Below are positions 1 through 64,000 of a stretch of 64,000 nucleotides of DNA, one piece after another. Both the position numbers and the translations under genes were made by a program. Source of the stretch: Phreatobacter aquaticus (lineage in GTDB: Bacteria > Pseudomonadota > Alphaproteobacteria > Rhizobiales > Phreatobacteraceae); NCBI RefSeq assembly GCF_005160265.1, contig NZ_CP039865.1, forward strand, positions 4,426,828 through 4,490,827. Direction: 5' to 3'. The notes under the pieces are model-generated. The model was not told the origin of the DNA. It made no database searches and saw nothing but the letters and a program-made list of their open reading frames with translations. Each line of letters starts with the position of its first letter. Within the stretch, counting starts at the first letter, position 1.

Positions 1-211
1 CGAAGGCGACCGGCTTGGCGACCTCGACGGGGGCCGCCTGGGTCGCTTCCGGCTTCTTCTTCATGAAGAAGAACCAGCCGCCGCCACCACCAGCCAGCAC
101 GAGCACCGCGCCGGCGATCATGATCAGCTTCTTCTTGCCGCCACCTGCGGGGGCCTCGGCGTGTTCGCCGTCTTCGCCCTCGCCTTCCGGCGTTTTCGGT
201 TTCTTTGCCAT
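1..211 (-). CDS. fliL: FliL, flagellar basal-body-associated protein (N-terminal part)
   Basis: Only the first 70 or so codons lie in the window; the gene runs off the left edge. The protein starts MAKKPKTPEGEGEDGEHAE, a charged cytoplasmic tail, followed at about residues 28-49 by one membrane helix (LIMIAGAVLVLAGGGGGWFF) and then a lysine-rich stop and the start of a periplasmic part. That layout is typical of FliL, which surrounds the stator and supports torque. The identification rests on the short N-terminus plus its position next to flgF-G-A-H. The ATG at 211 is the only sensible start. A CtrA-type box lies about 55 bp upstream. Confidence 0.8.
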   Translation of the reverse strand, partial: MAKKPKTPEGEGEDGEHAEAPAGGGKKKLIMIAGAVLVLAGGGGGWFFFMKKKPEATQAAPVEVAKPVAF

Positions 212-261
212 CGACTTAACAGCCCCACGGACTCGACTGAGCGAAGATGGCGCCTCAATAG

Positions 262-276
262 TTAACGACCCGTTTA
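262..276. promoter_or_regulatory. CtrA-type box upstream of fliL
   Basis: The sequence reads TTAA, seven bases, TTTA, one mismatch from the CtrA consensus TTAA-N7-TTAA. It sits 51-65 bp upstream of the fliL start. In Caulobacter the fliL operon is an early, CtrA-controlled flagellar operon, so site and gene agree. The assignment is by motif only. Confidence 0.45.
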
Positions 277-289
277 TTTTCGTAAACAA

Positions 290-306
290 CCGGCAAGAAT
301 TGCCGG
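290..306. promoter_or_regulatory. Flagellar palindrome CCGGCA-N5-TGCCGG, candidate FlbD (ftr) enhancer site
   Basis: Perfect inverted repeat CCGGCAAGAATTGCCGG. It is centred about 96 bp upstream of the sigma-54 element in front of flgF. The same palindrome with the same five-base spacer occurs at 5198-5218, 12039-12055 and 19463-19481. Its CCGGC core resembles the ftr elements bound by the enhancer-binding protein FlbD in Caulobacter. Confidence 0.6.
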
Positions 307-392
307 GGTGGCTCGGCAAAACCCGCCCCAAAGCAGGACTGGCGTTAGGACCTTGCAATCGTAACCCCTTGAAATTGCTCACACCGACACGT

Positions 393-407
393 TGGCATGG
401 TTGATGC
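393..407 (+). promoter_or_regulatory. Sigma-54 promoter of the flgFGAH operon
   Basis: TGGCATG-GTTG-ATGC fits the sigma-54 consensus TGGCACG-N4-TTGC with two mismatches, and the invariant GG and GC are exactly spaced. Transcription would begin near 419, giving a leader of roughly 115 bases to flgF at 535. The rest of the 212-534 gap holds the palindrome and CtrA-type box listed separately and no gene. Confidence 0.6.
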
Positions 408-534
408 CAAGTGAAGGTTGGTCCTGAGGCCGTTTGGGAGAACGGGTTTGGGGCCGATGCTGGGGAGCACCCGGTGACCTGATCGCCTTGGGAGAGGCAG
501 GAAGGGTTTGCCGGACACAATTGGGGTCGGTCCG

Positions 535-1284
535 ATGGAGAATATCGCTCTCGTCGGTCTTTCGCGGCAGGTCGCCCTGCGGCGGGAGCTGGACGTTATC
601 GCGAACAACATGGCGAACTTGAACACCACGGGGTTCAAGGCGGACGATGTTGTGTTCCAGGAATATCTCATGCCCGGCGCCCGGGATGAGACCTTTCCGC
701 GCGGCTCCGACCGCAACCTGTCCTTCGTCTGGGACCGCGCCACCACCACCAACATGAGCCAGGGCTCGGTCGAGCAGACCGGCAACACCCTCGACACCGC
801 CATTGGCGGCCGCGGCTTCTTCGTGGTGCAGACGCCCGAGGGCGAGCGCTACACCCGCAACGGCTCCTTCGAAATCAACGCCCAGGGCCAGATGGTCACC
901 AAGCAGGGCCATCCGGTCCTCAGCGAATCCGGTGTCATCAATTTCGAGCCGACCGATACCCCGCCAGTGATCGCCCGCGATGGCCAGATCTCGGTGGCCG
1001 CCGGCCAGCGCGGCAAGCTGCGGATCGTCGACAACCCGGCCAACCGCGCCTTCGAGAAGGTCGGCGACAATCTCTACCGGCTGACCGAGGGCAACCAGGC
1101 AACGCCGGTCCCGATCACGGATGTCCGCCAAGGCTATATCGAGAAGTCCAACGTCTCCCCCGTCAACACCCTGTCCCGGATGATCGAGGTGACCCGCGCC
1201 TACGCGGAACTCGCCTCCAGCCTGGACCGTCACGATCAAATGCGCCGCGAAGCAATTCGCTCGCTCGGCAATCCGGCGACCTGA
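535..1284 (+). CDS. flgF: Flagellar basal-body rod protein FlgF
   Basis: Proximal rod subunit of the flagellum, exported through the flagellar type III system. The N-terminus MENIALVGLSRQ..LDVIANNMANLNTTGFK carries the rod/hook signature (ANN-ANxNTxGF). The C-terminus (GYIEKSNVSPVNTLSRMIEV, then RAYAELASS) is the matching conserved helix, so the 249 residues are full length. The ATG at 535 gives the family's usual N-terminus. A TTG at 508 with GGAAGG just upstream would add nine residues and cannot be excluded. It is the first gene of flgF-flgG-flgA-flgH, with 12 bases to flgG. Confidence 0.95.
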   Translation: MENIALVGLSRQVALRRELDVIANNMANLNTTGFKADDVVFQEYLMPGARDETFPRGSDRNLSFVWDRATTTNMSQGSVEQTGNTLDTAIGGRGFFVVQTPEGERYTRNGSFEINAQGQMVTKQGHPVLSESGVINFEPTDTPPVIARDGQISVAAGQRGKLRIVDNPANRAFEKVGDNLYRLTEGNQATPVPITDVRQGYIEKSNVSPVNTLSRMIEVTRAYAELASSLDRHDQMRREAIRSLGNPAT

Positions 1285-1296
1285 GGAATCTGACCC

Positions 1297-2085
1297 ATGC
1301 GCGCTCTGCACACAGCCGCCACCGGCATGAAGGCCCAGGAGCTGACCGTCGAAGTCATCTCCAACAACATCGCCAACATGCGGACCACCGGATTCAAGCG
1401 CGTGCGCGCCGAATTCCAGGATCTGCTCTACGACAACCAGCGCCGCGCCGGCACCCAGAACTCGCAGCAGGGCAACATCCTGCCGGTCGGCATCGCGATC
1501 GGTACCGGCGTCAAGGCTGCCGCCACCTCGCGCATCATGAGCCAGGGCAACGTGACGGCCACCGAGAAGGACTATGACATCGCCATTCGCGGCGAGGGCT
1601 TCTTCCGCATCCAGATGCCCGACGGCCGCACCGCCTATACCCGCGACGGCTCGTTCGAGCTGAACGACCAGGGCCAGCTCGTGACGGTCGACGGCTATCT
1701 CGTCGATCCCGGCATCACCATCCCCAACAACGCCACCTCGGTCACCATCAGCCAGGCCGGCATCGTCCAGGTCACCCTGCCCGGCCAGACCGCCACCCAG
1801 ACCGTCGGCACGCTGCAGCTCTCGCGCTTCGTCAACAAGGCCGGCCTGGAATCGATCGGCGACAACCTGTTCGTCGAGACGCCCGCCTCCGGCCAGCCGA
1901 CCACCGGCGTGCCGGCAGCGCTCGGCATGGGCACGCTGCTCCAGAAGAATCTCGAACAGTCGAACGTCACGGCGGTGAGCGAAATCTCCGACATGATCGC
2001 GGCCCAGCGTGCCTACGAGATGAATGCCCGCATCATCTCCGCCGCCGACCAGATGCTGCAGTCCACTTCGCAGATCATGAAGTGA
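1297..2085 (+). CDS. flgG: Flagellar basal-body rod protein FlgG
   Basis: Distal rod protein, 262 residues, the usual FlgG length. It begins MRALHTAATGMKAQELTVEV with the SNNIANMRTTGFKR rod signature. The FlgG/FlgF central fold follows (YTRDGSFELNDQGQLVTVDG), and it ends with the conserved QRAYEMNARIISAADQMLQS helix. The distal rod connects the proximal rod to the hook and is bushed by the L and P rings made from flgH and flgI in this window. The stop codon overlaps the flgA start (TGATG), indicating translational coupling. Confidence 0.97.
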   Translation: MRALHTAATGMKAQELTVEVISNNIANMRTTGFKRVRAEFQDLLYDNQRRAGTQNSQQGNILPVGIAIGTGVKAAATSRIMSQGNVTATEKDYDIAIRGEGFFRIQMPDGRTAYTRDGSFELNDQGQLVTVDGYLVDPGITIPNNATSVTISQAGIVQVTLPGQTATQTVGTLQLSRFVNKAGLESIGDNLFVETPASGQPTTGVPAALGMGTLLQKNLEQSNVTAVSEISDMIAAQRAYEMNARIISAADQMLQSTSQIMK

Positions 2086-3122
2086 TGGCCGCCATGATCC
2101 TCACATGCCGCAGATGGATGGGAACGGCCGCGCTGGTGCTGCAATGCGCCCTCGCCTGGCCAGCCCTTGCCCAGCAGGCCACGCTGAAAGCCGAGGTCAC
2201 GGTGAGCGAGGACATCGTCAGGCTCGGCGATCTCGTCGACAATGCCGGCCGCTTCGCCGCCTCGCCGGTGTTCCGCGCCCCCGATCTCGGCCATACGGGG
2301 CAGCTCGCCTCCTGGCGGGTGCTGGAAGCTGCCAAGCGCCTCGGCCTGAACGGCATTGCCACCGGCGATGTCTCCGAGGTGGCCGTCACCCGGGCGGCCC
2401 GCGTCATCCCGCTCGCCGAGCTGGAAGAGCGCATCGCCCAGACCTCGGCCCGCGTGCTCGGGGTCGGTGACGCGACCAAGATCCAGGTGACCTTCGACCG
2501 TGGCACACGCTCCATCGCGGTCGAGCCCGGCGCCTATGGCGACCTGTCGGTCACCCGGTTCGAGCTCGATGCCCGCAACGGCCGGTTCGAGGCAACGCTG
2601 GAGGTTCGCGGTTCCACCCTGTCGCAGCGCTCCGGCGGCTTCCGCCTGTCCGGCCAGGCGGCCGAAACCGTGGAATTCCTGGTGCCGGCCCGCGCCATCA
2701 ACCGGGGCGAGGTGCTCAAGGCCGCCGATCTCGTGATCGAGCGCCGCCCCCGCTTCGAGGTGTCGAGCATGTCGCCAGATGCGCTGTCCACCTTGCCCCA
2801 GGCGGTCGGCCTGGCCGCTCGGCGGCCGCTTGCCCCCGAAAGGCCGTTCCGCAGCGCCGACCTGATGAAGCCGGAGATCGTCGAGCGCAATGCCAACGTC
2901 CTGATCATCTACAATGCGAACGGCCTGACATTGACCATCCGCGGCAAGGCCCTTGAGGCCGGCTCCGAAGGCGATGTCATCCAGGTCCAGAACCTCAATT
3001 CCCGCAAGACCCTCTCGGCAGTGATCACCGGCACCAACCAGGTGACCATGACGGTCCGTCCGGATGTCGGCCCGCAGGCTGCCATCCGTCCCGCGGCCCC
3101 CGCCACGCCCAGCCCGCAATGA
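2085..3122 (+). CDS. flgA: FlgA, P-ring assembly chaperone
   Basis: Periplasmic chaperone for FlgI assembly into the P ring. The first about 28 residues form a signal peptide (CRRWMGTAALVLQCALAWPALAQ). The C-terminal SAF/FlgA domain is visible from about residue 205 (VPARAINRGEVLKAADLVIE), ending in the conserved segment NANVLIIYNANGLTLTIRGK and the LNSRKTLSAVI stretch. The start is the ATG overlapping the flgG stop; a GTG one codon earlier is possible. The reading frame ends at the flgH junction. Confidence 0.93.
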   Translation: MAAMILTCRRWMGTAALVLQCALAWPALAQQATLKAEVTVSEDIVRLGDLVDNAGRFAASPVFRAPDLGHTGQLASWRVLEAAKRLGLNGIATGDVSEVAVTRAARVIPLAELEERIAQTSARVLGVGDATKIQVTFDRGTRSIAVEPGAYGDLSVTRFELDARNGRFEATLEVRGSTLSQRSGGFRLSGQAAETVEFLVPARAINRGEVLKAADLVIERRPRFEVSSMSPDALSTLPQAVGLAARRPLAPERPFRSADLMKPEIVERNANVLIIYNANGLTLTIRGKALEAGSEGDVIQVQNLNSRKTLSAVITGTNQVTMTVRPDVGPQAAIRPAAPATPSPQ

Positions 3123-3145
3123 TGTCGTCCGCGTCAGGAAAAGCC

Positions 3146-3883
3146 ATGCGTTTCGCCCGTCCCGCCCTTGTGATGGCCGCAGCCCTCACCACCGCCGCCT
3201 GCGGCGCGCCCGACCGGCTGCGCAATATCGGCCAGACACCGGCCCTCTCGGCGATCAACAATCCCCACACCCAGACGGGCTACCGTCCGGTCTCGATGCC
3301 GATGCCGGATCCGGTTCCGGTATCCCACAATCCGAACTCCCTGTGGCGTAACGGCTCGCGGGCCTTCTTCCGCGACCAGCGTGCCCAGCGGGTCGGCGAC
3401 ATCCTGACCATCAAGGTGAAGATCACCGACCAGGCCAATGTCTCCAACGAGACCGACCGCTCCCGCTCCAGCGCCGAGAATATGGGTGCCACCAACCTGT
3501 TCGGCCTGGAGAACTTCATCGGCCGCGCCACCGGCGCGCCTCCGGGCAGCCTCGTCAATCTGAACGGCTCCTCCTCCAGCAATGGCAAGGGCACGGTCCA
3601 GCGCTCGGAATCGCTGGCCACCAATGTCGCCGCCGTCGTCACCCAGATCCTGCCCAACGGCAATCTCGTGCTGGAGGGCAAGCAGGAAGTGCGCGTCAAT
3701 GCCGAGGTGCGCGAACTGATCGTCGCCGGCATCGTCCGCCCCGAGGACATCGAGAGCGACAACACCATCGATTCCGCCAAGATCGCCCAGGCCCGCATCG
3801 GCTATGGCGGACGCGGCCAGATCACCGATGTCCAGCAGCCGCGCTACGGCCAGCAGGTCCTCGACGTTCTCCTGCCCTGGTAA
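3146..3883 (+). CDS. flgH: FlgH, flagellar L-ring lipoprotein
   Basis: Outer-membrane L-ring protein. The ATG at 3146 has a good ribosome site (AGGAAA) and gives a lipoprotein signal MRFARPALVMAAALTTAAC with the cysteine at residue 19. Two upstream ATGs at 3119 and 3122 lack a comparable site. Family landmarks are SLWRNGSRAFFRDQRAQRVGDI, the ANVSNETDRSRSS stretch and NGNLVLEGKQEVRVNAEVR. At 245 residues it is full length. It is the last gene of the flgFGAH operon, followed by a strong terminator. Confidence 0.95.
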   Translation: MRFARPALVMAAALTTAACGAPDRLRNIGQTPALSAINNPHTQTGYRPVSMPMPDPVPVSHNPNSLWRNGSRAFFRDQRAQRVGDILTIKVKITDQANVSNETDRSRSSAENMGATNLFGLENFIGRATGAPPGSLVNLNGSSSSNGKGTVQRSESLATNVAAVVTQILPNGNLVLEGKQEVRVNAEVRELIVAGIVRPEDIESDNTIDSAKIAQARIGYGGRGQITDVQQPRYGQQVLDVLLPW

Positions 3884-3955
3884 AGGCTTCCCCGCCCCCA
3901 AGCATTTCCCCGCTCCTCAAGCCGTCCCCGCTCCCCAGGCGATACGGCCAAACCG

Positions 3956-3990
3956 ACACCGCCCGTGCTCCCACACGGGCGGTGTTCGTT
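3956..3990 (+). terminator. Rho-independent terminator after flgH
   Basis: A perfect 12-bp stem (ACACCGCCCGTG / CACGGGCGGTGT) with a six-base loop, followed by TCGTTTG, ends the flgFGAH operon. Confidence 0.8.
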
Positions 3991-4002
3991 TGTCGGGCGC
4001 CC

Positions 4003-4034
4003 AAACGAAAACGGCCGCCCCGAAGGACGGCCGT
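4003..4034 (-). terminator. Rho-independent terminator after dksA
   Basis: Read on the reverse strand: a 10-pair stem (ACGGCCGTCC / GGGCGGCCGT, one G-U) closed by a TTCG tetraloop and followed by TTTTCGTTT. It faces the flgH terminator. Confidence 0.8.
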
Positions 4035-4065
4035 CTGTCTTGGGTTGGAACGGTCGCGGCCGGCT

Positions 4066-4482
4066 CTACTCGTCGCGATAGACCCGCTCGCGGCGCTCAT
4101 GGCGCTCCTGGGCTTCCAGCGACAGGGTGGCGATCGGCCGGGCTTCGAGACGCTTGAGCGAGATCGGTTCGCCGGTCTCCTCGCAGAAGCCGTAGGTGCC
4201 GTCGTCGATGCGCCCCAGCGCTGCGTCGATTTTGGAGATCAGCTTGCGCTGACGGTCACGGGCCCTCAGTTCGATGGCCCGGTCGGTTTCCGACGACGCG
4301 CGGTCCGCGATGTCGGGATGGTTCACGTTCTCATCCTGCAGGTTCTGCAGGGTCTCCTTGGCTTCCTTCAGAATGTCGTCCTTCCAGGACAACAGCTTCT
4401 TCCGGAAATATTCGCGCTGCCGTTCGTTCATGAACGGTTCCGAGTCGACCGGACGGTAATCCGCTTCTAACGCCAACGTCAT
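4066..4482 (-). CDS. dksA: DksA-family RNA polymerase-binding regulator
   Basis: 138 residues: N-terminal coiled-coil from about residue 20 (MNERQREYFRKKLLSWKDDI), the DksA coiled-coil tip DRASSETDRAIELR, and the C-terminal zinc-finger-like fold YGFCEETGEPISLKRLEARP. Only one of the four zinc cysteines of E. coli DksA remains; the others are replaced (T, L, A positions). This zinc-free form is common in Hyphomicrobiales. DksA binds the RNA polymerase secondary channel and works with ppGpp. GAGGGG stands eight bases before the ATG. It lies on the opposite strand between two flagellar operons. Confidence 0.92.
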   Translation of the reverse strand: MTLALEADYRPVDSEPFMNERQREYFRKKLLSWKDDILKEAKETLQNLQDENVNHPDIADRASSETDRAIELRARDRQRKLISKIDAALGRIDDGTYGFCEETGEPISLKRLEARPIATLSLEAQERHERRERVYRDE

Positions 4483-4657
4483 ACAACGAACCCCTCATTG
4501 AATCGCGCCGTTAAGGCACGTTTCGCGGCGCTCATAGCACCGGGCTTGTAGACAGACAACCGGTAAACCAGTCGCCAAACTGTCACGTTTGGGGACAGTC
4601 CGGTCAGGCCTTAGCAGGAACCATGCCGAAATGGCGGAAATCCGCCAGAACGCTGCG

Positions 4658-5107
4658 TCAGGTCGCGAGCCGGGCAGCTTCGCGTGCCTCGCGTTTGGCG
4701 ATCTCGACCTGGGCCCTGAGATCAATTTCGGCAAGCACGCCGTCGAGGCCGTCGTCGCCGGAGGCCTCGGGCTTCATCGCGGTCAGCCCGCGCAGCTTGA
4801 GGAGCACGGCAGGAACCGGCTCGCCGCTGAGCAGGGCCACCTTCAGGTCCTCGAGCATGTCGAGTGAATCGGTACCGCGCTTGAGGGCCCGGCGGCGACG
4901 CTCGCGCCGGTCCTCCGGAACCATGCCCTGCACCGCCAGCAGCGTCTCGAGGCCGGCGGGCGCCACCATCGGCCGGGCGCCATCCGCCTTGCGCGGTTCT
5001 TCCGCCGGGCGGCCGGGCAATTGGAAGGCCTGGCGAGACCCATCGGTCTTCGCCACCGGTTGCGAAGTCTGGACTGCGCCGACAGGCGGCGTGGTCGTGA
5101 TCCGCAT
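4658..5107 (-). CDS. fliX: FliX, flagellar assembly regulator
   Basis: 149 residues beginning MRITTTPPVG, as FliX proteins do. The C-terminal half carries the conserved helical stretch DMLEDLKVALLSGEP and LLKLRGLTA, with a final AEIDLRAQVEIAKRE helix. In Caulobacter FliX couples basal-body assembly to FlbD, the activator of sigma-54 flagellar promoters. The ATG at 5107 has GGAGGGGG upstream; a longer frame to 5149 has no such site. It is divergent from flgI, the same order as in Caulobacter, and preceded by a perfect CtrA-type box. Confidence 0.93.
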   Translation of the reverse strand: MRITTTPPVGAVQTSQPVAKTDGSRQAFQLPGRPAEEPRKADGARPMVAPAGLETLLAVQGMVPEDRRERRRRALKRGTDSLDMLEDLKVALLSGEPVPAVLLKLRGLTAMKPEASGDDGLDGVLAEIDLRAQVEIAKREAREAARLAT

Positions 5108-5181
5108 GGTCCCCCTCCGACACGCCCCGTTGAGAAAGGGGCAAGACATCTTGCTGCAACCTTAAGAAAGACCCAACCCGG

Positions 5182-5196
5182 TTAAGAGCCCGTTAA
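5182..5196. promoter_or_regulatory. CtrA box between fliX and flgI
   Basis: TTAA-GAGCCCG-TTAA is an exact match to the CtrA consensus TTAA-N7-TTAA. It is 75-89 bp upstream of fliX and next to the flagellar palindrome, so it probably drives fliX as an early gene. Confidence 0.65.
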
Positions 5197-5197
5197 T

Positions 5198-5218
5198 GCC
5201 CGGCAAAAGCTGCCGGGC
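5198..5218. promoter_or_regulatory. Flagellar palindrome, best copy; candidate FlbD (ftr) site
   Basis: Perfect 8-bp arms GCCCGGCA and TGCCGGGC around the spacer AAAGC. It is centred 92 bp upstream of the GG of the flgI sigma-54 promoter and about 100 bp upstream of fliX, so it could serve both directions. Confidence 0.65.
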
Positions 5219-5298
5219 GGCAGAACGGGCCCATCGCGACGGCGGCGTGACGACCAGCGAAACTGTTTTGTTTCAATATGTTAGGCAATGGGTGGGGA

Positions 5299-5313
5299 TG
5301 GCACGATCCGTGC
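5299..5313 (+). promoter_or_regulatory. Sigma-54 promoter of the flgI operon
   Basis: TGGCACG-ATCC-GTGC matches TGGCACG-N4-TTGC at all but one base. Transcription would start near 5325, which rules out the ATG at 5298 and supports the flgI start at 5346. Confidence 0.8.
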
Positions 5314-5345
5314 GACACACTGCCTGTCATGTCTGGGGCCAATCC

Positions 5346-6446
5346 ATGCTGCGCCGAATCCTTGCTCTTCTGATGGTTGTCGCGACGGTTGTTCCGGCGC
5401 AGGCGAACACGTCCAGGATCAAGGACCTGATCGACGTCGAGGGCATCCGTGACAACCAGCTGATCGGCTACGGCCTGGTGGTCGGCCTCAACGGCACCGG
5501 CGACACGCTGAACAACTCGCCCTTCACCCGCCAGTCCATCCAGTCGATGATGGAGCGGTTGGGCGTCAACACCCGCGGCATGAACCTGCGCACCGCCAAT
5601 GTCGCAGCCGTCATGGTCACCGCCAATCTGCCGCCCTTCTCCACACAGGGCACCCGCATCGACGTCAAGGTCTCGGCCATGGGCGACGCCCGGTCGCTGC
5701 AGGGCGGCGAATTGCTGGTGACGCCGCTGGTCGGCGCCGACGGCGAGGTCTACGCGGTCGGCCAAGGCGCGGTGGCGATCGCCGGCTTCCAGGCGGAAGG
5801 CGCCGCGGCCCGCATCACCCGCGGCGTTCCAACCGTCGGCCGCGTGTCCAACGGTGGCATCGTCGAGCGCGAAGTGAACTTCGCCATCAACCGCATGGCG
5901 TCGATCCGGCTGGCGCTGCGCAATCCCGATCTCACCACCGCCCGGCGGATCGCCTCCGCGATCAATGATTTCATCGGTGCGCCGACCGCCGAGCCGACCG
6001 ATCCCGGCACCGTCAACCTGAAAGTGCCGGCGCGCTACGAGGGCAATATCGTGGCGCTGCTGACCGAGATCGAGCAGCTGCGCGTCCAGCCCGATTCCGC
6101 CGCCAAGGTGATCATCGACGAGGCCTCCGGCATCATCGTCATGGGCAAGGACGTCCGCGTGTCGACGGTCGCCGTCGCCCAGGGCAATCTGACCGTCACC
6201 ATTTCCGAGCGGCCCCAGGTCAGCCAGCCGAATGCGCTGGCCGGCGGCCGCACCGTCGTAACGCCGAACACCAGCATATCCACCACCGAGGACGGCAAGC
6301 GCTTTGCCCTGGTGCGCGAGGGCGTGTCGCTGCAGGAACTGGTCGACGGACTGAACGCGCTGGGTATCGGCCCCCGCGACCTCATCGCCATCCTGCAGGC
6401 GATCAAGGCCGCCGGTGCCCTCCAGGCCGAAATCGAGGTGCTCTGA
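5346..6446 (+). CDS. flgI: FlgI, flagellar P-ring protein
   Basis: Periplasmic P-ring subunit, 366 residues, full length. The signal peptide is MLRRILALLMVVATVVPAQA, directly followed by the family hallmark TSRIKDLIDVEGIRDNQLIG and YGLVVGLNGTGD. The end (FALVREGVSLQELVDGLNAL, then PRDLIAILQAIKAAGALQAE) is also typical. An in-frame ATG at 5298 lies inside the sigma-54 promoter and is rejected. The stop overlaps the flgJ start (TGATG). Confidence 0.96.
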   Translation: MLRRILALLMVVATVVPAQANTSRIKDLIDVEGIRDNQLIGYGLVVGLNGTGDTLNNSPFTRQSIQSMMERLGVNTRGMNLRTANVAAVMVTANLPPFSTQGTRIDVKVSAMGDARSLQGGELLVTPLVGADGEVYAVGQGAVAIAGFQAEGAAARITRGVPTVGRVSNGGIVEREVNFAINRMASIRLALRNPDLTTARRIASAINDFIGAPTAEPTDPGTVNLKVPARYEGNIVALLTEIEQLRVQPDSAAKVIIDEASGIIVMGKDVRVSTVAVAQGNLTVTISERPQVSQPNALAGGRTVVTPNTSISTTEDGKRFALVREGVSLQELVDGLNALGIGPRDLIAILQAIKAAGALQAEIEVL

Positions 6447-6784
6447 TGGCCAGCCGCGTCCCCGACATCCTGACCTATTCGCCCACCGCACCCGCCGCCG
6501 CCCGCGTGCGCGGTTCGCGTGAGGCCAAGGCCTGGTCCAACGCCCAGAATTTCGAGCAGGTCTATCTCAACACCATGCTCGGCCAGATGTTCAACGGCAT
6601 CGGCGAGAAATCGCCGATGGGCGGCAAGCAGAGCGAAGCATGGCGCGGCATGCTGGTCGATGAATATGCCAAGACGATCTCGTCGCAGGGCGGCGTCGGC
6701 CTTGCCAACCACATCTACCGCGAACTGATCGGCGCGCAGGAAGCTGCGCCCCGCCGTCTCCCAGCCAACACGAGTCCGAGGTAA
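6446..6784 (+). CDS. flgJ: FlgJ-type rod-binding protein without muramidase domain
   Basis: 112 residues covering only the rod-binding domain of FlgJ. The core motif is NFEQVYLNTMLGQMFNGIGE, then GGKQSEAWRGMLVDEYAKTI and GVGLANHIYRELI. The C-terminal peptidoglycan hydrolase of gammaproteobacterial FlgJ is absent, which is normal in alphaproteobacteria (older name CheL). It caps or scaffolds the growing rod. It is translationally coupled to flgI. Confidence 0.9.
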   Translation: MASRVPDILTYSPTAPAAARVRGSREAKAWSNAQNFEQVYLNTMLGQMFNGIGEKSPMGGKQSEAWRGMLVDEYAKTISSQGGVGLANHIYRELIGAQEAAPRRLPANTSPR

Positions 6785-6786
6785 CC

Positions 6787-7260
6787 ATGGCTGTCGCCCC
6801 GAAACAGATCCCCGCCCTGGTGAATGCGGCGGAAGCCCAGGCCGCTCTTCGCGCGATCCGCGACACCATTGTCGAGCTGACCGCAGTTGTGGTCGAGGAG
6901 AGCCGGCTTGTCGGCGCGGCCAAGTTGCGTGAAGCAAGCCCGCTTGCCGCCCGCAAGAGCGAATTGTCCAAGCTCTATGTGGCCGGCCTCGATGTGATCA
7001 AGGCCAATGCCGCCGTCCTGCGGCGCATTCTTCCAGCCGAGATGGCCGCGCTGAAGACGGAGAACGAGGCACTCCAGCACGAGCTTGAGCTGAACCTGGC
7101 GGTGCTGGCCACCGCGCATGCAGTCGCCGAGGGCATCATCCGTGGCGTCTCGCAAGCTGTCGAACGCCGTCGCGCGCCAGCTGTCTATGGCGCCAATGGC
7201 CGCTCCGCAGCCCCGGCAGCGTTTGGTTCGCGCCCGATTGCTGTGTCGCGGACGCTCTAG
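6787..7260 (+). CDS. FlgN/FlbY-like flagellar protein
   Basis: 157 residues, almost entirely alpha-helical, starting two bases after flgJ. Position and helical character match the gene called flbY downstream of flgI in Caulobacter relatives. The pattern of one long helical hairpin (about residues 10-65 and 75-125) resembles FlgN, the export chaperone for FlgK and FlgL, both encoded in this window. There is no catalytic motif, and the tail is low-complexity (APAVYGANGRSAAPAAFGSR). Function is inferred from fold and neighbours. Confidence 0.65.
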   Translation: MAVAPKQIPALVNAAEAQAALRAIRDTIVELTAVVVEESRLVGAAKLREASPLAARKSELSKLYVAGLDVIKANAAVLRRILPAEMAALKTENEALQHELELNLAVLATAHAVAEGIIRGVSQAVERRRAPAVYGANGRSAAPAAFGSRPIAVSRTL

Positions 7261-7455
7261 ACTCCCGCGATCCTTGAGCGGTCCATGATCGGCTGCTGGC
7301 GAAGACTCCCCTGCCCGGCAGTTCCGGAGAGGTCACCCGGCTCATTCAAATTGGATACTTACCGCCGCCCGGCCGTTTACTATATTCCCTAACGAGACCT
7401 TTAGACGTCGTCCCTATTCTCCCCCATGTGAGCGAAGAGGGATCGGTCGAGATTC

Positions 7456-7472
7456 CTCCCTCACACAGGGAG
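7456..7472 (+). promoter_or_regulatory. Hairpin covering the ribosome site of the FlaG-like gene
   Basis: CTCCCT-CACAC-AGGGAG forms a 6-bp stem ending eight bases before the ATG. The likely Shine-Dalgarno AGGGAG is its right arm. It resembles the CCTCCC/GGGAGG hairpins of flagellins 1 and 2. The rest of 7261-7480 shows no sigma-54 site that I could accept. Confidence 0.45.
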
Positions 7473-7480
7473 TTCCGGTC

Positions 7481-7927
7481 ATGGACATCACGTCCGCTCG
7501 ACCGGCCGTCGGATCGAATACGCACGGACGGCCGGAAACGGTCCTCTACCGCGAGGCGGTGAGTACCGAATTACCACCCACGCAACGGGTGTCTCAGCCT
7601 GTGGCGCAAGGCCAGACGGGATCGCCAGACGACCGTCGGGCGGGCGACGGCGCCGCGCGCACGGCTCAGCTCTATGCTGATCGACAGGCCCGGGCCGGGC
7701 GCATCGCGGACACGCTGCGCGAGGCCATGTTCAATCGGATCGACACGATTGATCAGGACAAGAATGCCGCAACCCTGGTCTATCGCACCATCGACGCCGT
7801 CACCGGCGATGTCGTCAAGCAATACCCTGACGACATGGTGCTCAAGCTGCGCACCTATGCCCGCGAGATGGCCCGCAAGGAAGAGCAGAAGGCGGACGAC
7901 ACTGCACGGGTCGAGAAAATCGCCTAG
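7481..7927 (+). CDS. FlaG-like flagellar protein
   Basis: 148 residues with a disordered N-terminal half (Pro/Gln/Ser-rich) and a conserved C-terminal part from about residue 100: NAATLVYRTIDAVTGDVVKQ, then YPDDMVLKLRTYAREM. The V-R--D--TG-V--Q-P pattern is that of FlaG proteins, often encoded beside flagellins and linked to filament length. It sits just before flagellin 1 and is followed by its own terminator. Assignment rests on this C-terminal motif and position. Confidence 0.65.
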   Translation: MDITSARPAVGSNTHGRPETVLYREAVSTELPPTQRVSQPVAQGQTGSPDDRRAGDGAARTAQLYADRQARAGRIADTLREAMFNRIDTIDQDKNAATLVYRTIDAVTGDVVKQYPDDMVLKLRTYAREMARKEEQKADDTARVEKIA

Positions 7928-7953
7928 CTGAACTTAAATATATTTATGTAAAA

Positions 7954-7984
7954 ACGGCGCCAATTTGGCGTCGTTTTGTTTTGT
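7954..7984 (+). terminator. Terminator after the FlaG-like gene
   Basis: An 8-pair stem (ACGGCGCC / GGCGTCGT, one G-U) with an AATTT loop is followed by TTTGTTTTGTT. It separates the FlaG-like gene from the flagellin 1 transcript. Confidence 0.8.
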
Positions 7985-8108
7985 TAGAATTCATTAACCG
8001 TATCGATTAAGTTCTCATTCAGCACTCTCCGGACTAACGCCAGAGAATCTGTGAAATTCAACTTTCATTAAGGCGCAGACTTCTAGCGTGAACCCGTCTT
8101 CAAGAAAC

Positions 8109-8179
8109 GAAGGCCCTCCCACGAACGGGAGGAACGTCAATCACCTTACCCAAAACGGGAAGGTACCCTAGGAAAGGGA
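8109..8179 (+). promoter_or_regulatory. Structured 5' leader of flagellin 1
   Basis: Two hairpins in a row: CCTCCC-ACGAAC-GGGAGG at 8115-8132, then CCTTACCC-AAAAC-GGGAAGG at 8144-8163. After them comes the ribosome site AGGAAAGGG. The same order, with different loop and stem bases, precedes flagellin 2. The leader may bind FlbT. The upstream part of the 7928-8185 gap has TTAAG-type promoter-like sequence but no convincing sigma-54 element. Confidence 0.55.
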
Positions 8180-8185
8180 CTACCA

Positions 8186-9370
8186 ATGTCTGACATCACC
8201 ATTTCGCGTGGCGTGCGCTCGAACCTTCTCACCCTGCAGAACATCTCGTCGCAGCGTGAGACGATCCAGGGCCGCCTGGCTTCCGGCAAGAAGGTCAACT
8301 CGGCCCTCGACAATCCGAGCAACTTCTTCACCGCCTCGTCACTGAACAACCGCGCGAACGACTTGACCGGCCTTCTGGACGGCATGTCGAACGGCATCCA
8401 GACGCTCCAGGCTGCCGACAAGGGCATCCAGGCGCTGACCTCGCTGGTCAACTCCGCTCAGGCGAAGATCCGTGAAGGTCTGCAGAGCGCCTCGACCCAG
8501 GCGACCAACTCGGCTGCCACTGCCAGCGCCGGCACCCTGTCGGACAAGGTTGAAGCCGATCGTGGCTTCGGCTCGGGCACCAAGGTCACTCTGGGCATCA
8601 ACGGCACCAACTTCGACATCACGCTTGGCGCCTCGGACACGGTCCAGACCACCATCAACAAGATGAACCAGGTTCTGGGCTCCAACGGCGCGGTCACCGT
8701 CGACTCCGGCGGCAAGGTCAACGTCCGTAACAACACCTCGTCTGCCCTCACCATCGGCGTGACCGACGGCGGCGGCGGCACCAAGACCCTCGACGACCTG
8801 CTCGGCGGCACCACTGTCGGCTCGACCACCGCGATCGCTTCGACCGCTGCGGCCGGCACGACGGCCAACTACGACAGCTATGCCAAGCAGTACAACGACC
8901 TGCTCGACCAGGTCGACGGCATCGTCAAGGACACCAGCTTCAACGGCAAGAACCTGCTCAACGGCGACAGCCTCGACGTCATCTTCAACGAGAAGTCGAC
9001 GGGTGCCAACAAGCTGGCGATCTCGGGCGTGACCCTCAGCGCAACGGGCCTCGGCCTGTCGACGCTGGCGACCACTGGCTCGACCGCCTCTGACCTGACC
9101 GGCAAGCTGACCAACCTGCAGGATGCACTGACTTCGCTGCGCCAGCAGTCGTCGAAGTTCGGTTCCAACCTGTCGGTCGTTCAGACCCGCCAGGACTTCA
9201 CCAAGCAGATGTCGAACGTCCTGAAGACCGGCGCCGACAACCTGACGCTCGCCGACTCCAACGAGGAAGGCGCCAACCTGCTCGCGCTCAACACCCGCGC
9301 TCAGCTGGCCACCTCCGCCCTGTCCTTCGCCTCGCAGGGCGACCAGCAGGTTCTGCAGTTCCTCCGCTGA
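8186..9370 (+). CDS. Flagellin 1
   Basis: 394 residues. The N-terminal D0/D1 region (MSDITISRGVRSNLLTLQNI, SGKKVNSALDNPSNFFTA) and C-terminal D1/D0 region (KFGSNLSVVQTRQDFTKQMS, ADSNEEGANLLALNTR) are intact. The middle carries a flagellin-IN type module (GTKVTLGINGTNFDITLGAS) and a DGGGGTKTLDDLLGG stretch. It ends in the usual FLR. It is nearly a duplicate of flagellin 2, 247 bases downstream, including leader and terminator, so the pair arose by tandem duplication. The main filament is probably built from this pair. Confidence 0.97.
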   Translation: MSDITISRGVRSNLLTLQNISSQRETIQGRLASGKKVNSALDNPSNFFTASSLNNRANDLTGLLDGMSNGIQTLQAADKGIQALTSLVNSAQAKIREGLQSASTQATNSAATASAGTLSDKVEADRGFGSGTKVTLGINGTNFDITLGASDTVQTTINKMNQVLGSNGAVTVDSGGKVNVRNNTSSALTIGVTDGGGGTKTLDDLLGGTTVGSTTAIASTAAAGTTANYDSYAKQYNDLLDQVDGIVKDTSFNGKNLLNGDSLDVIFNEKSTGANKLAISGVTLSATGLGLSTLATTGSTASDLTGKLTNLQDALTSLRQQSSKFGSNLSVVQTRQDFTKQMSNVLKTGADNLTLADSNEEGANLLALNTRAQLATSALSFASQGDQQVLQFLR

Positions 9371-9396
9371 TCCCAGATCACCGGACAGACGACCAG

Positions 9397-9428
9397 CGGG
9401 CGGCCTTCGGGCCGCCCGTTTTCGTTTT
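9397..9428 (+). terminator. Terminator after flagellin 1
   Basis: A 9-bp stem CGGGCGGCC / GGCCGCCCG with a TTCG tetraloop and TTTTCGTTTT tail. It is almost identical to the one after flagellin 2. Confidence 0.9.
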
Positions 9429-9544
9429 GGGCACCCCCTCGCCCCCCGCGAAAACCGGGTCTTGAGATTTTCTGACGCCCGTTCGCACCGGTAACCAACC
9501 GTTAGGCTTAATAGTCTCTACTAGGCTCAGCTTCCAAGAAACGG

Positions 9545-9610
9545 AGGCCCTCCCACGGATGGGAGGCGTCTACTTCACTCTCCCGAAGCGGAGGGTACCC
9601 TAGGAAAGGG
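9545..9610 (+). promoter_or_regulatory. Structured 5' leader of flagellin 2
   Basis: First hairpin: CCTCCCA-CGGA-TGGGAGG, 9549-9566, a 7-bp stem with a tetraloop. Second: CTCTCC-CGAAGC-GGAGGG, 9578-9595. The ribosome site AGGAAAGGG follows. Compared with flagellin 1 the stems are kept while bases change, which favours an RNA structure over mere recent copying. Confidence 0.55.
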
Positions 9611-9617
9611 ATTACCT

Positions 9618-10802
9618 ATGTCTGACATCACGATCTCGCGTGGCGTTCGCTCGAACCTTCTCACGCTGCAGAACATTTCGTCGAGCCGCGAAACGATCCA
9701 GAGCCGCCTGGCTTCCGGCAAGAAGGTCAACTCGGCCCTCGACAATCCCACCAACTTCTTCACCGCCTCGTCGCTCAACAACCGTGCGAACGACCTGACC
9801 TCGCTGCTCGACGGCATGTCGAACGGCATCCAGACGCTGCAGGCGGCTGACAAGGGCCTTTCCGCACTCACCTCGCTGGTCAACTCCGCTCAGGCAAAGA
9901 TCCGTGAAGGTCTGCAGAGCGCCTCCACCCAGCCCACCAGCTCGGTTGGCACTGCCAGCGCCGGCACCCTGTCGGACAAGGTTGAGGCCGATCGTGGCTT
10001 CGGCTCGGGCACCAAGGTCACCCTTGGGATCAACGGCACCAACTTCGACATCAATCTCGGCGCAACCGACACCGTCCAGACCACCATCAACAAGATGAAC
10101 CAGGTCCTGGGCTCCAACGGTGCCATCACCGTCGACTCCAGCGGCAAGATCAACGTCCGCAACAACACCTCGGCGGCTCTCACCATCGGCGTGACCGATG
10201 GCGGCGGCGGCACCAAGACCCTCGACGACCTGCTCGGTGGCACCACGGTCGGCTCGACCACCGCAATCGCTTCGACCGCTGCGGCTGGTTCAGCGGCGAA
10301 CTATGACAACTACGCCCGCCAGTACAACGATCTGCTCGATCAGATCGACGGCATCGTCAAGGACACCGGCTTCAACGGCAAGAACCTGCTCAACGGCGAC
10401 GGCCTCGACGTCGTCTTCAACGAGCAGTCGGTCAACCCGAACAAGCTGTCGATCTCGGGCGTGACCTTCAACGCAGCCGGCCTCGGCCTGTCGGATCTTG
10501 CCACCACCGGCACGACCTCTTCGGACCTCACCGGCAAGCTGACCAACCTGCAGGATGCGCTGACCACACTGCGCGATCAGTCCTCCAAGTTCGGTTCCAA
10601 CCTGTCGGTCGTCCAGACCCGCCAGGACTTCACCAAGCAGATGTCGAACGTCCTGAAGACCGGCGCCGACAACCTGACCCTGGCTGACTCGAATGAGGAA
10701 GGCGCCAACCTGCTCGCCCTCAACACGCGCGCCTCGCTCGCCACCTCCGCCCTGTCGTTCGCCTCGCAGGCCGACCAGCAGGTCCTCCAGTTCCTCCGCT
10801 AA
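9618..10802 (+). CDS. Flagellin 2
   Basis: 394 residues, the same length as flagellin 1 and collinear with it. The terminal polymerisation domains are almost identical. Differences cluster in the centre, for example TSSVG for TNSAA near residue 106 and NPNKLSISGVTFNAAG for GANKLAISGVTLSATG near residue 270. It is preceded by the conserved two-hairpin leader and followed by its own terminator, so it forms a single-gene transcript. Confidence 0.97.
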   Translation: MSDITISRGVRSNLLTLQNISSSRETIQSRLASGKKVNSALDNPTNFFTASSLNNRANDLTSLLDGMSNGIQTLQAADKGLSALTSLVNSAQAKIREGLQSASTQPTSSVGTASAGTLSDKVEADRGFGSGTKVTLGINGTNFDINLGATDTVQTTINKMNQVLGSNGAITVDSSGKINVRNNTSAALTIGVTDGGGGTKTLDDLLGGTTVGSTTAIASTAAAGSAANYDNYARQYNDLLDQIDGIVKDTGFNGKNLLNGDGLDVVFNEQSVNPNKLSISGVTFNAAGLGLSDLATTGTTSSDLTGKLTNLQDALTTLRDQSSKFGSNLSVVQTRQDFTKQMSNVLKTGADNLTLADSNEEGANLLALNTRASLATSALSFASQADQQVLQFLR

Positions 10803-10828
10803 TCCGGTATCGCGTTCGGAGAAGAGAG

Positions 10829-10860
10829 CGGGCGGCCTTCAGGGCCGCCCGTTTTCGTTT
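10829..10860 (+). terminator. Terminator after flagellin 2
   Basis: Stem CGGGCGGCC / GGCCGCCCG with a five-base loop and TTTTCGTTT tail. Confidence 0.9.
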
Positions 10861-10879
10861 GACCGGGGCCACGCTGTCG

Positions 10880-10909
10880 CAAGTTAACCCTCGCCGTTCC
10901 AAGTTAACC
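10880..10909. promoter_or_regulatory. Direct repeat of CAAGTTAACC upstream of the DUF2865 gene
   Basis: Two exact copies of the 10-mer lie 20 bp apart, two helical turns, about 90-120 bp before the gene. TTAACC is a CtrA-type half-site, but the spacing is not that of a standard CtrA box. The bound protein is unknown. Confidence 0.35.
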
Positions 10910-10997
10910 GAGGCCGCAAAACCTCGTTGACTCATTCTTAAACATGCCGCTACGGAAGGCGTGTGAGGTGCAAGATGCTGCACCGTGAGTTGAGTTC

Positions 10998-12029
10998 ATG
11001 CGTTTGCGTCACTGCCTTGCTCTCTTGTTGCCGCTCTGCCTGATGGCGGGTCCAGCCTCCGCGCAGGACAGCGATCAGATCTACGCGATCATCCACCAGG
11101 ATGCGGCCGCCCGGGCCGCCCGGCAGGCGGCGCGCCAGACAGTCCAGCCCGCCCAGCGCCTGCCACAACAGCACCGGCTGGCCGCGGCTCCGCAGCAGAT
11201 GCGCGGCGCAACGCCCCATTTTTCTTCCCTGTTCTCACGCCCGGTCGCACTGCCGGTGGGATTGCCGATGATCACCATCCGCCCCCCGGTGGATGGCATG
11301 CCCGGCCTCGACGGCCAGCCGGGCCAGGTGGCGCCGCAACCCGCCCTGCCCCAGCAGACCGCGCCGCGATCGGTCCGCCCGACCGCACCGTCGGCGCCGC
11401 AACATGGCGGCGCGACCGCCTATTGCGTCAGGTCCTGTGACGGATACTATTTTCCGGTTGGCCCGGCTCAATCCGGCGGCAGCCGGCAGGCGCAGGACAT
11501 GACCTGCAACGCGCTCTGCCCGGGCGCCGACGTCGCCCTCTACCGCACGCACAATGGCGGAACGATCGAGACCGCAGCCGGCCCGCGCGGCCAGGTCTAT
11601 CAGTCCCTGCGCAATGCCTTCCGGTTTCGCGAGAAATTCGACGCCACCTGCACCTGTTCGGGCCTCGGTGCGACCGGGCTCGGCCGGGTGGCCATCACCA
11701 ATGACTTCACCCTGCGCTCCGGCGACATCGTGGTGACCGAGCGCGGCGTGCGGATCTTCGCCGGCGCAAGCCGCTTCCCCTATCGGCCGTCCGATTTCGT
11801 CGCCGCCCGCGCCTACAGCCGCCTGCCGGCCGACGTCCATCACCGCATCGCCATGATCGAGGCCGGCATCCAGGCCCAGGAAAACACGTCAAGCGCTCCG
11901 GCGGCCAGGCTTGCCACCGGACGGCGGCGCGCCGGCATGCCGGTTGTCGATGCCCAGGCGCAAAACGTGGCCCAACCGAGCTTCGTCGCCAACAATGCCG
12001 GGCCCCGCGTCATCCAGATCACGCGCTAG
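10998..12029 (+). CDS. Secreted DUF2865-family protein
   Basis: 343 residues with a clear Sec signal (MRLRHCLALLLPLCLMAGPASA). A Gln/Pro-rich spacer runs to about residue 135. The cysteine-rich DUF2865 domain follows, recognisable by TAYCVRSCDGYYFPV, then MTCNALCPGADVALY and a CTCSG motif. The family is found in Hyphomicrobiales and has no assigned biochemical role. The even number of cysteines suggests periplasmic disulphides. It is wedged between flagellins 2 and 3 on the same strand, and whether it has a flagellar role is unknown. Confidence 0.8.
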   Translation: MRLRHCLALLLPLCLMAGPASAQDSDQIYAIIHQDAAARAARQAARQTVQPAQRLPQQHRLAAAPQQMRGATPHFSSLFSRPVALPVGLPMITIRPPVDGMPGLDGQPGQVAPQPALPQQTAPRSVRPTAPSAPQHGGATAYCVRSCDGYYFPVGPAQSGGSRQAQDMTCNALCPGADVALYRTHNGGTIETAAGPRGQVYQSLRNAFRFREKFDATCTCSGLGATGLGRVAITNDFTLRSGDIVVTERGVRIFAGASRFPYRPSDFVAARAYSRLPADVHHRIAMIEAGIQAQENTSSAPAARLATGRRRAGMPVVDAQAQNVAQPSFVANNAGPRVIQITR

Positions 12030-12038
12030 AATCGGCAC

Positions 12039-12055
12039 CCGGCAATTCCTGCCGG
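12039..12055. promoter_or_regulatory. Flagellar palindrome upstream of flagellin 3
   Basis: CCGGCA-ATTCC-TGCCGG, ten bases after the DUF2865 stop and about 180 bp before flagellin 3. Unlike the other three copies it has no well-spaced sigma-54 element downstream. A CtrA-like TTAA-N7-TTAG lies at 12139-12153. Confidence 0.5.
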
Positions 12056-12225
12056 TTAACTTCTGCCGCGTCGACGAGCCCACAGGGACCTCCCCTAAGC
12101 TCTTCAAAAAAAAGCCATTATCGACATCGGGAATGAAATTAACGATCTGTTAGGGTTAACACGCCAGATTGACGTTATAGACGAGGCGGGCCAAGAATCG
12201 GCGCGACTCGTATGGGGGTCAACTG

Positions 12226-13446
12226 ATGAGCGATATTGTTCTCTCGAAAGGCATCCGCGGTAACCTGCTGTCGCTGCAGGGCACGGCGGACCTGCGTGAC
12301 CGCACGCAGAACCGCTTGTCGACCGGCAAGAAGGTCAATACCGCGCTCGACAATCCCGGGAACTATTTCTCGGCGCAGCAGCTTTCCTCACGCGCCTCCG
12401 ATATCACCAACCTGCTCGATGGTATCGGCAACGCGGTCCAGACCCTCAAGGCCGCCGACACCGGCATCACCTCGATCATCAAGGTGGTGCAGAACATGCA
12501 GGCCCTCGCCCGCCAGGCACAGGGCGACGCAGCGACCACGGCCCGTCTCGCCGGCACGCTGCCGACCATCGGCGGCGCCGCGAGCGCGCTGACCACCCAG
12601 ACCGATCTGACGACGCTCGGCTATACCGCCGGCGAGACCATCACGGTGGCCACCGGCGCGGGCCGCGACACGACCCTGACGATTGCCTCCGGCATGACGG
12701 TCGGCGATTTGATGAACGCCATCAACGACAACACCGGTTCCGCCGCCGCAGCTGGTTCGGGCGTGACAATCGGCGGCACAGCGGGCGCCGACGCCAAGGC
12801 ATCGCTCACCCCTGACGGGCGCCTGATCATCGAGTCCGTCGGCACCCAGCCGATCGACATCACCTCGTCGAATGCGGGGACTGCGCTTGCCGATACCGGC
12901 TTCTCCGGCACCAATCTGTCGAAGCCGGCCGGAACGATCAACTCGGTCCGCCTCAGCATTTCCAAGCAGTTCTCGGAACTGCGTCGCCAGATCGACCAGC
13001 TTTCGAGGGATGCCGGTTACAACGGCGTCAATCTGCTGAACGGCGACACGCTGCAGGCCATGTTCAACGAGAAGCAGACCGCGTCGCTGACGATCTCCGG
13101 CGCCAAGTTCCAGTGCGACGAGGACCTGGGCGTCCCCGACCAGACCAACTCCTTCCAGACCGACCAGGATCTGGGCGTCGCCCTGAACAACCTGACATCG
13201 GCCATGACCAAGCTGAGGGCCCAGTCCGGTGCGTTTGGCTCCAATCTCGCGCTGGTGCAGATCCGCCAGAACTTCACCAAGGAAATGGCCAACACGCTGG
13301 AAACCGGCTCGAACAACCTGACGATCGCCGACATGAACGAGGAAGGTGCCAACATGCTGGCCCTGCAGACCCGTCAGTCGCTTTCAACCCAGGCTCTGTC
13401 CTTGGCCAACGAGGCCGACCAGGGCGTGCTGAGCCTCTTCCGCTAG
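12226..13446 (+). CDS. Flagellin 3, divergent paralogue
   Basis: 406 residues. It keeps the flagellin ends (MSDIVLSKGIRGNLLSLQGT, ADMNEEGANMLALQTRQ, final SLFR) but the centre differs fully from flagellins 1 and 2. Near residues 290-315 it has a short internal duplication (DEDLGV and DQDLGV around PDQTNSFQT) and one cysteine, rare in flagellins. Its leader lacks the two conserved hairpins. It may be a minor or positional filament subunit. Confidence 0.95.
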   Translation: MSDIVLSKGIRGNLLSLQGTADLRDRTQNRLSTGKKVNTALDNPGNYFSAQQLSSRASDITNLLDGIGNAVQTLKAADTGITSIIKVVQNMQALARQAQGDAATTARLAGTLPTIGGAASALTTQTDLTTLGYTAGETITVATGAGRDTTLTIASGMTVGDLMNAINDNTGSAAAAGSGVTIGGTAGADAKASLTPDGRLIIESVGTQPIDITSSNAGTALADTGFSGTNLSKPAGTINSVRLSISKQFSELRRQIDQLSRDAGYNGVNLLNGDTLQAMFNEKQTASLTISGAKFQCDEDLGVPDQTNSFQTDQDLGVALNNLTSAMTKLRAQSGAFGSNLALVQIRQNFTKEMANTLETGSNNLTIADMNEEGANMLALQTRQSLSTQALSLANEADQGVLSLFR

Positions 13447-13473
13447 TCGTCGCGCCTGCCCCAGCTCTCATAG

Positions 13474-13495
13474 CGGCCTCACACGAGGCCGTTTT
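13474..13495 (+). terminator. Terminator after flagellin 3
   Basis: A 7-bp stem CGGCCTC / GAGGCCG with ACAC loop and TTTT tail. Confidence 0.75.
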
Positions 13496-13575
13496 GCCGG
13501 GATTGCGGTAGGCATTTGCAAACCAGTGCGTGTGGTAAGCTCTGCCAAGAGGCGGGTCACACGCGGAGAGGCGAG

Positions 13576-13989
13576 ATGGCGCTCAAGGTCGAACTCAAGC
13601 CAGGCGAGAGGTTCATTCTCGGCGAGAGCGTCATCGTCAATGACGACCAGCGTACCCGGCTGACCATCGAAGGCGAGGCGCCTATTCTTCGCGAAAAAGA
13701 TGTCATGACCATCGACGCGGCTAATACGCCGTGCAAGAAGATATATTTGGTCGTTCAACTTATGTACTTGTCGCGTGATCCCGAACGTCACCACAAGATG
13801 TATTTTGACATGGTCAACGAGGTCATCGAAGCTGCACCGTCGACGCTTCGATTTGTCGACGAGATCAACAATCACATATTAACCGGTACGCTGTACAAGG
13901 CTCTAAAGGCGACAAGAAGCCTCATCGAGTACGAAGGGACTCTGCTTGGTCATGCATCACGGGGCGGCGGCGTACGCATCGACGGCTAG
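13576..13989 (+). CDS. flbT: FlbT, post-transcriptional regulator of flagellin synthesis
   Basis: 137 residues. It begins MALKVELKPGERFILGESVI, the FlbT signature, and has the conserved YLVVQLMYLSRDPERHHKMY region. In Caulobacter FlbT binds the 5' leader of flagellin mRNA and destabilises it until the hook is finished. The ATG at 13576 has GGAGAGGCGAG upstream; a longer frame from 13516 is unlikely. It overlaps flaF by 38 bases. Likely RNA targets are the hairpin leaders of flagellins 1 and 2. Confidence 0.95.
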   Translation: MALKVELKPGERFILGESVIVNDDQRTRLTIEGEAPILREKDVMTIDAANTPCKKIYLVVQLMYLSRDPERHHKMYFDMVNEVIEAAPSTLRFVDEINNHILTGTLYKALKATRSLIEYEGTLLGHASRGGGVRIDG

Positions 13990-14323
13990 GACGGTCTCGG
14001 TCACCAATCCGCGCGAACTTGAAGCATCGCTCCTGCTGAAAGCCGCTGCCCGGATCCAGACCTGCAAGGACCAGTGGACCGGTGGCGGGCCCGAGCTCCT
14101 GCATGCCCTCACCTACAATCGCAAGCTGTGGGCCGTTCTCGCGACTGCCGCGACGCGCGCGGAAAACCCGTTGCCCGACGACATCAAGAACAACATCGCC
14201 AATCTCGGCATGTTCATCTTCCAGCGGACCATCGACATCGAAGTCGATCCCAAGCCCGAGAAGCTCGGCGTGCTGGTGTCGATCAATCGCAATATTGCCG
14301 CGGGCCTGTCCGGCCGCGGCTGA
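13952..14323 (+). CDS. flaF: FlaF, flagellin synthesis/secretion regulator
   Basis: 123 residues. Conserved core: RELEASLLLKAAARIQTCKD, NRKLWAVLATAA, then the PLPDDIKNNIANLGMFIFQR block. FlaF is a partner and antagonist of FlbT and helps flagellin synthesis or export. The ATG at 13952 lies inside the end of flbT; a TTG two codons earlier is possible. Confidence 0.93.
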   Translation: MHHGAAAYASTARTVSVTNPRELEASLLLKAAARIQTCKDQWTGGGPELLHALTYNRKLWAVLATAATRAENPLPDDIKNNIANLGMFIFQRTIDIEVDPKPEKLGVLVSINRNIAAGLSGRG

Positions 14324-14368
14324 GCGCCGCGCCGCGCTGAAAACCACAAGCACCATTCCGGAACGATG

Positions 14369-14391
14369 CGGGCGCCCGTTGCGGGCGCCCG
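14369..14391. terminator. Hairpin between flaF and flgL
   Basis: A 9-bp stem CGGGCGCCC / GGGCGCCCG with a five-base loop stands between the converging flaF and flgL genes. There is no clear T-run on either side, so it may act for both strands or only protect 3' ends. Confidence 0.5.
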
Positions 14392-14415
14392 ATCAATCTG
14401 CGCGAGTGTCTTGGC

Positions 14416-15990
14416 TCATAGGTAGCTGACGAGCGACAGCTTCGAGAGCATCGAGGTCGTCTGGTAGCTTGCCTGCAGCTGGGTCTGCAGCGCCAGGATA
14501 TAGGCGCCGACTTCCTCGTCGTTCACACCCACCACATCCGACAGCATGTCGGCATACATCGCGTCCGAGGCCTTGTGGCGCGTGCCGGCGCTGGTGGCGC
14601 TCACGTTCGCAGCCGCCAGCTCGACCTGGATCGATGTCACGGTCTGGGTTGCGCCCTCGCCGGCAAGTGCTCCCGATACCCGGTTCGCCAGCGCCTGATA
14701 GCGCTGCTGCGACACCGTATCGGCGGATGTGAACTTCATGGCGCTGACCACTGCCAGGTTCTGCACCACCGAGCGCAGAGCCTCCTCGTCGGCCCGCGCG
14801 CCATACGACACGCTGACCGAGGAATCGACCTGCGAGGCAGCCGTCGAACGCGCCGCGCCCGCCCCCGTATCGCCCCGGTACCAGCGCAGCGTCTTGGCAT
14901 CGCCATTGGCCGGCGTGTCATAGGCGACCGCATCCATCATCGTGCCGGAAACACCAGCAACGAGGCGCTTCGGCGCACCGGTCGGGATGCTCCCAAGCGT
15001 CGCCGGATTGGTCTCGCCTTCGAAGAAGTCCTGGCCCGCCTTCACCGCCGATGCGGCTGCGAGCTTGGTGGAGACCAGGGTCTGGAGCGACGAGCCAAGT
15101 GCCGTGCGCATGTTGTCGAGCGTTTCGGCAGCCGTGGCGCCGATCTTGAACTGTCCGGGGCTGGCCACGGTCGCATCAGCGGCCACTGCCGACAGGATGA
15201 TCCGCTCGGTCGAGCCGTCCGGCAGAGTGAAGCCGATCGTCTGGCTCTCGCCGACATTGGCGGTTCCAGCGCCGGCGGTCAGGTCCAGCGAGGCTGGCGG
15301 CCCGGCGGTGAGCGCGGCGGTCACGCCACCGACCGATCCGGAGACGGATGCGATCTTCAGGCCGAAGGAATGGGTGCCGTCCTCGCTCAGGGTCACCGGC
15401 TGCGTGCCGGCGGCCGTCAGCGTCACGCGGCCGGTCGCTGTTCCGTCCAGTTCCGGCGACGACGCGGACGAGCCGAGATCGGCCTGCATCCGCTCGCGCA
15501 TGACCGTCTGGAAGCCATCCTTGCCGCCCTCGCCGGCCATGATCGTCGCGCTGTCCAGCACCGGCTCGGTGGAGGTCGCGCGGCCGGAGAACATGTAGCG
15601 GCTGCCGTCGCTGCTGTTCAGCATGCTGATGACCGAGTCGAGCCCGCCATTGGCGGTCAGCTGCCCGGTGGTCCGCCCGCTCGCCAGCGTGAAATCGGCC
15701 GAGGCCAGAGCCGTCTTGACCGAAGCCACCGTCTTCTGGGTGCTGGTGAGCGCCGTATCCATGATCTTGATACGCGTGGTGACCAGCGAAATGCTGCCTT
15801 GCCAGGCGGCGATATCGCTGCGCGACGCCTGGAAGCCAAGCGCCAGCGCGCGCTCGCTGCCGAGACCGCCATAGGTCTCCGACTTCATGCCGGTGCCGAG
15901 CTGGCGCTGGTAATCGGTGAGCTGGCCCTTCAGCCGGGTGAACTCAGCCGCGCCGAAACCGGAAACGATGCCTGTGGTGCGAAGGGACAT
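14416..15990 (-). CDS. flgL: FlgL, hook-filament junction protein (HAP3)
   Basis: 524 residues. Flagellin-like N-terminus (SLRTTGIVSGFGAAEFTRLK, LGTGMKSETYGGLGSERALA) and C-terminus (GAYILALQTQLQASYQTTSM) enclose a long variable centre of Ala/Gly/Thr-rich beta repeats. FlgL sits between FlgK and the filament. It is 12 bases downstream of flgK and last in flgE-flgK-flgL, followed by the hairpin at 14369-14391. Confidence 0.9.
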   Translation of the reverse strand: MSLRTTGIVSGFGAAEFTRLKGQLTDYQRQLGTGMKSETYGGLGSERALALGFQASRSDIAAWQGSISLVTTRIKIMDTALTSTQKTVASVKTALASADFTLASGRTTGQLTANGGLDSVISMLNSSDGSRYMFSGRATSTEPVLDSATIMAGEGGKDGFQTVMRERMQADLGSSASSPELDGTATGRVTLTAAGTQPVTLSEDGTHSFGLKIASVSGSVGGVTAALTAGPPASLDLTAGAGTANVGESQTIGFTLPDGSTERIILSAVAADATVASPGQFKIGATAAETLDNMRTALGSSLQTLVSTKLAAASAVKAGQDFFEGETNPATLGSIPTGAPKRLVAGVSGTMMDAVAYDTPANGDAKTLRWYRGDTGAGAARSTAASQVDSSVSVSYGARADEEALRSVVQNLAVVSAMKFTSADTVSQQRYQALANRVSGALAGEGATQTVTSIQVELAAANVSATSAGTRHKASDAMYADMLSDVVGVNDEEVGAYILALQTQLQASYQTTSMLSKLSLVSYL

Positions 15991-16002
15991 GATCCAGCGG
16001 CC

Positions 16003-17898
16003 TCACATCTGCCTGAGCATATCGAACATCTCCTTGACCACCGACATGACGCGCGCATTGGCGCCATAGGCGTTCTGGAGAGCGATGAGGGTAGCCATCT
16101 CATCATCGACATTGACGGCCGACGCCGCATCCGCGCGCGCCTGCAACTGGGTCACCACGGCAGCCTGGCCGGCAGCGAGCGTCTTTGCGGTCGCGGCATC
16201 GTTGCTGAGGGTCGAGACTGTGGTGCGGGTATAGGAGAGGATCGAGCCCTGGTAAGGCGAACTCGTCGTGCCGATCTTGCCGGCCGGCAGGAAGTAGCGG
16301 CTGGTATCGTTCAGAGCCGAGGCGAGGAAGTTCGGCCGGGTGGCATCCCCATCGAGCGTGGTGGAGTCCATCTTCACGAGCTTGGTCGGATCGGCCGACA
16401 GGCTCGCATTCACCGCGATGCGCGAGGCAAGTCCGGTCACCTGCGAGCTGGATGCCGTCACCTTGCCGGTGAACAGGCCCGCCACCGCGGTGGAATCGAC
16501 GAAGAACGGCAGGGCCGCCGTACCATCGGCCAGGCTCTGCGCCGTGGTGTTGGCGCTGGCAGCATTGACCTTCGCGCCGCCGGTCGCTGCCGGATCGGCC
16601 AGGACTTCGAGGCCCGAACCGGACGCCGTGATCGAGAAGGCGCCGGCCGGCGCGCCGACGCTTGACGCCCAGGCATCGACCGCCGCCTGGATATCGCTCG
16701 CATAGCCGGCGGCCGACGTGCCGGTAAGCCGGAACACCTTGTCGTTCGGATCCGCCGTCATGGCGTCCGACATGGTGACGCCGGCGTCATCCACGCGCTT
16801 GAACGTGAACTTCTGTGTCACGCCATTGGCGGTCAGCGACATGGTGATCGCATTGCCGTCGGCAAGGCCGGTGCCAAGCGACGTGTCGAAACCGGTATTC
16901 GGCCCGGCGCCGCCGAGGGACACGGCCGTCGACTGGCTGGACGTGCCGAAGGCTTCAGCAAGCCCGGCGGCGACCTGGTCGAGTTCGGCCTGGGCTGCCG
17001 GCAGCGATGCGTCGCGCAGCTCGATGAGGGCTGCGATCTTGCCGGTCTTGAACACGCCCGCGGCAATCAGGTCGACATTGCCGCCGGCCGTATGGGCCAT
17101 CACGGTGCCGACGGTGCGCTCGTTGGGATCGGTCGAGAACACGCTGCCGGCATTGATCTGCTGGCGCCCGTCGAAGGTGAGCGTCGGCGCGTTCTGCGAC
17201 AGCAGGGTGAAGCCGCCGCCGGCATAGAGTTGCACGGCATCGTTCTTGTCGTAGGTCGCCGTGACGCCGACATATTCGCTGATCGTGTTGACCAGCGCAT
17301 CGCGCTGGTCGAGCAGCGCAACGCGCGTGCCGTCATCCTCGCCGGCGGCCTGAAGCTTCTGGTTCACCTGAGCCAGCTGACCGAGCGCGTCGTTCAGCGT
17401 CTGCGTCGCCTGGCCGAGCTGGTCCTCGGCCGACTGCCGCAGGCTCTGGACCGATGTGGACAGGGTGTTCAGCGACTGCGCCAGCACAGTACCGGCACTG
17501 ATCACGCCGGCGCGCGCCGATTCATTGTCCGGCGAGGTCCGGAGCGTCTGCAGCGAGGACGAGAACTTGTTGACCACCGTATCGAGCGCGTTGGCCGAGC
17601 CCGGCGCGCCCATCAGCTGGTCGATCATGGTCAGGAAGTCGGCGCGGGTGGAGGCGTAGGCGCTGTTGCTCTTCTCGGTGATCAGCTGGCGCGAGACGAA
17701 CATGTCGTATTCGCGCGTGACGGACGCGACCTGAACGCCCGCGCTCTGCCCTCCGACGACGACGGCGCCGGCGGTGATCGTCTTCTTGGCATAGTCCGGG
17801 TTGCTGGCATTGGCGACGTTCGAGCTGGTGAGGCTCGTCGCCACCGAAGTGAATCGCAGGCCCGAAAGGGCATTGCCGAGCGCGCTCGATAGGCTCAT
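16003..17898 (-). CDS. flgK: FlgK, hook-associated protein 1
   Basis: 631 residues. The N-terminal hook signature is MSLSSALGNALSGLRFTSVA followed by SNVANASNPDYAKKTI. The usual VDQLMGxPGSANALD-type region follows near residue 95, and the conserved C-terminus is TLIALQNAYGANARVMSVVK with MFDMLRQM. It forms the first junction ring above the hook. It is 53 bases after flgE and 12 before flgL, so one operon. Confidence 0.95.
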   Translation of the reverse strand: MSLSSALGNALSGLRFTSVATSLTSSNVANASNPDYAKKTITAGAVVVGGQSAGVQVASVTREYDMFVSRQLITEKSNSAYASTRADFLTMIDQLMGAPGSANALDTVVNKFSSSLQTLRTSPDNESARAGVISAGTVLAQSLNTLSTSVQSLRQSAEDQLGQATQTLNDALGQLAQVNQKLQAAGEDDGTRVALLDQRDALVNTISEYVGVTATYDKNDAVQLYAGGGFTLLSQNAPTLTFDGRQQINAGSVFSTDPNERTVGTVMAHTAGGNVDLIAAGVFKTGKIAALIELRDASLPAAQAELDQVAAGLAEAFGTSSQSTAVSLGGAGPNTGFDTSLGTGLADGNAITMSLTANGVTQKFTFKRVDDAGVTMSDAMTADPNDKVFRLTGTSAAGYASDIQAAVDAWASSVGAPAGAFSITASGSGLEVLADPAATGGAKVNAASANTTAQSLADGTAALPFFVDSTAVAGLFTGKVTASSSQVTGLASRIAVNASLSADPTKLVKMDSTTLDGDATRPNFLASALNDTSRYFLPAGKIGTTSSPYQGSILSYTRTTVSTLSNDAATAKTLAAGQAAVVTQLQARADAASAVNVDDEMATLIALQNAYGANARVMSVVKEMFDMLRQM

Positions 17899-17951
17899 CG
17901 TCGATCACTCCTTGACGCGGTACAAACCGGGGGCAGCGTTCACGCCGCCGC

Positions 17952-19295
17952 TCAGCGGATCATGTTGATGGTTTCCTGCAGCATCGAATTGGCCGTGGTG
18001 ACGATGCGGGTGTTGGCCGCATAGGCCTGCTGGGTCACGATCATCTTGGTGAACTCGTCGGAAATGTCGACGTTGGACGCCTCCACCGAGCCGCCGACGA
18101 TCTTGCCCGAGCCGCCGATCAGCGGCGTGCCGGACTCGCCGGTCTCTGCGAAAGCGCCGCCGTCGAGCCGCTTCAGGCCGTCGTCATTGGCAAAATTGGC
18201 CAGCGCCACCTGATAGAGATCGACCGACTGACCGTTCGAATAGGTCGCGCGCAGGCGGCCCGTATCGGTCACGGAAATGCCCTTGAGCGTGCCGGCCGAA
18301 TAGCCGTTCGGCGTGTTTTCGGTGACGGTTGCCGTACCGTCGGCGCGGGCGGTCTGGCTGAGGCCGCCCGAGCCGAGATCAAGCTCGACATCGCCGACCG
18401 TCACGCCGTTGACGTTGAGGCCGGTGATCGTCGGGTTCGCCGTCGGAGACGTCAGCTTTCCTGCGCCGTCGAAGGTGAAATTGCCGCCGATGCGGGTCCA
18501 GGTCTCGGCACCCGTGGTCGAATTGGACTGGTAGTAGAGGCTCCAGGTATCAGTGCCGCCCGAGGTCGTGCTGTCGGTCTTGGCCCAGCGCATCTGGACG
18601 TTTACCTCACGGCCCTGAGCGTCGTAATTGGTCACGGAGCCGCCGGAAATCGACGTCTTGACGAAGGTCGCCGCATCAGCTGTCGGGATCGTCGCCTGGC
18701 CGATCAGGGCCGAATCCATCAGTTCCGACCCGGCCGTCGTGGTTGCGCTGGCGGTTGCCGGTGTGGTCGGAAGGCTGGCGTGATAGCTGATGCGGGTCGT
18801 CGCGCTCGCCGGCACGACATCGCTCGACAGGCGGACCGGGCTCGGGGTCGAACCGACCGGATTGCCGGTGCTGCGGTCGAGCGGCAGGCCCTCCAGATAA
18901 TAGCCGGAGCCGTTGACCAGATAGCCCTGCGCATTGGGCGCGAAGTCGCCGCGGCGGGTGTAATAATTGATGCCGGACAGGACCGGCTCGCCATCGGTCG
19001 AACCGGTCTGCTGCTTGACGATGAAATAGCCCTCACCCGAGATCGCCATATTGGTCGAGAGCCCGGTCGACTGCAGCTGCCCCTGGATCGTGTTGGTGGT
19101 GCGCGAGTAGGAATTGACCGAGCCGGCGACCTGCCGGTTGAGGCTGTTGTCCGGAATGAGGTCGACGAAACTCGTCTCGACCCGCTTGAACCCGGTGGTC
19201 TGCGAGTTGGCAATGTTGCCGGAGATGTTCTCCAGCGCATAGGACTGCGCCGACAGGCCGCTGACCGCCGTGGTCAATGCACCGAAAATACCCAT
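17952..19295 (-). CDS. flgE: FlgE, flagellar hook protein
   Basis: 447 residues from the ATG at 19295. N-terminus MGIFGALTTAVSGLSAQSYA and NISGNIANSQTTGFKRVETS; C-terminus EASNVDISDEFTKMIVTQQA, then YAANTRIVTTANSML, all typical of FlgE. A frame extension to 19376 would run through the sigma-54 promoter and is rejected. It is the first gene of the hook operon flgE-flgK-flgL. Confidence 0.96.
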   Translation of the reverse strand: MGIFGALTTAVSGLSAQSYALENISGNIANSQTTGFKRVETSFVDLIPDNSLNRQVAGSVNSYSRTTNTIQGQLQSTGLSTNMAISGEGYFIVKQQTGSTDGEPVLSGINYYTRRGDFAPNAQGYLVNGSGYYLEGLPLDRSTGNPVGSTPSPVRLSSDVVPASATTRISYHASLPTTPATASATTTAGSELMDSALIGQATIPTADAATFVKTSISGGSVTNYDAQGREVNVQMRWAKTDSTTSGGTDTWSLYYQSNSTTGAETWTRIGGNFTFDGAGKLTSPTANPTITGLNVNGVTVGDVELDLGSGGLSQTARADGTATVTENTPNGYSAGTLKGISVTDTGRLRATYSNGQSVDLYQVALANFANDDGLKRLDGGAFAETGESGTPLIGGSGKIVGGSVEASNVDISDEFTKMIVTQQAYAANTRIVTTANSMLQETINMIR

Positions 19296-19367
19296 GACGA
19301 ACCTCAACAAACCAGGGTTAGGACAGCTTGCGACACCATCAGCGACGCCTTGCTCGGTCTGGGTATT

Positions 19368-19382
19368 GCAGTCCATATGCCA
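19368..19382 (-). promoter_or_regulatory. Sigma-54 promoter of the flgE operon
   Basis: On the reverse strand TGGCATA-TGGA-CTGC followed by A fits TGGCACG-N4-TTGCA, with correct GG/GC spacing. The transcript would begin near 19356, a leader of about 60 bases. Confidence 0.7.
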
Positions 19383-19462
19383 AAATTGGTGCGCCTGATT
19401 TCAAGCACTTAGCCGTTCAATGGGGTTGGGCCGTCATCCTGTCCGGCAGTTTCGACCGGTCT

Positions 19463-19481
19463 CCCGGCAATTTGTGCCGGG
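19463..19481. promoter_or_regulatory. Flagellar palindrome upstream of flgE, candidate FlbD (ftr) site
   Basis: CCCGGCA-ATTTG-TGCCGGG, perfect 7-bp arms. It is centred 91-92 bp upstream of the flgE sigma-54 GG, the same distance as at flgI. Confidence 0.6.
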
Positions 19482-19568
19482 CGCTTGCAGCCGTCCCCGC
19501 CGCCCCCTACCCTGCCGGCAAATCACCGCCGGGCCAGGGTCCGGCGCATAAACGCGAAGGGACTATCC

Positions 19569-20417
19569 ATGGCATCCGGCCGTTTCGAGGGAACTGAAGC
19601 CTATGTCGCGACCGACGACCTGAAGGTCGCCGTCAACGCAGCCATCAACCTGGAACGGCCGCTTCTGGTGAAGGGCGAGCCCGGCACCGGCAAGACTGTT
19701 CTCGCCATCGAGATCGCCAAGGCGATCAACGCGCCGCTGATCGAATGGCACGTGAAATCGACCACCAAGGCCCAGCAGGGCCTTTACGAATATGACGCCG
19801 TCTCGCGCCTGCGCGACAGCCAGCTCGGCGACGAGCGCGTCAAGTCGATCGCCAACTACATCAAGCGCGGCAAGCTCTGGGAGGCGTTCCAGGCGGGACA
19901 GCGCCCGGTCCTGCTGATCGACGAGATCGACAAGGCCGACATCGAATTCCCGAACGACCTCCTGCAGGAGCTCGATCGGATGGAATTCTTCGTCTACGAG
20001 ACCGGCGAGACCGTGAAGGCCAAGGTGCGCCCGGTTGTTGTGATCACCTCGAACAACGAGAAGGAGCTGCCGGACGCCTTCCTGCGCCGCTGCTTCTTCC
20101 ACTACATCAAGTTCCCCGACGCCGAGACCATGCAGCGCATCGTCGACGTCCACTTCCCCGGCATCAAGCAGAAGCTGGTCGCAGAAGCCCTGCGCATCTT
20201 CTACGACGTGCGCGACGTGCCGGGCCTGAAGAAGAAGCCGTCGACCTCCGAACTGCTGGACTGGCTGAAGCTGCTGATGGTCGAGGACATCTCGGCCGAG
20301 ACGCTGCGCGAGAAGGACCCGCGCAAGGCGATCCCGCCACTGCACGGCGCGCTCCTGAAGAACGAGCAGGACGTTCATCTGTTCGAGCGGCTGGCCTTCC
20401 TCGCCCGGAGGGGCTGA
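19569..20417 (+). CDS. MoxR-family AAA+ ATPase
   Basis: 282 residues. Walker A GEPGTGKT at 36-43, Walker B PVLLIDEIDKAD near 115-126, sensor 1 region VVVITSNNEKELPDAFLRRC. MoxR ATPases act as chaperones, usually with a VWA-domain partner, to mature or remodel protein complexes. The likely partner is the CoxE-like gene at 23940, here separated by eight small genes. The ATG at 19569 gives the compact family N-terminus. The stop overlaps the next gene (TGATG). Confidence 0.92.
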   Translation: MASGRFEGTEAYVATDDLKVAVNAAINLERPLLVKGEPGTGKTVLAIEIAKAINAPLIEWHVKSTTKAQQGLYEYDAVSRLRDSQLGDERVKSIANYIKRGKLWEAFQAGQRPVLLIDEIDKADIEFPNDLLQELDRMEFFVYETGETVKAKVRPVVVITSNNEKELPDAFLRRCFFHYIKFPDAETMQRIVDVHFPGIKQKLVAEALRIFYDVRDVPGLKKKPSTSELLDWLKLLMVEDISAETLREKDPRKAIPPLHGALLKNEQDVHLFERLAFLARRG

Positions 20418-20959
20418 TGCGCCGCGCCGGGCCCATCGCCGCGATCGCGTTCGGCCTGGCCGGTTGCGCGATCGCCAGCGATGCGAGCCCGCCTGCGCAG
20501 GTGAGCGGTTCGCCCTGGGCCATTGAGCGCCAGGTCGAGCGCTGCCGTCAGAACCAGTCCGGCGGCACCCGCACAAGCTCCGCCTCCGCCGGCGGCCTGA
20601 TGATCGCAGGCTCCGTGACCGCCTTCTCGCGTACCGAGACCGAGGCGACGGAGGCTTGCCCCGCGGTCCTTGCCCTGACCGACGAGGATATCGGCGAGAT
20701 CCGCACCCTCGTCCAGGCAACCGGTGCAAGCGCGCGCGGCCTCGACACCAATTGGCAGAGCCGCACCGGCGCCCGCCGCGAGATCACCCTGTCGGTCTAT
20801 CCCGAGACCGGCCGGTCAGGCACGGCCTGCCGCGTGGTTGCCGCGACCCTCACGGTCTTCCACGGTCTGCGGGGGGCTACCCTCGGCGCTCCGCCACCTG
20901 CACCGCTCGACGAACAGCGCCTCTGCCTCGGGCAGAGCGGCGCATGGGATCCGTCCTGA
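20417..20959 (+). CDS. Hypothetical lipoprotein
   Basis: 180 residues. The lipoprotein signal is MRRAGPIAAIAFGLAGC, lipobox cysteine at residue 17. The rest is a small domain with four more cysteines (RCRQN, EACPA, TACRV, RLCLG) that may form two disulphides. No family recognised. Start overlaps the moxR stop, so it is translated with it. Confidence 0.6.
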   Translation: MRRAGPIAAIAFGLAGCAIASDASPPAQVSGSPWAIERQVERCRQNQSGGTRTSSASAGGLMIAGSVTAFSRTETEATEACPAVLALTDEDIGEIRTLVQATGASARGLDTNWQSRTGARREITLSVYPETGRSGTACRVVAATLTVFHGLRGATLGAPPPAPLDEQRLCLGQSGAWDPS

Positions 20960-21022
20960 CCGTCATAGTCTGGCGTCGGGCGTGCCACCGGATTGAAACA
21001 GGCGGGGTCGACAACTCGTGGC

Positions 21023-21340
21023 ATGGCGAGCTTCACCATCGAACTCATCGGCGGCGGCCTCCTCCTGACCGCACTGTCCATCGCGGCGTTACGACGGCGC
21101 ATGCTCGGTCAAGCCACACCATCAGGCGCGCGGCGCGCCTCAGCGAGCAGCACGTCCGGCGACCACGAACCAACCGGCGCGAGCGATCTTCACTGGCTGT
21201 CGAGCCTCACCGGGGGACAATCAGGGTCTCCGTCCGACACCGCACCCTCCACCTCGTCCTGCGACACGTCCTCGCCGAGCAGCGACAGTTCGTCCTCGTC
21301 GTCCTGCGACAGCGGTTCATCCTCCTCCAGCAGCGATTGA
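21023..21340 (+). CDS. Small membrane protein with serine-rich tail
   Basis: 105 residues. One N-terminal membrane helix (ELIGGGLLLTALSIAALRR), then a low-complexity tail of Ser/Asp/Cys ending in a run of serines and a final Asp. A TTG at 20993 would lengthen it by ten residues. It has the same plan as the 60-residue protein at 21427 and the 51-residue one at 23732. Function unknown. Confidence 0.45.
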   Translation: MASFTIELIGGGLLLTALSIAALRRRMLGQATPSGARRASASSTSGDHEPTGASDLHWLSSLTGGQSGSPSDTAPSTSSCDTSSPSSDSSSSSSCDSGSSSSSSD

Positions 21341-21426
21341 TCCGCCGTTGAACCGGGGCCGCCGCCGACGCGACCCAATGCAGTGCATGGGCCGCGAACG
21401 GCCACCAGACAGGGGGAATCACCACC

Positions 21427-21609
21427 ATGAGCAGCACGCTCGCATTCATTCTGGCCGGCCTGGGCGGCCTCGCGGCGCTGGCCGCCGTCGTCTTCGGCCG
21501 CGCATCCAGCAGCGATAGCGACAGCGATTCCAGTTCGAGTTCGCCGGATTCCGATTCCGGCTCGTCCGACAGCGGCGGTGGTGGAGATGGCGGTGGCGGC
21601 GGCGACTGA
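21427..21609 (+). CDS. Small membrane protein with Ser/Asp/Gly tail
   Basis: 60 residues: a helix (LAFILAGLGGLAALAAVVFG) then alternating Ser/Asp and a glycine-rich end terminating in GGGGGD. AGGGGGAA stands before the ATG. Very short and compositionally biased, but the plan recurs in two neighbouring genes. Function unknown. Confidence 0.5.
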   Translation: MSSTLAFILAGLGGLAALAAVVFGRASSSDSDSDSSSSSPDSDSGSSDSGGGGDGGGGGD

Positions 21610-21614
21610 GCCGA

Positions 21615-22214
21615 TCAGCCGCCGCATTCCGGGATCTTTGCCTGCCAGTCGCCGAGCGGAATCACCCGCCGGAGGTCGAGGTCGCTCACCAGCGTGATGT
21701 AGGTCTCGCCGCGCGCGGGCTTCAGGAAGCTCGACATGGGCACGGCCCCCTCGGGGATCGGCGCCGTCCGGCAACCGCCTGACACCTGGATCTCCAGGCT
21801 GCCGCGCACCCGCGGGCCCTGAACCAGCGACGCGCGCACGCGCTGCTGGATCGCAGCGACCCGCGGAACATCGCCCGGTGCGATCCGCCAGATCGAGATG
21901 CCCGCTCCGGCACGCGCTTCAGCCGCCATCTCGACGCGCTCACGCTCAACGGTCGATTCCACCAGCACGAAGCGATCTTCGGTCGGATTTCCGCCGTCCA
22001 CCCGGGTCTTGATCGTCATCACCGCATCGCCGGGCCTCACCCGCAGCATGGCGGGCAGACGAAGCGCCGCTCGCACATCGTCCATATCCATGGTTGCGAG
22101 ATCGAGCCGCATCAGCCGTGGCAGGCTCGAGATCGGCGTCGACAGGCAGCCGCCGATTCCAACGGAACAGGCGGCGACGAAGGCAAGGCGGGAAACCAGA
22201 CGGGACAAGCTCAT
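21615..22214 (-). CDS. Hypothetical lipoprotein
   Basis: 199 residues. Signal MSLSRLVSRLAFVAACSVGI then GGC lipobox. The body is a soluble beta-rich domain (RVRPGDAVMTIKTRVDGGNP, DRFVLVEST) with two late cysteines. No family recognised. The start chosen is 22214; an ATG four codons upstream is possible. It converges on the 21427 gene with a gap of five bases. Confidence 0.55.
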   Translation of the reverse strand: MSLSRLVSRLAFVAACSVGIGGCLSTPISSLPRLMRLDLATMDMDDVRAALRLPAMLRVRPGDAVMTIKTRVDGGNPTEDRFVLVESTVERERVEMAAEARAGAGISIWRIAPGDVPRVAAIQQRVRASLVQGPRVRGSLEIQVSGGCRTAPIPEGAVPMSSFLKPARGETYITLVSDLDLRRVIPLGDWQAKIPECGG

Positions 22215-22285
22215 GGTACATTCCATTTGACGACAATGAATTATTGTCTTACAGAAATTATTTATCGAAACAAGAGGCTTTCGTC

Positions 22286-22846
22286 ATGACACATGCCGTC
22301 GTTCCCTCTGACATCAGCGAGGCCCACCAGTCCCGGCTTGCCCGCTTCATGACCCAGGTCACGCTGGCTGGAATCGTCTTCGCGGTTGCCGGCACGCTCT
22401 GGGTCTGGACCGACCGGGCCCTGGTCGAAACCCTGCTCGCCCCGCAATTCGGCCTCGCCGGGCGGGCCGTCAGCGTGACGCCCATGGTGCAGCTGGCAGG
22501 CCTTGCGCTCTCCGCCCCGCCGCTCGCTCTCCTGATCTACATGCTGCTTCAGGCCCGTGCGGTGTTCCGAGGCTTTGCTGTCGGCATGCGGTTCACGGAC
22601 CTGGTGGCAACCCGCGTCTCGCGCATCGGCCTCATTCTGGTGGCGAAAGGCCTGCTGGCGCCCCTGTGGCGGGCGGCGGCCGGTGTGGTCCTGACCCTAG
22701 GCAACCCGCCGGGACAGAAGATCCTCGTCATCGCGATCAGCTCGGACGACGTGCTCTGGGCCATTGTCGGTGCGCTGCTCGTGGCGATCGGCTGGACGCT
22801 GCGCGAAGCGGCCCGAATCGCCGAGGAACATGCGAGTTTCGTGTGA
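22286..22846 (+). CDS. DUF2975-family membrane protein
   Basis: 186 residues with four predicted membrane helices (about 28-48, 75-98, 125-145, 158-178). The segment ARAVFRGFAVGMRFT resembles the loop of DUF2975 proteins. These are commonly encoded directly before a small Cro/C1-type repressor, exactly as here, where the stop overlaps the next start (TGATG). Their role is unknown. Confidence 0.75.
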   Translation: MTHAVVPSDISEAHQSRLARFMTQVTLAGIVFAVAGTLWVWTDRALVETLLAPQFGLAGRAVSVTPMVQLAGLALSAPPLALLIYMLLQARAVFRGFAVGMRFTDLVATRVSRIGLILVAKGLLAPLWRAAAGVVLTLGNPPGQKILVIAISSDDVLWAIVGALLVAIGWTLREAARIAEEHASFV

Positions 22847-23088
22847 TGCCGATCCTGGTGAACCTCGACGTGATGCTGGCGCGCCGCAAGATGCGGTCGA
22901 AGGAGCTTGCGGCCATTGTCGGCATCACCGAGGCCAATCTCTCGCTGCTGAAATCCGGCAAGGTGAAGGGCATCCGCTTCGACACGCTGGACGCGATCTG
23001 CCGCGCGCTCGGCTGCCAGCCCGGCGATCTCCTCGAATATGTCCGGGATGACGATCCGCGCATCGCGCAGGGCGCCGATGTGCCCTAG
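22846..23088 (+). CDS. Small XRE (YozG-like) DNA-binding protein
   Basis: 80 residues, a single helix-turn-helix domain: MPILVNLDVMLARRKMRSKE, turn AAIVGITEANLSLLKSGKVK, and the end ALGCQPGDLLEYV typical of YozG-like regulators. It is coupled to the DUF2975 gene. It probably represses its own operon; no operator is obvious. Confidence 0.85.
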   Translation: MPILVNLDVMLARRKMRSKELAAIVGITEANLSLLKSGKVKGIRFDTLDAICRALGCQPGDLLEYVRDDDPRIAQGADVP

Positions 23089-23627
23089 GCGCTGGTCAGC
23101 CGGCGGATCCCCCAGCGGATCAGCCGGTAGCCGCCGTAAAACACGCCGACCATCGCGCCAAGGCCGAGGAGACCGCTGGCCACTTCGCCAGGCTGCGGTG
23201 AACTGCTCGCAATAGTCGCCACCATGCTCCCGACAACGACCAGACCGAGCACCATCAGGAAGCCGAACAGGGGTCCGCGTCCCCCGTCGCCCCCGCTGCC
23301 GTGCCGGCCAATCCAGAGCGCCAGCCGGGTCGCGGCGAAGGTCAGCGTGTAGAGCGGCGGCACGGCACCGATCCCGACAAACGACAGGATCGCGGTCAGC
23401 GCCACGGTCAGGCGCATGCTGTCGGCAAGCGCCGCCCAGGGACCGGGTGGACAGGGCGGGAAGCTCAGGCCCGAGGGGGCAGCACAGCCGCCAAGGCCCG
23501 ACACGGGCGCCAGCAGGATGAGACTCGTGATGACCCAGAGACCGGGAAGGGTCAAAAGCCAGCCGATCGCCAGCAGCCAGGGCCGGGCTTTGCGCGGAGG
23601 GGGTGCGGCTGGGGGCACGGTGATCAT
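23085..23627 (-). CDS. Hypothetical membrane protein
   Basis: 180 residues from the ATG at 23627. Three to four membrane helices (LLAIGWLLTLPGLWVITSLI near 18; LTVALTAILSFVGIGAVPPL near 70; FLMVLGLVVVGSMVATIAS near 125; a last one near 155). The first loop carries two cysteines with proline-rich sequence. No family recognised. It overlaps the end of the XRE gene by four bases. Confidence 0.5.
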   Translation of the reverse strand: MITVPPAAPPPRKARPWLLAIGWLLTLPGLWVITSLILLAPVSGLGGCAAPSGLSFPPCPPGPWAALADSMRLTVALTAILSFVGIGAVPPLYTLTFAATRLALWIGRHGSGGDGGRGPLFGFLMVLGLVVVGSMVATIASSSPQPGEVASGLLGLGAMVGVFYGGYRLIRWGIRRLTSA

Positions 23628-23731
23628 CCCCGCAATCTGCCCCGCCGATGTTTCGCCTCTGTGCCACGAGGCCTTGGCCGCACAGCACGACGATTCACGA
23701 TTTGCCAATCCGATTATGGCCAAGATGGCCC

Positions 23732-23887
23732 ATGGAACTATGGCATCTCGCCTTCGCCGCCCTGCTGTCCTGCATCGTCGCCGGCAGCGTCTGGTACAAT
23801 CGCTGGTGCGACCAGAACGGGGTGCCCCGCCCTGCCCGGTCATCCGGCGGCGACGGCCCCGACTTTTCCGGCGATGGCGGCGACTAG
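23732..23887 (+). CDS. Tiny membrane protein with Gly/Asp tail
   Basis: 51 residues: helix LAFAALLSCIVAGSVWY, then a tail ending DGPDFSGDGGD. It has the same layout as the 21427 gene, including a C-terminal glycine/aspartate end. Function unknown; identification as a gene rests on this recurring plan and its start 52 bases before the VWA gene. Confidence 0.45.
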   Translation: MELWHLAFAALLSCIVAGSVWYNRWCDQNGVPRPARSSGGDGPDFSGDGGD

Positions 23888-23939
23888 GCCATCCGGACCC
23901 CGGTGACGAAACGCGCGAGAGACGCTAGGCTCGCGCCCC

Positions 23940-25115
23940 ATGTTCATCACCTTCTTCCACGATCTGAAAAAGGCCGGCGTGCCCGTCACCGTCAGGGAAT
24001 ACCTGACCTTGATGGAGGCCCTCGACGCCGACTTCATCGAGCGCAACCCGACCGACTTCTACTATCTGTCGCGCGCCACCCTGGTGAAGGACGAGCGCAA
24101 TATCGACAAGTTCGACAAGGTGTTCGGCGCGACCTTCAAGGGCTTCGAGACGCTGGCCCAGGGGATCGAGGCCGAGATTCCGGCCGAATGGCTGAAGAAG
24201 CTCACCGAGAAATTCCTCTCCGAGGAGGAGAAGGCCCAGATCGAGGCGCTCGGCGGCTGGGACAAGCTGATGGAGACGCTGAAAGAGCGTCTCGCCGAGC
24301 AGAAAGGCCGCCACCAGGGCGGCAACAAATGGATCGGTACCGGCGGCACCTCGCCCTTCGGCGCCTATGGCTACAATCCCGAAGGCGTGCGCATTGGCCA
24401 GGACGGCAACCGCAATTTCCGCGCGGTGAAGGTCTGGGACAAGCGCGAGTTCAAGGACTACGACGACACCGTCGAGCTCGGCACGCGCAACATCAAGGTA
24501 GCGCTGCGCCGCTTGCGCAAATTCGCCCGCACCGGCTCACCCGACGAACTCGACCTCGACGGCACGATCCGCGAAACGGCCCGCAACGGCTATCTCGACG
24601 TCCAGATGCGGCCCGAGCGGCGCAATGCCATCAAGGTGCTGATCTTCTTCGATGTCGGCGGTTCGATGGACTGGCACATCCAGCTCTGCGAGGAGCTGTT
24701 CTCGGCGGCCAAGGCCGAGTTCAAGCACATGGAATATTTCTACTTCCACAACTGCCTCTACGAGAAGGTGTGGAAGAAGAACCAGCGCCGCTTTGACGAG
24801 TCGACCCCGACCTGGGACGTGCTGCACAAATATGGCAACGATTACAAGGTGATCTTCGTCGGCGACGCCTCGATGTCGCCTTACGAGATCGCCCAGCCCG
24901 GCGGCTCGGTCGAGCATTTCAACGAGGAGGCCGGCGCCGTCTGGCTGAAGCGGGTGGCGGCCACCTACCCCTCGACGATCTGGCTGAACCCGGTGAAGGA
25001 AAAGCACTGGGACTACACCCATTCGGTCGGCATGGTCCGCGAGCTGATGGAACACCGCATGTTCCCGCTGACGCTGAGTGGGCTCGACAAGGCGATGAAG
25101 GAACTGGTGCGCTAG
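23940..25115 (+). CDS. CoxE-like VWA-domain protein
   Basis: 391 residues. The N-terminal half (FFHDLKKAGVPVTVREYLTL, SRATLVKDERNIDKFDKVF) matches CoxE-like proteins. The VWA domain begins near 235 (RNAIKVLIFFDVGGSMDWHI). Its metal site reads DxGGS rather than DxSxS, with the second part GDASMSPYEI intact. It is the probable partner of the MoxR ATPase at 19569. The stop shares CTAG with the convergent next gene. Confidence 0.9.
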   Translation: MFITFFHDLKKAGVPVTVREYLTLMEALDADFIERNPTDFYYLSRATLVKDERNIDKFDKVFGATFKGFETLAQGIEAEIPAEWLKKLTEKFLSEEEKAQIEALGGWDKLMETLKERLAEQKGRHQGGNKWIGTGGTSPFGAYGYNPEGVRIGQDGNRNFRAVKVWDKREFKDYDDTVELGTRNIKVALRRLRKFARTGSPDELDLDGTIRETARNGYLDVQMRPERRNAIKVLIFFDVGGSMDWHIQLCEELFSAAKAEFKHMEYFYFHNCLYEKVWKKNQRRFDESTPTWDVLHKYGNDYKVIFVGDASMSPYEIAQPGGSVEHFNEEAGAVWLKRVAATYPSTIWLNPVKEKHWDYTHSVGMVRELMEHRMFPLTLSGLDKAMKELVR

Positions 25116-25573
25116 GGTTTTCCGGCGCGCTCGAGCGCCGCATAGACCATACCCATGGTGACGCTGTAAGTGACGATCATCGCCAGGGACAGCAGCGACG
25201 CCGCAGCCCCCGCAGGCGATTGCGCAGCAAAGAACCCCATCCCGATCATGGGGAAGAAGAGCAGGCCCATCGCGATCCAGCCGGTAAGCCCGAACACCAG
25301 GCCCTTCGTGGCGCCGCACGTGCCAGGAAGCCATCGATAGGCCTGGCCAAACAGGAAGCCGAGCACGACGGCCCCGTTCAGGAAGGACAGAATCCAGAGC
25401 ACCGATGGCGGCAGGCCGGTTCCGAATGCGGCCACCAGGGTGGTCTGGACACTGTCATAGGGCTGGAAAGCGGGGAGAATTCCCAACCGCGCCTTGAGGA
25501 ACATGAGCGCCGAGGGAATGAGACTGCCGCACAGGCTGGCGACCAGCGACGTCCACACTGTTCTCCATGACAT
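25112..25573 (-). CDS. Hypothetical four-helix membrane protein
   Basis: 153 residues with four membrane helices (about 8-30, 55-78, 90-112, 122-145). It begins MSWRTVWTSLVASLCGSLIP and has a PMIGMGFFAA segment before the last helix. No confident family. It ends inside the stop of the VWA gene, tail to tail. Confidence 0.55.
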   Translation of the reverse strand: MSWRTVWTSLVASLCGSLIPSALMFLKARLGILPAFQPYDSVQTTLVAAFGTGLPPSVLWILSFLNGAVVLGFLFGQAYRWLPGTCGATKGLVFGLTGWIAMGLLFFPMIGMGFFAAQSPAGAAASLLSLAMIVTYSVTMGMVYAALERAGKP

Positions 25574-25729
25574 CAGGCAGGCCTTGCTGAACAGCCGGAG
25601 TCAGGGCGACGCCGGAGCGAGCAAGCTTAGCGGCGCGCGCGTTCGCAGCGTTTGATTTCGATCGGCCGCGACAAGAATGTGCGCCGGCATGGCTTCAATC
25701 CAGCTCCGGGAGCGGCTAGACCCCCGGGT

Positions 25730-26356
25730 ATGACCGATCACACCCCAACCGGCGCCTGGCTCGACCACGAGGACCGGCCGTACTTCCGCCATCGCCCCAA
25801 GCTGATTGGCCCCGTCATCACCATGACGCTCGACGGCGACCACCTTCTGTGGTCGGACGGCAAGTCGACGCTCACCCTGCCGCTCGCCGACATCCGGCAG
25901 GTGCGCCTCACCTTCCGCCCAGCCAACCTGCATACAAGGCGCTATTGCGCGGAAATCACCCCGCGCGCGGGGCGCAAGCTCTGGATGTCGAATGTCTCCT
26001 GGCGCGGCATGGTGGAACTCGAGGCCCATGATGGCGCCTATACGGGCTTCCTGCGGCGGCTGATGCCCGCGGTCGCCAAAGCCGCGCCGAAGACGCTGTT
26101 CATCGCCGGCGAGCCGCTCTGGCGCTATGGCCTGATCGGCCTCACCACGCTCGGACTGGTCTTCTCGGTGATCTGGCTCGCCATTCCGGCGCTTGCCAAC
26201 CGCAATTGGGGGCTTATCGGCATTCTGGCGCTGCTTGGTGGCTACGCAATCTGGCAGATGAGCCTCTGGCTCACCAAGAACCGCCCGGGCCTGTTCGACC
26301 CGGGCCAGCCACCGAAGGCGCTGCTGCCCTCAGGCGTCACGCCGCCTCAGGCCTGA
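25730..26356 (+). CDS. Hypothetical membrane-anchored protein
   Basis: 208 residues. N-terminal soluble part of beta strands (LDGDHLLWSDGKSTLTLPLA then DIRQVRLTFRPANLHTRRYC) looks like a PH-like domain. Two membrane helices lie near 130-150 and 155-172. A C-terminal Pro-rich tail follows. The ATG at 25730 is preferred to a 26-codon longer frame. It converges with the universal stress gene, overlapping by 20 bases. Confidence 0.6.
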   Translation: MTDHTPTGAWLDHEDRPYFRHRPKLIGPVITMTLDGDHLLWSDGKSTLTLPLADIRQVRLTFRPANLHTRRYCAEITPRAGRKLWMSNVSWRGMVELEAHDGAYTGFLRRLMPAVAKAAPKTLFIAGEPLWRYGLIGLTTLGLVFSVIWLAIPALANRNWGLIGILALLGGYAIWQMSLWLTKNRPGLFDPGQPPKALLPSGVTPPQA

Positions 26357-26771
26357 GAACCATGACCGAGCACTTGGCGTGGCGCACGACATGGGCGGCG
26401 TTCGAGCCGATCAGATAGGTCGAGAGGCTCGGCCGGTGCGACGCCATCACGATGAGGTCGCTCTTGGCCTCGACTGCCTCTTCCAGGATCTCGTGATAGG
26501 GCCGGCCATAGCGAACCTTGGTGGCGACCGTCCCGGCTGGCAGGCCGAGCGACTGCGCCAGATCCTTGAGCGTGGCCTCCGCGTCCTTCCACTGGGTCTC
26601 GCGAAAATCCGCCGGCAGATACTCAGCGGCCATGCCGGGCGTGTCGGGAATGACGGCCAGCAAGGTCAGCTTGCCGCCGCTGGCTTCCACCATGCGCTTG
26701 GCATTGGTCAGTGCCGGCGCCTCGGGGCCGCGCTCGGCGGGATCGACGGGACACAGCACGGAACGGAACAT
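26337..26771 (-). CDS. Universal stress protein (UspA family)
   Basis: 144 residues. Starts MFRSVLCPVD, with family motifs LTLLAVIP, VRYGRPYHEILEEAVEAKSD, LIVMASHRPSLSTYLIGSNA and the end VVRHAKCSVMVLRPE. The G-2X-G-9X-G(S/T) ATP motif is partly present (IGSNAAHVVRHAKCSV). GGAGATG precedes the ATG. A FNR/FixK-type box lies 64 bp upstream, so it is probably induced when oxygen is low. Confidence 0.92.
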   Translation of the reverse strand: MFRSVLCPVDPAERGPEAPALTNAKRMVEASGGKLTLLAVIPDTPGMAAEYLPADFRETQWKDAEATLKDLAQSLGLPAGTVATKVRYGRPYHEILEEAVEAKSDLIVMASHRPSLSTYLIGSNAAHVVRHAKCSVMVLRPEAA

Positions 26772-26799
26772 GGCGACATCTCCTCGGATGAACGGGGAG

Positions 26800-26842
26800 A
26801 TGAATAGGCCAGGCGCCGCGGACTGGCCTTGACGCCCGTCAA
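26800..26842 (-). promoter_or_regulatory. FNR/FixK-type promoter of the universal stress gene
   Basis: TTGACGCCCGTCAA (26829-26842) is a perfect dyad of the form TTGAC-N4-GTCAA. On the reverse strand a -10-like TATTCAT lies at 26800-26806. A start near 26794 would put the box centre at -41.5, the classic class II position for FNR/CRP activators. Confidence 0.6.
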
Positions 26843-26847
26843 ATGCG

Positions 26848-27846
26848 TCAAGACTTGCCCTTCTGCCCCCAGGAGAAGGCATCGCCGACGAGATCGCGCA
26901 GATCCGGCTTGGGCGCGCCGATATAGGGCAGCGGCCGGGTGACCGCGATGGCCGTGACACCAAGCCGGGCGGTGAGCAACCCGTTCAGCACCCCCTCCCC
27001 GAGCTTCGCCGAAAGCTTGGAGGCAAGACCCGCCCCCAGCAGCTGATCGAGCACCGTATCGCCGGCGGCCATTCCGCCGGTCAGCGCCATATGGGCGAGG
27101 ATGTGGCGCGTCAGCTTGAACATGCCGAGCGTGCCGGGCCGGCCCCCATAGAGTTGGGCAACGCGCCGGATCAGTTGCACGGTCGTGCCGAACACCACGG
27201 CAAGGTCGACGGCGGCGCGCGGGCTGACCGCCGTGATGACCGAGACCCGCCGTGCCGCTTCCGCCACCATTCGCGTTGCCTCGCGGTCCAGCGGCTCGAG
27301 CAATTCGCGCTCGACGATGCGCAGGCGCTGACGGCCGTCGATGACCGCGCCATTGAGCGCATCGGCCACATTGGCCCGGCCGCGGGCCGTGCGCGGATTG
27401 GCGCCAAGCGCCGCGATCAGCTCGTCGGCGACACGGGCGGCCGCGAGGTCGTCGGATACCGCGATCGCGGCCAGTGCCCGCTCGCGCAGATGGTCGAAGC
27501 GGGCAAGCCTGCGGAGCGCGATCAGCTCGCGCACCAGCAGCACGCCGCCCGCCAGCACGAACAGGGCCAGCGCCGCGAGGCCGACCCAGCCGAGCCATTG
27601 CGCGCGAGCGTAAAGATCATCGATCAGGCGCGTGACCGCCATGCCGAACGCGAGCGAAACGAGAGCGCCAAGCCCCGTCCAGAACAGCGTGACCCAGCGG
27701 CTGGATTTCGGCGCGGGACCGGGCGTCTCCGCGATGACCTCGGCAATATCGGTGCGATCGACCACCGGCGCATCGGTCGGTGCTGCGATCTCGACATCGG
27801 TCTGGTCGAGCCGGAAGGCCTGCGGCTTGTTGGATGGGGGGCTCAT
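26848..27846 (-). CDS. ycjF: YcjF-family (TIGR01620) membrane protein
   Basis: 332 residues. Acidic N-terminal tail, two membrane helices (about 55-75 and 85-108), then the conserved cytoplasmic domain including RVADELIAALGANPRTARGR, SPRAAVDLAVVFGTTVQLIR, and LYGGRPGTLGMFKLTRHILA. YcjF is paired with YcjX in many proteobacteria, often in envelope-stress regulons. It overlaps ycjX by four bases. Confidence 0.88.
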   Translation of the reverse strand: MSPPSNKPQAFRLDQTDVEIAAPTDAPVVDRTDIAEVIAETPGPAPKSSRWVTLFWTGLGALVSLAFGMAVTRLIDDLYARAQWLGWVGLAALALFVLAGGVLLVRELIALRRLARFDHLRERALAAIAVSDDLAAARVADELIAALGANPRTARGRANVADALNGAVIDGRQRLRIVERELLEPLDREATRMVAEAARRVSVITAVSPRAAVDLAVVFGTTVQLIRRVAQLYGGRPGTLGMFKLTRHILAHMALTGGMAAGDTVLDQLLGAGLASKLSAKLGEGVLNGLLTARLGVTAIAVTRPLPYIGAPKPDLRDLVGDAFSWGQKGKS

Positions 27847-29282
27847 GCCAGCCGGTCTCCGATCAGGAATTCAACGGCGCGATCGAGCCGGATATGCGGC
27901 AAGGCCTGGGCGGGATCGGCCAGCGGCGGCCGGAAGCGGACGAAGCGGTAATCCTCGCCGCGAAACGCGTCCGGTCCGGCAAACAGCACATCCGGATCGA
28001 CCGGCAGTTCGCCCGGAAAGGCCGCGATATCGGACAGGCCGTCGAAGATCTCGTCGCCCACTCTCTCGCCGGGCAGCGGCGCGCCGACGATACAGGCGAG
28101 TGGCCGGCCCTTGCGGGTGACGGTGGTTTCGCGCGTGGCGCGCAGCGAGGCCAGCGCGACTGCATCCACCTTGGCGCCGGCAAACTGCGCCCGTCCGATG
28201 GCCCGGTCGGTCAGCCGCTTCAGCAGGGCTTCCAGCCGGTCATGGCTCGTCTGGTGCAGATGGTCGGCCTTGGTGGCGGCGAACAGGATCCGGTCGATGC
28301 GCCGGGCAAGGATCGCCGAGAGGATCGAATTGGCGCCGGGGCGGAACGCCGTCAGCACCTCCGAGAGCGCCACCTCGAGATCGGCCAGCGCCGGCGGACC
28401 GGCATTGAGGGCTGCCAGCGCATCGACCAGCACGATCTGGCGGTCCAGCGTAGCGAAATGGTTGGCATAGAACGGCATGACCACCAGCCGCTTGTAGCTC
28501 TCGAACCGGCGCTCCATCAGGGCGGCGAGGCTGTCGCCGGGCGGCGTGCGGCCGCCGAGATCGAGCGGCGCGAAGGTCAGCGCGGGCGATCCCTCCATCT
28601 CGCCGGGCAGCAGGAAGCGGCCGGGCGGCAGGGTGGAGAGCGACACGCGCTCGTCGCGGCAGGCCTTGAGATAGGCGGTAAACCCATCGGACAACCGCCT
28701 CGCCGCTGCTTCGTCAGCCAGGCCAAAGGCATCGATCTGGCCAAGATCGGCAAGCCAGGCAGCCGCAAGCCCCGCGCGCGGCGGGCGACGGGCGGCGTCC
28801 AGGCTCTCTCGCGACCAGTCGGCATAGGACTTGGCAAGCAGCGGCAGGTCGAGCAGCCATTCGCCGGGATAGTCGACGATATCGAGGGTCAACGTCTTTT
28901 CCGAGCCGCGCATCAGGCCGGAATTCGAGGCGAAATCGATCGCAAGCCTGATCTCGCTGATCCGCTTGGTACCCTCGGGCCAGGCGCGATCGGGACCGGT
29001 CAGGCTCTGCAGATGGTCCTCATAGGGAAATCGCGGCACGCCGTCATCGGGCTGCGGCACCAGCCGGACACGGGCGATCCGCCCTGACGCCCCCGCTTCG
29101 AACACCGGCCAGCGCGACGCCTGCAACAGGCCATGGACCAGCGCCGTGATGAACACCGTCTTGCCCGAGCGCGACAGGCCGGTGACGCCGAGGCGGAGCG
29201 TCGGGCTCACCCAGTCGGTGGCATAGGCCGCAAGCGACCGGGCGGCGAGCCGCGTCTCGTTGATGAGACCAGACCAGACCAT
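27843..29282 (-). CDS. ycjX: YcjX-family P-loop NTPase
   Basis: 479 residues. P-loop GLSRSGKT near residue 35, and DIVDYPGEWLLDLPLLAKSY, the DUF463/YcjX hallmark. Later blocks include IVLVDALAALNAGPPAL and ATKADHLHQTSHDRLEALLK. It starts directly at the sixA stop (TGAATG). The sixA-ycjX-ycjF order with no gaps indicates one transcript. Confidence 0.92.
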   Translation of the reverse strand: MVWSGLINETRLAARSLAAYATDWVSPTLRLGVTGLSRSGKTVFITALVHGLLQASRWPVFEAGASGRIARVRLVPQPDDGVPRFPYEDHLQSLTGPDRAWPEGTKRISEIRLAIDFASNSGLMRGSEKTLTLDIVDYPGEWLLDLPLLAKSYADWSRESLDAARRPPRAGLAAAWLADLGQIDAFGLADEAAARRLSDGFTAYLKACRDERVSLSTLPPGRFLLPGEMEGSPALTFAPLDLGGRTPPGDSLAALMERRFESYKRLVVMPFYANHFATLDRQIVLVDALAALNAGPPALADLEVALSEVLTAFRPGANSILSAILARRIDRILFAATKADHLHQTSHDRLEALLKRLTDRAIGRAQFAGAKVDAVALASLRATRETTVTRKGRPLACIVGAPLPGERVGDEIFDGLSDIAAFPGELPVDPDVLFAGPDAFRGEDYRFVRFRPPLADPAQALPHIRLDRAVEFLIGDRLA

Positions 29283-29807
29283 TCACTCGGCCTCCCGGTC
29301 GAGGTCACGCGGCACGACGAAATCGATAAGCCGGCCGGACCCGGAGGCCAGATCCGACCAGTGATCGATGGCGCAATCGATCACCGCGAGACCGCCGGTC
29401 GGATATTTCAGGCTCATGCGGCGCCGGCCCGCCTCATGGCCTTCGCTGGCAAGATCCAGCGCGAAGTCTTCGATCCCTGGATTGTGGCCGACCAGCAGCA
29501 GCGTCTGCACGCTGTCCGGCATCCGCGCCACCAGATAGTCCAGCACACGCGGCAAGGCTTCATAGATCCAGGGCTCCGGCGTACCCGCGATCAGCTCCGG
29601 ATGCCCTGCCCGTGCGAGCGCCCAGGTCTCTTCCGTGCGTTTCGCGGTCGAGACGAGCACCCGGTCGGGGATATAGCCACGCGCCACCAGCAGTTCGCCC
29701 ATCAGGGCAGCGGCGCGCCTGCCGCGCGGATTGAGCGGACGGTCGTGATCGGCAAGCCCGGCCGGCCAGTCCGATTTGGTGTGACGCAGCAGGATCAGGC
29801 GACGCAT
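29283..29807 (-). CDS. SixA-like histidine phosphatase
   Basis: 174 residues of the histidine phosphatase fold. Catalytic RHTKSDW near the start (LILLRHTKSDW), STAKRTEETW, and second histidine in LLLVGHNPGIEDFALDLA. SixA acts on phosphohistidine of HPt/PTS proteins in E. coli, but related proteins are broader. GGAG stands six bases before the ATG at 29807; an ATG nine codons earlier is the alternative. Confidence 0.85.
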   Translation of the reverse strand: MRRLILLRHTKSDWPAGLADHDRPLNPRGRRAAALMGELLVARGYIPDRVLVSTAKRTEETWALARAGHPELIAGTPEPWIYEALPRVLDYLVARMPDSVQTLLLVGHNPGIEDFALDLASEGHEAGRRRMSLKYPTGGLAVIDCAIDHWSDLASGSGRLIDFVVPRDLDREAE

Positions 29808-29867
29808 CCGGTTCTCCGCGACTTGGACCTTCATGTGCGCGATCGATGCCTCCCAGACAAGGGCGGC

Positions 29868-30740
29868 TCAGCGTCGCTCGGAGAGGATGAGATAGAGACC
29901 ACTCGCCACGATGACGGCCGCGCCGACAAAGACATGCGGCCCCGGCAGCACGGAGAACACCAGCCAGCCCGCGATGACCGACCAGATCAGCTGCACATAT
30001 TGCACCGGCGCGGTCACCGACGCGGAGGCGAACCGGAACGCCACCATCATGAAATATTGCGAGATCAGCTGGACGACCGAAACCCAGGCAATGATCGCGA
30101 GCGTCTTCCAGGCCATCGGCTGGAGGCTCGGAAAGGCCAGCGTGCCGGCGATCAGCGTCACCAACAGGTTGAAATAGAAGACGACGGCGAGATTGCCCTC
30201 GGTCTTGGTCAGGTTGCGCATGGCGACCATGGTGGCCGCCCAGGTCGCCGCCGAGACGAGCGCCAGCAGCGCCGCGATCGACACGCCCGCCGGCCCTGGC
30301 CGGATGATGATCAGCGCCCCGACAAAGCCGACGACCACGGCGATCCAGCGGTTCGGCGGCACCGCCTCGCGCAGGAACAGGCCCGACAGCGCCACCACGA
30401 AGAACGGCGTGACGAACAGGATGGCGGTTGCCACGGGCAGGTCGAGATCCCGCAGCGCCTCGAAATAGCAGAACACCGATATAGCGGAGAGGCAGGCGCG
30501 CCCGAGATGGCCGCCGAAACGCCGCGTCGAGATGCGCGCCGTGCCGCGCGCCAGATGCCAGATGACGAAGGGCATGAGGTAGATCAGGCCGATGCCGCTG
30601 CGTGTCGCCATGAGCTGCCAGCTGCTGGGCACCTCGGCGACCAGCATCTTGAGCACGACATCATTGGCGGAAACGGCCGTGAAGCAGCAGAACTGGGCGG
30701 CTATGGCGGCGAGCGGGCGCTCGGCCGGTTGTGGGGGCAT
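29868..30740 (-). CDS. EamA/DMT-family transporter
   Basis: 290 residues with ten membrane helices in two EamA repeats (CYFEALRDLDLPVATAILFV; then AFRFASASVTAPVQYVQLIW in the second). Ends LILSERR. Substrate unknown; family members export amino acids, cofactors or drugs. A related transporter is at 56805. No gene partner nearby. Confidence 0.85.
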   Translation of the reverse strand: MPPQPAERPLAAIAAQFCCFTAVSANDVVLKMLVAEVPSSWQLMATRSGIGLIYLMPFVIWHLARGTARISTRRFGGHLGRACLSAISVFCYFEALRDLDLPVATAILFVTPFFVVALSGLFLREAVPPNRWIAVVVGFVGALIIIRPGPAGVSIAALLALVSAATWAATMVAMRNLTKTEGNLAVVFYFNLLVTLIAGTLAFPSLQPMAWKTLAIIAWVSVVQLISQYFMMVAFRFASASVTAPVQYVQLIWSVIAGWLVFSVLPGPHVFVGAAVIVASGLYLILSERR

Positions 30741-30851
30741 GGCGCTTGTCTCCGCGCGTTGTCCCCCAGTCTATCCGACCTGCCGCCTTAAGGTAGGCGC
30801 AGGCGGCCGGGGCATAGCGGCCATGTCTCTGAGATGAACGCCGTTCAGCGA

Positions 30852-31928
<1,077 letters not shown>

Positions 31929-31988
31929 CTAGCCGGAACAGCGGCGCTCAGGAAGGCCGGCTGCGCAGAGCCGGCGCGCTTGAGACAA

Positions 31989-32309
31989 TCAGCCCTGGCG
32001 CTCCGGCGTGGTGACGGACAGGCCATCCATCGCATCGGTGATCTTGATCTGGCAGGACAGCCGCGAATTCGGCCGGACGTCGAAGGCGAAGTCCAGCATG
32101 TCCTCTTCCATATGCGAGGGCTCGCCGACGATCCCGGTCCAGCTCTCGTCGACATAGACGTGACAGGTGGCGCAGGCGCAGGCGCCGCCGCATTCGGCGA
32201 CAATGCCGGGAATGCCGTTCTTGACCGCTGCTTCCATCACGGTCGCGCCGGTATCGCCGGCAACCGACCGCTTCTCCCCGGTATGGTCGATGAAGGTGAT
32301 CTGCGGCAT
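31989..32309 (-). CDS. 2Fe-2S ferredoxin, adrenodoxin type
   Basis: 106 residues. Cluster cysteines in the adrenodoxin pattern C-x5-C-x2-C (CGGACACATC near 40-49) and a late C in SRLSCQI near 86. The HVYVDESW after the third cysteine is typical. This type feeds P450s or Fe-S assembly; with the neighbouring reductase it forms a complete chain. The start at 32309 gives the usual N-terminus [11 protein letters not shown]. Confidence 0.92.
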
Positions 32310-32497
32310 GTCGGCTCTGCCCCCAAGACTGGCTATTCGCTGGAAAGGATAGCGGTTGGCTGAAATAGGCGAACCGCCGCTGTCGAGGCGGTGGTTCCCG
32401 TGACTTGACCATCCGGCACATAGCGAAACTGAGGCCTCCGCGCCAGATGCTGCGGCGCGGTGCGGCCTTGCTCGTTCAGCAAACCGGCTGCGCCGGC

Positions 32498-32869
32498 TCA
32501 GGCAGCCTTGGCGATATCGGCAATGAACGCGTTGGCAGAAGCAACCGCCGCCTCGAGCCGTGCAAGCTTGCGCCAGGCTTCGCTCGACAGGTGGTCGACC
32601 TGCGCGCATTCCACCGCCTCGGCCGCTTCCGCGACACCGAAGGCGCCGATGCCGAGCGCCGAACCCTTCAGCGTGTGGGCCGCTTCCGCCCAGGTCTTGG
32701 CCGTGGTGGCGTGGCGCAGCCGCTCGACCATCACAGCCGATTGCCGCTCGAACAGCGCGAGCACTTCGCGCTCCAGGTCCCGGTCGCCCAGCGTCTGCCG
32801 GGCAAGATGGACCAGATCAACTGCGCGGCTGCCGCCGCCCGGAAAATCATCACTCATGATACGCGCCAT
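32498..32869 (-). CDS. HPt phosphotransfer protein
   Basis: 123 residues, one HPt domain. Phospho-acceptor motif [20 protein letters not shown] with the histidine near 69. Helical before and after. No kinase or receiver gene adjoins it, so it is an orphan phosphorelay link. Start 32869 chosen (MARIMSDDF); a second ATG at 32857 is equally weak in ribosome site. Confidence 0.82.
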
Positions 32870-33446
32870 TTGTTTTACGTCCCTGTTGTCCCCGGAGGAA
32901 TTTGTCCCCTTCTCTCCGTTGGCCAAACATTGCGACGCGATGGGGCAAGGGCAGGTTAAAGGCGCGGCGAAACTGCGGTTTCCCTTCAATTGCAGTTGAT
33001 ATCCGGTGAATCCATCAATCCGATGTCACGGTGGCGGACAGGCCAGACGGCGCGCGCGCAGCCGGGGTCTGGATCACCGAAACCTTGGGCTGGCCGATTC
33101 GGGCGCGCGCCGAAGACAAGGGGCTCTTGCACGGGTCGCGGGCCGACGGGCTGGTCTGCATCTGGGTCGGGACAATCGGACCTGACCCGGTTTCGACGGA
33201 CCGAACGCGAGCCATTGGGCTGCGTGACCCGTCGCGCCGCCTCGATTGCCATGGTTGCCAACCCGTTAACGATGTTTGGTGAACAAGCGGCCGGACAGGT
33301 TTCAATCGGAGAGTGTCACCGGTAGATTAACGACGCGGCGGACTGCGATCCCGTCATTCGTGTTTGTGCGTCCAAGAGGCACTTGGGGCGCGCGCCAGCA
33401 CGGACGATGGAAACCTGTCTGCGATGTGTACCGAGGACGCGGGCGA
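32870..33446. other. Gene-free stretch before the giant repeat gene
   Basis: About 580 bases between the HPt gene and the giant repeat gene. Short frames exist on both strands but none has a ribosome site, a family motif or neighbour support. TTAACGA occurs twice (near 33265 and 33333). No terminator or clear promoter element could be assigned. It most likely holds two divergent promoters. Confidence 0.4.
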
Positions 33447-36400
33447 ATGGCGAACACTCCGAAGAAGGCTCAGGATCCGGCTGAAGCGGCTCTTGCCGCC
33501 ATCCAGGATGCTCTGAATCTGGCCAACGAGGAGGCGAAGGTGTCGCCGCCATCGAAGCCCGCGGGACGCGATGGCAAGGCCGCCGACTTCCGGGTCGACG
33601 AGGACCTGTTCGCCGACACGCGCCGGTCGGACAATGTGGTCTCCCCGAGCCAGCCCGCCGCCAATGACGATCGCCGCGACATTGCCGAGCTGCTCGAGCG
33701 CCTGTCCCGCCGCGCGCCCGCAACCCCGATCTGGATCGCCCTCATCCTGTCGGTTGCCTGGCTCGGCCTCGGCCTGTTCCTCGGATCGCGCCTGTTCGCC
33801 GGCGCGACCATCGACCTGATGGCACCGACCACCCTCACCTTCCTCGCGGCGCTCGCGCTGCCCGTCGTGTTCTTCTTCGTCATGGGCGCCCTGATCCGCC
33901 GCACTCAGGACATGCGCATTGTCGCGCGTGGCATGAGCGAAGTGGCGATCCGTCTCGCCGAGCCGGAATCGATCGCGCGCGAATCCGTCGTCTCGGTCGG
34001 CCAGGCCATCCGCCGCGAAGTCGCCGCCATGGGCGACGGCGTCGAGCGGGCGCTGGCCCGCGCCGGCGAACTCGAGACGCTGGTCCACAATGAGGTCGCC
34101 TCGCTCGAGCGCGCCTATAGCGACAACGAACTGCGCATCCGCACCCTCATCGAGGAACTGGTCACCCAGCGCGAGGCCATCACCTCGAACTCCGAGCGCG
34201 TGCGCGGCGCCATCACGGGCGCCCACGAACAGCTGGCGATGCATCTTGCCGAAGCCGGCGAGAACCTCACCCGCCGGATCGACGACAGCGGCATGCGCGT
34301 CACCGGCACGCTCGCCGACAAGGCGGAAGCCATCACCATGGCGCTCGGCCATGCCGGCGACACCATGATCGGCCAGCTCCAGGCCCGCGGCAACGACATC
34401 GTCGACCGCCTTGCCTCGACCAGCGATGAGGTCACCCGCGCGCTCTCCACCACCGGCGACCGCGTCACCGCCGTGCTGACCGATACCGGCAATATCGTCA
34501 CCGTCACCATGGCGGAGACCGGCACGACCATGGCGGCACGCCTGGCCGAGACCGGCACCTCGATGACCGAGCATCTGTCGGCCACCAGCAACGAGATCAC
34601 CCAGGCGATCGCCAGCCGGTCGGAAGAAGTCACCATTCGCCTCCGGGACACCGGCGAGGCGCTGGTGTCGGAGCTGGCAAGCCGCGGCGGCGAGGTCTCC
34701 TCGGTGCTCAAGGAAACCGGCGATGCGCTAATCTCCGAGCTGTCGAGCCGCGGCGGTGCCGTGTCCTCGTCCATCCGCGAGACCGGCGACGCGCTGATCT
34801 ACGAACTCTCGTCGCGTGGCGGCGAGGTCACGTCGGTCCTCAAGGAGACCGGCGATGCGCTCATTTCCGAACTGTCCTCGCGCGGCGGCAATGTCACCTC
34901 GGTGCTCAAAGAGACCGGCGATGCGCTGGTCTACGAACTGTCCACCCGCGGTGGCAGCGTCACGTCGATCCTCAAGGAGACCGGCGATGCGCTGGTCTAC
35001 GAGCTCTCGACCCGTGGCGGCGAGGTCAATTCGCTCTTGAAGACCACGGCCGACACGCTGGTGTCGGAACTGTCGTCGCGCGGCAGCGAAGTGGCCGCGC
35101 TCCTCAAGGACACCGGCGACAATGTCGTCAGCGAGCTGTCGACCCGCGGCTACGACGTCAATTCCCGCCTCAAGGAAACCGGCGAAGCGCTGATTTCCGA
35201 ACTGTCGAGCCGTGGCAGCAATGTCGTCGACAAGCTGGAATCGACCGGCAATCTGGTCGCCGGCACCATTTCCGAGCGTGGCGATGCCCTGGCAAGCCGC
35301 CTGGAAGAGACCGGCGAGCGCCTGCACACCACCGTCACCATCCATGGCGACGAACTCGACAAGCGCCTGTCGGTCACCGGCCAGCTCATTGCCGATGCCA
35401 TCACCCAGCGCACCCAGGAAGCCAAGTCCGCCATCGGCGATGTCGGCATCCAGGTGGTCGAAAGCCTCACCGAGAAGGCCCAGGACGTCCAGCTTGCCCT
35501 CTACCGGGCCGGCGAGACCGTCACCTCGGCCATTTCGGAGCGGACCTCGGGCCTGCGCTCGGAGATCGAGCTTGCTGGCACGGAAGTGCTGTCGTCGCTG
35601 GCCACCCAGGGCACCGACCTCACCAACCGCCTCGGCATTGTCGGCATCGACGTCACCAATGCGCTGGGCGCCCGTGGCGAGGAGATCAACTCCCGCCTGC
35701 AGGAAACCGCAGCCGCGGTCGCCAATGCCATCGGCGAGCAGAGCGACAATGCGGTCACCCGCATCGGCCAGAACATCATCACCCTGGAAGACGCGATCAA
35801 CCGGCACACGTCCGGCTTCGAGAACCGCGTCGCCAACCACGCCGAGATGCTGGGCGAGACGATTGCCGCCCAGACCGGCCGCCTCGACGACCGCTTCACC
35901 TCGGGCATCGAGATGCTCGACCTGACGATCGCCGGCAAGGGCGGCGAACTCGCCGACCGGATCGCCCGCGATACCCGCGAATTCGCCGACCGGGTCGCCT
36001 CCCACACGACCGAGATCACGGAAGCCCTCGACGGCCGGATCGCCCGCATCGATCAGGCTCTCGACAGCCGCGCGCAGGCCTTCAACGCGACGCTTGCCAA
36101 CCGCACGCTCGAACTTGCCAAGGTCATGGGCGAAGGCGGCAAGAACGTCACCGAGGCGCTGGAGAACAAGGCGGCCGAGATCACGACCAATCTCTCCGCC
36201 AAGTCGGACGAGATCACGCGGACGCTGAGCGACAAGTCCGAGGAAATCACCCAGAAGCTCGCCAGCCGCTCAGGCAACATCACCGACATTCTCACCGAGA
36301 AGTCGGATGAGATTTCGCGCAACCTCACCGAGAAATCGAGCGAGATCGCGAACAATCTGACCGTCCGGTCGGACGAGATCGCCCGTCACCTGTCCGAGGC

Positions 36401-38711
36401 CTCGGACGGCATCGCGCTGACGCTGTCGACCCGTTCGCACGACATCGTCCAGAGCCTGTCGCTCAAGTCGGACGAGATCACCCGCACGATCTCGGCCAAG
36501 AGCGACGACGTCACCCAGATCCTGACCGGCAAGGCCGACCAGATCACCGCGACGCTCGGCAACAAGGCCGACGAGATCAACCGCACGCTCGGCGATCGCG
36601 CGCTGGAGGTTGCCGACACGCTCGACAGCCGCGTGGCCCGCTTCGAGGAGGTCGTGGTTGGCCGCCTCGAGGTCGTCTCGCAGACCCTCGACGAGCGCGG
36701 CACCAACATTGCCGAGACCCTGTCCGAGAAGGTCGAGGCGGTCTCCAACACGCTGCGCGTCAATGCCGATGCGGTGGAGCGGACCCTGTCGTCCATCTCG
36801 AACGACATTTCGCAAGGCCTCTCGACCAAGGTCAACGAGATCAATGTCGTCCTGGGTGCCCGCTCCGCGGAGCTCGCCTCCCTGCTCGACGAGCGTGGCA
36901 ACAGCCTGCTCACCCGCCTCGGCGAGAACGGCATGTCGATCACGTCCGAGGTCAGCCGCGTCGGCGACGTCGTGGTCCGGGCTCTGGAAAACCGCGGCGC
37001 GACGATCGCCGAAGTGTTGGGGCAGAAGGGCGCCGAAATCACCCGCGCCCTGTCGGAAACCGGCATCGACGTCACCCGGACGATCTCCGACACCAGCGAA
37101 CAGGCGGTCAAGTCGCTCGCCGATTCCTCGACCAGCTTCCGCTCCAACGTGGAGGAAGGCGCGCGCGAATCGATCCTCGCCCTCACCGCCACCAACGAAC
37201 AGCTGCGGACCGAGGTCGGCTCGGTTCTCGCCCGCCTCGCCGAGAGCAACTCGACGCTGCGCCTGCTGGTCAGCCAGGCCGAGACCAATCTCGGCGCGGT
37301 CAACGAACAGCTCGGCACCCGCATGACCGAGTTCCGCTCCTCGGTTGACGCGGCCTCGACCGCCACCGAGACATCGACCCGCGTGCTCACCGCGCAGGTC
37401 GGCGAATTGTCCAATGTCGCCGGCACCGTGCTGCGCGACGTGTCGTCGCTTGCCGAGCGGCTGGACGGTCAAACCTCCATGCTGACCACGGCCGCCGATC
37501 AGGTGGACGAGGTCCAGACCCGGTTCGCCGCCTCGCTCGACGAGCGCCGGCAGGCGCTCGACCACCTCATCGCGACCATGTCGGGCAAGACCGAGGACAT
37601 GGACAATCTCGTCCGCTCGTTCTCGGCCCTGCTCGACGACAATCTCGGCTCCGCCGAGAACCGGGCCCGCGAGATCGGTCGCGTCCTGGTGGAATCGACC
37701 TCGCAGACCACCGCAACCATCGCCGAACAGGCCGAGCACCTGCGGCTTGCCACCGGCAAGGAGCGCGAGCGCACCACCCACGCCATGCGCTCGGCCTATG
37801 AGCAGGCGTTCAACGACATGAACGCGCTGTTCCGCGATGCCGCCGAGCGTTTCGTCACCCTCACCGAAGGCCTGAAGGGCATGTCGGCCGAGATCCAGCG
37901 CGAACTGACCCAGACGCGCGGCGAGCTGTCGCGCGGCCTGGTCGAGCTGCCCCGCGAAACGCAGGAAAACGCCGCCGCCATGCGCCGCGTCGTCGCCGAC
38001 CAGATCAAGGCGCTGGCCGAACTGAACGACATCGTCGCCAAGTCCGGCAGGGCCTTCGACGTGGTCGATCCGGCCCCGGTCGCGCCCCGCCGTGCTGCGC
38101 GCGAGGAGGCCCCCCTCCCCGTCCGCGCGCCCGTCGCCGACTTGCCGCGGGCCGAGGCTCCGCCGCGCGTCGTCGATGCGCCGCCGGCTCCGGTGCGCAC
38201 CCGCGCGCCCGATCCGGTCGTCCGCCGCGAGCCCGCGCCCCGCGCCGAGTCGCCGCGCACCACCGACCGCACCGGCTGGCTGTCGGACCTGCTCGCCCGC
38301 GCCTCCACCGAGGACAGCGCCGATGAGCCGCTGCGCCCGACGCCGCCGCGCCGCACGCCGGCACCGGCCGCCCTCGACAATCTCGACGCCCTGTCCTCGG
38401 ACATTGCCCGGATGGTCGATCACGACGCGGTCGTCGACCTGTGGGACCGCTGGCGCCGTGGCGAGCGCAACGTCTTCTCGCGCCGCCTCTACACGACCCA
38501 GGGCCAGCAGACCTTCGACGAACTGCGTCGCCGCTACCGCCGCGACACGGAGTTCCGCGACACGGTCGACCGCTATATCGACGAGTTCCAGCGCCTGCTG
38601 GGCGATGTCGACCGCAACGACCGCGACGGCTCGCTCGCCCGCACCTACCTGACCTCCGAGACCGGCAAGGTGTTCACCCTGCTGGCCCATGCCAGCGGGC
38701 GCTTCGACTGA
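33447..38711 (+). CDS. Giant repeat protein resembling growth pole ring protein GPR
   Basis: 1,754 residues. An N-terminal acidic tail is followed by two close membrane helices (about 92-112 and 122-142: WIALILSVAWLGLGLFLGSR, LTFLAALALPVVFFFVMGAL). Then some 1,350 residues are built of 11-residue repeats, often paired into 22-residue units (for example ETGDALISELSSRGGEVSSV). Near residues 905-1055 the unit is 11 (LSDKSEEITQK, LTEKSDEISRN). A Pro/Arg/Ala-rich linker (about 1540-1620) leads to a C-terminal globular domain (DHDAVVDLWDRWRRGERNVF, LTSETGKVFTLLAHASG). The architecture matches GPR of Agrobacterium, an apolipoprotein-like protein forming a ring at the growing pole. GAGG precedes the ATG. 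Homology is judged from layout only. Confidence 0.8.
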   Translation: MANTPKKAQDPAEAALAAIQDALNLANEEAKVSPPSKPAGRDGKAADFRVDEDLFADTRRSDNVVSPSQPAANDDRRDIAELLERLSRRAPATPIWIALILSVAWLGLGLFLGSRLFAGATIDLMAPTTLTFLAALALPVVFFFVMGALIRRTQDMRIVARGMSEVAIRLAEPESIARESVVSVGQAIRREVAAMGDGVERALARAGELETLVHNEVASLERAYSDNELRIRTLIEELVTQREAITSNSERVRGAITGAHEQLAMHLAEAGENLTRRIDDSGMRVTGTLADKAEAITMALGHAGDTMIGQLQARGNDIVDRLASTSDEVTRALSTTGDRVTAVLTDTGNIVTVTMAETGTTMAARLAETGTSMTEHLSATSNEITQAIASRSEEVTIRLRDTGEALVSELASRGGEVSSVLKETGDALISELSSRGGAVSSSIRETGDALIYELSSRGGEVTSVLKETGDALISELSSRGGNVTSVLKETGDALVYELSTRGGSVTSILKETGDALVYELSTRGGEVNSLLKTTADTLVSELSSRGSEVAALLKDTGDNVVSELSTRGYDVNSRLKETGEALISELSSRGSNVVDKLESTGNLVAGTISERGDALASRLEETGERLHTTVTIHGDELDKRLSVTGQLIADAITQRTQEAKSAIGDVGIQVVESLTEKAQDVQLALYRAGETVTSAISERTSGLRSEIELAGTEVLSSLATQGTDLTNRLGIVGIDVTNALGARGEEINSRLQETAAAVANAIGEQSDNAVTRIGQNIITLEDAINRHTSGFENRVANHAEMLGETIAAQTGRLDDRFTSGIEMLDLTIAGKGGELADRIARDTREFADRVASHTTEITEALDGRIARIDQALDSRAQAFNATLANRTLELAKVMGEGGKNVTEALENKAAEITTNLSAKSDEITRTLSDKSEEITQKLASRSGNITDILTEKSDEISRNLTEKSSEIANNLTVRSDEIARHLSEASDGIALTLSTRSHDIVQSLSLKSDEITRTISAKSDDVTQILTGKADQITATLGNKADEINRTLGDRALEVADTLDSRVARFEEVVVGRLEVVSQTLDERGTNIAETLSEKVEAVSNTLRVNADAVERTLSSISNDISQGLSTKVNEINVVLGARSAELASLLDERGNSLLTRLGENGMSITSEVSRVGDVVVRALENRGATIAEVLGQKGAEITRALSETGIDVTRTISDTSEQAVKSLADSSTSFRSNVEEGARESILALTATNEQLRTEVGSVLARLAESNSTLRLLVSQAETNLGAVNEQLGTRMTEFRSSVDAASTATETSTRVLTAQVGELSNVAGTVLRDVSSLAERLDGQTSMLTTAADQVDEVQTRFAASLDERRQALDHLIATMSGKTEDMDNLVRSFSALLDDNLGSAENRAREIGRVLVESTSQTTATIAEQAEHLRLATGKERERTTHAMRSAYEQAFNDMNALFRDAAERFVTLTEGLKGMSAEIQRELTQTRGELSRGLVELPRETQENAAAMRRVVADQIKALAELNDIVAKSGRAFDVVDPAPVAPRRAAREEAPLPVRAPVADLPRAEAPPRVVDAPPAPVRTRAPDPVVRREPAPRAESPRTTDRTGWLSDLLARASTEDSADEPLRPTPPRRTPAPAALDNLDALSSDIARMVDHDAVVDLWDRWRRGERNVFSRRLYTTQGQQTFDELRRRYRRDTEFRDTVDRYIDEFQRLLGDVDRNDRDGSLARTYLTSETGKVFTLLAHASGRFD
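34650..35220 (+). repeat. 66-bp near-identical tandem repeats inside the giant gene
   Basis: At least eight units of 66 bases begin with variants of GAGACCGGCGATGCGCT and encode 22 residues each (ETGDAL..ELSSRGG.V..). The DNA is almost as conserved as the protein, so the units arose by recent duplication and could change number. Confidence 0.75.
36155..36610 (+). repeat. 33-bp tandem repeats inside the giant gene
   Basis: A run of about thirteen 33-base units encoding 11 residues with the pattern L-x-x-K-S-D-E-I-x-x-x. DNA identity is lower than in the 66-bp block, suggesting an older expansion. Confidence 0.7.
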
Positions 38712-38740
38712 AGCGGGCTGCCAGACATTCCGACATGATC

Positions 38741-38767
38741 AGGGCGCCCTCGGGCGCCCTTTTCGTT
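38741..38767 (+). terminator. Terminator after the giant repeat gene
   Basis: An 8-bp stem AGGGCGCC / GGCGCCCT with a CTCG loop and TTTCGTT tail. Confidence 0.8.
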
Positions 38768-38852
38768 GGCAGGGGTGACGTGTCCGGCGAGCGAGGCTCT
38801 CAGACGAATGTCCGCCCATCCCCACCATCGCGTTGACCGATCCGACAGGCCC

Positions 38853-38995
38853 GACGTCATCCCCGGCGAGCGAAGCGAGGGAAGGGGATCCAGGGGCCAC
38901 GAGGTCGGTGCTATCGACATCTGCGCCCGTTGGGCCCGGGCTCACGACTCCTGGCCCCCCTTCCCTCGCCCTTCGGGCTCGCCGGGGGTGACGTC
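38853..38995. repeat. Dispersed intergenic hairpin repeat, copy 1
   Basis: About 143 bases that fold back on themselves. The left arm has GACGTCATCCCCGGCGAGCG and GAGGGAAGGGGATCCAGG. The right arm has the complement (CCCCTTCCCTCGCC, GCTCGCCGGGGGTGACGTC). A second copy lies at 50901-51050. It fills most of the 329-base gap between the giant gene and the next operon; no gene is present. Confidence 0.75.
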
Positions 38996-39040
38996 GTGAG
39001 ATCAAGGCAAGGTAGAGCCTAGCGACAATCGGCCAGGACT

Positions 39041-39646
39041 TCAGATCTGGCCGGCGGTCCACACCACGATGTCGCGCAACGCCTGCTGGGCGGCCTCGTT
39101 GAAGGCGGCGGAAACGGCCGGCGCGGTCGTGCCGCTGGCATTGGCGCGGGCCCGGAACACCTGGCCGGCGAGAATACGGCCCGTGCGCTCGTTGACGATC
39201 CGCACAGCCATGTCGATCACCACCTCGGTCGAGCCGCCGGTGACCACTTCGAACGAGCGGATGTCGGAGATCAGCTGATAGTCGCCGGTGAGCCGGTCGC
39301 CGGGACGGCCGACAGAGCGCAGCCGGTTGGCATTCTCGAAGGCCTGGATCATCCGGGCCTGCAAGAGCTTGGGCAGCCGGTCGGCCCAGGCGCCATCGGT
39401 CAGATAGGAGAATGCGCCGGCGGGGTTCCTGACGGCGATCCGTTCGGTGTCGAGGCTGGCAATTGCCTTGGGCTCGACCACCAGCAACTGGCCGCGCTGG
39501 CCGCCGCCACGGGCGAAAGACTGGGGCGCGGTGAGGTCATAGGCCTGCGGAGCGCCAGAAGAGACGCAGCCAGCCAAAGCGAACGCGACGGCGGCCACCG
39601 CCCCGATCCGACCCATGAAACCACGCTGGCTCAAACCCAACCCCAC
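39041..39646 (-). CDS. ABC-transport auxiliary lipoprotein (PqiC/LptE-like family)
   Basis: 201 residues. Signal peptide with lipobox (AAVAFALAGC). The body matches the ABC_trans_aux family: APQAYDLTAPQSF, LLVVEPKAIASLDTERIAV, YLTDGAWADRLPKLLQARM and DYQLISDIRSFEV. It is the last gene of the mla operon and probably an outer-membrane partner that receives or hands over lipids. The GTG at 39646 has AGGGGAAA four bases upstream; the ATG at 39616 lacks a site. Confidence 0.85.
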   Translation of the reverse strand: MGLGLSQRGFMGRIGAVAAVAFALAGCVSSGAPQAYDLTAPQSFARGGGQRGQLLVVEPKAIASLDTERIAVRNPAGAFSYLTDGAWADRLPKLLQARMIQAFENANRLRSVGRPGDRLTGDYQLISDIRSFEVVTGGSTEVVIDMAVRIVNERTGRILAGQVFRARANASGTTAPAVSAAFNEAAQQALRDIVVWTAGQI

Positions 39647-39680
39647 ACTTTCCCCTGCCGAGCAGGGTCACATCCGGACG

Positions 39681-40961
39681 TCAACGCCGGAATTCCGGCA
39701 CCCCTGAACCACCGAAGATGAAACGCTGCGGATTGCGCTCCAGAGAACGCAAGGTCCGCTCCAGTTCCGTCAGGGTACGGCGCCCATCAGTCGACAACGC
39801 TTGGATATCGCGAATGGTTCGATCCGTGAAGCCGGATATCGATGTCGTCAACTGCGAGGTGCGGGTATCGAGCCGCTCGGCGAGCGTACGCACCGCCTTC
39901 GCGGTGGCGGTGAATTCGGCCATCATGCCGCCGGCTCCGCCATCGCCCTGGAAGCTTTTCAGCGTCTGATCCAGCCGATCGGCCATGCCGTTGAGCTTGG
40001 CGACCAGTTCACTGGCATTGCGCGCGATCTGGTCGACGCTGCCGGAATTGTCGCCGAGTGCCTGAGCGAACCGGTCAATATTCGACATGGCGCGCTGGAT
40101 CCGGTCGGTATCGAGCGCCGCCATCACGCGGTCGGCCCCGCCGAGTGTCCGGGTAATCGACTGGGTGGCGCCGCGCGCATCGCGGATCAGTTCGGCAAAG
40201 CTGTCACCCTGCGAGGCAAGGCTCTTGGTCAGATCGTCGACATTGCGGATGATCGAGGCAACGCGCCCCCGCTCGGCGCCCTCCATCAACTGCTCGACCT
40301 GAGTTGCGACGCGATCAAGCCGCTGCGCCAGCGCGCTGATCTGCTTGGCGGCCTCGCCGGTATCCTTCAGGAACGTGCCGATGCTGTCGGAATTGTCGGC
40401 CAGCGCCTGGGTGAACTTTTCCACATTGCCGAGGCTGCGCTCAACCGAGCCCTGACCGGCAGCAATCGTGTCGTCGAGCCGGCGCACCATCTGGTCGACA
40501 TTCGACATGATCTGCTTGGCGGCCTGGACAAGGTCCTGAACCGACGAGGGATCGGCTGTGAGTTGGGGAGCCTGCCCCGGCGCCGGCGCTGCCAGTTCGG
40601 TGCCGCTGGTATCGCCACCCCGCAGGGCGATCCAGGCATTGCCGGACAAAAGCCCGACCTCGAGACCGACGCGGGTATTGGTGCGGATCGGCGTGTCCGG
40701 ATTGACCGCGATCATCGCGATCACCTTGCGCGGATCGGCAGGATCGACCCGGATCGAGCGCACCTCGCCGACACGGATACCATTGAACTGGACGCTCGCG
40801 CCGGTGCTGAGGCCTGAGACCGGGCCCGAGAACACCACGCTGTAGATCGTCCGGTTGGTGCTGTCGCCGACCCTGAGGAACCACCACAGGAAGACGAAGA
40901 ACAGCCCCAGGACGCCAAGCGTGAAGGCTCCGATCAGAGTTGTGTTGGCCTTCGTTTCCAT
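39681..40961 (-). CDS. mlaD: MlaD-like MCE-domain protein
   Basis: 426 residues. One N-terminal membrane anchor (LIGAFTLGVLGLFFVFLWWF), then the MCE domain (FSGPVSGLSTGASVQFNGIR, VGEVRSIRV, TRVGLEVGLLSGNAWIALRG). A long helical tail has repeats resembling DNSxSxxxFxxD. It is longer than E. coli MlaD (about 180 residues) and closer to the long MCE proteins of Hyphomicrobiales. It is the periplasmic lipid-binding ring of the importer. Start METKANTTL chosen from the family N-terminus. Confidence 0.92.
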   Translation of the reverse strand: METKANTTLIGAFTLGVLGLFFVFLWWFLRVGDSTNRTIYSVVFSGPVSGLSTGASVQFNGIRVGEVRSIRVDPADPRKVIAMIAVNPDTPIRTNTRVGLEVGLLSGNAWIALRGGDTSGTELAAPAPGQAPQLTADPSSVQDLVQAAKQIMSNVDQMVRRLDDTIAAGQGSVERSLGNVEKFTQALADNSDSIGTFLKDTGEAAKQISALAQRLDRVATQVEQLMEGAERGRVASIIRNVDDLTKSLASQGDSFAELIRDARGATQSITRTLGGADRVMAALDTDRIQRAMSNIDRFAQALGDNSGSVDQIARNASELVAKLNGMADRLDQTLKSFQGDGGAGGMMAEFTATAKAVRTLAERLDTRTSQLTTSISGFTDRTIRDIQALSTDGRRTLTELERTLRSLERNPQRFIFGGSGVPEFRR

Positions 40962-40981
40962 TCCGTCCGGACGCCTCGTGC

Positions 40982-41746
40982 TCAGCCGATGCCAGCGGAG
41001 CGCGCCCGCTCGCCGCCGAAATATTGCTTCAGCCATGGATGCTGCTGACGAAGCATGTCAGCCATCGTACCCGTGGCGATGACCTTGCCGTCTGCGAGCG
41101 CCGCGATGCGATCGCAGATTCGCGCCAGGCTATCGAGGTCGTGTGTCACCATATACACGGTCAGCCCCAATGTGTCGCGAAGCGTCCGGATCAGCGTGTC
41201 GAACTCGCCGGCGCCGATCGGGTCGAGACCCGAGGTCGGCTCGTCGAGGAACACGATGTCCGGATCGAGCGCGAGTGCCCGCGCAAGCGCCGCCCGCTTG
41301 ATCATTCCACCCGACAATTCCGACGGATATTTGTCCGCCGCATCGGGCCTGAGGCCGACCAGCGCGATCTTCAGCCGGGCGATCTCGTCCATCAGCGGCT
41401 CGGAGAGCTTCAGATATTCCCGAAGCGGCACCTGGATGTTCTGCTTCACCGTCAGCGACGAGAACAGCGCACCGTGCTGGAACAGCACGCCCCAGCGCCG
41501 CTCCAAGTCCTTGTGCCGCCCACCGGTCGCCTCATCGATGTCCTGCCCGAAGACCTCGATCTTGCCGGCCCGCTTGGGGATCAGCCCGATGATGCAGCGC
41601 GTCAGCACTGACTTGCCGGTGCCGGAGCCGCCCACCACACCCAGCACCTCGCCCCGGAAGACGTCGAGGTCGAGCCCATTGATGATCGTCTTGTCGCCGA
41701 AGCCGATCGTGACGCCACGGACCTTGATGATGACGTCCTCGGCCAT
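40982..41746 (-). CDS. mlaF: MlaF-like ABC ATPase
   Basis: 254 residues. Walker A GGSGTGKS, signature LSGGMIKRAALARALALDPD, Walker B IVFLDEPTSGLDP, H-loop TVYMVTHDLDSL. The GMIKR variant of the signature is typical of MlaF/Ttg2A. It powers the Mla system. It begins two bases after the permease stop and is 20 bases before mlaD. Confidence 0.95.
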   Translation of the reverse strand: MAEDVIIKVRGVTIGFGDKTIINGLDLDVFRGEVLGVVGGSGTGKSVLTRCIIGLIPKRAGKIEVFGQDIDEATGGRHKDLERRWGVLFQHGALFSSLTVKQNIQVPLREYLKLSEPLMDEIARLKIALVGLRPDAADKYPSELSGGMIKRAALARALALDPDIVFLDEPTSGLDPIGAGEFDTLIRTLRDTLGLTVYMVTHDLDSLARICDRIAALADGKVIATGTMADMLRQQHPWLKQYFGGERARSAGIG

Positions 41747-41748
41747 TT

Positions 41749-42903
41749 CTACTGCCCGATGGCCGCGTAGAAGATGGCGAAGAGCCCGTCGACGACGATC
41801 ACCAGGAAGATCGCCTTGACCACCGAGGCTGTCGTCTGGGCACCCAGGCTCTCGGCGGATCCCTTGACCCGCAGGCCCTCGACGCAGGCGACAAGCCCGA
41901 TGATCAGCGCCATGAAGGGCGCCTTGGCCAGTCCGATCCAGATATGTCGCGTGCTGACCTCGTCCTGGAAGCGCTGTAGGAAGCTCTCGATCGACAGGCC
42001 GCCATAGACCTGCGCCACCACCGCGCCGCCGGCCAGCGCCGAGAGATCGCCAATGATGGTCAGAAGCGGCAGGCCGATCATCAAGGCGATCAGCCGCGGC
42101 AGCACCAGCACCTCGATGGGATTGAGCCCCATCACCTGCAGGGCGTCGATCTCCTCGCGCATCTTCATCGAGCCGATCTCGGCGGTGAAGGCAGAGCCGG
42201 TTCGCCCTGCCACCATGATGGAGACGATCAGCACGCCGATCTCGCGGAGCGTCAGCACCGAGACAAGATCGACGACATAGGTGTCGGCGCCGAACTTGCG
42301 GAAGAAGAAGAAGCCCTGCTGGCAGATGATGGCGCCGATCAGGAACGTGATCAGCGCGATGATCGGCGTGGCGCGGAAGGCCATGCGATCGAGCTGGGTG
42401 ATCACGGCGGCAAACCGGAACGGCGAGGACAGGGTGACGACCTTGCCGAGGGCCACGACCACCTTCCCCAGCACATCGAGCAGCGCCTTGAGGTCGTCGA
42501 TCGCCGAAATCGTCTCGGTTCCCACCTTCTCAAGCGCCATCCGGAGCACGGGGACGCGTGGCGGGACCGGCTCAAGCGGCGCCGACAGGCCAGTCACCAC
42601 CTCGCCATAGATGACGGCGGCGGCTTCGCTCAGCCCGGTCCGCTCAACCGACACGCCCTTGTCGGCGAAGGCCTTCTCGATGCCATAGGCCAGCGTGCCG
42701 CCGAGCGTATCGAGGCGCGTGACGTCTGAGAAATCCATCAGAACGGCTTGCGGCGTGCCGGACTCGGCCTTGAGCTTGGTCGTGCCAGCTTCCGCCGCGG
42801 AGGCAGTATCCGCCGTCCATGCACCGCCCAGCGCCACGACGAGGCGCCCCGCATCGATACGGCTCGTCAGCGTTGCAGCGGGGGCAAGGGCTTCTGTGGT
42901 CAC
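41749..42903 (-). CDS. mlaE: MlaE-like permease with N-terminal STAS domain
   Basis: 384 residues. Residues 1-100 form a STAS domain (VALGGAWTADTASAAEAG, QAVLMDFSDVTRLDTLG), the role played by separate MlaB in E. coli. The C-terminal MlaE permease shows FFRKFGADTYVVDLVSVLTL, REIGVLIVSIMVAGRTGSAF and TAEIGSMKMREEIDALQVMG. The start is a GTG at 42903, matched to the STAS fold. It is the first gene of the operon mlaE-mlaF-mlaD-lipoprotein. Confidence 0.9.
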   Translation of the reverse strand: MTTEALAPAATLTSRIDAGRLVVALGGAWTADTASAAEAGTTKLKAESGTPQAVLMDFSDVTRLDTLGGTLAYGIEKAFADKGVSVERTGLSEAAAVIYGEVVTGLSAPLEPVPPRVPVLRMALEKVGTETISAIDDLKALLDVLGKVVVALGKVVTLSSPFRFAAVITQLDRMAFRATPIIALITFLIGAIICQQGFFFFRKFGADTYVVDLVSVLTLREIGVLIVSIMVAGRTGSAFTAEIGSMKMREEIDALQVMGLNPIEVLVLPRLIALMIGLPLLTIIGDLSALAGGAVVAQVYGGLSIESFLQRFQDEVSTRHIWIGLAKAPFMALIIGLVACVEGLRVKGSAESLGAQTTASVVKAIFLVIVVDGLFAIFYAAIGQ

Positions 42904-43028
42904 GGCTCGATTTTCGATTGTGTCGCATGCGTGTGCAAGCTTGGCACGCGCGCCTCTCCTCTCCATAAAGGAGGGGCCGGGCGCCGTCGAGGTCGCCCAC
43001 TCTTTTCGCATTGACCGGAATCGCGTCC

Positions 43029-44084
43029 ATGGACATCGCCAAGCCCTATCTCCTGTTCCTGGGAGACGTTCACGACCAGCTCGCCGCCAAGACCGCCCAG
43101 GGCATCGTCGACTGGCGCCGCGACTGGTGCGTCGGCCAGCTGCGCCTTGAAGGCTGCAAGGCTGATACGGGCCTGAAGGACACCAGCATTGCCGAGGGCG
43201 TGAAGGCCGGTGCGAAGACCCTGGTCGTCGGCGTGGTCAATGCCGGCGGCGTGCTGCCGCCCCACTGGATCGATTCCATCGTCGAGGCGATCGAGGCCGG
43301 CATGGACATCGCAACCGGCCTGCACGCCAAGCTCTCGGATATCCCCAAGATCGCCGCCGCTGCCAAGAAGCACGGCGCCAAGCTGTTTGATGTGCGCCAT
43401 CCGACCCAGACCTTCCCGACCGGCAAGGGCGGTCTCCGCTCCGGCAAGCGCCTGCTGATGGTCGGCACCGACTGCTCGGTCGGCAAGAAGTACACCGCGC
43501 TCGCCATGGAAAAGGGCATGCGGGACCGTGGCTTCGATGCGGATTTCCGCGCCACCGGCCAGACCGGCATCTTCATTTCGGGCCGGGGCGTGGCGGTCGA
43601 CGCTGTCGTCGCCGATTTCATCTCCGGCGCCGCCGAATGGCTCACCCCCGATGCCGACCCGCTGCACTGGGACGTGGTCGAGGGCCAGGGTTCGCTGTTC
43701 CACCCCTCCTTCGCGGGCGTGACGCTTGGCCTGCTGCATGGCGCCCAGCCCGATGCCTTCATCGTCTGCCACGAGCCGACGAGGCGCACCATGCGCGGCG
43801 TCCACACGCCGATCCCCTCGATCGACGACGTGATCGAGATGACGACGGCGCTCGGCCGCCTGACCAATCCGGCCATCACCTGCGTCGGCCTGTCGGTCAA
43901 TACCGAACACCTCTCGGAAGACGCTGCCTTCTCCTGCCTCGATCGCCTGTCGCGCGAATATGAGCTGCCGGCCTCCGATCCCGTCCGGTTCGGCGTCGAA
44001 CCGCTGGTCGATGCCATTGCCGAGCTCTATGGCGAGCCCGAACCGAAGCCGAAGACCCGCTCCACCGCGCGCCGGGCCCGCTGA
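43029..44084 (+). CDS. dgcN: DgcN, DUF1611-family N-acetyltransferase of D-glutamate
   Basis: 351 residues of the DUF1611 family. P-loop-like MVGTDCSVGKKYTALAMEKG, and conserved ATGQTGIFISGRGVAVDAVV and DPLHWDVVEGQGSLFHPSFA. In the described DgcN-DgcA pathway DgcN acetylates D-glutamate and DgcA epimerises the product to N-acetyl-L-glutamate. The gene order here is the same. The start is the ATG at 43029 (MDIAKPYLLFLGDVHD). It ends one base before dgcA. Confidence 0.9.
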   Translation: MDIAKPYLLFLGDVHDQLAAKTAQGIVDWRRDWCVGQLRLEGCKADTGLKDTSIAEGVKAGAKTLVVGVVNAGGVLPPHWIDSIVEAIEAGMDIATGLHAKLSDIPKIAAAAKKHGAKLFDVRHPTQTFPTGKGGLRSGKRLLMVGTDCSVGKKYTALAMEKGMRDRGFDADFRATGQTGIFISGRGVAVDAVVADFISGAAEWLTPDADPLHWDVVEGQGSLFHPSFAGVTLGLLHGAQPDAFIVCHEPTRRTMRGVHTPIPSIDDVIEMTTALGRLTNPAITCVGLSVNTEHLSEDAAFSCLDRLSREYELPASDPVRFGVEPLVDAIAELYGEPEPKPKTRSTARRAR

Positions 44085-44085
44085 C

Positions 44086-45069
44086 ATGCCGTCCCGTGAT
44101 CTGACGGTGCGCACCGAACGCTGGCCGATCGCCGGCACTTTCACCATCTCGCGCGGTTCTCGCACCGAGGCGGTGGTGGTGGTCTGCGAGATCCGCCAGG
44201 GTTCGGCGGTCGGGCGCGGCGAATGCGTGCCCTATCCCCGCTATGGCGAGACGGTCGACGGCGTCGCCGCCGATATCGAGGCGATGATCGATCAGGTCGA
44301 CAATGGCCTTGATCGCCAGGGCCTGCTCGCCGCGATGAAGCCGGGTGCTGCCCGCAACGCGGTCGATTGCGCGCTGTGGGACCTGGAATCGAAGCTCGCC
44401 GGCAAGCGGGCCTGGGAACTGGCCGGCATCGTGTCGCCGAAGCCGCTCACGACGGTCTACACGATCTCGCTCGGCGCGCCCGACGAGATGGCGAGCAATG
44501 CCAAGAGCTGTGGCCGGCCGCATCTCAAGATCAAGCTCGGCGGCGAGGGCGATGCCGATCGCCTGGCGGCCATCCGCGCCGCGGTTCCTGACGCCACCCT
44601 GGTGATCGATGCCAACGAGGCCTGGACGACCGCCAATCTCGAGGCGAATCTCGCGGTCTGCGAGCGCTTCGGCATTGCCATGGTGGAGCAGCCCCTGCCG
44701 GCCGCCGAGGACGGCGCGCTGAAAGGGATCCGCCGCCCCTTGCCGATCTGCGCCGACGAAAGCGTCCACGACCGCGGCTCGCTGGAGCATCTGGTGGGCA
44801 AGTACGATGCGATCAACATCAAGCTCGACAAGACCGGCGGCCTGACGGAAGCCTTCCTGCTGGCGGATGCCGCCCAGAAGCTCGGATTCAAGATCATGAC
44901 CGGCTGCATGGTCGGCACGTCGCTGTCGATGGCGCCGGCGACCCTGATCGCGCAGCGCGCCTTCCTGGTCGATCTCGACGGGCCGCTTTTGCTCCGCGAG
45001 GACCGGCCCGAGGGCCTGCGCTACGACGGCTCGACCGTCTATCCGCCGACCTCGTCCCTCTGGGGCTGA
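44086..45069 (+). CDS. dgcA: DgcA, N-acetyl-D-glutamate racemase (enolase superfamily)
   Basis: 327 residues, dipeptide-epimerase-like. Catalytic and metal-binding motifs are in order: KIKLGG near 145-150 (general base Lys), LVIDANEAW near 170-178 (Asp), VEQPLP near 197 (Glu), ICADESVH near 221 (Asp), NIKLDKTGG near 243 (second Lys). It acts on N-acetyl-D-glutamate made by DgcN. The C-terminal 31 bases overlap the convergent MFS gene. Confidence 0.9.
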   Translation: MPSRDLTVRTERWPIAGTFTISRGSRTEAVVVVCEIRQGSAVGRGECVPYPRYGETVDGVAADIEAMIDQVDNGLDRQGLLAAMKPGAARNAVDCALWDLESKLAGKRAWELAGIVSPKPLTTVYTISLGAPDEMASNAKSCGRPHLKIKLGGEGDADRLAAIRAAVPDATLVIDANEAWTTANLEANLAVCERFGIAMVEQPLPAAEDGALKGIRRPLPICADESVHDRGSLEHLVGKYDAINIKLDKTGGLTEAFLLADAAQKLGFKIMTGCMVGTSLSMAPATLIAQRAFLVDLDGPLLLREDRPEGLRYDGSTVYPPTSSLWG

Positions 45070-46226
45070 GGCTGGATCGGCAGAGACCGCGCATAGGTCG
45101 TCACCAGCACGCCCGCGATCGTCAATCCCGCCATGGCGAGATAGGCTGTCGCGCCGACGCGGGCATAGAGATAGCCGGCGATCAGGGTTGCGACCGCCGT
45201 CGTCGATCCCGCTGCGACCGACACCGTGCCCTGCCCGCTCGCCCGCGCATGGGGCGGAAGACGGGCGGCGAGATAGGCCATCGTGCCGAGATGCACCAGG
45301 CCGAAGCCGAAGGCATGGAGGAGCTGCATCGGGAAGAGGACGGCGAGCGGCAGGTCGAAGGCCATCAGCAGCCAGCGCAGGCTGCCAGCCGCGCCCCCGA
45401 TCAGCAGGTAGCTGGTCGGCCGCCAGTTCGCGGTGTAGCGCCCGGCGATCCAGAACACGGCAATCTCCGACAGGACTGCGATGGCCCACAGCAGCCCGAC
45501 TGTTGCGCCGGAATAGCCGAGGCTGCCCCAGTGGATCGAGGCGAAGCCGTAATAGACGGCGTGGCTTGACTGCAGGAAGGCGGCGGCCGCCGTCACCAGC
45601 ACGAAGCGGGCGTTGAAATAGCTGGGATCCTCGCTGCTGCGCGGCGTCTCCCGGCGGTCCGGCACCAGCATGGCGGAGGCGATCACCAGCGGCACGAAAC
45701 TCGCGAGGATCATCCAGACAATATGGGTCGGCGCGATGAAGATCAGCAGCACGCCACCGGCCACGTTGGTTGCCATGAAAGCGACCGAGCCCCAGACCCG
45801 GATCCGCCCGTAATCGAGGCCACGGCGGGCCACACCTGCCAGGCCATAGGCGTCCGACAAGGGCACCATCGGGCTCCAGACGAAGCCGGTGATGACAACC
45901 CCGATCAGGATCATCGCGAAGCCCTCGGCAATGCCGACCCCGACAAAGGCCACCATGGTCGCGCTCGCGCACATGACGATCGCTGTGGACAGCACCCCTC
46001 CCCTGTCGGCGAGAAAGGTCACCGCCGGGGTCGCGACCAGGCGAATCAGCAACCCGCCGGCGAGAACGATGCCGATCTGGCCGTCATCCAGGCCCTTGGC
46101 CTTCAGCCAGATCGGGAAAAAGGGCTGGTGCAGGCCGAATCCAACGAACAGCGCGGCATAAAACAGCGCCAGACGCCGCGCGAACGTCTTCGAATCGTTG
46201 GATTTTGCAAGCGCCGGGGAAAGCAT
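45039..46226 (-). CDS. MFS transporter
   Basis: About 395 residues, twelve helices, MFS_1-like (3-phenylpropionate transporter type). N-terminus FYAALFVGFGLHQPFFPIWL, then KGLDDGQIGIVLAGGLLIRL and FLADRGGVLSTAIVMC. Substrate unknown. It converges with dgcA, so it is not in that operon, though nutrient import for it is conceivable. An ATG at 46265 would add 13 residues. Confidence 0.85.
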   Translation of the reverse strand: MLSPALAKSNDSKTFARRLALFYAALFVGFGLHQPFFPIWLKAKGLDDGQIGIVLAGGLLIRLVATPAVTFLADRGGVLSTAIVMCASATMVAFVGVGIAEGFAMILIGVVITGFVWSPMVPLSDAYGLAGVARRGLDYGRIRVWGSVAFMATNVAGGVLLIFIAPTHIVWMILASFVPLVIASAMLVPDRRETPRSSEDPSYFNARFVLVTAAAAFLQSSHAVYYGFASIHWGSLGYSGATVGLLWAIAVLSEIAVFWIAGRYTANWRPTSYLLIGGAAGSLRWLLMAFDLPLAVLFPMQLLHAFGFGLVHLGTMAYLAARLPPHARASGQGTVSVAAGSTTAVATLIAGYLYARVGATAYLAMAGLTIAGVLVTTYARSLPIQPQPQRDEVGG

Positions 46227-46302
46227 TAAGATTTTCTGAGGATTCGCATGCGAGCTTTCTTTCATATCATTCCGGTCCGCCTTCGCGAGAGCATTCAGCG
46301 AC

Positions 46303-47316
46303 ATGTCTGACAAGTCCACGCCCGCACCGGTTGCGCCGGATGATTTTGACTCCATCGAGGGTGCAGTGATGGAGACAGCGCGCGGGCGCTGGTTCCTCGC
46401 GGAATATGCCCGGCGCCACCGCGCCGCCGACACGATCACGGTTCTCGCCGCGATGGACCGGCTCGAAAAGGCCATGGGCGCCAGCCGCACCGCGCCGCAA
46501 CTCGACCGCGTCCGGATGGACCTCCGGGAAATGGCGCAGGCCATCTCGCGCACCAAATCGGAGATCGCCTCGATCAAGCCCGAGGGCGAGGAGGGCCGCT
46601 TCGAGGAAGCATCCGTCGAGCTCGACGCCATCGTTCAGGCGACCGAGACCGCCACCGGCGACATTCTCAGCGCTGCCGAGACCATCCAGGAGATCGCCTG
46701 GACGCTGCGCGAGATGGGCGCCGAGAACGAGGTCTGCGACCTCATCGACACCAAGGCGACCGACATCTATTCGGCCTGCTCGTTCCAGGACATCACGGGA
46801 CAGCGCACCCGCAAGGTGATCGGCGTCCTGCGCTTTCTCGAGGAGCGCATCGACTCAATGATGGCGATCTGGGGCGAAGGCGGGCTGGAATCGGCGCCGC
46901 CGCCGCCGGTCAAGGCCAGCGAGCCCTCGCTGCTCAACGGTCCGGCCCGTCCGGGCGAAGGGCTCGAACAGGGCGATGTCGACCTGATGCTCGACGACGA
47001 CCTGTTCGGCAAGAACCGCGTGCCCGAACTGCCGGACACCACGCCTGCCGAAGCCATCTCAGCCGACCTCGACGCCGATCCGGCAGCCGACCTGCTCGCC
47101 TACGATGGGCTTGATCACGAAGCCTTGGCCGCCGATGCGCTGGCTGCGGCCGCCAGCGCCCGCGCAACGGCTGCAGCGGCGCTCAGCGTCGATGACCGGC
47201 CGCTCAGCCCCTCGCCCCGCCCGGCGCGCCCGGATGTCGTGGCGCCGCCGACCCTGCCGAGCATCGAGGATATCGAGAAGCTCAGCTTCGTCGAGAAGGT
47301 CGCGCTGACCAGCTGA
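46303..47316 (+). CDS. cheZ: CheZ-type chemotaxis phosphatase
   Basis: 337 residues. The long helical hairpin (AMDRLEKAMGASRT...) leads to the CheZ active region IYSACSFQDITGQRTRKVIG, with the catalytic Gln in TGQ near 167. The C-terminal third is a low-complexity acidic linker (DDDLFGKNRVPELP). It ends in IEKLSFVEKVALTS, which may be the CheY-binding tail. It dephosphorylates CheY-P. It is far from other chemotaxis genes in this window but fits the flagellar load. Confidence 0.88.
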   Translation: MSDKSTPAPVAPDDFDSIEGAVMETARGRWFLAEYARRHRAADTITVLAAMDRLEKAMGASRTAPQLDRVRMDLREMAQAISRTKSEIASIKPEGEEGRFEEASVELDAIVQATETATGDILSAAETIQEIAWTLREMGAENEVCDLIDTKATDIYSACSFQDITGQRTRKVIGVLRFLEERIDSMMAIWGEGGLESAPPPPVKASEPSLLNGPARPGEGLEQGDVDLMLDDDLFGKNRVPELPDTTPAEAISADLDADPAADLLAYDGLDHEALAADALAAAASARATAAAALSVDDRPLSPSPRPARPDVVAPPTLPSIEDIEKLSFVEKVALTS

Positions 47317-47355
47317 GGCGGCTCGCGGAAGCGCGTAGATTCATCAATTCGTCAT

Positions 47356-47374
47356 GCCCGGCCTTGTGTCGGGC
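47356..47374. repeat. Short hairpin of the dispersed GTCATGCCCGGCC type
   Basis: GCCCG...CGGGC hairpin within GTCATGCCCGGCCTTGTG then TCGGGC, followed by TCCACGTCTTGATTT. Similar sequences are scattered in Hyphomicrobiales intergenic regions. It may double as a terminator for cheZ. Confidence 0.45.
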
Positions 47375-47417
47375 CTCCACGTCTTGATTTCGGTCTGCAA
47401 GGAGCCGAGCCCGCCCC

Positions 47418-48392
47418 TCACCCCACCATCTTGGCAAACACCGCCGGATCGACATTGCCGCCCGAAATCACGGCGGCCACCACCTGGCCCTTCACGTCGA
47501 TGCGGCCGGCAAGCAGCGCCGCCAGCGGCACGGCGCCCGAGGGCTCGACCACCAGCTTCAGCTCGCGGAAGGCGAAAGCGACCGCCCGCTTCACTTCGTC
47601 CTCGGAGACGACCAGCCCACCCGCGACATGCGGCTTGTTGATCGCGAAGGTCAGTTCACCCGGCATCTGGGCGAGCAATCCGTCGCACAGCGAACCCGAC
47701 AGCTTGGTGTTGCCAAGGCGCTCGCCCGCCTCGAAGGAGCGGGCATGGTCGTCGAAGCCTTCAGGCTCCACCGAATAGACCTTGGCCTTCGGCGCGCGCT
47801 CGTGCACCGCCAGCGCGACGCCGGCCAGCAACCCGCCGCCCGAGCAGCACACCAGCACCGTATCCGGCGAGAGCCCCTGCGCCGTCAGGTCGTCGACGAT
47901 TTCGCGGCCAGCCGTGCCCTGCCCGGCCATGATGTAGAAATCGTCATAGGGCGGCACGACGATCGCACCGCGTTCGGCGGCCAGCGCATTGGCCATGGCC
48001 ACCCGGTCGTCCTTCTCGCGGTCGAACAGAACCACTTCGGCACCGGCGGCGGCGGTGCGGTCGCGCTTCAGCTGCGGGCTGTCCTTCGGCATCAGGATGG
48101 TGGCGCGGATGCCAAGCAGCTGGGCAGCGGTCGCAACGCCCTGGGCATGATTGCCCGACGACATGGCGACGACGCCGATCGCCTTGCGATCCTCGGGAAT
48201 GCGGGCAAGCCGATTATAGGCGCCGCGAAACTTGAACGAGCCGGTGCGCTGCAGCGATTCCGCCTTCAGGAACACCCGCGCCCCGGTCAGCGCGTCGAGC
48301 TCGGGCGACGAGACCAGCGGCGTGCGGCGGGCGACGGACGCGATCATCCGGGCGGCATCCGCCACATCGGCGGCAGTCGGAAGGGTAGCCAT
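47418..48392 (-). CDS. Threonine/serine dehydratase (PLP, fold II)
   Basis: 324 residues. PLP lysine in RTGSFKFRGAYNRL near 57. Substrate loop SSGNHAQG and phosphate-binding glycine loop CCSGGGLLAGVALA. There is no C-terminal ACT domain, so it is the catabolic/short type. It deaminates threonine or serine to the 2-oxo acid. The ATG at 48392 gives MATLPTAADV. A serine racemase role is possible. Confidence 0.88.
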   Translation of the reverse strand: MATLPTAADVADAARMIASVARRTPLVSSPELDALTGARVFLKAESLQRTGSFKFRGAYNRLARIPEDRKAIGVVAMSSGNHAQGVATAAQLLGIRATILMPKDSPQLKRDRTAAAGAEVVLFDREKDDRVAMANALAAERGAIVVPPYDDFYIMAGQGTAGREIVDDLTAQGLSPDTVLVCCSGGGLLAGVALAVHERAPKAKVYSVEPEGFDDHARSFEAGERLGNTKLSGSLCDGLLAQMPGELTFAINKPHVAGGLVVSEDEVKRAVAFAFRELKLVVEPSGAVPLAALLAGRIDVKGQVVAAVISGGNVDPAVFAKMVG

Positions 48393-48419
48393 GACAAGTC
48401 TCCTCGGGATTGGCGCCAT

Positions 48420-49733
48420 ATGACGGGCGAAGTCCCCGCTCCGCAACCCCCGCTGCGCAAAGGCGGACCCGCGTCGCCTTGCCTCGCGCGCAGACCTCGC
48501 CATGCCGGCCGCTTCACGCTAGACAGCGAGGCGGAGATACGGACATTGACGCCAGCCGACCTGCCCATCCAGCCGCTTGCGCCGGCCACCGAGAGGCCGC
48601 CGCTCAGGATCCTGATCCTGATGAGCCGGACCGGCGGCGGCCATCTGGCAAGCGCCAGGGCGCTCGAAGCCGAATTCCGCCGCCAGCGCCCCGATGTCGC
48701 CGTCACCATCGTCGACATGCTGTCCGACCATCTGAGCTTCCCGTTCAACCAGCTGCCACGCACCTATGACGGGCTGGTCAGCCGCTTTCCCCGCCTGTGG
48801 AGCGCCATGTGGCATGGCTCCGCGCGCTCGCGCTTCGGGGATCATTCCTCCGCCATCATCCGCCGCCTCTCGCACCGCCATCTCGCGCGGCTGATCAGCG
48901 AGACCGCACCGGATCTCGTTGTGTCGGTCCATCCCCTGGTCAACGACCTTTTCGTGCCGGTGCTGGCGAAGGTCCGCCCGCAGACGCGCTATGTGACGGT
49001 GGTGACCGACCTCGGCGGCATCCATCCCTCATGGCTCCATCCGAAGAACAGCGCGGTCTATCTGCCGACCGAACAGGCTGTTGCCGGCGCGCTTGCCCGC
49101 GGTCTGCCGCGCGATCGCCTGCATATTCACGGCCTGCCGGTGCGCGCCGAGTTCTCGCAAGCCCCGGCGGAGCGAAGCGCGGCACGGACGAGCTTCGGCC
49201 TCGATCCCGAAAGACCGGTGGCGCTGGTGGTCGGCGGCGGCGGCGGCATCGGCCCCATCGAGGCCATCGTCTCCGAGCTTGGGACAAGCCTCGCGGCAGC
49301 CGGCTCTGACGCCCAGATCGTTGCGGTCACCGCCAAGAACGAGACGCTGAAGCGCCGTATCGAGGCCCTCCCCGCCCGCGTGCCGATCACCGCGCTCGGC
49401 TATGTCGACCGCATGTCGGACCTGATGCAGGCAAGCGACATCCTGATCACCAAGGCAGGCCCCGGCACCATCGCGGAAGCTTCCATCCGGGCGCTGCCCA
49501 TGGCGATCTATGGTTTCATTCCCGGCCAGGAAGCCGCCAATGTCGACCATGTCGTGAAGGCGGGCGCGGGCCTGTTCGAACCTGCCCCGGCCAGGCTTGC
49601 GGCCCGTGTCGCCACCCTGCTCGGCCCCGGGCGCCTGGAACTGGCCGCCATGGCCGGCGCCGCCAAGGCTCTCGGTCGCGAACAGGCGACCCATGCCATC
49701 GTCGCCTCCATCCTCGCCAACCAGGACGCGTAA
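48420..49733 (+). CDS. MGDG-synthase-like glycosyltransferase
   Basis: 437 residues from the ATG at 48420, though the first 40 look non-conserved; a TTG at 48546 may be the true start. Core: LILMSRTGGGHLASARALEA, then WAMWHG-type and HPLVNDLFVPVLAKVRP. The nucleotide-sugar region has VVGGGGGIGPIEAIV, DILITKAGPGTIAEASIRAL and GFIPGQEAANVDHVV. It is GT28/MGDG_synth family (MurG-like fold), probably a glycolipid synthase. Confidence 0.82.
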   Translation: MTGEVPAPQPPLRKGGPASPCLARRPRHAGRFTLDSEAEIRTLTPADLPIQPLAPATERPPLRILILMSRTGGGHLASARALEAEFRRQRPDVAVTIVDMLSDHLSFPFNQLPRTYDGLVSRFPRLWSAMWHGSARSRFGDHSSAIIRRLSHRHLARLISETAPDLVVSVHPLVNDLFVPVLAKVRPQTRYVTVVTDLGGIHPSWLHPKNSAVYLPTEQAVAGALARGLPRDRLHIHGLPVRAEFSQAPAERSAARTSFGLDPERPVALVVGGGGGIGPIEAIVSELGTSLAAAGSDAQIVAVTAKNETLKRRIEALPARVPITALGYVDRMSDLMQASDILITKAGPGTIAEASIRALPMAIYGFIPGQEAANVDHVVKAGAGLFEPAPARLAARVATLLGPGRLELAAMAGAAKALGREQATHAIVASILANQDA

Positions 49734-49858
49734 GCCTACGCAACATCCCGGAATACCAGCGGAAAGCATGGGCCGGATGCGGCAAGGCCCTTGCGAAACG
49801 ATTGAATTGCCGGTCACAATCCCGTCGCAACGACGCCAAAAAAGATGGGAGGCCGGTC

Positions 49859-50704
49859 GTGAAACTCGTGCGCTTTGGACCCAAGGGCAAGGAAAAGCCC
49901 GGACTGATCGACCCCCAGGGGAAGATCCGCGATCTGTCGGATGTCGTCCCTGATATTGCGGGCGCCGCCCTGACCAAGAAGGGCCTCGCCAAGATCGCCA
50001 AGGCGAACTGGAAGAAGCTGCCGGTGGTTTCCAGCCGCGCGCGCATCGGCTCCTGCGTCGGTGGCGTCGGCAATTTCATCGCGGTCGGCCTCAACTATGC
50101 CGACCATGCCGCCGAGACCGGCGCGCCGATCCCCTCCGAACCGATCCTGTTCAACAAGGCGCCCTCCTGCATCCAGGGCCCCGACGACGACGTCATGCTG
50201 CCGAAGAAGTCGGTGAAGACCGACTGGGAGGTCGAGCTTGCCATCGTCATCGGCGAGCGCTGCCGCTACGTCACCAAGAAGGATGCCCTGTCGGTGGTCG
50301 CCGGCTTCTGCATCTGCAACGACGTCTCCGAGCGCGCCTACCAGATCGAGCGCGGGGGACAGTGGATGAAGGGCAAGGGCTGCGAGACCTTCGGTCCGCT
50401 CGGCCCCTGGCTCGTCACCACCGACGAGATCGCCGACGTGCAGAAGCTCGGCATGTGGCTCGACGTCAACGGCGTGCGCATGCAAACCGGCTCGACCAAG
50501 ACCATGATCTTCGACGTGAAGACCATCGTCTCCTACATCTCGGAATTCATGGTCCTGGAGCCCGGCGACGTCATCACCACGGGCACCCCGCCCGGCGTTG
50601 GCCTCGGCATGAAGCCGCCGAAATTCCTCAAGGCCGGCGACACGATGGCGCTCGGCATCGATGGCCTCGGCGTGCAGAAGCAGAAGGTCATCGCCTGGAA
50701 GTGA
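49859..50704 (+). CDS. Fumarylacetoacetate hydrolase family protein
   Basis: 281 residues. FAH hallmarks: NFIAVGLNYADHAAETGAPI, EPILFNKAPSCIQGPDD, metal ligands in TDWEVELAIVIG and CICNDVSERAYQ, then KGCETFGPLGPWLVTTDEI and ITTGTPPGVGLGMKPPKFLK. It acts on a 2-oxo- or diketo-acid; substrate unknown. GTG start with GGAGG seven bases upstream. Confidence 0.92.
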   Translation: MKLVRFGPKGKEKPGLIDPQGKIRDLSDVVPDIAGAALTKKGLAKIAKANWKKLPVVSSRARIGSCVGGVGNFIAVGLNYADHAAETGAPIPSEPILFNKAPSCIQGPDDDVMLPKKSVKTDWEVELAIVIGERCRYVTKKDALSVVAGFCICNDVSERAYQIERGGQWMKGKGCETFGPLGPWLVTTDEIADVQKLGMWLDVNGVRMQTGSTKTMIFDVKTIVSYISEFMVLEPGDVITTGTPPGVGLGMKPPKFLKAGDTMALGIDGLGVQKQKVIAWK

Positions 50705-50767
50705 GGCGAGACCTGAATCGGAACGTGAGCTGAAACGGCCACTCCGAATCTGAATCAGAACATGAGG

Positions 50768-50792
50768 AACCCCGGTGAAAGCCGGGGTTTTT
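50768..50792 (+). terminator. Terminator after the FAH-family gene
   Basis: Stem AACCCCGG / CCGGGGTT with a TGAAAG loop and a run of Ts. Confidence 0.85.
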
Positions 50793-50900
50793 CAATGGGA
50801 TGGACCGGCCAGCGGAATCAGATTGCGGCTACTGACAAGAGCAACGAGAGCGACATTCAGCGCAGGCTGGTCGTTGTCCCGGACCCGCCCCGTCTGCACA

Positions 50901-51050
50901 GACGTCATCCCCGGCGAGCGAAGCGAGGGAAGGGGATCCAGGAGCCACCAAGGCCTGCATCATCGGCAGCGGCCGCTGCGAGACCCGGACACACGGCCCC
51001 TGGACCCCCTTCCCTCCCTCGGCCAAAGGCCTCGGTCGCCGGGGGTGACG
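50901..51050. repeat. Dispersed intergenic hairpin repeat, copy 2
   Basis: The left arm shares GACGTCATCCCCGGCGAGCG then AAGCGAGGGAAGGGGATCCA with copy 1. The right arm reads CCCCCTTCCCTCCCTCGG ... TCGCCGGGGGTGACG. The middle is unrelated to copy 1. The remainder of 50705-51109 is terminator and spacer with no gene. Confidence 0.75.
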
Positions 51051-51109
51051 GCGTGGCTAGCGGCTTCGGCCAGCCGTCTGACTCTGGGACCAGCGAAGCG
51101 ATCCGCCAT

Positions 51110-52675
51110 TCACGCAACGCCCCTCGTCCGCCCCTCCCAATAGGGCGCGCGCAGCACCTTCCGGTCCACCTTGCCAAGCCCGGTCACCGGGATCGCGTCG
51201 ACGAAATTGACCGTCTTCGGCGACCAGGGCGCACCGCGTCGTTCCTTCACATGGGCCTGCAATTCCGCCGCCCCCGCATTGGCGCCGGGCTTCAGCACCA
51301 CGAAGGCGGTGACAGCTTCGCCCCATTTCTCGTCAGGGATCCCGATCACCGCGGCGGACGCGACGGATGGATGCGCCATCAGCGCGTCCTCCACCTCGCG
51401 GGGATAGATGTTGAAGCCGCCGGAGATGATCATGTCCTTGGTCCGGTCGACGATATAGAGATAGCCCTCGGCATCACGCACCGCGACGTCGCCGGTATGG
51501 AGCCAGCCGCCGCGCAGCGTCTCGGCATTGGCGTCCGGCCGCTTCCAGTAGCCGGCCATGACCAGCGGCCCGCGCACGCAGATCTCGCCGGGCTCGCCGA
51601 CGCCCACTTCGTTCATCTCGGCATCGAACAGCCTGACATCCACCATCGCACTCGGCCGCCCGCAGGAGCCGAGCCGCTCGGGCTTTGTCAGATCATGATC
51701 GATCTTGCGCATGGTCGTGATGCATTGCGGCGCTTCGGTCTGGCCATAGAGCTGGACGAAGACCGGGCCGAATATCCCGATCGCCTCGCGCAGCCGGTCG
51801 GGCGACATCGGCGCGGCGCCATAGACGATCATGTCGAGCGACGAGAGGTCGAAGCGGGCGCGAAGCCCAGCCTGGTCCATCAGCGCATAGATCAGCGTCG
51901 GCACGAGGAAGGTCGCATTGATCTTTTCCTCCGCGACGATCCGGCACCAGGCCTCGGCCTCGAAACCCTGCGCGAGGCGCACATAGCCGCCGCGATACAT
52001 GACCGGATAGATCGTGACGCCGGCGGCATGGCTGATCGGGGTCGCCGCGAGGTAGCGGATATCGGCCGGCCAGTCCCATTCGCCATAGAGCAGCATGGTC
52101 ATGGTCACCACCACCCGATGCGGCAGCATCACGCCCTTGGAGCGGCCGGTCGTGCCGCCGGTATAGGCGAGCCAACCGATATCCTCCGACCGGCTCTCGT
52201 CGATCAGCGGCGCCGGTGCCGCGGCTGCGGCCGCCACCAGGATATCCGGCACGCCGTCCATCGGGCCGAACGAGGCGACATGCTTCAGCCCCGGCACGCG
52301 GGCGCGGATCGCCTGCCCGCGCGGGCCGAACTTGGCGCCCTCGACGATCAGGAGGTCGATCTCGGCATCCTCGACGATGAAGGCCTGGTCGTCCTCCGCC
52401 GCCAAAGGGTGGAGCGGCGTGTAGCGCATGCCCATGATCAGACCGGCGCACATGGCGGCCCAGGATTCCGCCCGGTTGCCGGCCAGGATCGACAGCGCAT
52501 GGCCGCGCGCAAGCCCCATGCCCTTGAACACCGCGATATAGCGGCCGATAGCCTCGCCGAGTTGCGAATAGGTCCAGGTGATGGTGCCATCGCCAATGGC
52601 CGGCCGTTCGCCGTGGCGGATCACCGCTCCAATGATCAGGCTGCCGGCCGTTCCGCCCTGGTGGAGGCTGTCCAT
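51110..52675 (-). CDS. AMP-dependent acyl-CoA synthetase/ligase
   Basis: 521 residues. AMP-binding motif LAYTGGTTGRSKGVMLPHRV near 167-186, YGQTEAPQCITT, GWLHTGDVAVRDAEGYLYIV, DMIISGGFNIYPREVEDALM, and catalytic Lys in TGLGKVDRKVLR. Activates a carboxylic acid as CoA thioester; substrate unknown. GGGGAAA stands before the ATG at 52675. It may be co-transcribed with the XRE-cupin gene upstream (gap about 190 bases). Confidence 0.9.
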   Translation of the reverse strand: MDSLHQGGTAGSLIIGAVIRHGERPAIGDGTITWTYSQLGEAIGRYIAVFKGMGLARGHALSILAGNRAESWAAMCAGLIMGMRYTPLHPLAAEDDQAFIVEDAEIDLLIVEGAKFGPRGQAIRARVPGLKHVASFGPMDGVPDILVAAAAAAPAPLIDESRSEDIGWLAYTGGTTGRSKGVMLPHRVVVTMTMLLYGEWDWPADIRYLAATPISHAAGVTIYPVMYRGGYVRLAQGFEAEAWCRIVAEEKINATFLVPTLIYALMDQAGLRARFDLSSLDMIVYGAAPMSPDRLREAIGIFGPVFVQLYGQTEAPQCITTMRKIDHDLTKPERLGSCGRPSAMVDVRLFDAEMNEVGVGEPGEICVRGPLVMAGYWKRPDANAETLRGGWLHTGDVAVRDAEGYLYIVDRTKDMIISGGFNIYPREVEDALMAHPSVASAAVIGIPDEKWGEAVTAFVVLKPGANAGAAELQAHVKERRGAPWSPKTVNFVDAIPVTGLGKVDRKVLRAPYWEGRTRGVA

Positions 52676-52865
52676 GATGCTTTCCCCAAGTCTGCGGCCC
52701 TCTGGCGGAGCCGTCATGTCGGGGAAATTGTGCATGGGGCAGGCGCCATGGCGAGCGCCTTTCAAGCACCGCGCCATCTGCCGAACGGCAGGCGCGCCCA
52801 GGTCTCACGTGGAATCGAAGCTTGGAGAGCTCGGCCGAAGTCGCTGATGCGACTCGGCAATTGGC

Positions 52866-53480
52866 TCAATCCATCACCGCGGCTTTCAGGATGCACACCA
52901 TCGTGGCATGGGCCGGCTCGGGCCCGACATTGCGGATCACGTGGCGGCCGTCGCAGCGATAGCGCAGGCTCTCGCCGGCCTTGGCGGTCTCGACCCGGTC
53001 ACCGACCTCGACCTGAAACTCGCCGGACAGAACCGACAGGCTCTCCACCGAACCGCGCTGATGGCCATCGCTCTCCAGAACCCCGCCGGGGTCGCACTGG
53101 AAATCATACCATTGCAGCCATTCCACCGTCTTGATCCAGCCGATGATCGACAGCCGGCATTTGCCGTCGGCGGAGACCAGAAGCGGCGTGTCGCCCCGGC
53201 TCATCTTGTCGATGAACGGCTCTTCCGTGGCGGTCGCCAGCACGCGCTCGATCGACACGTCGAGGGCCTGCGAAAGCCGCCAGATGGTGGCGAGCGTCGG
53301 GTTGGTCTCGTTGCGCTCGATCTGGCTGATGATCGACTTGGCGACGCCCGACTGCTCCGACAATTCCGACAGCGAGAGATTGTAGGCCTTGCGCAGGCGC
53401 TGCACGGTCTTGCCGAGATTTCCCGACAGGACATGCGCTCCGGCGTCCATCTCAATCTTCTTCGGGTCGCGGTCTGCCAT
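52866..53480 (-). CDS. XRE-cupin transcription regulator
   Basis: 204 residues. HTH at about 22-76 (LGKTVQRLRKAYNLSLSELS, EQSGVAKSIISQIERNETNP), cupin at 110-200 (GSVESLSVLSGEFQVEVGDR). Such regulators sense a small ligand and often control adjoining catabolic genes, here perhaps the acyl-CoA ligase. The ATG at 53480 is preferred because a GTG at 53525 would put the perfect palindrome at 53499-53512 into coding sequence. Confidence 0.88.
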   Translation of the reverse strand: MADRDPKKIEMDAGAHVLSGNLGKTVQRLRKAYNLSLSELSEQSGVAKSIISQIERNETNPTLATIWRLSQALDVSIERVLATATEEPFIDKMSRGDTPLLVSADGKCRLSIIGWIKTVEWLQWYDFQCDPGGVLESDGHQRGSVESLSVLSGEFQVEVGDRVETAKAGESLRYRCDGRHVIRNVGPEPAHATMVCILKAAVMD

Positions 53481-53498
53481 GGCACTCGGTCGTTGTTC

Positions 53499-53512
53499 CG
53501 AACGATCGTTCG
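53499..53512. promoter_or_regulatory. Perfect palindrome CGAACGATCGTTCG, likely operator
   Basis: A 14-base perfect dyad 19 bases before the XRE-cupin ATG, suited to autoregulation by a dimeric helix-turn-helix protein. Confidence 0.5.
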
Positions 53513-53576
53513 TTGAAACAGACACTATTCCGCACCGCGGCAGGGCGCAAGCAAACCACCCGCCGAGGCCCCCCGC

Positions 53577-54650
53577 TCAGATCTCGCGGGCCGCCAGGAA
53601 AGCGTGCTGCGAGGCGCGCGTCCACGGCGCAATGCGTCCCTGGAAGGCGGCATAGCTGTCGCCGATCTTCTTCGCGGAGGCTGAGCGCGTGCCGACATCC
53701 TTGGCAAGTTCGGTCGCCTGCCGGCGAGCGCTGAGCAACAGATCCGCCGGGAAACCGCGCAGCTTGACGCCGTTGGCGCCGATCATGGTCGCCAGCGCCT
53801 CGGTGTTCAGCCGCTCGATCTCGGCGAGCGCGATGGTAACCTCCGCCTCGCAGGCCGCCTGGATCGCGGCCTTGAGGTTGGCGGAGAGCCCGTCCCACAG
53901 CACGCGGTTGATCACCAACTCGCTCGCGCCATTCGGCTTGTTGAAGCCCGGCGCGTAATAGAACGGCGCGACCTTCCACAGACCCAGCTGGATGTCCGAG
54001 CCCGGCGAGGTGAATTCGGCGGCATCGATCGCGCCACGCTCCAGTGCCGGATAGATGTCGCCGGGCGGCACGGCGAGCGCGGTGGCCCCCAGCCGCTGGA
54101 ACAGTTCGGCGCCGAGCCCGACCATGCGGATCTTCAGGCCCTTCACGTCCTCGGCCGAGTTGATTTCGCGGCGGAACCAGCCACCCATCGAGACGCCGGT
54201 ATTGCCGCCCATCAGCGACTTGTACCCGAAGCGCTGCGAGACCTCGTCCCACAGCTCCTGGCCGCCACCCTGCAGGATCCACGACATGTGCTCGGTTGGT
54301 GTCAGGCCAAACGGCACCGAGGTGAAATAGGCCAGTCCCGGCTCCTTGCCGACGCCGAAGAACGACGCGGTGTGCCCCAGTTCGATCGTCGCATTGCCGA
54401 CCGCCTCCTGCACCGAGAAGGCCGGTACGATCTCTCCGGCCGAAAACACCTGCACCTCGATCTGCCCGCCGGTCACCAGCTTGATCCGATCGGCGATGCG
54501 CTGGGCCGAAAAGGCCGGTCCCGGCAAGGTCTTCGGCCAAGAGGTGGCCATCCGCCAGCGCAATGGCGTCTGCGCCCGCGCGACGGAGGGAGCGGCGATC
54601 AGGCCGGCAGCGGCGGCGGCAAGGGTGGAGCGGCGGTTCATCGGGGGCAT
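53577..54650 (-). CDS. TRAP transporter substrate-binding protein (DctP family)
   Basis: 357 residues. A Tat/Sec-like signal (RRSTLAAAAAGLIAAPSVARA), then LRWRMATSWPKTLPGPAFSA, QVFSAGEIVPAFSVQEAVGN, TEHMSWILQGGGQELWDE and the DctP helix LKIRMVGLGAELFQRLGATA. The family binds carboxylates. It lies four bases after thiD in the thiM-thiD operon, with no TRAP permease genes nearby, so a thiamine-related or orphan substrate is possible. An ATG at 54641 is the alternative start. Confidence 0.85.
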   Translation of the reverse strand: MPPMNRRSTLAAAAAGLIAAPSVARAQTPLRWRMATSWPKTLPGPAFSAQRIADRIKLVTGGQIEVQVFSAGEIVPAFSVQEAVGNATIELGHTASFFGVGKEPGLAYFTSVPFGLTPTEHMSWILQGGGQELWDEVSQRFGYKSLMGGNTGVSMGGWFRREINSAEDVKGLKIRMVGLGAELFQRLGATALAVPPGDIYPALERGAIDAAEFTSPGSDIQLGLWKVAPFYYAPGFNKPNGASELVINRVLWDGLSANLKAAIQAACEAEVTIALAEIERLNTEALATMIGANGVKLRGFPADLLLSARRQATELAKDVGTRSASAKKIGDSYAAFQGRIAPWTRASQHAFLAAREI

Positions 54651-54654
54651 GGAA

Positions 54655-55452
54655 CTACCAGAATGCGTGAAAGTGATGGGTGGGACCATGGCCGTGGCCG
54701 ATCCTGAGGCGATCTGCCGCGACGATGGCCTTGGTGACGTAATCCTTGGCCTCCTCGACCGATTGGTCGAGCGGGAAGCCCTTGGCGAGGCCGGCGGCAA
54801 TCGCCGACGACAGCGTGCAGCCGGTGCCGTGATTGTTGGCGCCGGGGATGCGGGGCGCGGACAGCCGCACCGTGCCTTCAGGGGTGACCAGCAGGTCCAC
54901 CGCCATCTCGCCTGTGCCATGACCGCCCTTCATCAGCACGGCCTTCGCGCCGCGTTCGATGAGAGCCGCGCCCTGGCGCTCCATCTCGGTCTCGTCCTCG
55001 GCAATCGCGCGATCGAGCAGCACGGCTGCCTCGGGAAGGTTCGGCGTCACCAGCAATGCGCGGGGAAACAACAGCCCCGCCAGCGCATCGACCGCATCGG
55101 CATCGAGCAGCTTGCCGCCGGAGGCCGCCACCATCACCGGATCCAGCACGACGTGCGTCATGCCATGGCGGTCGAGGCCTGCGGCCACCTGCTCGATCAC
55201 GGGAACCTTGGAGAGCATGCCGATCTTCACCGCGTTGACCGTCAGGTCGGAAAAGACCGAGTCCATCTGCAGCGCGACGAAGCCGGCGGGCACGTCATGA
55301 ATGCCCTGAACGCCAACCGTATTCTGCGCGGTCAACGCCGTGATGACGCTCGCGCCATAGACGCCAAGCGCAGAAAAGGTCTTCAGGTCGGCCTGAATGC
55401 CGGCCCCGCCGCTGGAATCAGACCCTGCAATGGTCACGGCGATCGCCGTCAT
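54655..55452 (-). CDS. thiD: ThiD, HMP/HMP-phosphate kinase
   Basis: 265 residues. Begins AIAVTIAGSDSSGGAGIQAD, the ThiD substrate/ATP loop, and has VVLDPVMVAASGGKLLDADA. The C-terminal ribokinase-type anion hole is GANNHGTGCTLSSAIAAGLA (catalytic Asp position replaced by the GTGC loop as usual). It phosphorylates hydroxymethylpyrimidine. It is 47 bases downstream of thiM. Confidence 0.93.
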   Translation of the reverse strand: MTAIAVTIAGSDSSGGAGIQADLKTFSALGVYGASVITALTAQNTVGVQGIHDVPAGFVALQMDSVFSDLTVNAVKIGMLSKVPVIEQVAAGLDRHGMTHVVLDPVMVAASGGKLLDADAVDALAGLLFPRALLVTPNLPEAAVLLDRAIAEDETEMERQGAALIERGAKAVLMKGGHGTGEMAVDLLVTPEGTVRLSAPRIPGANNHGTGCTLSSAIAAGLAKGFPLDQSVEEAKDYVTKAIVAADRLRIGHGHGPTHHFHAFW

Positions 55453-55499
55453 GATGGGAATTCTCCTGGGAAACGTGCCGGCCGGACCGCCGGCAACCG

Positions 55500-56252
55500 T
55501 CAGATGACGCGTGCGCGTGTCGCGAGCTTGCCCGAATCAAGGCCGTGGAGTGCATCGAGATAGGCAGAGGCAAAGGTGCCGGGTCCGCTTGAATGCTCGG
55601 CGGCGATCTCGCCGGCGACACCGGCCGCCAGCATGGCCGCAGCACAGCCCTCGAACGGATCATCGGCGACCGTCAGGAGGGCAGCGATCAACGCCGCATT
55701 GGCGCAGCCCATGGCCGTGACACGCCCCATCAGCGGGTGGCCGTTGGGGATGCCGATAGCCCTGTTGCCATCCACCAGGCGATCTGTGGTGCCGGTGGCG
55801 GCGACGATGGCCCCAAGCGCCCGCGCGAAACCGTCGATGGCCTGGCCTTGGCTCAGATGCGCGATTTCGACCTCGTTGCCGCGGATGACCTTGGGGCCAT
55901 GGGCAATGAGTTCGTGCGCGAAGGTCGAGCGGCCTGACGAGCGCTCGACGAAGACCGGATCCAGGACCCAGGGAATTCCGCGCCGGTTGGCGACCCCGAT
56001 CGCCAGCCGCATCGCCTGGCGTCCGGGCTCGTCGAGCGTGCCGAGATTGACCAGCAACGCGTCGGCGCCCTCCACGAAGGCCTCGACCTCTTCGACCGAA
56101 TTGGTCATCGACGGCTGCGCGCCGAGCGCCAGCAGCGCATTGGCCGTGAAGGCCTGTGCCACGCCATTGGTCAGGCAGTGGATACGCGGATGACGCTTCC
56201 TGATCTTGTCGATCAGGGCGGCGGCACTCCAGGCGAGGCTTGCGGCGGCCAT
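55500..56252 (-). CDS. thiM: ThiM, hydroxyethylthiazole kinase
   Basis: 250 residues. Motifs: HCLTNGVAQAFTANALLALG, MTNSVEEVEAFVEGADALLV, WVLDPVFVERSSGRSTFAHE, RGNEVEIAHLSQG, and anion hole TAMGCANAALIAALLTV. Cys in MGC is the catalytic residue of the family. It salvages the thiazole half of thiamine. It is the first gene after the TPP riboswitch. Confidence 0.93.
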   Translation of the reverse strand: MAAASLAWSAAALIDKIRKRHPRIHCLTNGVAQAFTANALLALGAQPSMTNSVEEVEAFVEGADALLVNLGTLDEPGRQAMRLAIGVANRRGIPWVLDPVFVERSSGRSTFAHELIAHGPKVIRGNEVEIAHLSQGQAIDGFARALGAIVAATGTTDRLVDGNRAIGIPNGHPLMGRVTAMGCANAALIAALLTVADDPFEGCAAAMLAAGVAGEIAAEHSSGPGTFASAYLDALHGLDSGKLATRARVI

Positions 56253-56284
56253 TACAGGCCCCCGCGGCAGGTGGGGACAGACAT

Positions 56285-56378
56285 CTCGGTTTCCTCCGCC
56301 GGCATGACCCGGTTCAGGTACGACGGGTTGACCGGGAAACCCGATCTCTCAGCCCCAGATTGAGGCACCCCGACGAGA
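56285..56378 (-). promoter_or_regulatory. TPP riboswitch (THI box)
   Basis: On the reverse strand it reads GTCGGGGTGCC, then GGGGCTGAGAGATCGGG, then ACCTGAACCGGGTCATGCCG and GGCGGAGGAAACCGAG. The CUGAGA and ACCUGA...GGUxAUGCCxGCG cores of the TPP-binding RNA are all present. It precedes thiM by about 30 bases, so TPP probably shuts off the thiM-thiD-TRAP operon. The rest of 56253-56563 has no gene. Confidence 0.95.
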
Positions 56379-56563
56379 CAGGAGCCAAGTGGTAGGACAA
56401 GCCCCGGCACCATGCAAGCGCTTCAACCTGGGCCATACGGCCAGCGCGCAGCCGGGTCGCGCTGCCGCATGGCGGCATCTCCTGCGCGCGGGATCGCAAG
56501 CCCAGCACCTTGCGCAGCCCCCTGCCGTCGTGGAATCTGGCGCCTGAGAGAAAGAGGCGCCCC

Positions 56564-56800
56564 ATGATCCCGTTCTTCGTCCAGATCAAATGCCACCTCG
56601 GCAAGGCCTATCAGGTCGCCTCGGACATCGCCGACCGCGAGATCGCGTCCGAAATCTATTCGACCGCCGGCCATTTCGACCTTCTCGTGAAGTTCTATGT
56701 CGAGGCCGGCACCGATATCGGCCATTTCGTCAACGAGAAGGTGCAGATCATCCCGGGCATCCAGGACACCCACACGATCATCACGTTCAAGGCGTTTTGA
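56564..56800 (+). CDS. Stand-alone AsnC/Lrp ligand-binding (RAM) domain protein
   Basis: 78 residues: MIPFFVQIKCHLGKAYQVAS, then HFDLLVKFYVEAGTDIGHFV and the IIPGIQDTHTIITFKAF ending of RAM domains. There is no DNA-binding helix-turn-helix. Such proteins may sense amino acids or modify full-length Lrp paralogues. AGAGGCGCCCC precedes the ATG. Confidence 0.88.
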   Translation: MIPFFVQIKCHLGKAYQVASDIADREIASEIYSTAGHFDLLVKFYVEAGTDIGHFVNEKVQIIPGIQDTHTIITFKAF

Positions 56801-56804
56801 GCCC

Positions 56805-57764
56805 TCACCCCTGCGGGGTCGAGACCTTGCGCTGGCGGGCGCGCTCCAGGCCCAGCTTCTGCTCGCGCCAGATGACGAAAATGCCCGAGGCCACGACAAT
56901 GGCGCCACCCGTCAGCACATAGGCGCTGGGCAGGTCGGAAAAGACGAAATAGCCCATGATGATCGCCCAGATCATCGAGAAATACTCGAAGGGCGCGATC
57001 AGCGACGTGTCGGCATGGCGGTAGCTCATGGTCAGGAAGATCTGGCCAAGCCCGCCGAACACGCCGACCATGACCAGGATGAAGGCGAGCTGCGGCCCCG
57101 GCACCATCCAGCGGCCCATGATCGGCACGTAGTAGCCAAGCGGCCAGGTCACGAGCGCCAGCACCGCGCAGAGCACCATGAAGTAAAAGACGATCGAGGC
57201 GGTCGTCTCGATCGCCACCAGACGGCGCACCTGGATCGTCGAGAACGCCGCCATGACCGCGCTGGCGAGCGAGAACATCGCGCCGATCGACTGGGCATCG
57301 GAGGCACTGGCCAGCGCGTGCAGGTCGAGATGCGGCCAGAGGATGACAACCACGCCGACAAAGCCGATGCCAACCGCCGTCCAGCGATAGACCCTGACCT
57401 TCTCGCCGAGGAAGATCGCCGCCAGTGGCACCACCATCAGCGGCGCCGCATAGCCGATGGCGGTCGAATCAGCGAGTGGCAGCAGGGTGAGCGCCACGAA
57501 GCCGCAGAACATGCCGGTGGAGCCGAGCACGCCGCGCTTGATATGGCCGATATAGGAGGTGGCGCGGAACGCATCCATGATCTCGCGGCGGAAGGCGAGC
57601 ATCACAAACAGCGGAATCAGGGCGAAAAACGACCGGCAGAACACCACCTCGCCCACGGGCGCCTCGCGGCCCGCGATGCGCGCCAGCGTCGACATGCAGG
57701 TGAAGCATACCGTCGAGCAGAGCTTCAGCAGGATTCCCGTAAGCGCACGGGACAGGACTGGCAT
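56805..57764 (-). CDS. EamA/DMT-family transporter
   Basis: 319 residues with ten membrane helices in two EamA repeats (FVALTLLPLADSTAIGYAAP and YRHADTSLIAPFEYFSMIWA). The LxDSTAIGYxxP motif is typical. Substrate unknown. It converges with the RAM-domain gene, four bases apart. Confidence 0.85.
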   Translation of the reverse strand: MPVLSRALTGILLKLCSTVCFTCMSTLARIAGREAPVGEVVFCRSFFALIPLFVMLAFRREIMDAFRATSYIGHIKRGVLGSTGMFCGFVALTLLPLADSTAIGYAAPLMVVPLAAIFLGEKVRVYRWTAVGIGFVGVVVILWPHLDLHALASASDAQSIGAMFSLASAVMAAFSTIQVRRLVAIETTASIVFYFMVLCAVLALVTWPLGYYVPIMGRWMVPGPQLAFILVMVGVFGGLGQIFLTMSYRHADTSLIAPFEYFSMIWAIIMGYFVFSDLPSAYVLTGGAIVVASGIFVIWREQKLGLERARQRKVSTPQG

Positions 57765-57856
57765 GGGCGGGGGCCGATCGTGAGCGGAATCCCTTCAAAC
57801 ACATCCATGCAAAAATGAGGAGGCTTTTCTTTGCGGTGGAGGCCTGAAAGCCGGTG

Positions 57857-58564
57857 TCAGCGGAAGGCCGACAGGCCCGCGGCCCAATAGAGCCCACCCC
57901 AGACCACCACGATGCTGAGCGCCAACAGGGCCAGCGCCAGCACTGGCGAGCCGCCCTCGGTCGCTGCCGCATCCTCATAGGCAGCCGCAGGCTTGTCGCC
58001 CGTCACCATCGCCTGGATCAGCGGCTCCTTCTTGAGGAACGTATAGGCGAGATTGGCGAGCACATGGATGGCGATCAAGCCGAGCATCATCGGAAAGGCT
58101 GCATGATGGAACGCCTGCGCAGCGCGCCTCAGGGCCGGCGAGCCATAGGCATAGAGCGGCCCCTCGACGATGATGTCGTCGCTGACGAACAGCCCGGCGA
58201 GCCCCTGAAGGCCGATGAAGACCAGCAGCAGCAGGACCATCGAGCCGCCCAGCGGATTGTGGCCGAGGAAACGGCGCGGCCGGCCCCGCAGCACGTCGAG
58301 ACCATAGCCGAATGCGGTCCAGGGCCAGGCGAGGAACGTCGAGAACCGCGCGGTGGTGGAGCCGGAAAAGCCCCACATGATGCGCCAGAGCAGCAGGGTG
58401 AGGATCGCGTAGCCGTTCATCTTGTGCCAGGCCAGCGTCACATCGCCGAAATTCTTGGCGAGCGGTGCCATGATCACCAGGAGGACCAGCGACCATTTGA
58501 ACAGGCGGGTCGGAAGGTCCCAGGCACGGACCCGGTCAGGCCCCGAAAGCGTCTGCGATGTCAT
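57857..58564 (-). CDS. Cytochrome b561-like diheme membrane protein
   Basis: 235 residues with four main helices plus a C-terminal anchor. Heme ligands: WDLPTRLFKWSLVLL (the usual HWxxA histidine region reads PTRLFKW), LAWHKMNGYAILTLLLWRIM, and FHHAAFPMMLGLIAIHVLAN. Electron transfer to or from the cytochrome c' next upstream. AGGAG stands six bases before the ATG at 58564. Confidence 0.85.
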   Translation of the reverse strand: MTSQTLSGPDRVRAWDLPTRLFKWSLVLLVIMAPLAKNFGDVTLAWHKMNGYAILTLLLWRIMWGFSGSTTARFSTFLAWPWTAFGYGLDVLRGRPRRFLGHNPLGGSMVLLLLVFIGLQGLAGLFVSDDIIVEGPLYAYGSPALRRAAQAFHHAAFPMMLGLIAIHVLANLAYTFLKKEPLIQAMVTGDKPAAAYEDAAATEGGSPVLALALLALSIVVVWGGLYWAAGLSAFR

Positions 58565-58620
58565 GGCTGCTCCTGCGAGAAACCGGCCGGATGATCCATC
58601 CGGCCGGCCGAGAGCCCCCG

Positions 58621-59067
58621 TCAGGTCCGGGGGCGGCGATAGGTGTCGTGGCACTGGCCGCAGACGCGCAGCACATTGCCCATATTGGCGCGGAACGTCG
58701 CCTCGTCAGTGATCGAGGCGAGGGCCGCGGTCGCAGCCTGGTCGAGACGGCCGAAGGTCGCGACGAAATCGGCGCGGCTCTCGTCGATCTTCGGCAGGGC
58801 CGCCGTCTCGCCGGTGAACGAACCGGCCGGGAACAGGATCGGCAGCACCTTGGCGTGGCGCGAATAGGTCTCCAGCGCGGTCTTGACCTTGGCGAGGTCG
58901 AAGGCGGCCTCGCGGCGCAGCATCTGGCCGGGCTCGCGCGACACGGCACCAAATTCCTTCAGCAGGGTCTGGCGCTGGGCAATCGGATTGTTCTGAGCGA
59001 TCAGACTGCCGGCCCCGGCCACAGTCAGCGCGGCGGCGGAGAGGATCGCAAGCGTCAGGCGTTTCAT
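58621..59067 (-). CDS. Cytochrome c'-type protein
   Basis: 148 residues. Signal MKRLTLAILSAAALTVAGAG, four-helix bundle, and the C-terminal heme site VCGQCHDTYRR typical of cytochrome c'. First helix RQTLLKEFGAVSREPGQMLR with the Met ligand region replaced. Periplasmic; proposed roles are NO binding or electron transfer. It lies 56 bases upstream of the b561 gene, forming a pair. Confidence 0.9.
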   Translation of the reverse strand: MKRLTLAILSAAALTVAGAGSLIAQNNPIAQRQTLLKEFGAVSREPGQMLRREAAFDLAKVKTALETYSRHAKVLPILFPAGSFTGETAALPKIDESRADFVATFGRLDQAATAALASITDEATFRANMGNVLRVCGQCHDTYRRPRT

Positions 59068-59259
59068 CAGGTGTCCCTTGGTGTTTCGGCCAGTCCGGCC
59101 ATGCGCGAATTGACCATGGGGAAGGCGTAGATTGGAACACCTCAAATCGGATCACGAGGTCGATTGTCGCAGCCCGGCGATCACGGCTGCGTGAGACGGC
59201 CTCAGTATTTGCACCGACGCAAGCGACCACTTGCGCCGGTGCAAATTGGTGTCGCTCGA

Positions 59260-61578
59260 TCAGGCGGCCTTGGCCGCCTTGGCATCCTGGATCGTCTGCC
59301 AGACGAGAGCAGGCGTCGCCGGCATGTCGATATGGGTGATGCCATAGGCGCGGTTCAGCGCATCCACCATCGCGTTCATGATCGACGGGCAGGCCCCGAT
59401 CGTGCCGGCTTCGCCCGCGCCCTTGATGCCGAGCAGATTGGTCACGCAGGGCACGTTGCGGGTCTCGAAATGGAAGTTCGGGACGTGGTCAGCGCGCGGC
59501 ATGGCGTAGTCCATGAACGAGGCGGTGATCAGCTGGCCCGTTTCCTTGTCATAGACCGTGCGCTCCAGCAGCGCCTGGCCGATGCCCTGCACGATGCCGC
59601 CATGAACCTGGCCGGCGAGCAGAGTCGGATTGATGGTCACGCCGAAATCGTCGACCACCGTATAGGCGACGATCTCGGTCGCCCCGGTGTCCGGATCGAT
59701 CTCCACTTCGGCGATATGGGTGCCATTCGGGAAGGTCGGCTCCGGCGGACGCCACGTGCCATGGGCATGAAGCTTGTCGCTCGCGCCGGGAAGGCTCGCG
59801 ACCTTCTCGTAGCTGATCGACTTGTCGGTACCGACCACCCTCACCTGACCACCGACCACCTCGACGTCACCGACGCCGACTTCCATCTCGGCGGCGGCAA
59901 GGTCCTTGATGATGTCGACCAGCGCGCGGGCGCCGACATCGACGGCAGCGCCACCGACAGGCAGCGAGCGCGAGCCGCCCGTGCCGGTGCCGCTCGGCAC
60001 CAGCGCGGTATCGCCCTGGATCACGTTGATCCGCTCGATCGGGATATCGAGATATTGCGAGGCAACCTGAGCATAGGCGGTCTTGTGGCCCTGCCCGTTC
60101 GACTGTGTGCCGATCTTCAGGGTCACGGTGCCGTCGGTCTCGAGGTTGAGCCAGGCATTTTCCGGCGCACCGCCACCGCAGGCCTCGATATAGGTCGCCA
60201 TGCCGATGCCGCGCACCTTGCCGAGCTTCTTGGCGGCCTTCACCCGGTCCTTGATCGTGTCCCACTTCGCCACTTCCATGGCGCGGGTCATGTGGCCGTC
60301 GAACTCGCCGGAATCATAAGTGCGGCCGACCGGCGTCTTCCACGGGAACTGGTCGGGCTTGATGAAGTTGCGGCGGCGGACTTCCGCCGGCGTCGACCCG
60401 ATATCAAGCGCGATCTTGTCCATCAGCCGCTCGATCAGATAGGCGGCCTCCGGGCGACCCGCGCCACGATAGGCGTCGACGGGAATCGTGTTCGTATAGG
60501 CATATTTCAGGTGCACATACATGGCAGGGATCGCGTAGACGCCCGCCAGCATGAGTGCGCCGACATAGGGGATGAAGGTCGCATATTGCGACAGATAGGC
60601 GCCCATGTCGGCGATCGTGTTGACCTTGACTGCCAGTACCTTGCCGCGCTTGTCGATCGCCGCAATCGCGGTCGAGACATTGTCGCGGCCCTGGCTGCAA
60701 TTCATGAAATGGTCCGAGCGGTCCTGCACCCAGGCCACCGGCTTCTTCAGCTTCTGCGCCGCCACCATGCACAGCGGATATTCGCGGAACATGAAGGTCT
60801 TGGTGCCGAAGCCACCGCCGACATCCGGGGTGATGACGCGGATCTTCTCCTTGGGGATGTTGGTGAAGATCTTGGTCGCCAGCGTGTTCTGGATGCCGTG
60901 CGAGCCCTGGCTGCCCATGGTCAGCGTGTAGCTCTTGGCCTTCGCGTCATATTCGACGAGGCAGCCGCGGGTCTCCATGTAATTGGTGATCAGGCGGTTG
61001 TTGACGATGGTCAGTTCCACCGTGCGCGCGGCCTTGGCGAAGGCTTTTTCGGTCGCGTCCTTGTCGCCGAGCACCACTTCGCCTGCGAGATTGCCGGCAA
61101 TGTCGGGCCAGACCAGCGGCGCGCCGGGCTTCAGGGCATCGACCGCATCGATGGCGGGGTCGCGCGGGGTGTAGTCGATCTCGATGGCTTCGGCCGCATC
61201 GCGGGCCCGCTCAAGCGTATCGGCCACGATGAAGGCAACGCCGTCGCCGACATGGCGCACGGTCTTGGAGCAGAGCACTTCCCAGGGCGGGGTGACGATC
61301 GGCTTGTCGTCCTTGGTCGGCACCTGGCTGAGGCAGGGCAGCAGGCCGACGCCTTCGAGGTCGGCATGGGTGAAGATCGCCTTCACGCCCTTCATGGCGC
61401 GGGCGGCCGAGACGTCCTTGATGGTGAAATCGGCAAAGGCATAGGGCGAACGCAGCACATAGCCGACCAGGGCGCCTTCCGGCACGAGGTCCGAGACGAA
61501 GCGTCCCTCGCCTTTGATCAGAGGTGCGTCCTCAACACGGGTCAGGGCCTGACCCATTCCGAACTTCATCGGCGTCAT
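59260..61578 (-). CDS. CoxL-like molybdopterin-binding subunit (xanthine dehydrogenase family)
   Basis: 772 residues. Molybdopterin motifs: GGGFGTKTFMFREYPLCMVA, active-site loop VDAYRGAGRPEAAYLIERLM, GTGTGGSRSLPVGGAAVDVG, and catalytic Glu in IKGAGEAGTIGACPSIM. The loop reads AYRGAGR, as in form II CoxL proteins, not AYxCSFR of true CO dehydrogenase. No medium (FAD) or small (2Fe-2S) subunit is near, so either it is an orphan or uses distant partners. Start: the ATG at 61578. Confidence 0.92.
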   Translation of the reverse strand: MTPMKFGMGQALTRVEDAPLIKGEGRFVSDLVPEGALVGYVLRSPYAFADFTIKDVSAARAMKGVKAIFTHADLEGVGLLPCLSQVPTKDDKPIVTPPWEVLCSKTVRHVGDGVAFIVADTLERARDAAEAIEIDYTPRDPAIDAVDALKPGAPLVWPDIAGNLAGEVVLGDKDATEKAFAKAARTVELTIVNNRLITNYMETRGCLVEYDAKAKSYTLTMGSQGSHGIQNTLATKIFTNIPKEKIRVITPDVGGGFGTKTFMFREYPLCMVAAQKLKKPVAWVQDRSDHFMNCSQGRDNVSTAIAAIDKRGKVLAVKVNTIADMGAYLSQYATFIPYVGALMLAGVYAIPAMYVHLKYAYTNTIPVDAYRGAGRPEAAYLIERLMDKIALDIGSTPAEVRRRNFIKPDQFPWKTPVGRTYDSGEFDGHMTRAMEVAKWDTIKDRVKAAKKLGKVRGIGMATYIEACGGGAPENAWLNLETDGTVTLKIGTQSNGQGHKTAYAQVASQYLDIPIERINVIQGDTALVPSGTGTGGSRSLPVGGAAVDVGARALVDIIKDLAAAEMEVGVGDVEVVGGQVRVVGTDKSISYEKVASLPGASDKLHAHGTWRPPEPTFPNGTHIAEVEIDPDTGATEIVAYTVVDDFGVTINPTLLAGQVHGGIVQGIGQALLERTVYDKETGQLITASFMDYAMPRADHVPNFHFETRNVPCVTNLLGIKGAGEAGTIGACPSIMNAMVDALNRAYGITHIDMPATPALVWQTIQDAKAAKAA

Positions 61579-61693
61579 GAATTAATGCTCCGGGGTTTAG
61601 CCCCGAAGGATGGAACGCTTCCAGTCTTGTCGCAAGTGCGCTGCAGCGCAGGCGCGCAATGCACAGGGAAAAACCCGGCGACCTTTCGGACCG

Positions 61694-61915
61694 TCAGATG
61701 CGGGCCGGCTGGTGGTGGGCGACGCGAGCCGACTCGTACCGGCGGGCACAGCGGCTGATCGAGATGCCGGCAAGCGCGAAGAAGCCGATCGCGAAGGCGA
61801 GGATGCCGATCACCGGGGCCACGAACCAGGCAACGGCCAGTGCGGCGGCGGCAACCACGCCCAGGGCAGCAACGGTCCGGACTTCGCAGAAGAGAAGGTC
61901 GATCGCGTCGGTCAT
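61694..61915 (-). CDS. Small membrane protein of unknown function
   Basis: 73 residues. Two closely spaced membrane helices (AALGVVAAAALAVAWFV, GILAFAIGFFALAGISI), then a basic tail. GGAG precedes the ATG at 61915. No family known. Confidence 0.5.
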   Translation of the reverse strand: MTDAIDLLFCEVRTVAALGVVAAAALAVAWFVAPVIGILAFAIGFFALAGISISRCARRYESARVAHHQPARI

Positions 61916-62071
61916 GGCTCGCTCCATCGGTCTGGACCGGACTTGTTGCCGCTCCCTGTTTCTCTGTCGTGTCGGCAACGGCAAAGGTTCATGAGGGCGG
62001 CGATATCAGGGGACTGTCTCAGCCGTCACATGAAGCCAAGCTGAACGGCGGCAACAGCTGGCACACCCGCA

Positions 62072-62263
62072 TCACGCCTTGCGGCGCCCAATGCTGCGAT
62101 AGAGCCCATAGCTGAGGACAAAACCGCCGATGCCTGCGGGAACGGCGCCCCATGCACCGAAGAATGTGCCGGCGACCGCAGCGGCGAAAACACCGAGCAC
62201 GGCGCAGGCCACGATCGGAATCTCCATGAGCGCGTTGAAGATCAGTTCGAGCAGGCTGAACAT
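62072..62263 (-). CDS. Small membrane protein of unknown function
   Basis: 63 residues. Two helices (VACAVLGVFAAAVAGTFFGA; VPAGIGGFVLSYGLYRSI) and a basic end RRKA. It resembles the 61694 gene in size and topology, and AAGGTG precedes the ATG. No family known. Confidence 0.5.
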   Translation of the reverse strand: MFSLLELIFNALMEIPIVACAVLGVFAAAVAGTFFGAWGAVPAGIGGFVLSYGLYRSIGRRKA

Positions 62264-62436
62264 CGGGCACCTTGAAACCGGGTTGAATCAGGGAGGCACA
62301 CGACCTCCGCGTCATGGGTCGTGCGCGCGATCTGGAAGGTTCAACGCGGGACCGGTCGCGTCAAGCGGAGCGGGATCCATCGTGCCAGGCGAGCTGCGGT
62401 AGGGGCGTGGTCCGGCCAAGGCGGTTGGGCGCGCTC

Positions 62437-62575
62437 TCGCCTCTCCCCGACGGAGAGAGGCCGGGCGCTACAAGCGTCCGGGTGAGGGGGAGAGCTGTCA
62501 CCGGTGAGGTCCAAGGCCCCTCACCCGCCCTCGGCTAACACCTCGGTCGACCTCTCCCCAACGGGGCGAGGTGAA
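62437..62575. repeat. Intergenic hairpin repeat of a second type
   Basis: Arms CTCTCCCCGACGGAGAGAGG and CGGGTGAGGGGGAG pair with CCCCTCACCCGCC and CCTCTCCCCAACGGGG. It is of the kind scattered in Hyphomicrobiales intergenic DNA and unlike the 38853/50901 family. The rest of 62264-62630 has no gene. Confidence 0.6.
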
Positions 62576-62630
62576 GATCGCGCCAGCGTCAAGCCCCGCC
62601 TTCGACGCTCAGCGCCGCAGGACCGCTCCC

Positions 62631-64000
62631 CTACCCCTGCACGCCCCGCCGCAACCGCTTCAGTTCGGGAAGGAACTCCCGCCCGAACAAGGCGATCAGC
62701 GCGCCGCCATAGGTGACGCCGCCGAGCGCCATGAGGATCACCAGCTTCAGCCGCTCGGCATTGGCACTCTCGCCCGTGATCACCAGGCCAAGGCCGTAGG
62801 ATGCGGCAAACAACACGACCACCAGGGCTCCGAACGCGATGGCAAGCCGTGGCAGCACCCGGTTGGCGCGCTCGTCCAGCCCCATCAGCCCGCGCCGTTT
62901 GGCAAACCAGCCGAGCAGGCCAATATTGATCCAGGCGCCGACGCCGGTTGCCATGGCCAGCCCGACATGGCCGAGCGGCCCGACCAGCGCGAATTTCAGT
63001 CCGACATTGACGATGATCGCGGCAAACATCGCGATAACAGGCGTCTTCGTATCGCCGCGCGCATTGAAGGTGACGGTGAAAGAGCGCAGCAGCACCAGCG
63101 CCGTCAGGCCGAACGCATAAGCCGCCAGCGCCGCCGCTGCCTGCCGCGCATCATCCGCCGTGAAGGCGCCATGCATGAACAGGGACTTCATCAGCGTGCC
63201 CGGCAGGATCATGAAGGCGGCAACCGCCGGCAGCGTGAACACCAGTGTCAGTTCGATCGCCCTGAGCTGGGCGTAGCGCGCGCCCGCCTCGTCGCCGGCC
63301 GCGATCCGTCGGCTCATCTCGGAGAGCAGCACGGTGCCGACCGCCACCGCGATGACGCCGATCGGCAGCTGGTTCATCCGATCGGCGAAATAGAGCCAGG
63401 TGATCGAGCCGGCCACCAGGTAGCTCGCGATGATCGTGTCGGCGAACACCGCGATCTGGCTGCCGGACGAGCCAGCCGCCGCCGGCACGAAGGTGCGCCA
63501 GAACTGCTTCACCTCCGGCGTGATCTTCGGCAGGCGGAACTCCAGCATCACATTGGCGCGCAACGCATCGCCGGCCACGAGCAGGAATTGCAGCAGGCCT
63601 GAGATCAGCACGCCCCAGGCGGCCGCGTGGCCGGCGGTCGGGAAAGAACCGGCCGCCAGCAGCGTCAGGATCGTCGCCATGTTGAGCAGGATGGCGGTGG
63701 CGGCCGCCGCCGCAAAGCGCCCGACCGCGTTCAGCACGCCACCGATCAGCACCACCAGCGAGACGAAGGCGAGATAGGGAAAGGTGATGCGGGTGAGCTC
63801 GACCGCCAGCTGGAAGCGCGGTCCCGATCCGCCAAAGCCCGGCGCCAGCAGGTTGACCACGAAGGGCATGAAGACAAGCGCGAGCCCCAGCAGCACCAGC
63901 TGCGCCAGCAGGAGATAGGCGAAGATCCGGTCGGCGAAAACCAGTGCCGCGTCCTGACCCCGCTTGGCCGCCACCTTGGCGAAGGCCGGCACGAAGGCGG
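62631..64000 (-). CDS. murJ: MurJ, lipid II flippase (N-terminus beyond the window)
   Basis: About 456 residues visible; the gene continues past position 64000. Typical MurJ blocks: RITFPYLAFVSLVVLIGGVL, ASYLVAGSITWLYFADRMNQ, LPIGVIAVAVGTVLLSEMSR, RSFTVTFNARGDTKTPVIAM. It flips lipid II for peptidoglycan synthesis across the inner membrane. The C-terminus LPELKRLRRGVQG is intact. Confidence 0.93.
   Translation of the reverse strand, partial: AFVPAFAKVAAKRGQDAALVFADRIFAYLLLAQLVLLGLALVFMPFVVNLLAPGFGGSGPRFQLAVELTRITFPYLAFVSLVVLIGGVLNAVGRFAAAAATAILLNMATILTLLAAGSFPTAGHAAAWGVLISGLLQFLLVAGDALRANVMLEFRLPKITPEVKQFWRTFVPAAAGSSGSQIAVFADTIIASYLVAGSITWLYFADRMNQLPIGVIAVAVGTVLLSEMSRRIAAGDEAGARYAQLRAIELTLVFTLPAVAAFMILPGTLMKSLFMHGAFTADDARQAAAALAAYAFGLTALVLLRSFTVTFNARGDTKTPVIAMFAAIIVNVGLKFALVGPLGHVGLAMATGVGAWINIGLLGWFAKRRGLMGLDERANRVLPRLAIAFGALVVVLFAASYGLGLVITGESANAERLKLVILMALGGVTYGGALIALFGREFLPELKRLRRGVQG

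Follow-up and report, generated by a model that had tools for sequence, protein, structure and literature searches.

The inverted repeat CCGGCA-N5-TGCCGG that precedes several flagellar operons of Phreatobacter aquaticus is very probably the binding site of the flagellar regulator FlbD (the ftr element), acting from ~80-90 bp upstream on sigma-54 flagellar promoters, as judged by sequence comparison. The sites, the promoter elements, the regulator genes, the conservation of the sites, their helical phasing and their genome-wide targets are all observed here; from them we infer FlbD binding, looping, activation and timing. From its site ~80-90 bp upstream, FlbD would loop to the sigma-54 RNA polymerase at flgF, flgI, flgE and fliK-flgD, opening class III promoters after the early basal body is built, with FliX, which is encoded between two of the promoters that FlbD would serve, reporting assembly. 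The distance between site and promoter would evolve mainly by whole helical turns because FlbD would have to meet the polymerase from the correct side of the DNA.

Four exact copies of the palindrome are found in the window, that is, the whole 64,000-nt stretch analysed (Table 1). The initial annotation had described a motif of three operons, and its copies at flgF, flgI and flgE stand, but the fourth, upstream of the flagellin gene, was overlooked. The motif had also been thought worth describing as the form of this lineage, yet it is already known: the Caulobacter FlbD site is given as CCCGGCAxxxxxTGCCGGG in the relevant part of a published account (PMC3333781), and each of the four copies matches it at 12/12 inner letters, a score that excludes the outermost C/G pair. 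With up to two mismatches allowed, the window holds 22 matches against 12.0 +- 3.5 in shuffled sequences, none of 100 shuffles reaching at least 22.

Table 1. Predicted regulatory sites and associated genes in the window
Feature	Coordinates	Strand	Remarks
CtrA-like box TTAACGACCCGTTTA (7/8), between fliM side and flgF	262..276		29 bp centre to centre from palindrome
FlbD (ftr) palindrome CCGGCAAGAATTGCCGG, flgF promoter	290..306		predicted site; 11 or 12/12 letters in 10/10 genus members
sigma-54 element of flgF, TGGCATGGTTGATGC	393..407	+	
flgF (ATG start likely at 535)	508..1284	+	
fliX, divergent from flgI	4658..5149	-	PF10768, 107.2 bits
Perfect CtrA-like box TTAAGAGCCCGTTAA	5182..5196		19 bp centre to centre from fliX/flgI palindrome
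FlbD (ftr) palindrome CCGGCAAAAGCTGCCGG, between fliX and flgI	5200..5216		predicted site; 12/12 letters in 10/10 genus members
sigma-54 element of flgI, TGGCACGATCCGTGC	5299..5313	+	
flgI (ATG likely at 5346)	5346..6446	+	
Fourth exact palindrome CCGGCAATTCCTGCCGG, 5' of flagellin	12039..12055		12/12 letters in 10/10 genus members
CtrA-like box TTAACGATCTGTTAG (7/8)	12139..12153		99 bp from flagellin palindrome
Flagellin gene, 3' of fourth palindrome	12226..13446	+	PF00669/PF00700
flgE (ATG likely at 19295)	17952..19295	-	
sigma-54 element of flgE, TGGCATATGGACTGC	19368..19382	-	
Degenerate second palindrome (10/12), flgE side	19443..19459		21 bp closer to sigma-54 element
FlbD (ftr) palindrome, flgE promoter	19464..19480		predicted site; gap 82 to sigma-54

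Across the whole genome there are nine exact copies, against four for a control motif read backwards. Six of the nine lie at flagellar operons (flgF, flgI, flgE, flagellin, flgB/fliO and the unlinked fliK-flgD), and five are concentrated in a 37 kb flagellar stretch (binomial ~3e-9), while the remaining three fall within other long ORFs which, judged by eye, have no flagellar likeness. The sixth flagellar copy (C1:476754) lies 5' of fliK-flgD, at a gap of 83 from a sigma-54 element, and came to light through the genome-wide scan that the initial annotation had proposed.

As had been claimed, the palindromes of flgF, flgI and flgE stand 91-97 bp before the GG of a sigma-54 element (96.5, 92.5 and 91.5 bp from the palindrome centre, respectively). 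If the gap is instead taken to run from the last base of CGGCA-N5-TGCCG up to the T of TGG, it is 87, 83 and 82, in the same order. A -24/-12 element follows the palindrome at these three operons and at fliK-flgD, an arrangement in agreement with the proposal that they are candidate enhancer sites of sigma-54 flagellar promoters. No sigma-54 element scoring at least 8 was found 20-150 bp downstream of the flagellin palindrome on the flagellin strand, nor one at the scanned spacing from the flgB/fliO palindrome. A scan of the window alone with a loose sigma-54 consensus was uninformative (221 matches, 258 expected).

The regulators that such promoters would need are present, and in this respect too the earlier suggestion of a fit with FlbD and FliX holds. 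The genome encodes FlbD (NF050807, 808.7 bits, cut-off 750), FliX (PF10768, 107.2 bits, cut-off 25) and, as a single match, RpoN (PF04552, 223.5 bits); five NCBIfam FliX models also match, each below its own cut-off. FlbD is one of five strong sigma-54 activator matches in the genome, four of the five being named by the family scan, and the palindrome could in principle be used by NtrC or by one of the three others, the presence of FlbD being incidental. It is also the case that FlbD does not predict the site: a strict flgI site occurs in 24 of 47 genomes with FlbD and in three of eight in which FlbD was not detected (Fisher p 0.70). Of 80 genomes searched, 57 gave a FlgI match; the 55 compared here include our own and G008 (a fragment) but not G056 and G020 (fragments only). 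The three exceptions (G066, G048 and G049) have the site and a sigma-54 element, and two of them have fliX; as they are drafts of 80-120 contigs, FlbD may fall in an assembly gap. The link to FlbD consequently rests on motif identity and the literature, not on co-occurrence. Use by another enhancer-binding protein is nevertheless improbable, given the concentration of copies at flagellar operons described above, the difference between the palindrome and the NtrC site (TGCACY-N5-GGTGCA), and the identity of the inner twelve letters with the published FlbD site.

The initial annotation also argued from one fixed spacing, and this does not survive comparison with relatives, in which the distance moves by about a helical turn; two data sets rule a single fixed spacing out. 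Within the genus the site is present in 10/10 members at each of the three promoters, with a gap of 83-85 at flgI, 87 (as here) or 89 at flgF, and 82, 93 or 95 at flgE. At the level of the class, around 279 strong sigma-54 sites, 152 sites (9/10 letters) lie upstream at 30-140 bp and only 7 downstream over the same range, while control spacers (N3, N4, N6, N7 and N8) give 5-16 upstream sites and six decoy motifs 0-8. In 117 promoters, divided between two alphaproteobacterial sets, the sites recur at steps of ~11 bp, and the phase agrees between the sets. With one site taken per promoter, R was 0.60 for 53 promoters and 0.46 for 64, the phase at T = 11 was 7.57 and 7.54 in the two sets, and none of 5000 jittered sets matched the phasing strength for either. 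The discovery set served to choose the score limits and the range of 30-140 bp, which were retained for the named set; the latter consists of the best 80 of 591 confirmed relatives with L241, a duplicate of a discovery genome, omitted. A combined-pattern scan of 80 genomes mixed chance matches with flgI promoters and was replaced by gene-anchored scans. Our own gaps are imperfectly phased, 87 being 2.4 bp and 82 being 2.6 bp off the class mean. Taken together, these distances suggest that the palindrome keeps whole-helical-turn spacings to its promoters. No report of helically phased FlbD sites was found in a literature search of limited scope.

A role as sigma-54 enhancer, as first claimed, would apply to flgF, flgI and flgE but is incomplete, for the palindrome also occurs at fliF, flgB/fliO and flagellin, near CtrA-like boxes and without a strong sigma-54 element. 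Such boxes, defined as sequence matches to TTAA-N7-TTAA scored out of 8, suggest that the palindrome often adjoins sites resembling those of the cell-cycle regulator CtrA. Their positions are well conserved, with a 7/8 box at -29 or -30 from the flgF palindrome and an 8/8 box at -19 from that of fliX/flgI, each in 10/10 genus members. At our own fliF, where no sigma-54 score of at least 9 was found, a palindrome CCGGCAATTCTTGCCCA (10/12 letters) lies 24 bp downstream of a CtrA-like box TTAACCTTCTGGTAA. The same holds more widely: a strong sigma-54 element is absent from 21/21 fliF loci of the class, and the distances from palindrome to box are few and set. This sample comprises our own genome and 20 of 50 other genomes with FlbD, G052 being counted in both fliF sets (L254 and L374). 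A relaxed search of our own genome for half-sites with GG-N10-GC was too loose (77 matches, 42 for the backwards control); it nonetheless pointed to the fliF site.

The fliF loci, together with a box distance at flgI that is constant in the genus where the sigma-54 gap varies by 2, could also mean that the palindrome mainly partners CtrA at early promoters, proximity to sigma-54 elements being a by-product of divergent gene order. We consider this marginally less probable even than use by another activator, as a far-side box within 100 bp is missing from all 21 flgE loci (six have a near-side box), fliK-flgD has its own sigma-54 element, and both sets of promoters show helical phasing of the distance to sigma-54. 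That the repeats act as terminators or leader structures, through RNA hairpins, rather than as protein sites is scarcely credible: they are G+C-rich, perfect inverted repeats and the copy at 12039 starts 9 bases past an ORF ending at 12029, but no T-run follows any of the four window copies, three lie upstream of sigma-54 elements and outside expected transcripts, and the N5 spacer is required, other spacers being barely enriched.

The FlbD site would have two functions. Because its distances to CtrA-like boxes are set at many sites, it is probably both a sigma-54 enhancer and a control element of early genes. More tentatively, and with slightly less than even confidence, we propose a single rigid composite element, common to FlbD and CtrA across much of the Alphaproteobacteria, in which the FlbD site would lie ~19-20 bp upstream or 24 bp downstream of the CtrA box of early operons (fliX, fliF and flgB). 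The same FlbD site could also act on a divergent sigma-54 promoter, from which its distance would shift by whole turns. Through FliX and FlbD, a finished basal body would then use one DNA element both to turn on the late genes and to turn down the early genes that CtrA drives; the two site positions, which differ by 43 bp (~four turns), would be alternative solutions of one feedback.

The closest known system is that of Caulobacter crescentus, in which ftr enhancers serve sigma-54 class III/IV promoters and ftr4 lies at fliF, according to the sections available (PMC3930126, PMC3096577). Motif, sigma-54 partner, FlbD, FliX and target operons are common to both, as is an ftr-like site next to a CtrA-like box at fliF; the genus differs, and the sites are traced here over many families. 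By analogy with the ftr4-type repressor site, the ftr-like site beside the CtrA-like box of our own fliF, which likewise lacks a sigma-54 element, is predicted to have the same role. In a fliX mutant the fliF reporter rises and the fliK reporter falls, a result said there to fit repression of class II and activation of class III by FlbD (PMC3096577). The helical-turn steps and set CtrA-box distances seen here do not appear in the available portions of the Caulobacter FlbD/ftr accounts. A flagellar Motif 3 described as 'novel' has been reported from Methylosinus sporium (PMC12403871, in part). The FlbD-like flagellar regulator DVU1063 of Desulfovibrio vulgaris shares the half-sites GGCA/TGCC and flagellar targets, but its spacer is written as 4, not 5, and its target list is wider in the part of the account concerned (PMC3333781).

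Helical spacing has a precedent outside flagellar genes, at the Vibrio qrr enhancers, whose activator is LuxO. The principle is already published for these sigma-54 enhancers, at which indels of whole helical repeats are tolerated in nature, as stated in the part of that report available (PMC4740811); in this they resemble what is proposed for the sites described here, but they concern other genes in one genus, with no CtrA element.

To a motif already known, the present analysis adds geometric rules, drawn from FlbD sites of many families, that can be tested directly: the distance to the sigma-54 promoter would change by whole turns, and that to CtrA-like boxes would take one of a few set values. 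These rules aid the prediction of FlbD targets from sequence, fliK-flgD having been found by such a scan, and with them a feedback by which flagellar assembly would act on the CtrA programme becomes testable outside Caulobacter.

The palindrome CCGGCA-N5-TGCCGG and the sigma-54 elements that the initial annotation had placed before flgF, flgI and flgE were recovered at their positions when the window was scanned for both, the palindrome centre lying 96.5, 92.5 and 91.5 bp, respectively, from the invariant GG. A fourth exact palindrome, which that annotation had missed, stands 5' of a flagellin gene. Genome-wide (4,974,952 bp, one contig, C1) there are 9 exact copies vs 4 of the backwards pattern. 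Five lie within a 37 kb flagellar stretch, at flgB/fliO (C1:4418182), flgF, flgI, the flagellin gene and flgE, and a sixth, at C1:476754, has the sigma-54 element TGGCCTGGCACTTGCT at a gap of 83 bp (end of CGGCA-N5-TGCCG to the T of TGG), the next genes being fliK (PF02120, 59.5 bits) and then flgD (PF03963, 70.3 bits). The remaining three lie within long ORFs and are about as many as expected by chance; the whole-genome scan that had been proposed as a check was therefore favourable.

Coordinates of promoter features and flagellin genes (window positions unless a locus is named)
Feature	Coordinates	Observation
Small inverted repeat CGTTTGGGAGAACG in flgF leader	431-444	Identical in 10/10 genus members; one exact copy in window
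flgI promoter	5299-5313	-12 part GTGC, not of the TCGC type
Two near-identical flagellin genes	8186-9370, 9618-10802	90% by tblastn
Region of flagellin with fourth palindrome	11990-12230	Conserved TTAAC/GGTTAAC stretches; conserved leader (AGATTCG or AGAATCG)
Fourth exact palindrome	12039-12055	
flgB/fliO intergenic region, 8.6 kb left of window	L023:8100-8260	Perfect TTAA-N7-TTAA; exact palindrome 73 bp off

The FlbD site of Caulobacter crescentus is written CCCGGCAxxxxxTGCCGGG in the available text of PMC3333781, where Wu, Benson and Newton 1995 is the source cited, so that the motif was already known and is not a lineage form in need of description. The genome encodes FlbD (NF050807, 808.7 bits, cut-off 750; its receiver domain falls slightly below the Pfam cut-off, 28.3 vs 30.2), a FliX gene divergent from flgI (PF10768, 107.2 bits; with five NCBIfam FliX models it stays below cut-off) and one RpoN. 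In Caulobacter, according to the sections available of PMC3930126 and PMC3096577, FlbD activates class III genes and represses class II genes, itself being under FliX control. Judged by sequence, the palindromes belong to the FlbD/ftr system, because the motif equals the published site, all three proteins are encoded and these roles are described in Caulobacter. Reading them as FlbD-type enhancers appears correct, the sites being real and well conserved.

In alignments of the ten genus members (this genome included), palindrome, sigma-54 element and a CtrA-like box (a sequence match to TTAA-N7-TTAA, scored out of 8 letters) form islands amid changed DNA. All ten carry, at flgI, an exact palindrome with a gap of 83-85 and a perfect box 19 bp away; at flgE, a palindrome with 10/10 inner letters and a gap of 82 (3 members), 93 (3) or 95 (4); and at flgF, a palindrome of 11 or 12/12 letters, with a gap of 89 in nine and 87 here, and, 29 or 30 bp away, a box matching in 7 of 8 letters. 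The flagellin palindrome is likewise exact in all ten, with a box 99-100 bp downstream, and in none of them does the flagellin strand show a sigma-54 element scoring at least 8 at 20-150 bp beyond the palindrome. Control of this flagellin may differ, since its strand lacks such an element. The two near-identical flagellin genes have neither a palindrome of 10/12 letters nor a sigma-54 score of 9 upstream. At flgB/fliO the palindrome has 11 or 12/12 letters in all five genomes with flgB in the fetched stretch, the other five showing no flgB match there. A five-genome alignment also reveals another conserved GGCA-N5-TGCC, which lies from the perfect box towards flgB, at 24 bp where measured (G101 and G096), a geometry equal to that at fliF. 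Within the order, families other than this one have the pair (palindrome 9/10 letters, sigma-54 score at least 7.5) at 10/11 flgE and 7/15 flgI loci. The -12 part of the sigma-54 element looks gene-specific in promoters with a paired palindrome: TCGC is found in 48/67 at flgI (loci L118-L251 and the window) vs 0/32 at flgF.

A class draw of 96 genomes, one per family, gave FlbD matches of at least 469 bits in 51; below these, the best match scored 375. The window, together with stretches of at most 18 kb around flgI from another 54 genomes (46 with FlbD, 8 without), made up the discovery set; the named set comprised 79 loci from genome_contigs (the best 80 of 591 relatives, minus one duplicate), many from MAGs, and includes Rhodopseudomonas, Bradyrhizobium, Azospirillum, Thalassospira, Maricaulis and Phenylobacterium. 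A palindrome of 9/10 letters lay 30-140 bp upstream of 53/130 strong sigma-54 sites in the former (71 palindromes, with only 0-2 per 20-bp bin downstream or past 140 bp) and of 64/149 in the latter (81 palindromes; best 80 of 591). With both sets together (the named one again the best 80 of 591), N5 is the only strongly enriched spacer, with 152 palindromes upstream vs 7 downstream; N3, N4, N6, N7 and N8 gave 5, 8, 15, 7 and 16 upstream and 3, 6, 10, 9 and 6 downstream, and decoy motifs 0-8. The strict paired site before flgI was missing in 23/47 genomes with FlbD, 18 of which have a sigma-54 score of at least 9 there, and present in 3/8 without detected FlbD (association with FlbD, Fisher p 0.70). 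Three genomes (G066, G048, G049) have site and element before flgI, yet profile and protein searches found no FlbD in them; fliX was seen in two.

CtrA-like boxes (7/8) accompany many of the palindromes beyond the genus. With the named set taken as the best 80 of 591 relatives, 35 boxes lie 20-40 bp from 151 sigma-54-linked palindromes (about 1.8 expected at 0.30 per kb; N5 and N9 spacers gave 3 and 0, two scrambles 4 and 2); at 12-90 bp, 47/117 promoters have a box on the far side from sigma-54 and 11 have one on the near side, more than half having none in that range. Outside the genus, 4/7 paired flgI loci of the order keep the box at 18-20 bp with a sigma-54 gap of 104-108 vs 83-85. At fliF, no sigma-54 score of at least 9 was found in 21 class loci, and 15 of these carry a palindrome of 9/10 letters. 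Counting palindromes of at least 8 letters and boxes of at least 7, it lies upstream of the box by 19 (7 loci), 20 (3) or 16 bp (1) and downstream by 24 bp in 3 loci, our genome included, with six further single offsets. G052 belongs to a family presumed to be Caulobacteraceae, as the FlgI of G052 is nearest to that of a named Phenylobacterium (71%). In this family a palindrome of 8 or 9/10 letters lies 24 bp downstream of a box (at least 7) in 13/29 fliF loci, G052 included; any palindrome of at least 9 letters occurs in only 5/29 and a sigma-54 score of 9 in 2/29. A few fliF loci have both positions, 43 bp apart. The downstream position would be a fitting one for a repressor site like Caulobacter ftr4, so named in the available part of the review PMC3930126.

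The initial annotation had assumed one spacing for all operons; across the class, distances instead fall in clusters about 11 bp apart, near 51-53, 61-65, 71-76, 83-88, 94-97 and 103-109 over the two sets (the named one the best 80 of 591). When each promoter contributes a single palindrome, the period that fits best is 11.4 in the discovery set (n=53, R 0.60) and 10.9 in the named set (n=64, R 0.46; best 80 of 591), with phases at a fixed 11 bp of 7.57 and 7.54, and jittering the distances by up to 16 bp, repeated 5000 times, never gave a value as high as the observed one in either set. Genomes that are related do not count as independent, although the discovery set holds one genome per family. 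None of the four gaps of our genome (87, 83, 82, 83) departs from the class phase by more than 2.6 bp, and the flgE gap within the genus is 82 or 93-95, with no intermediate values. Such whole-turn changes in distance between enhancer and promoter resemble those of the Vibrio qrr genes, whose sigma-54 enhancers tolerate whole-turn indels according to the text available of PMC4740811. Since that tolerance is already published, the phasing of FlbD sites is a second natural case and not a new principle; what goes beyond the known motif here is its geometry.
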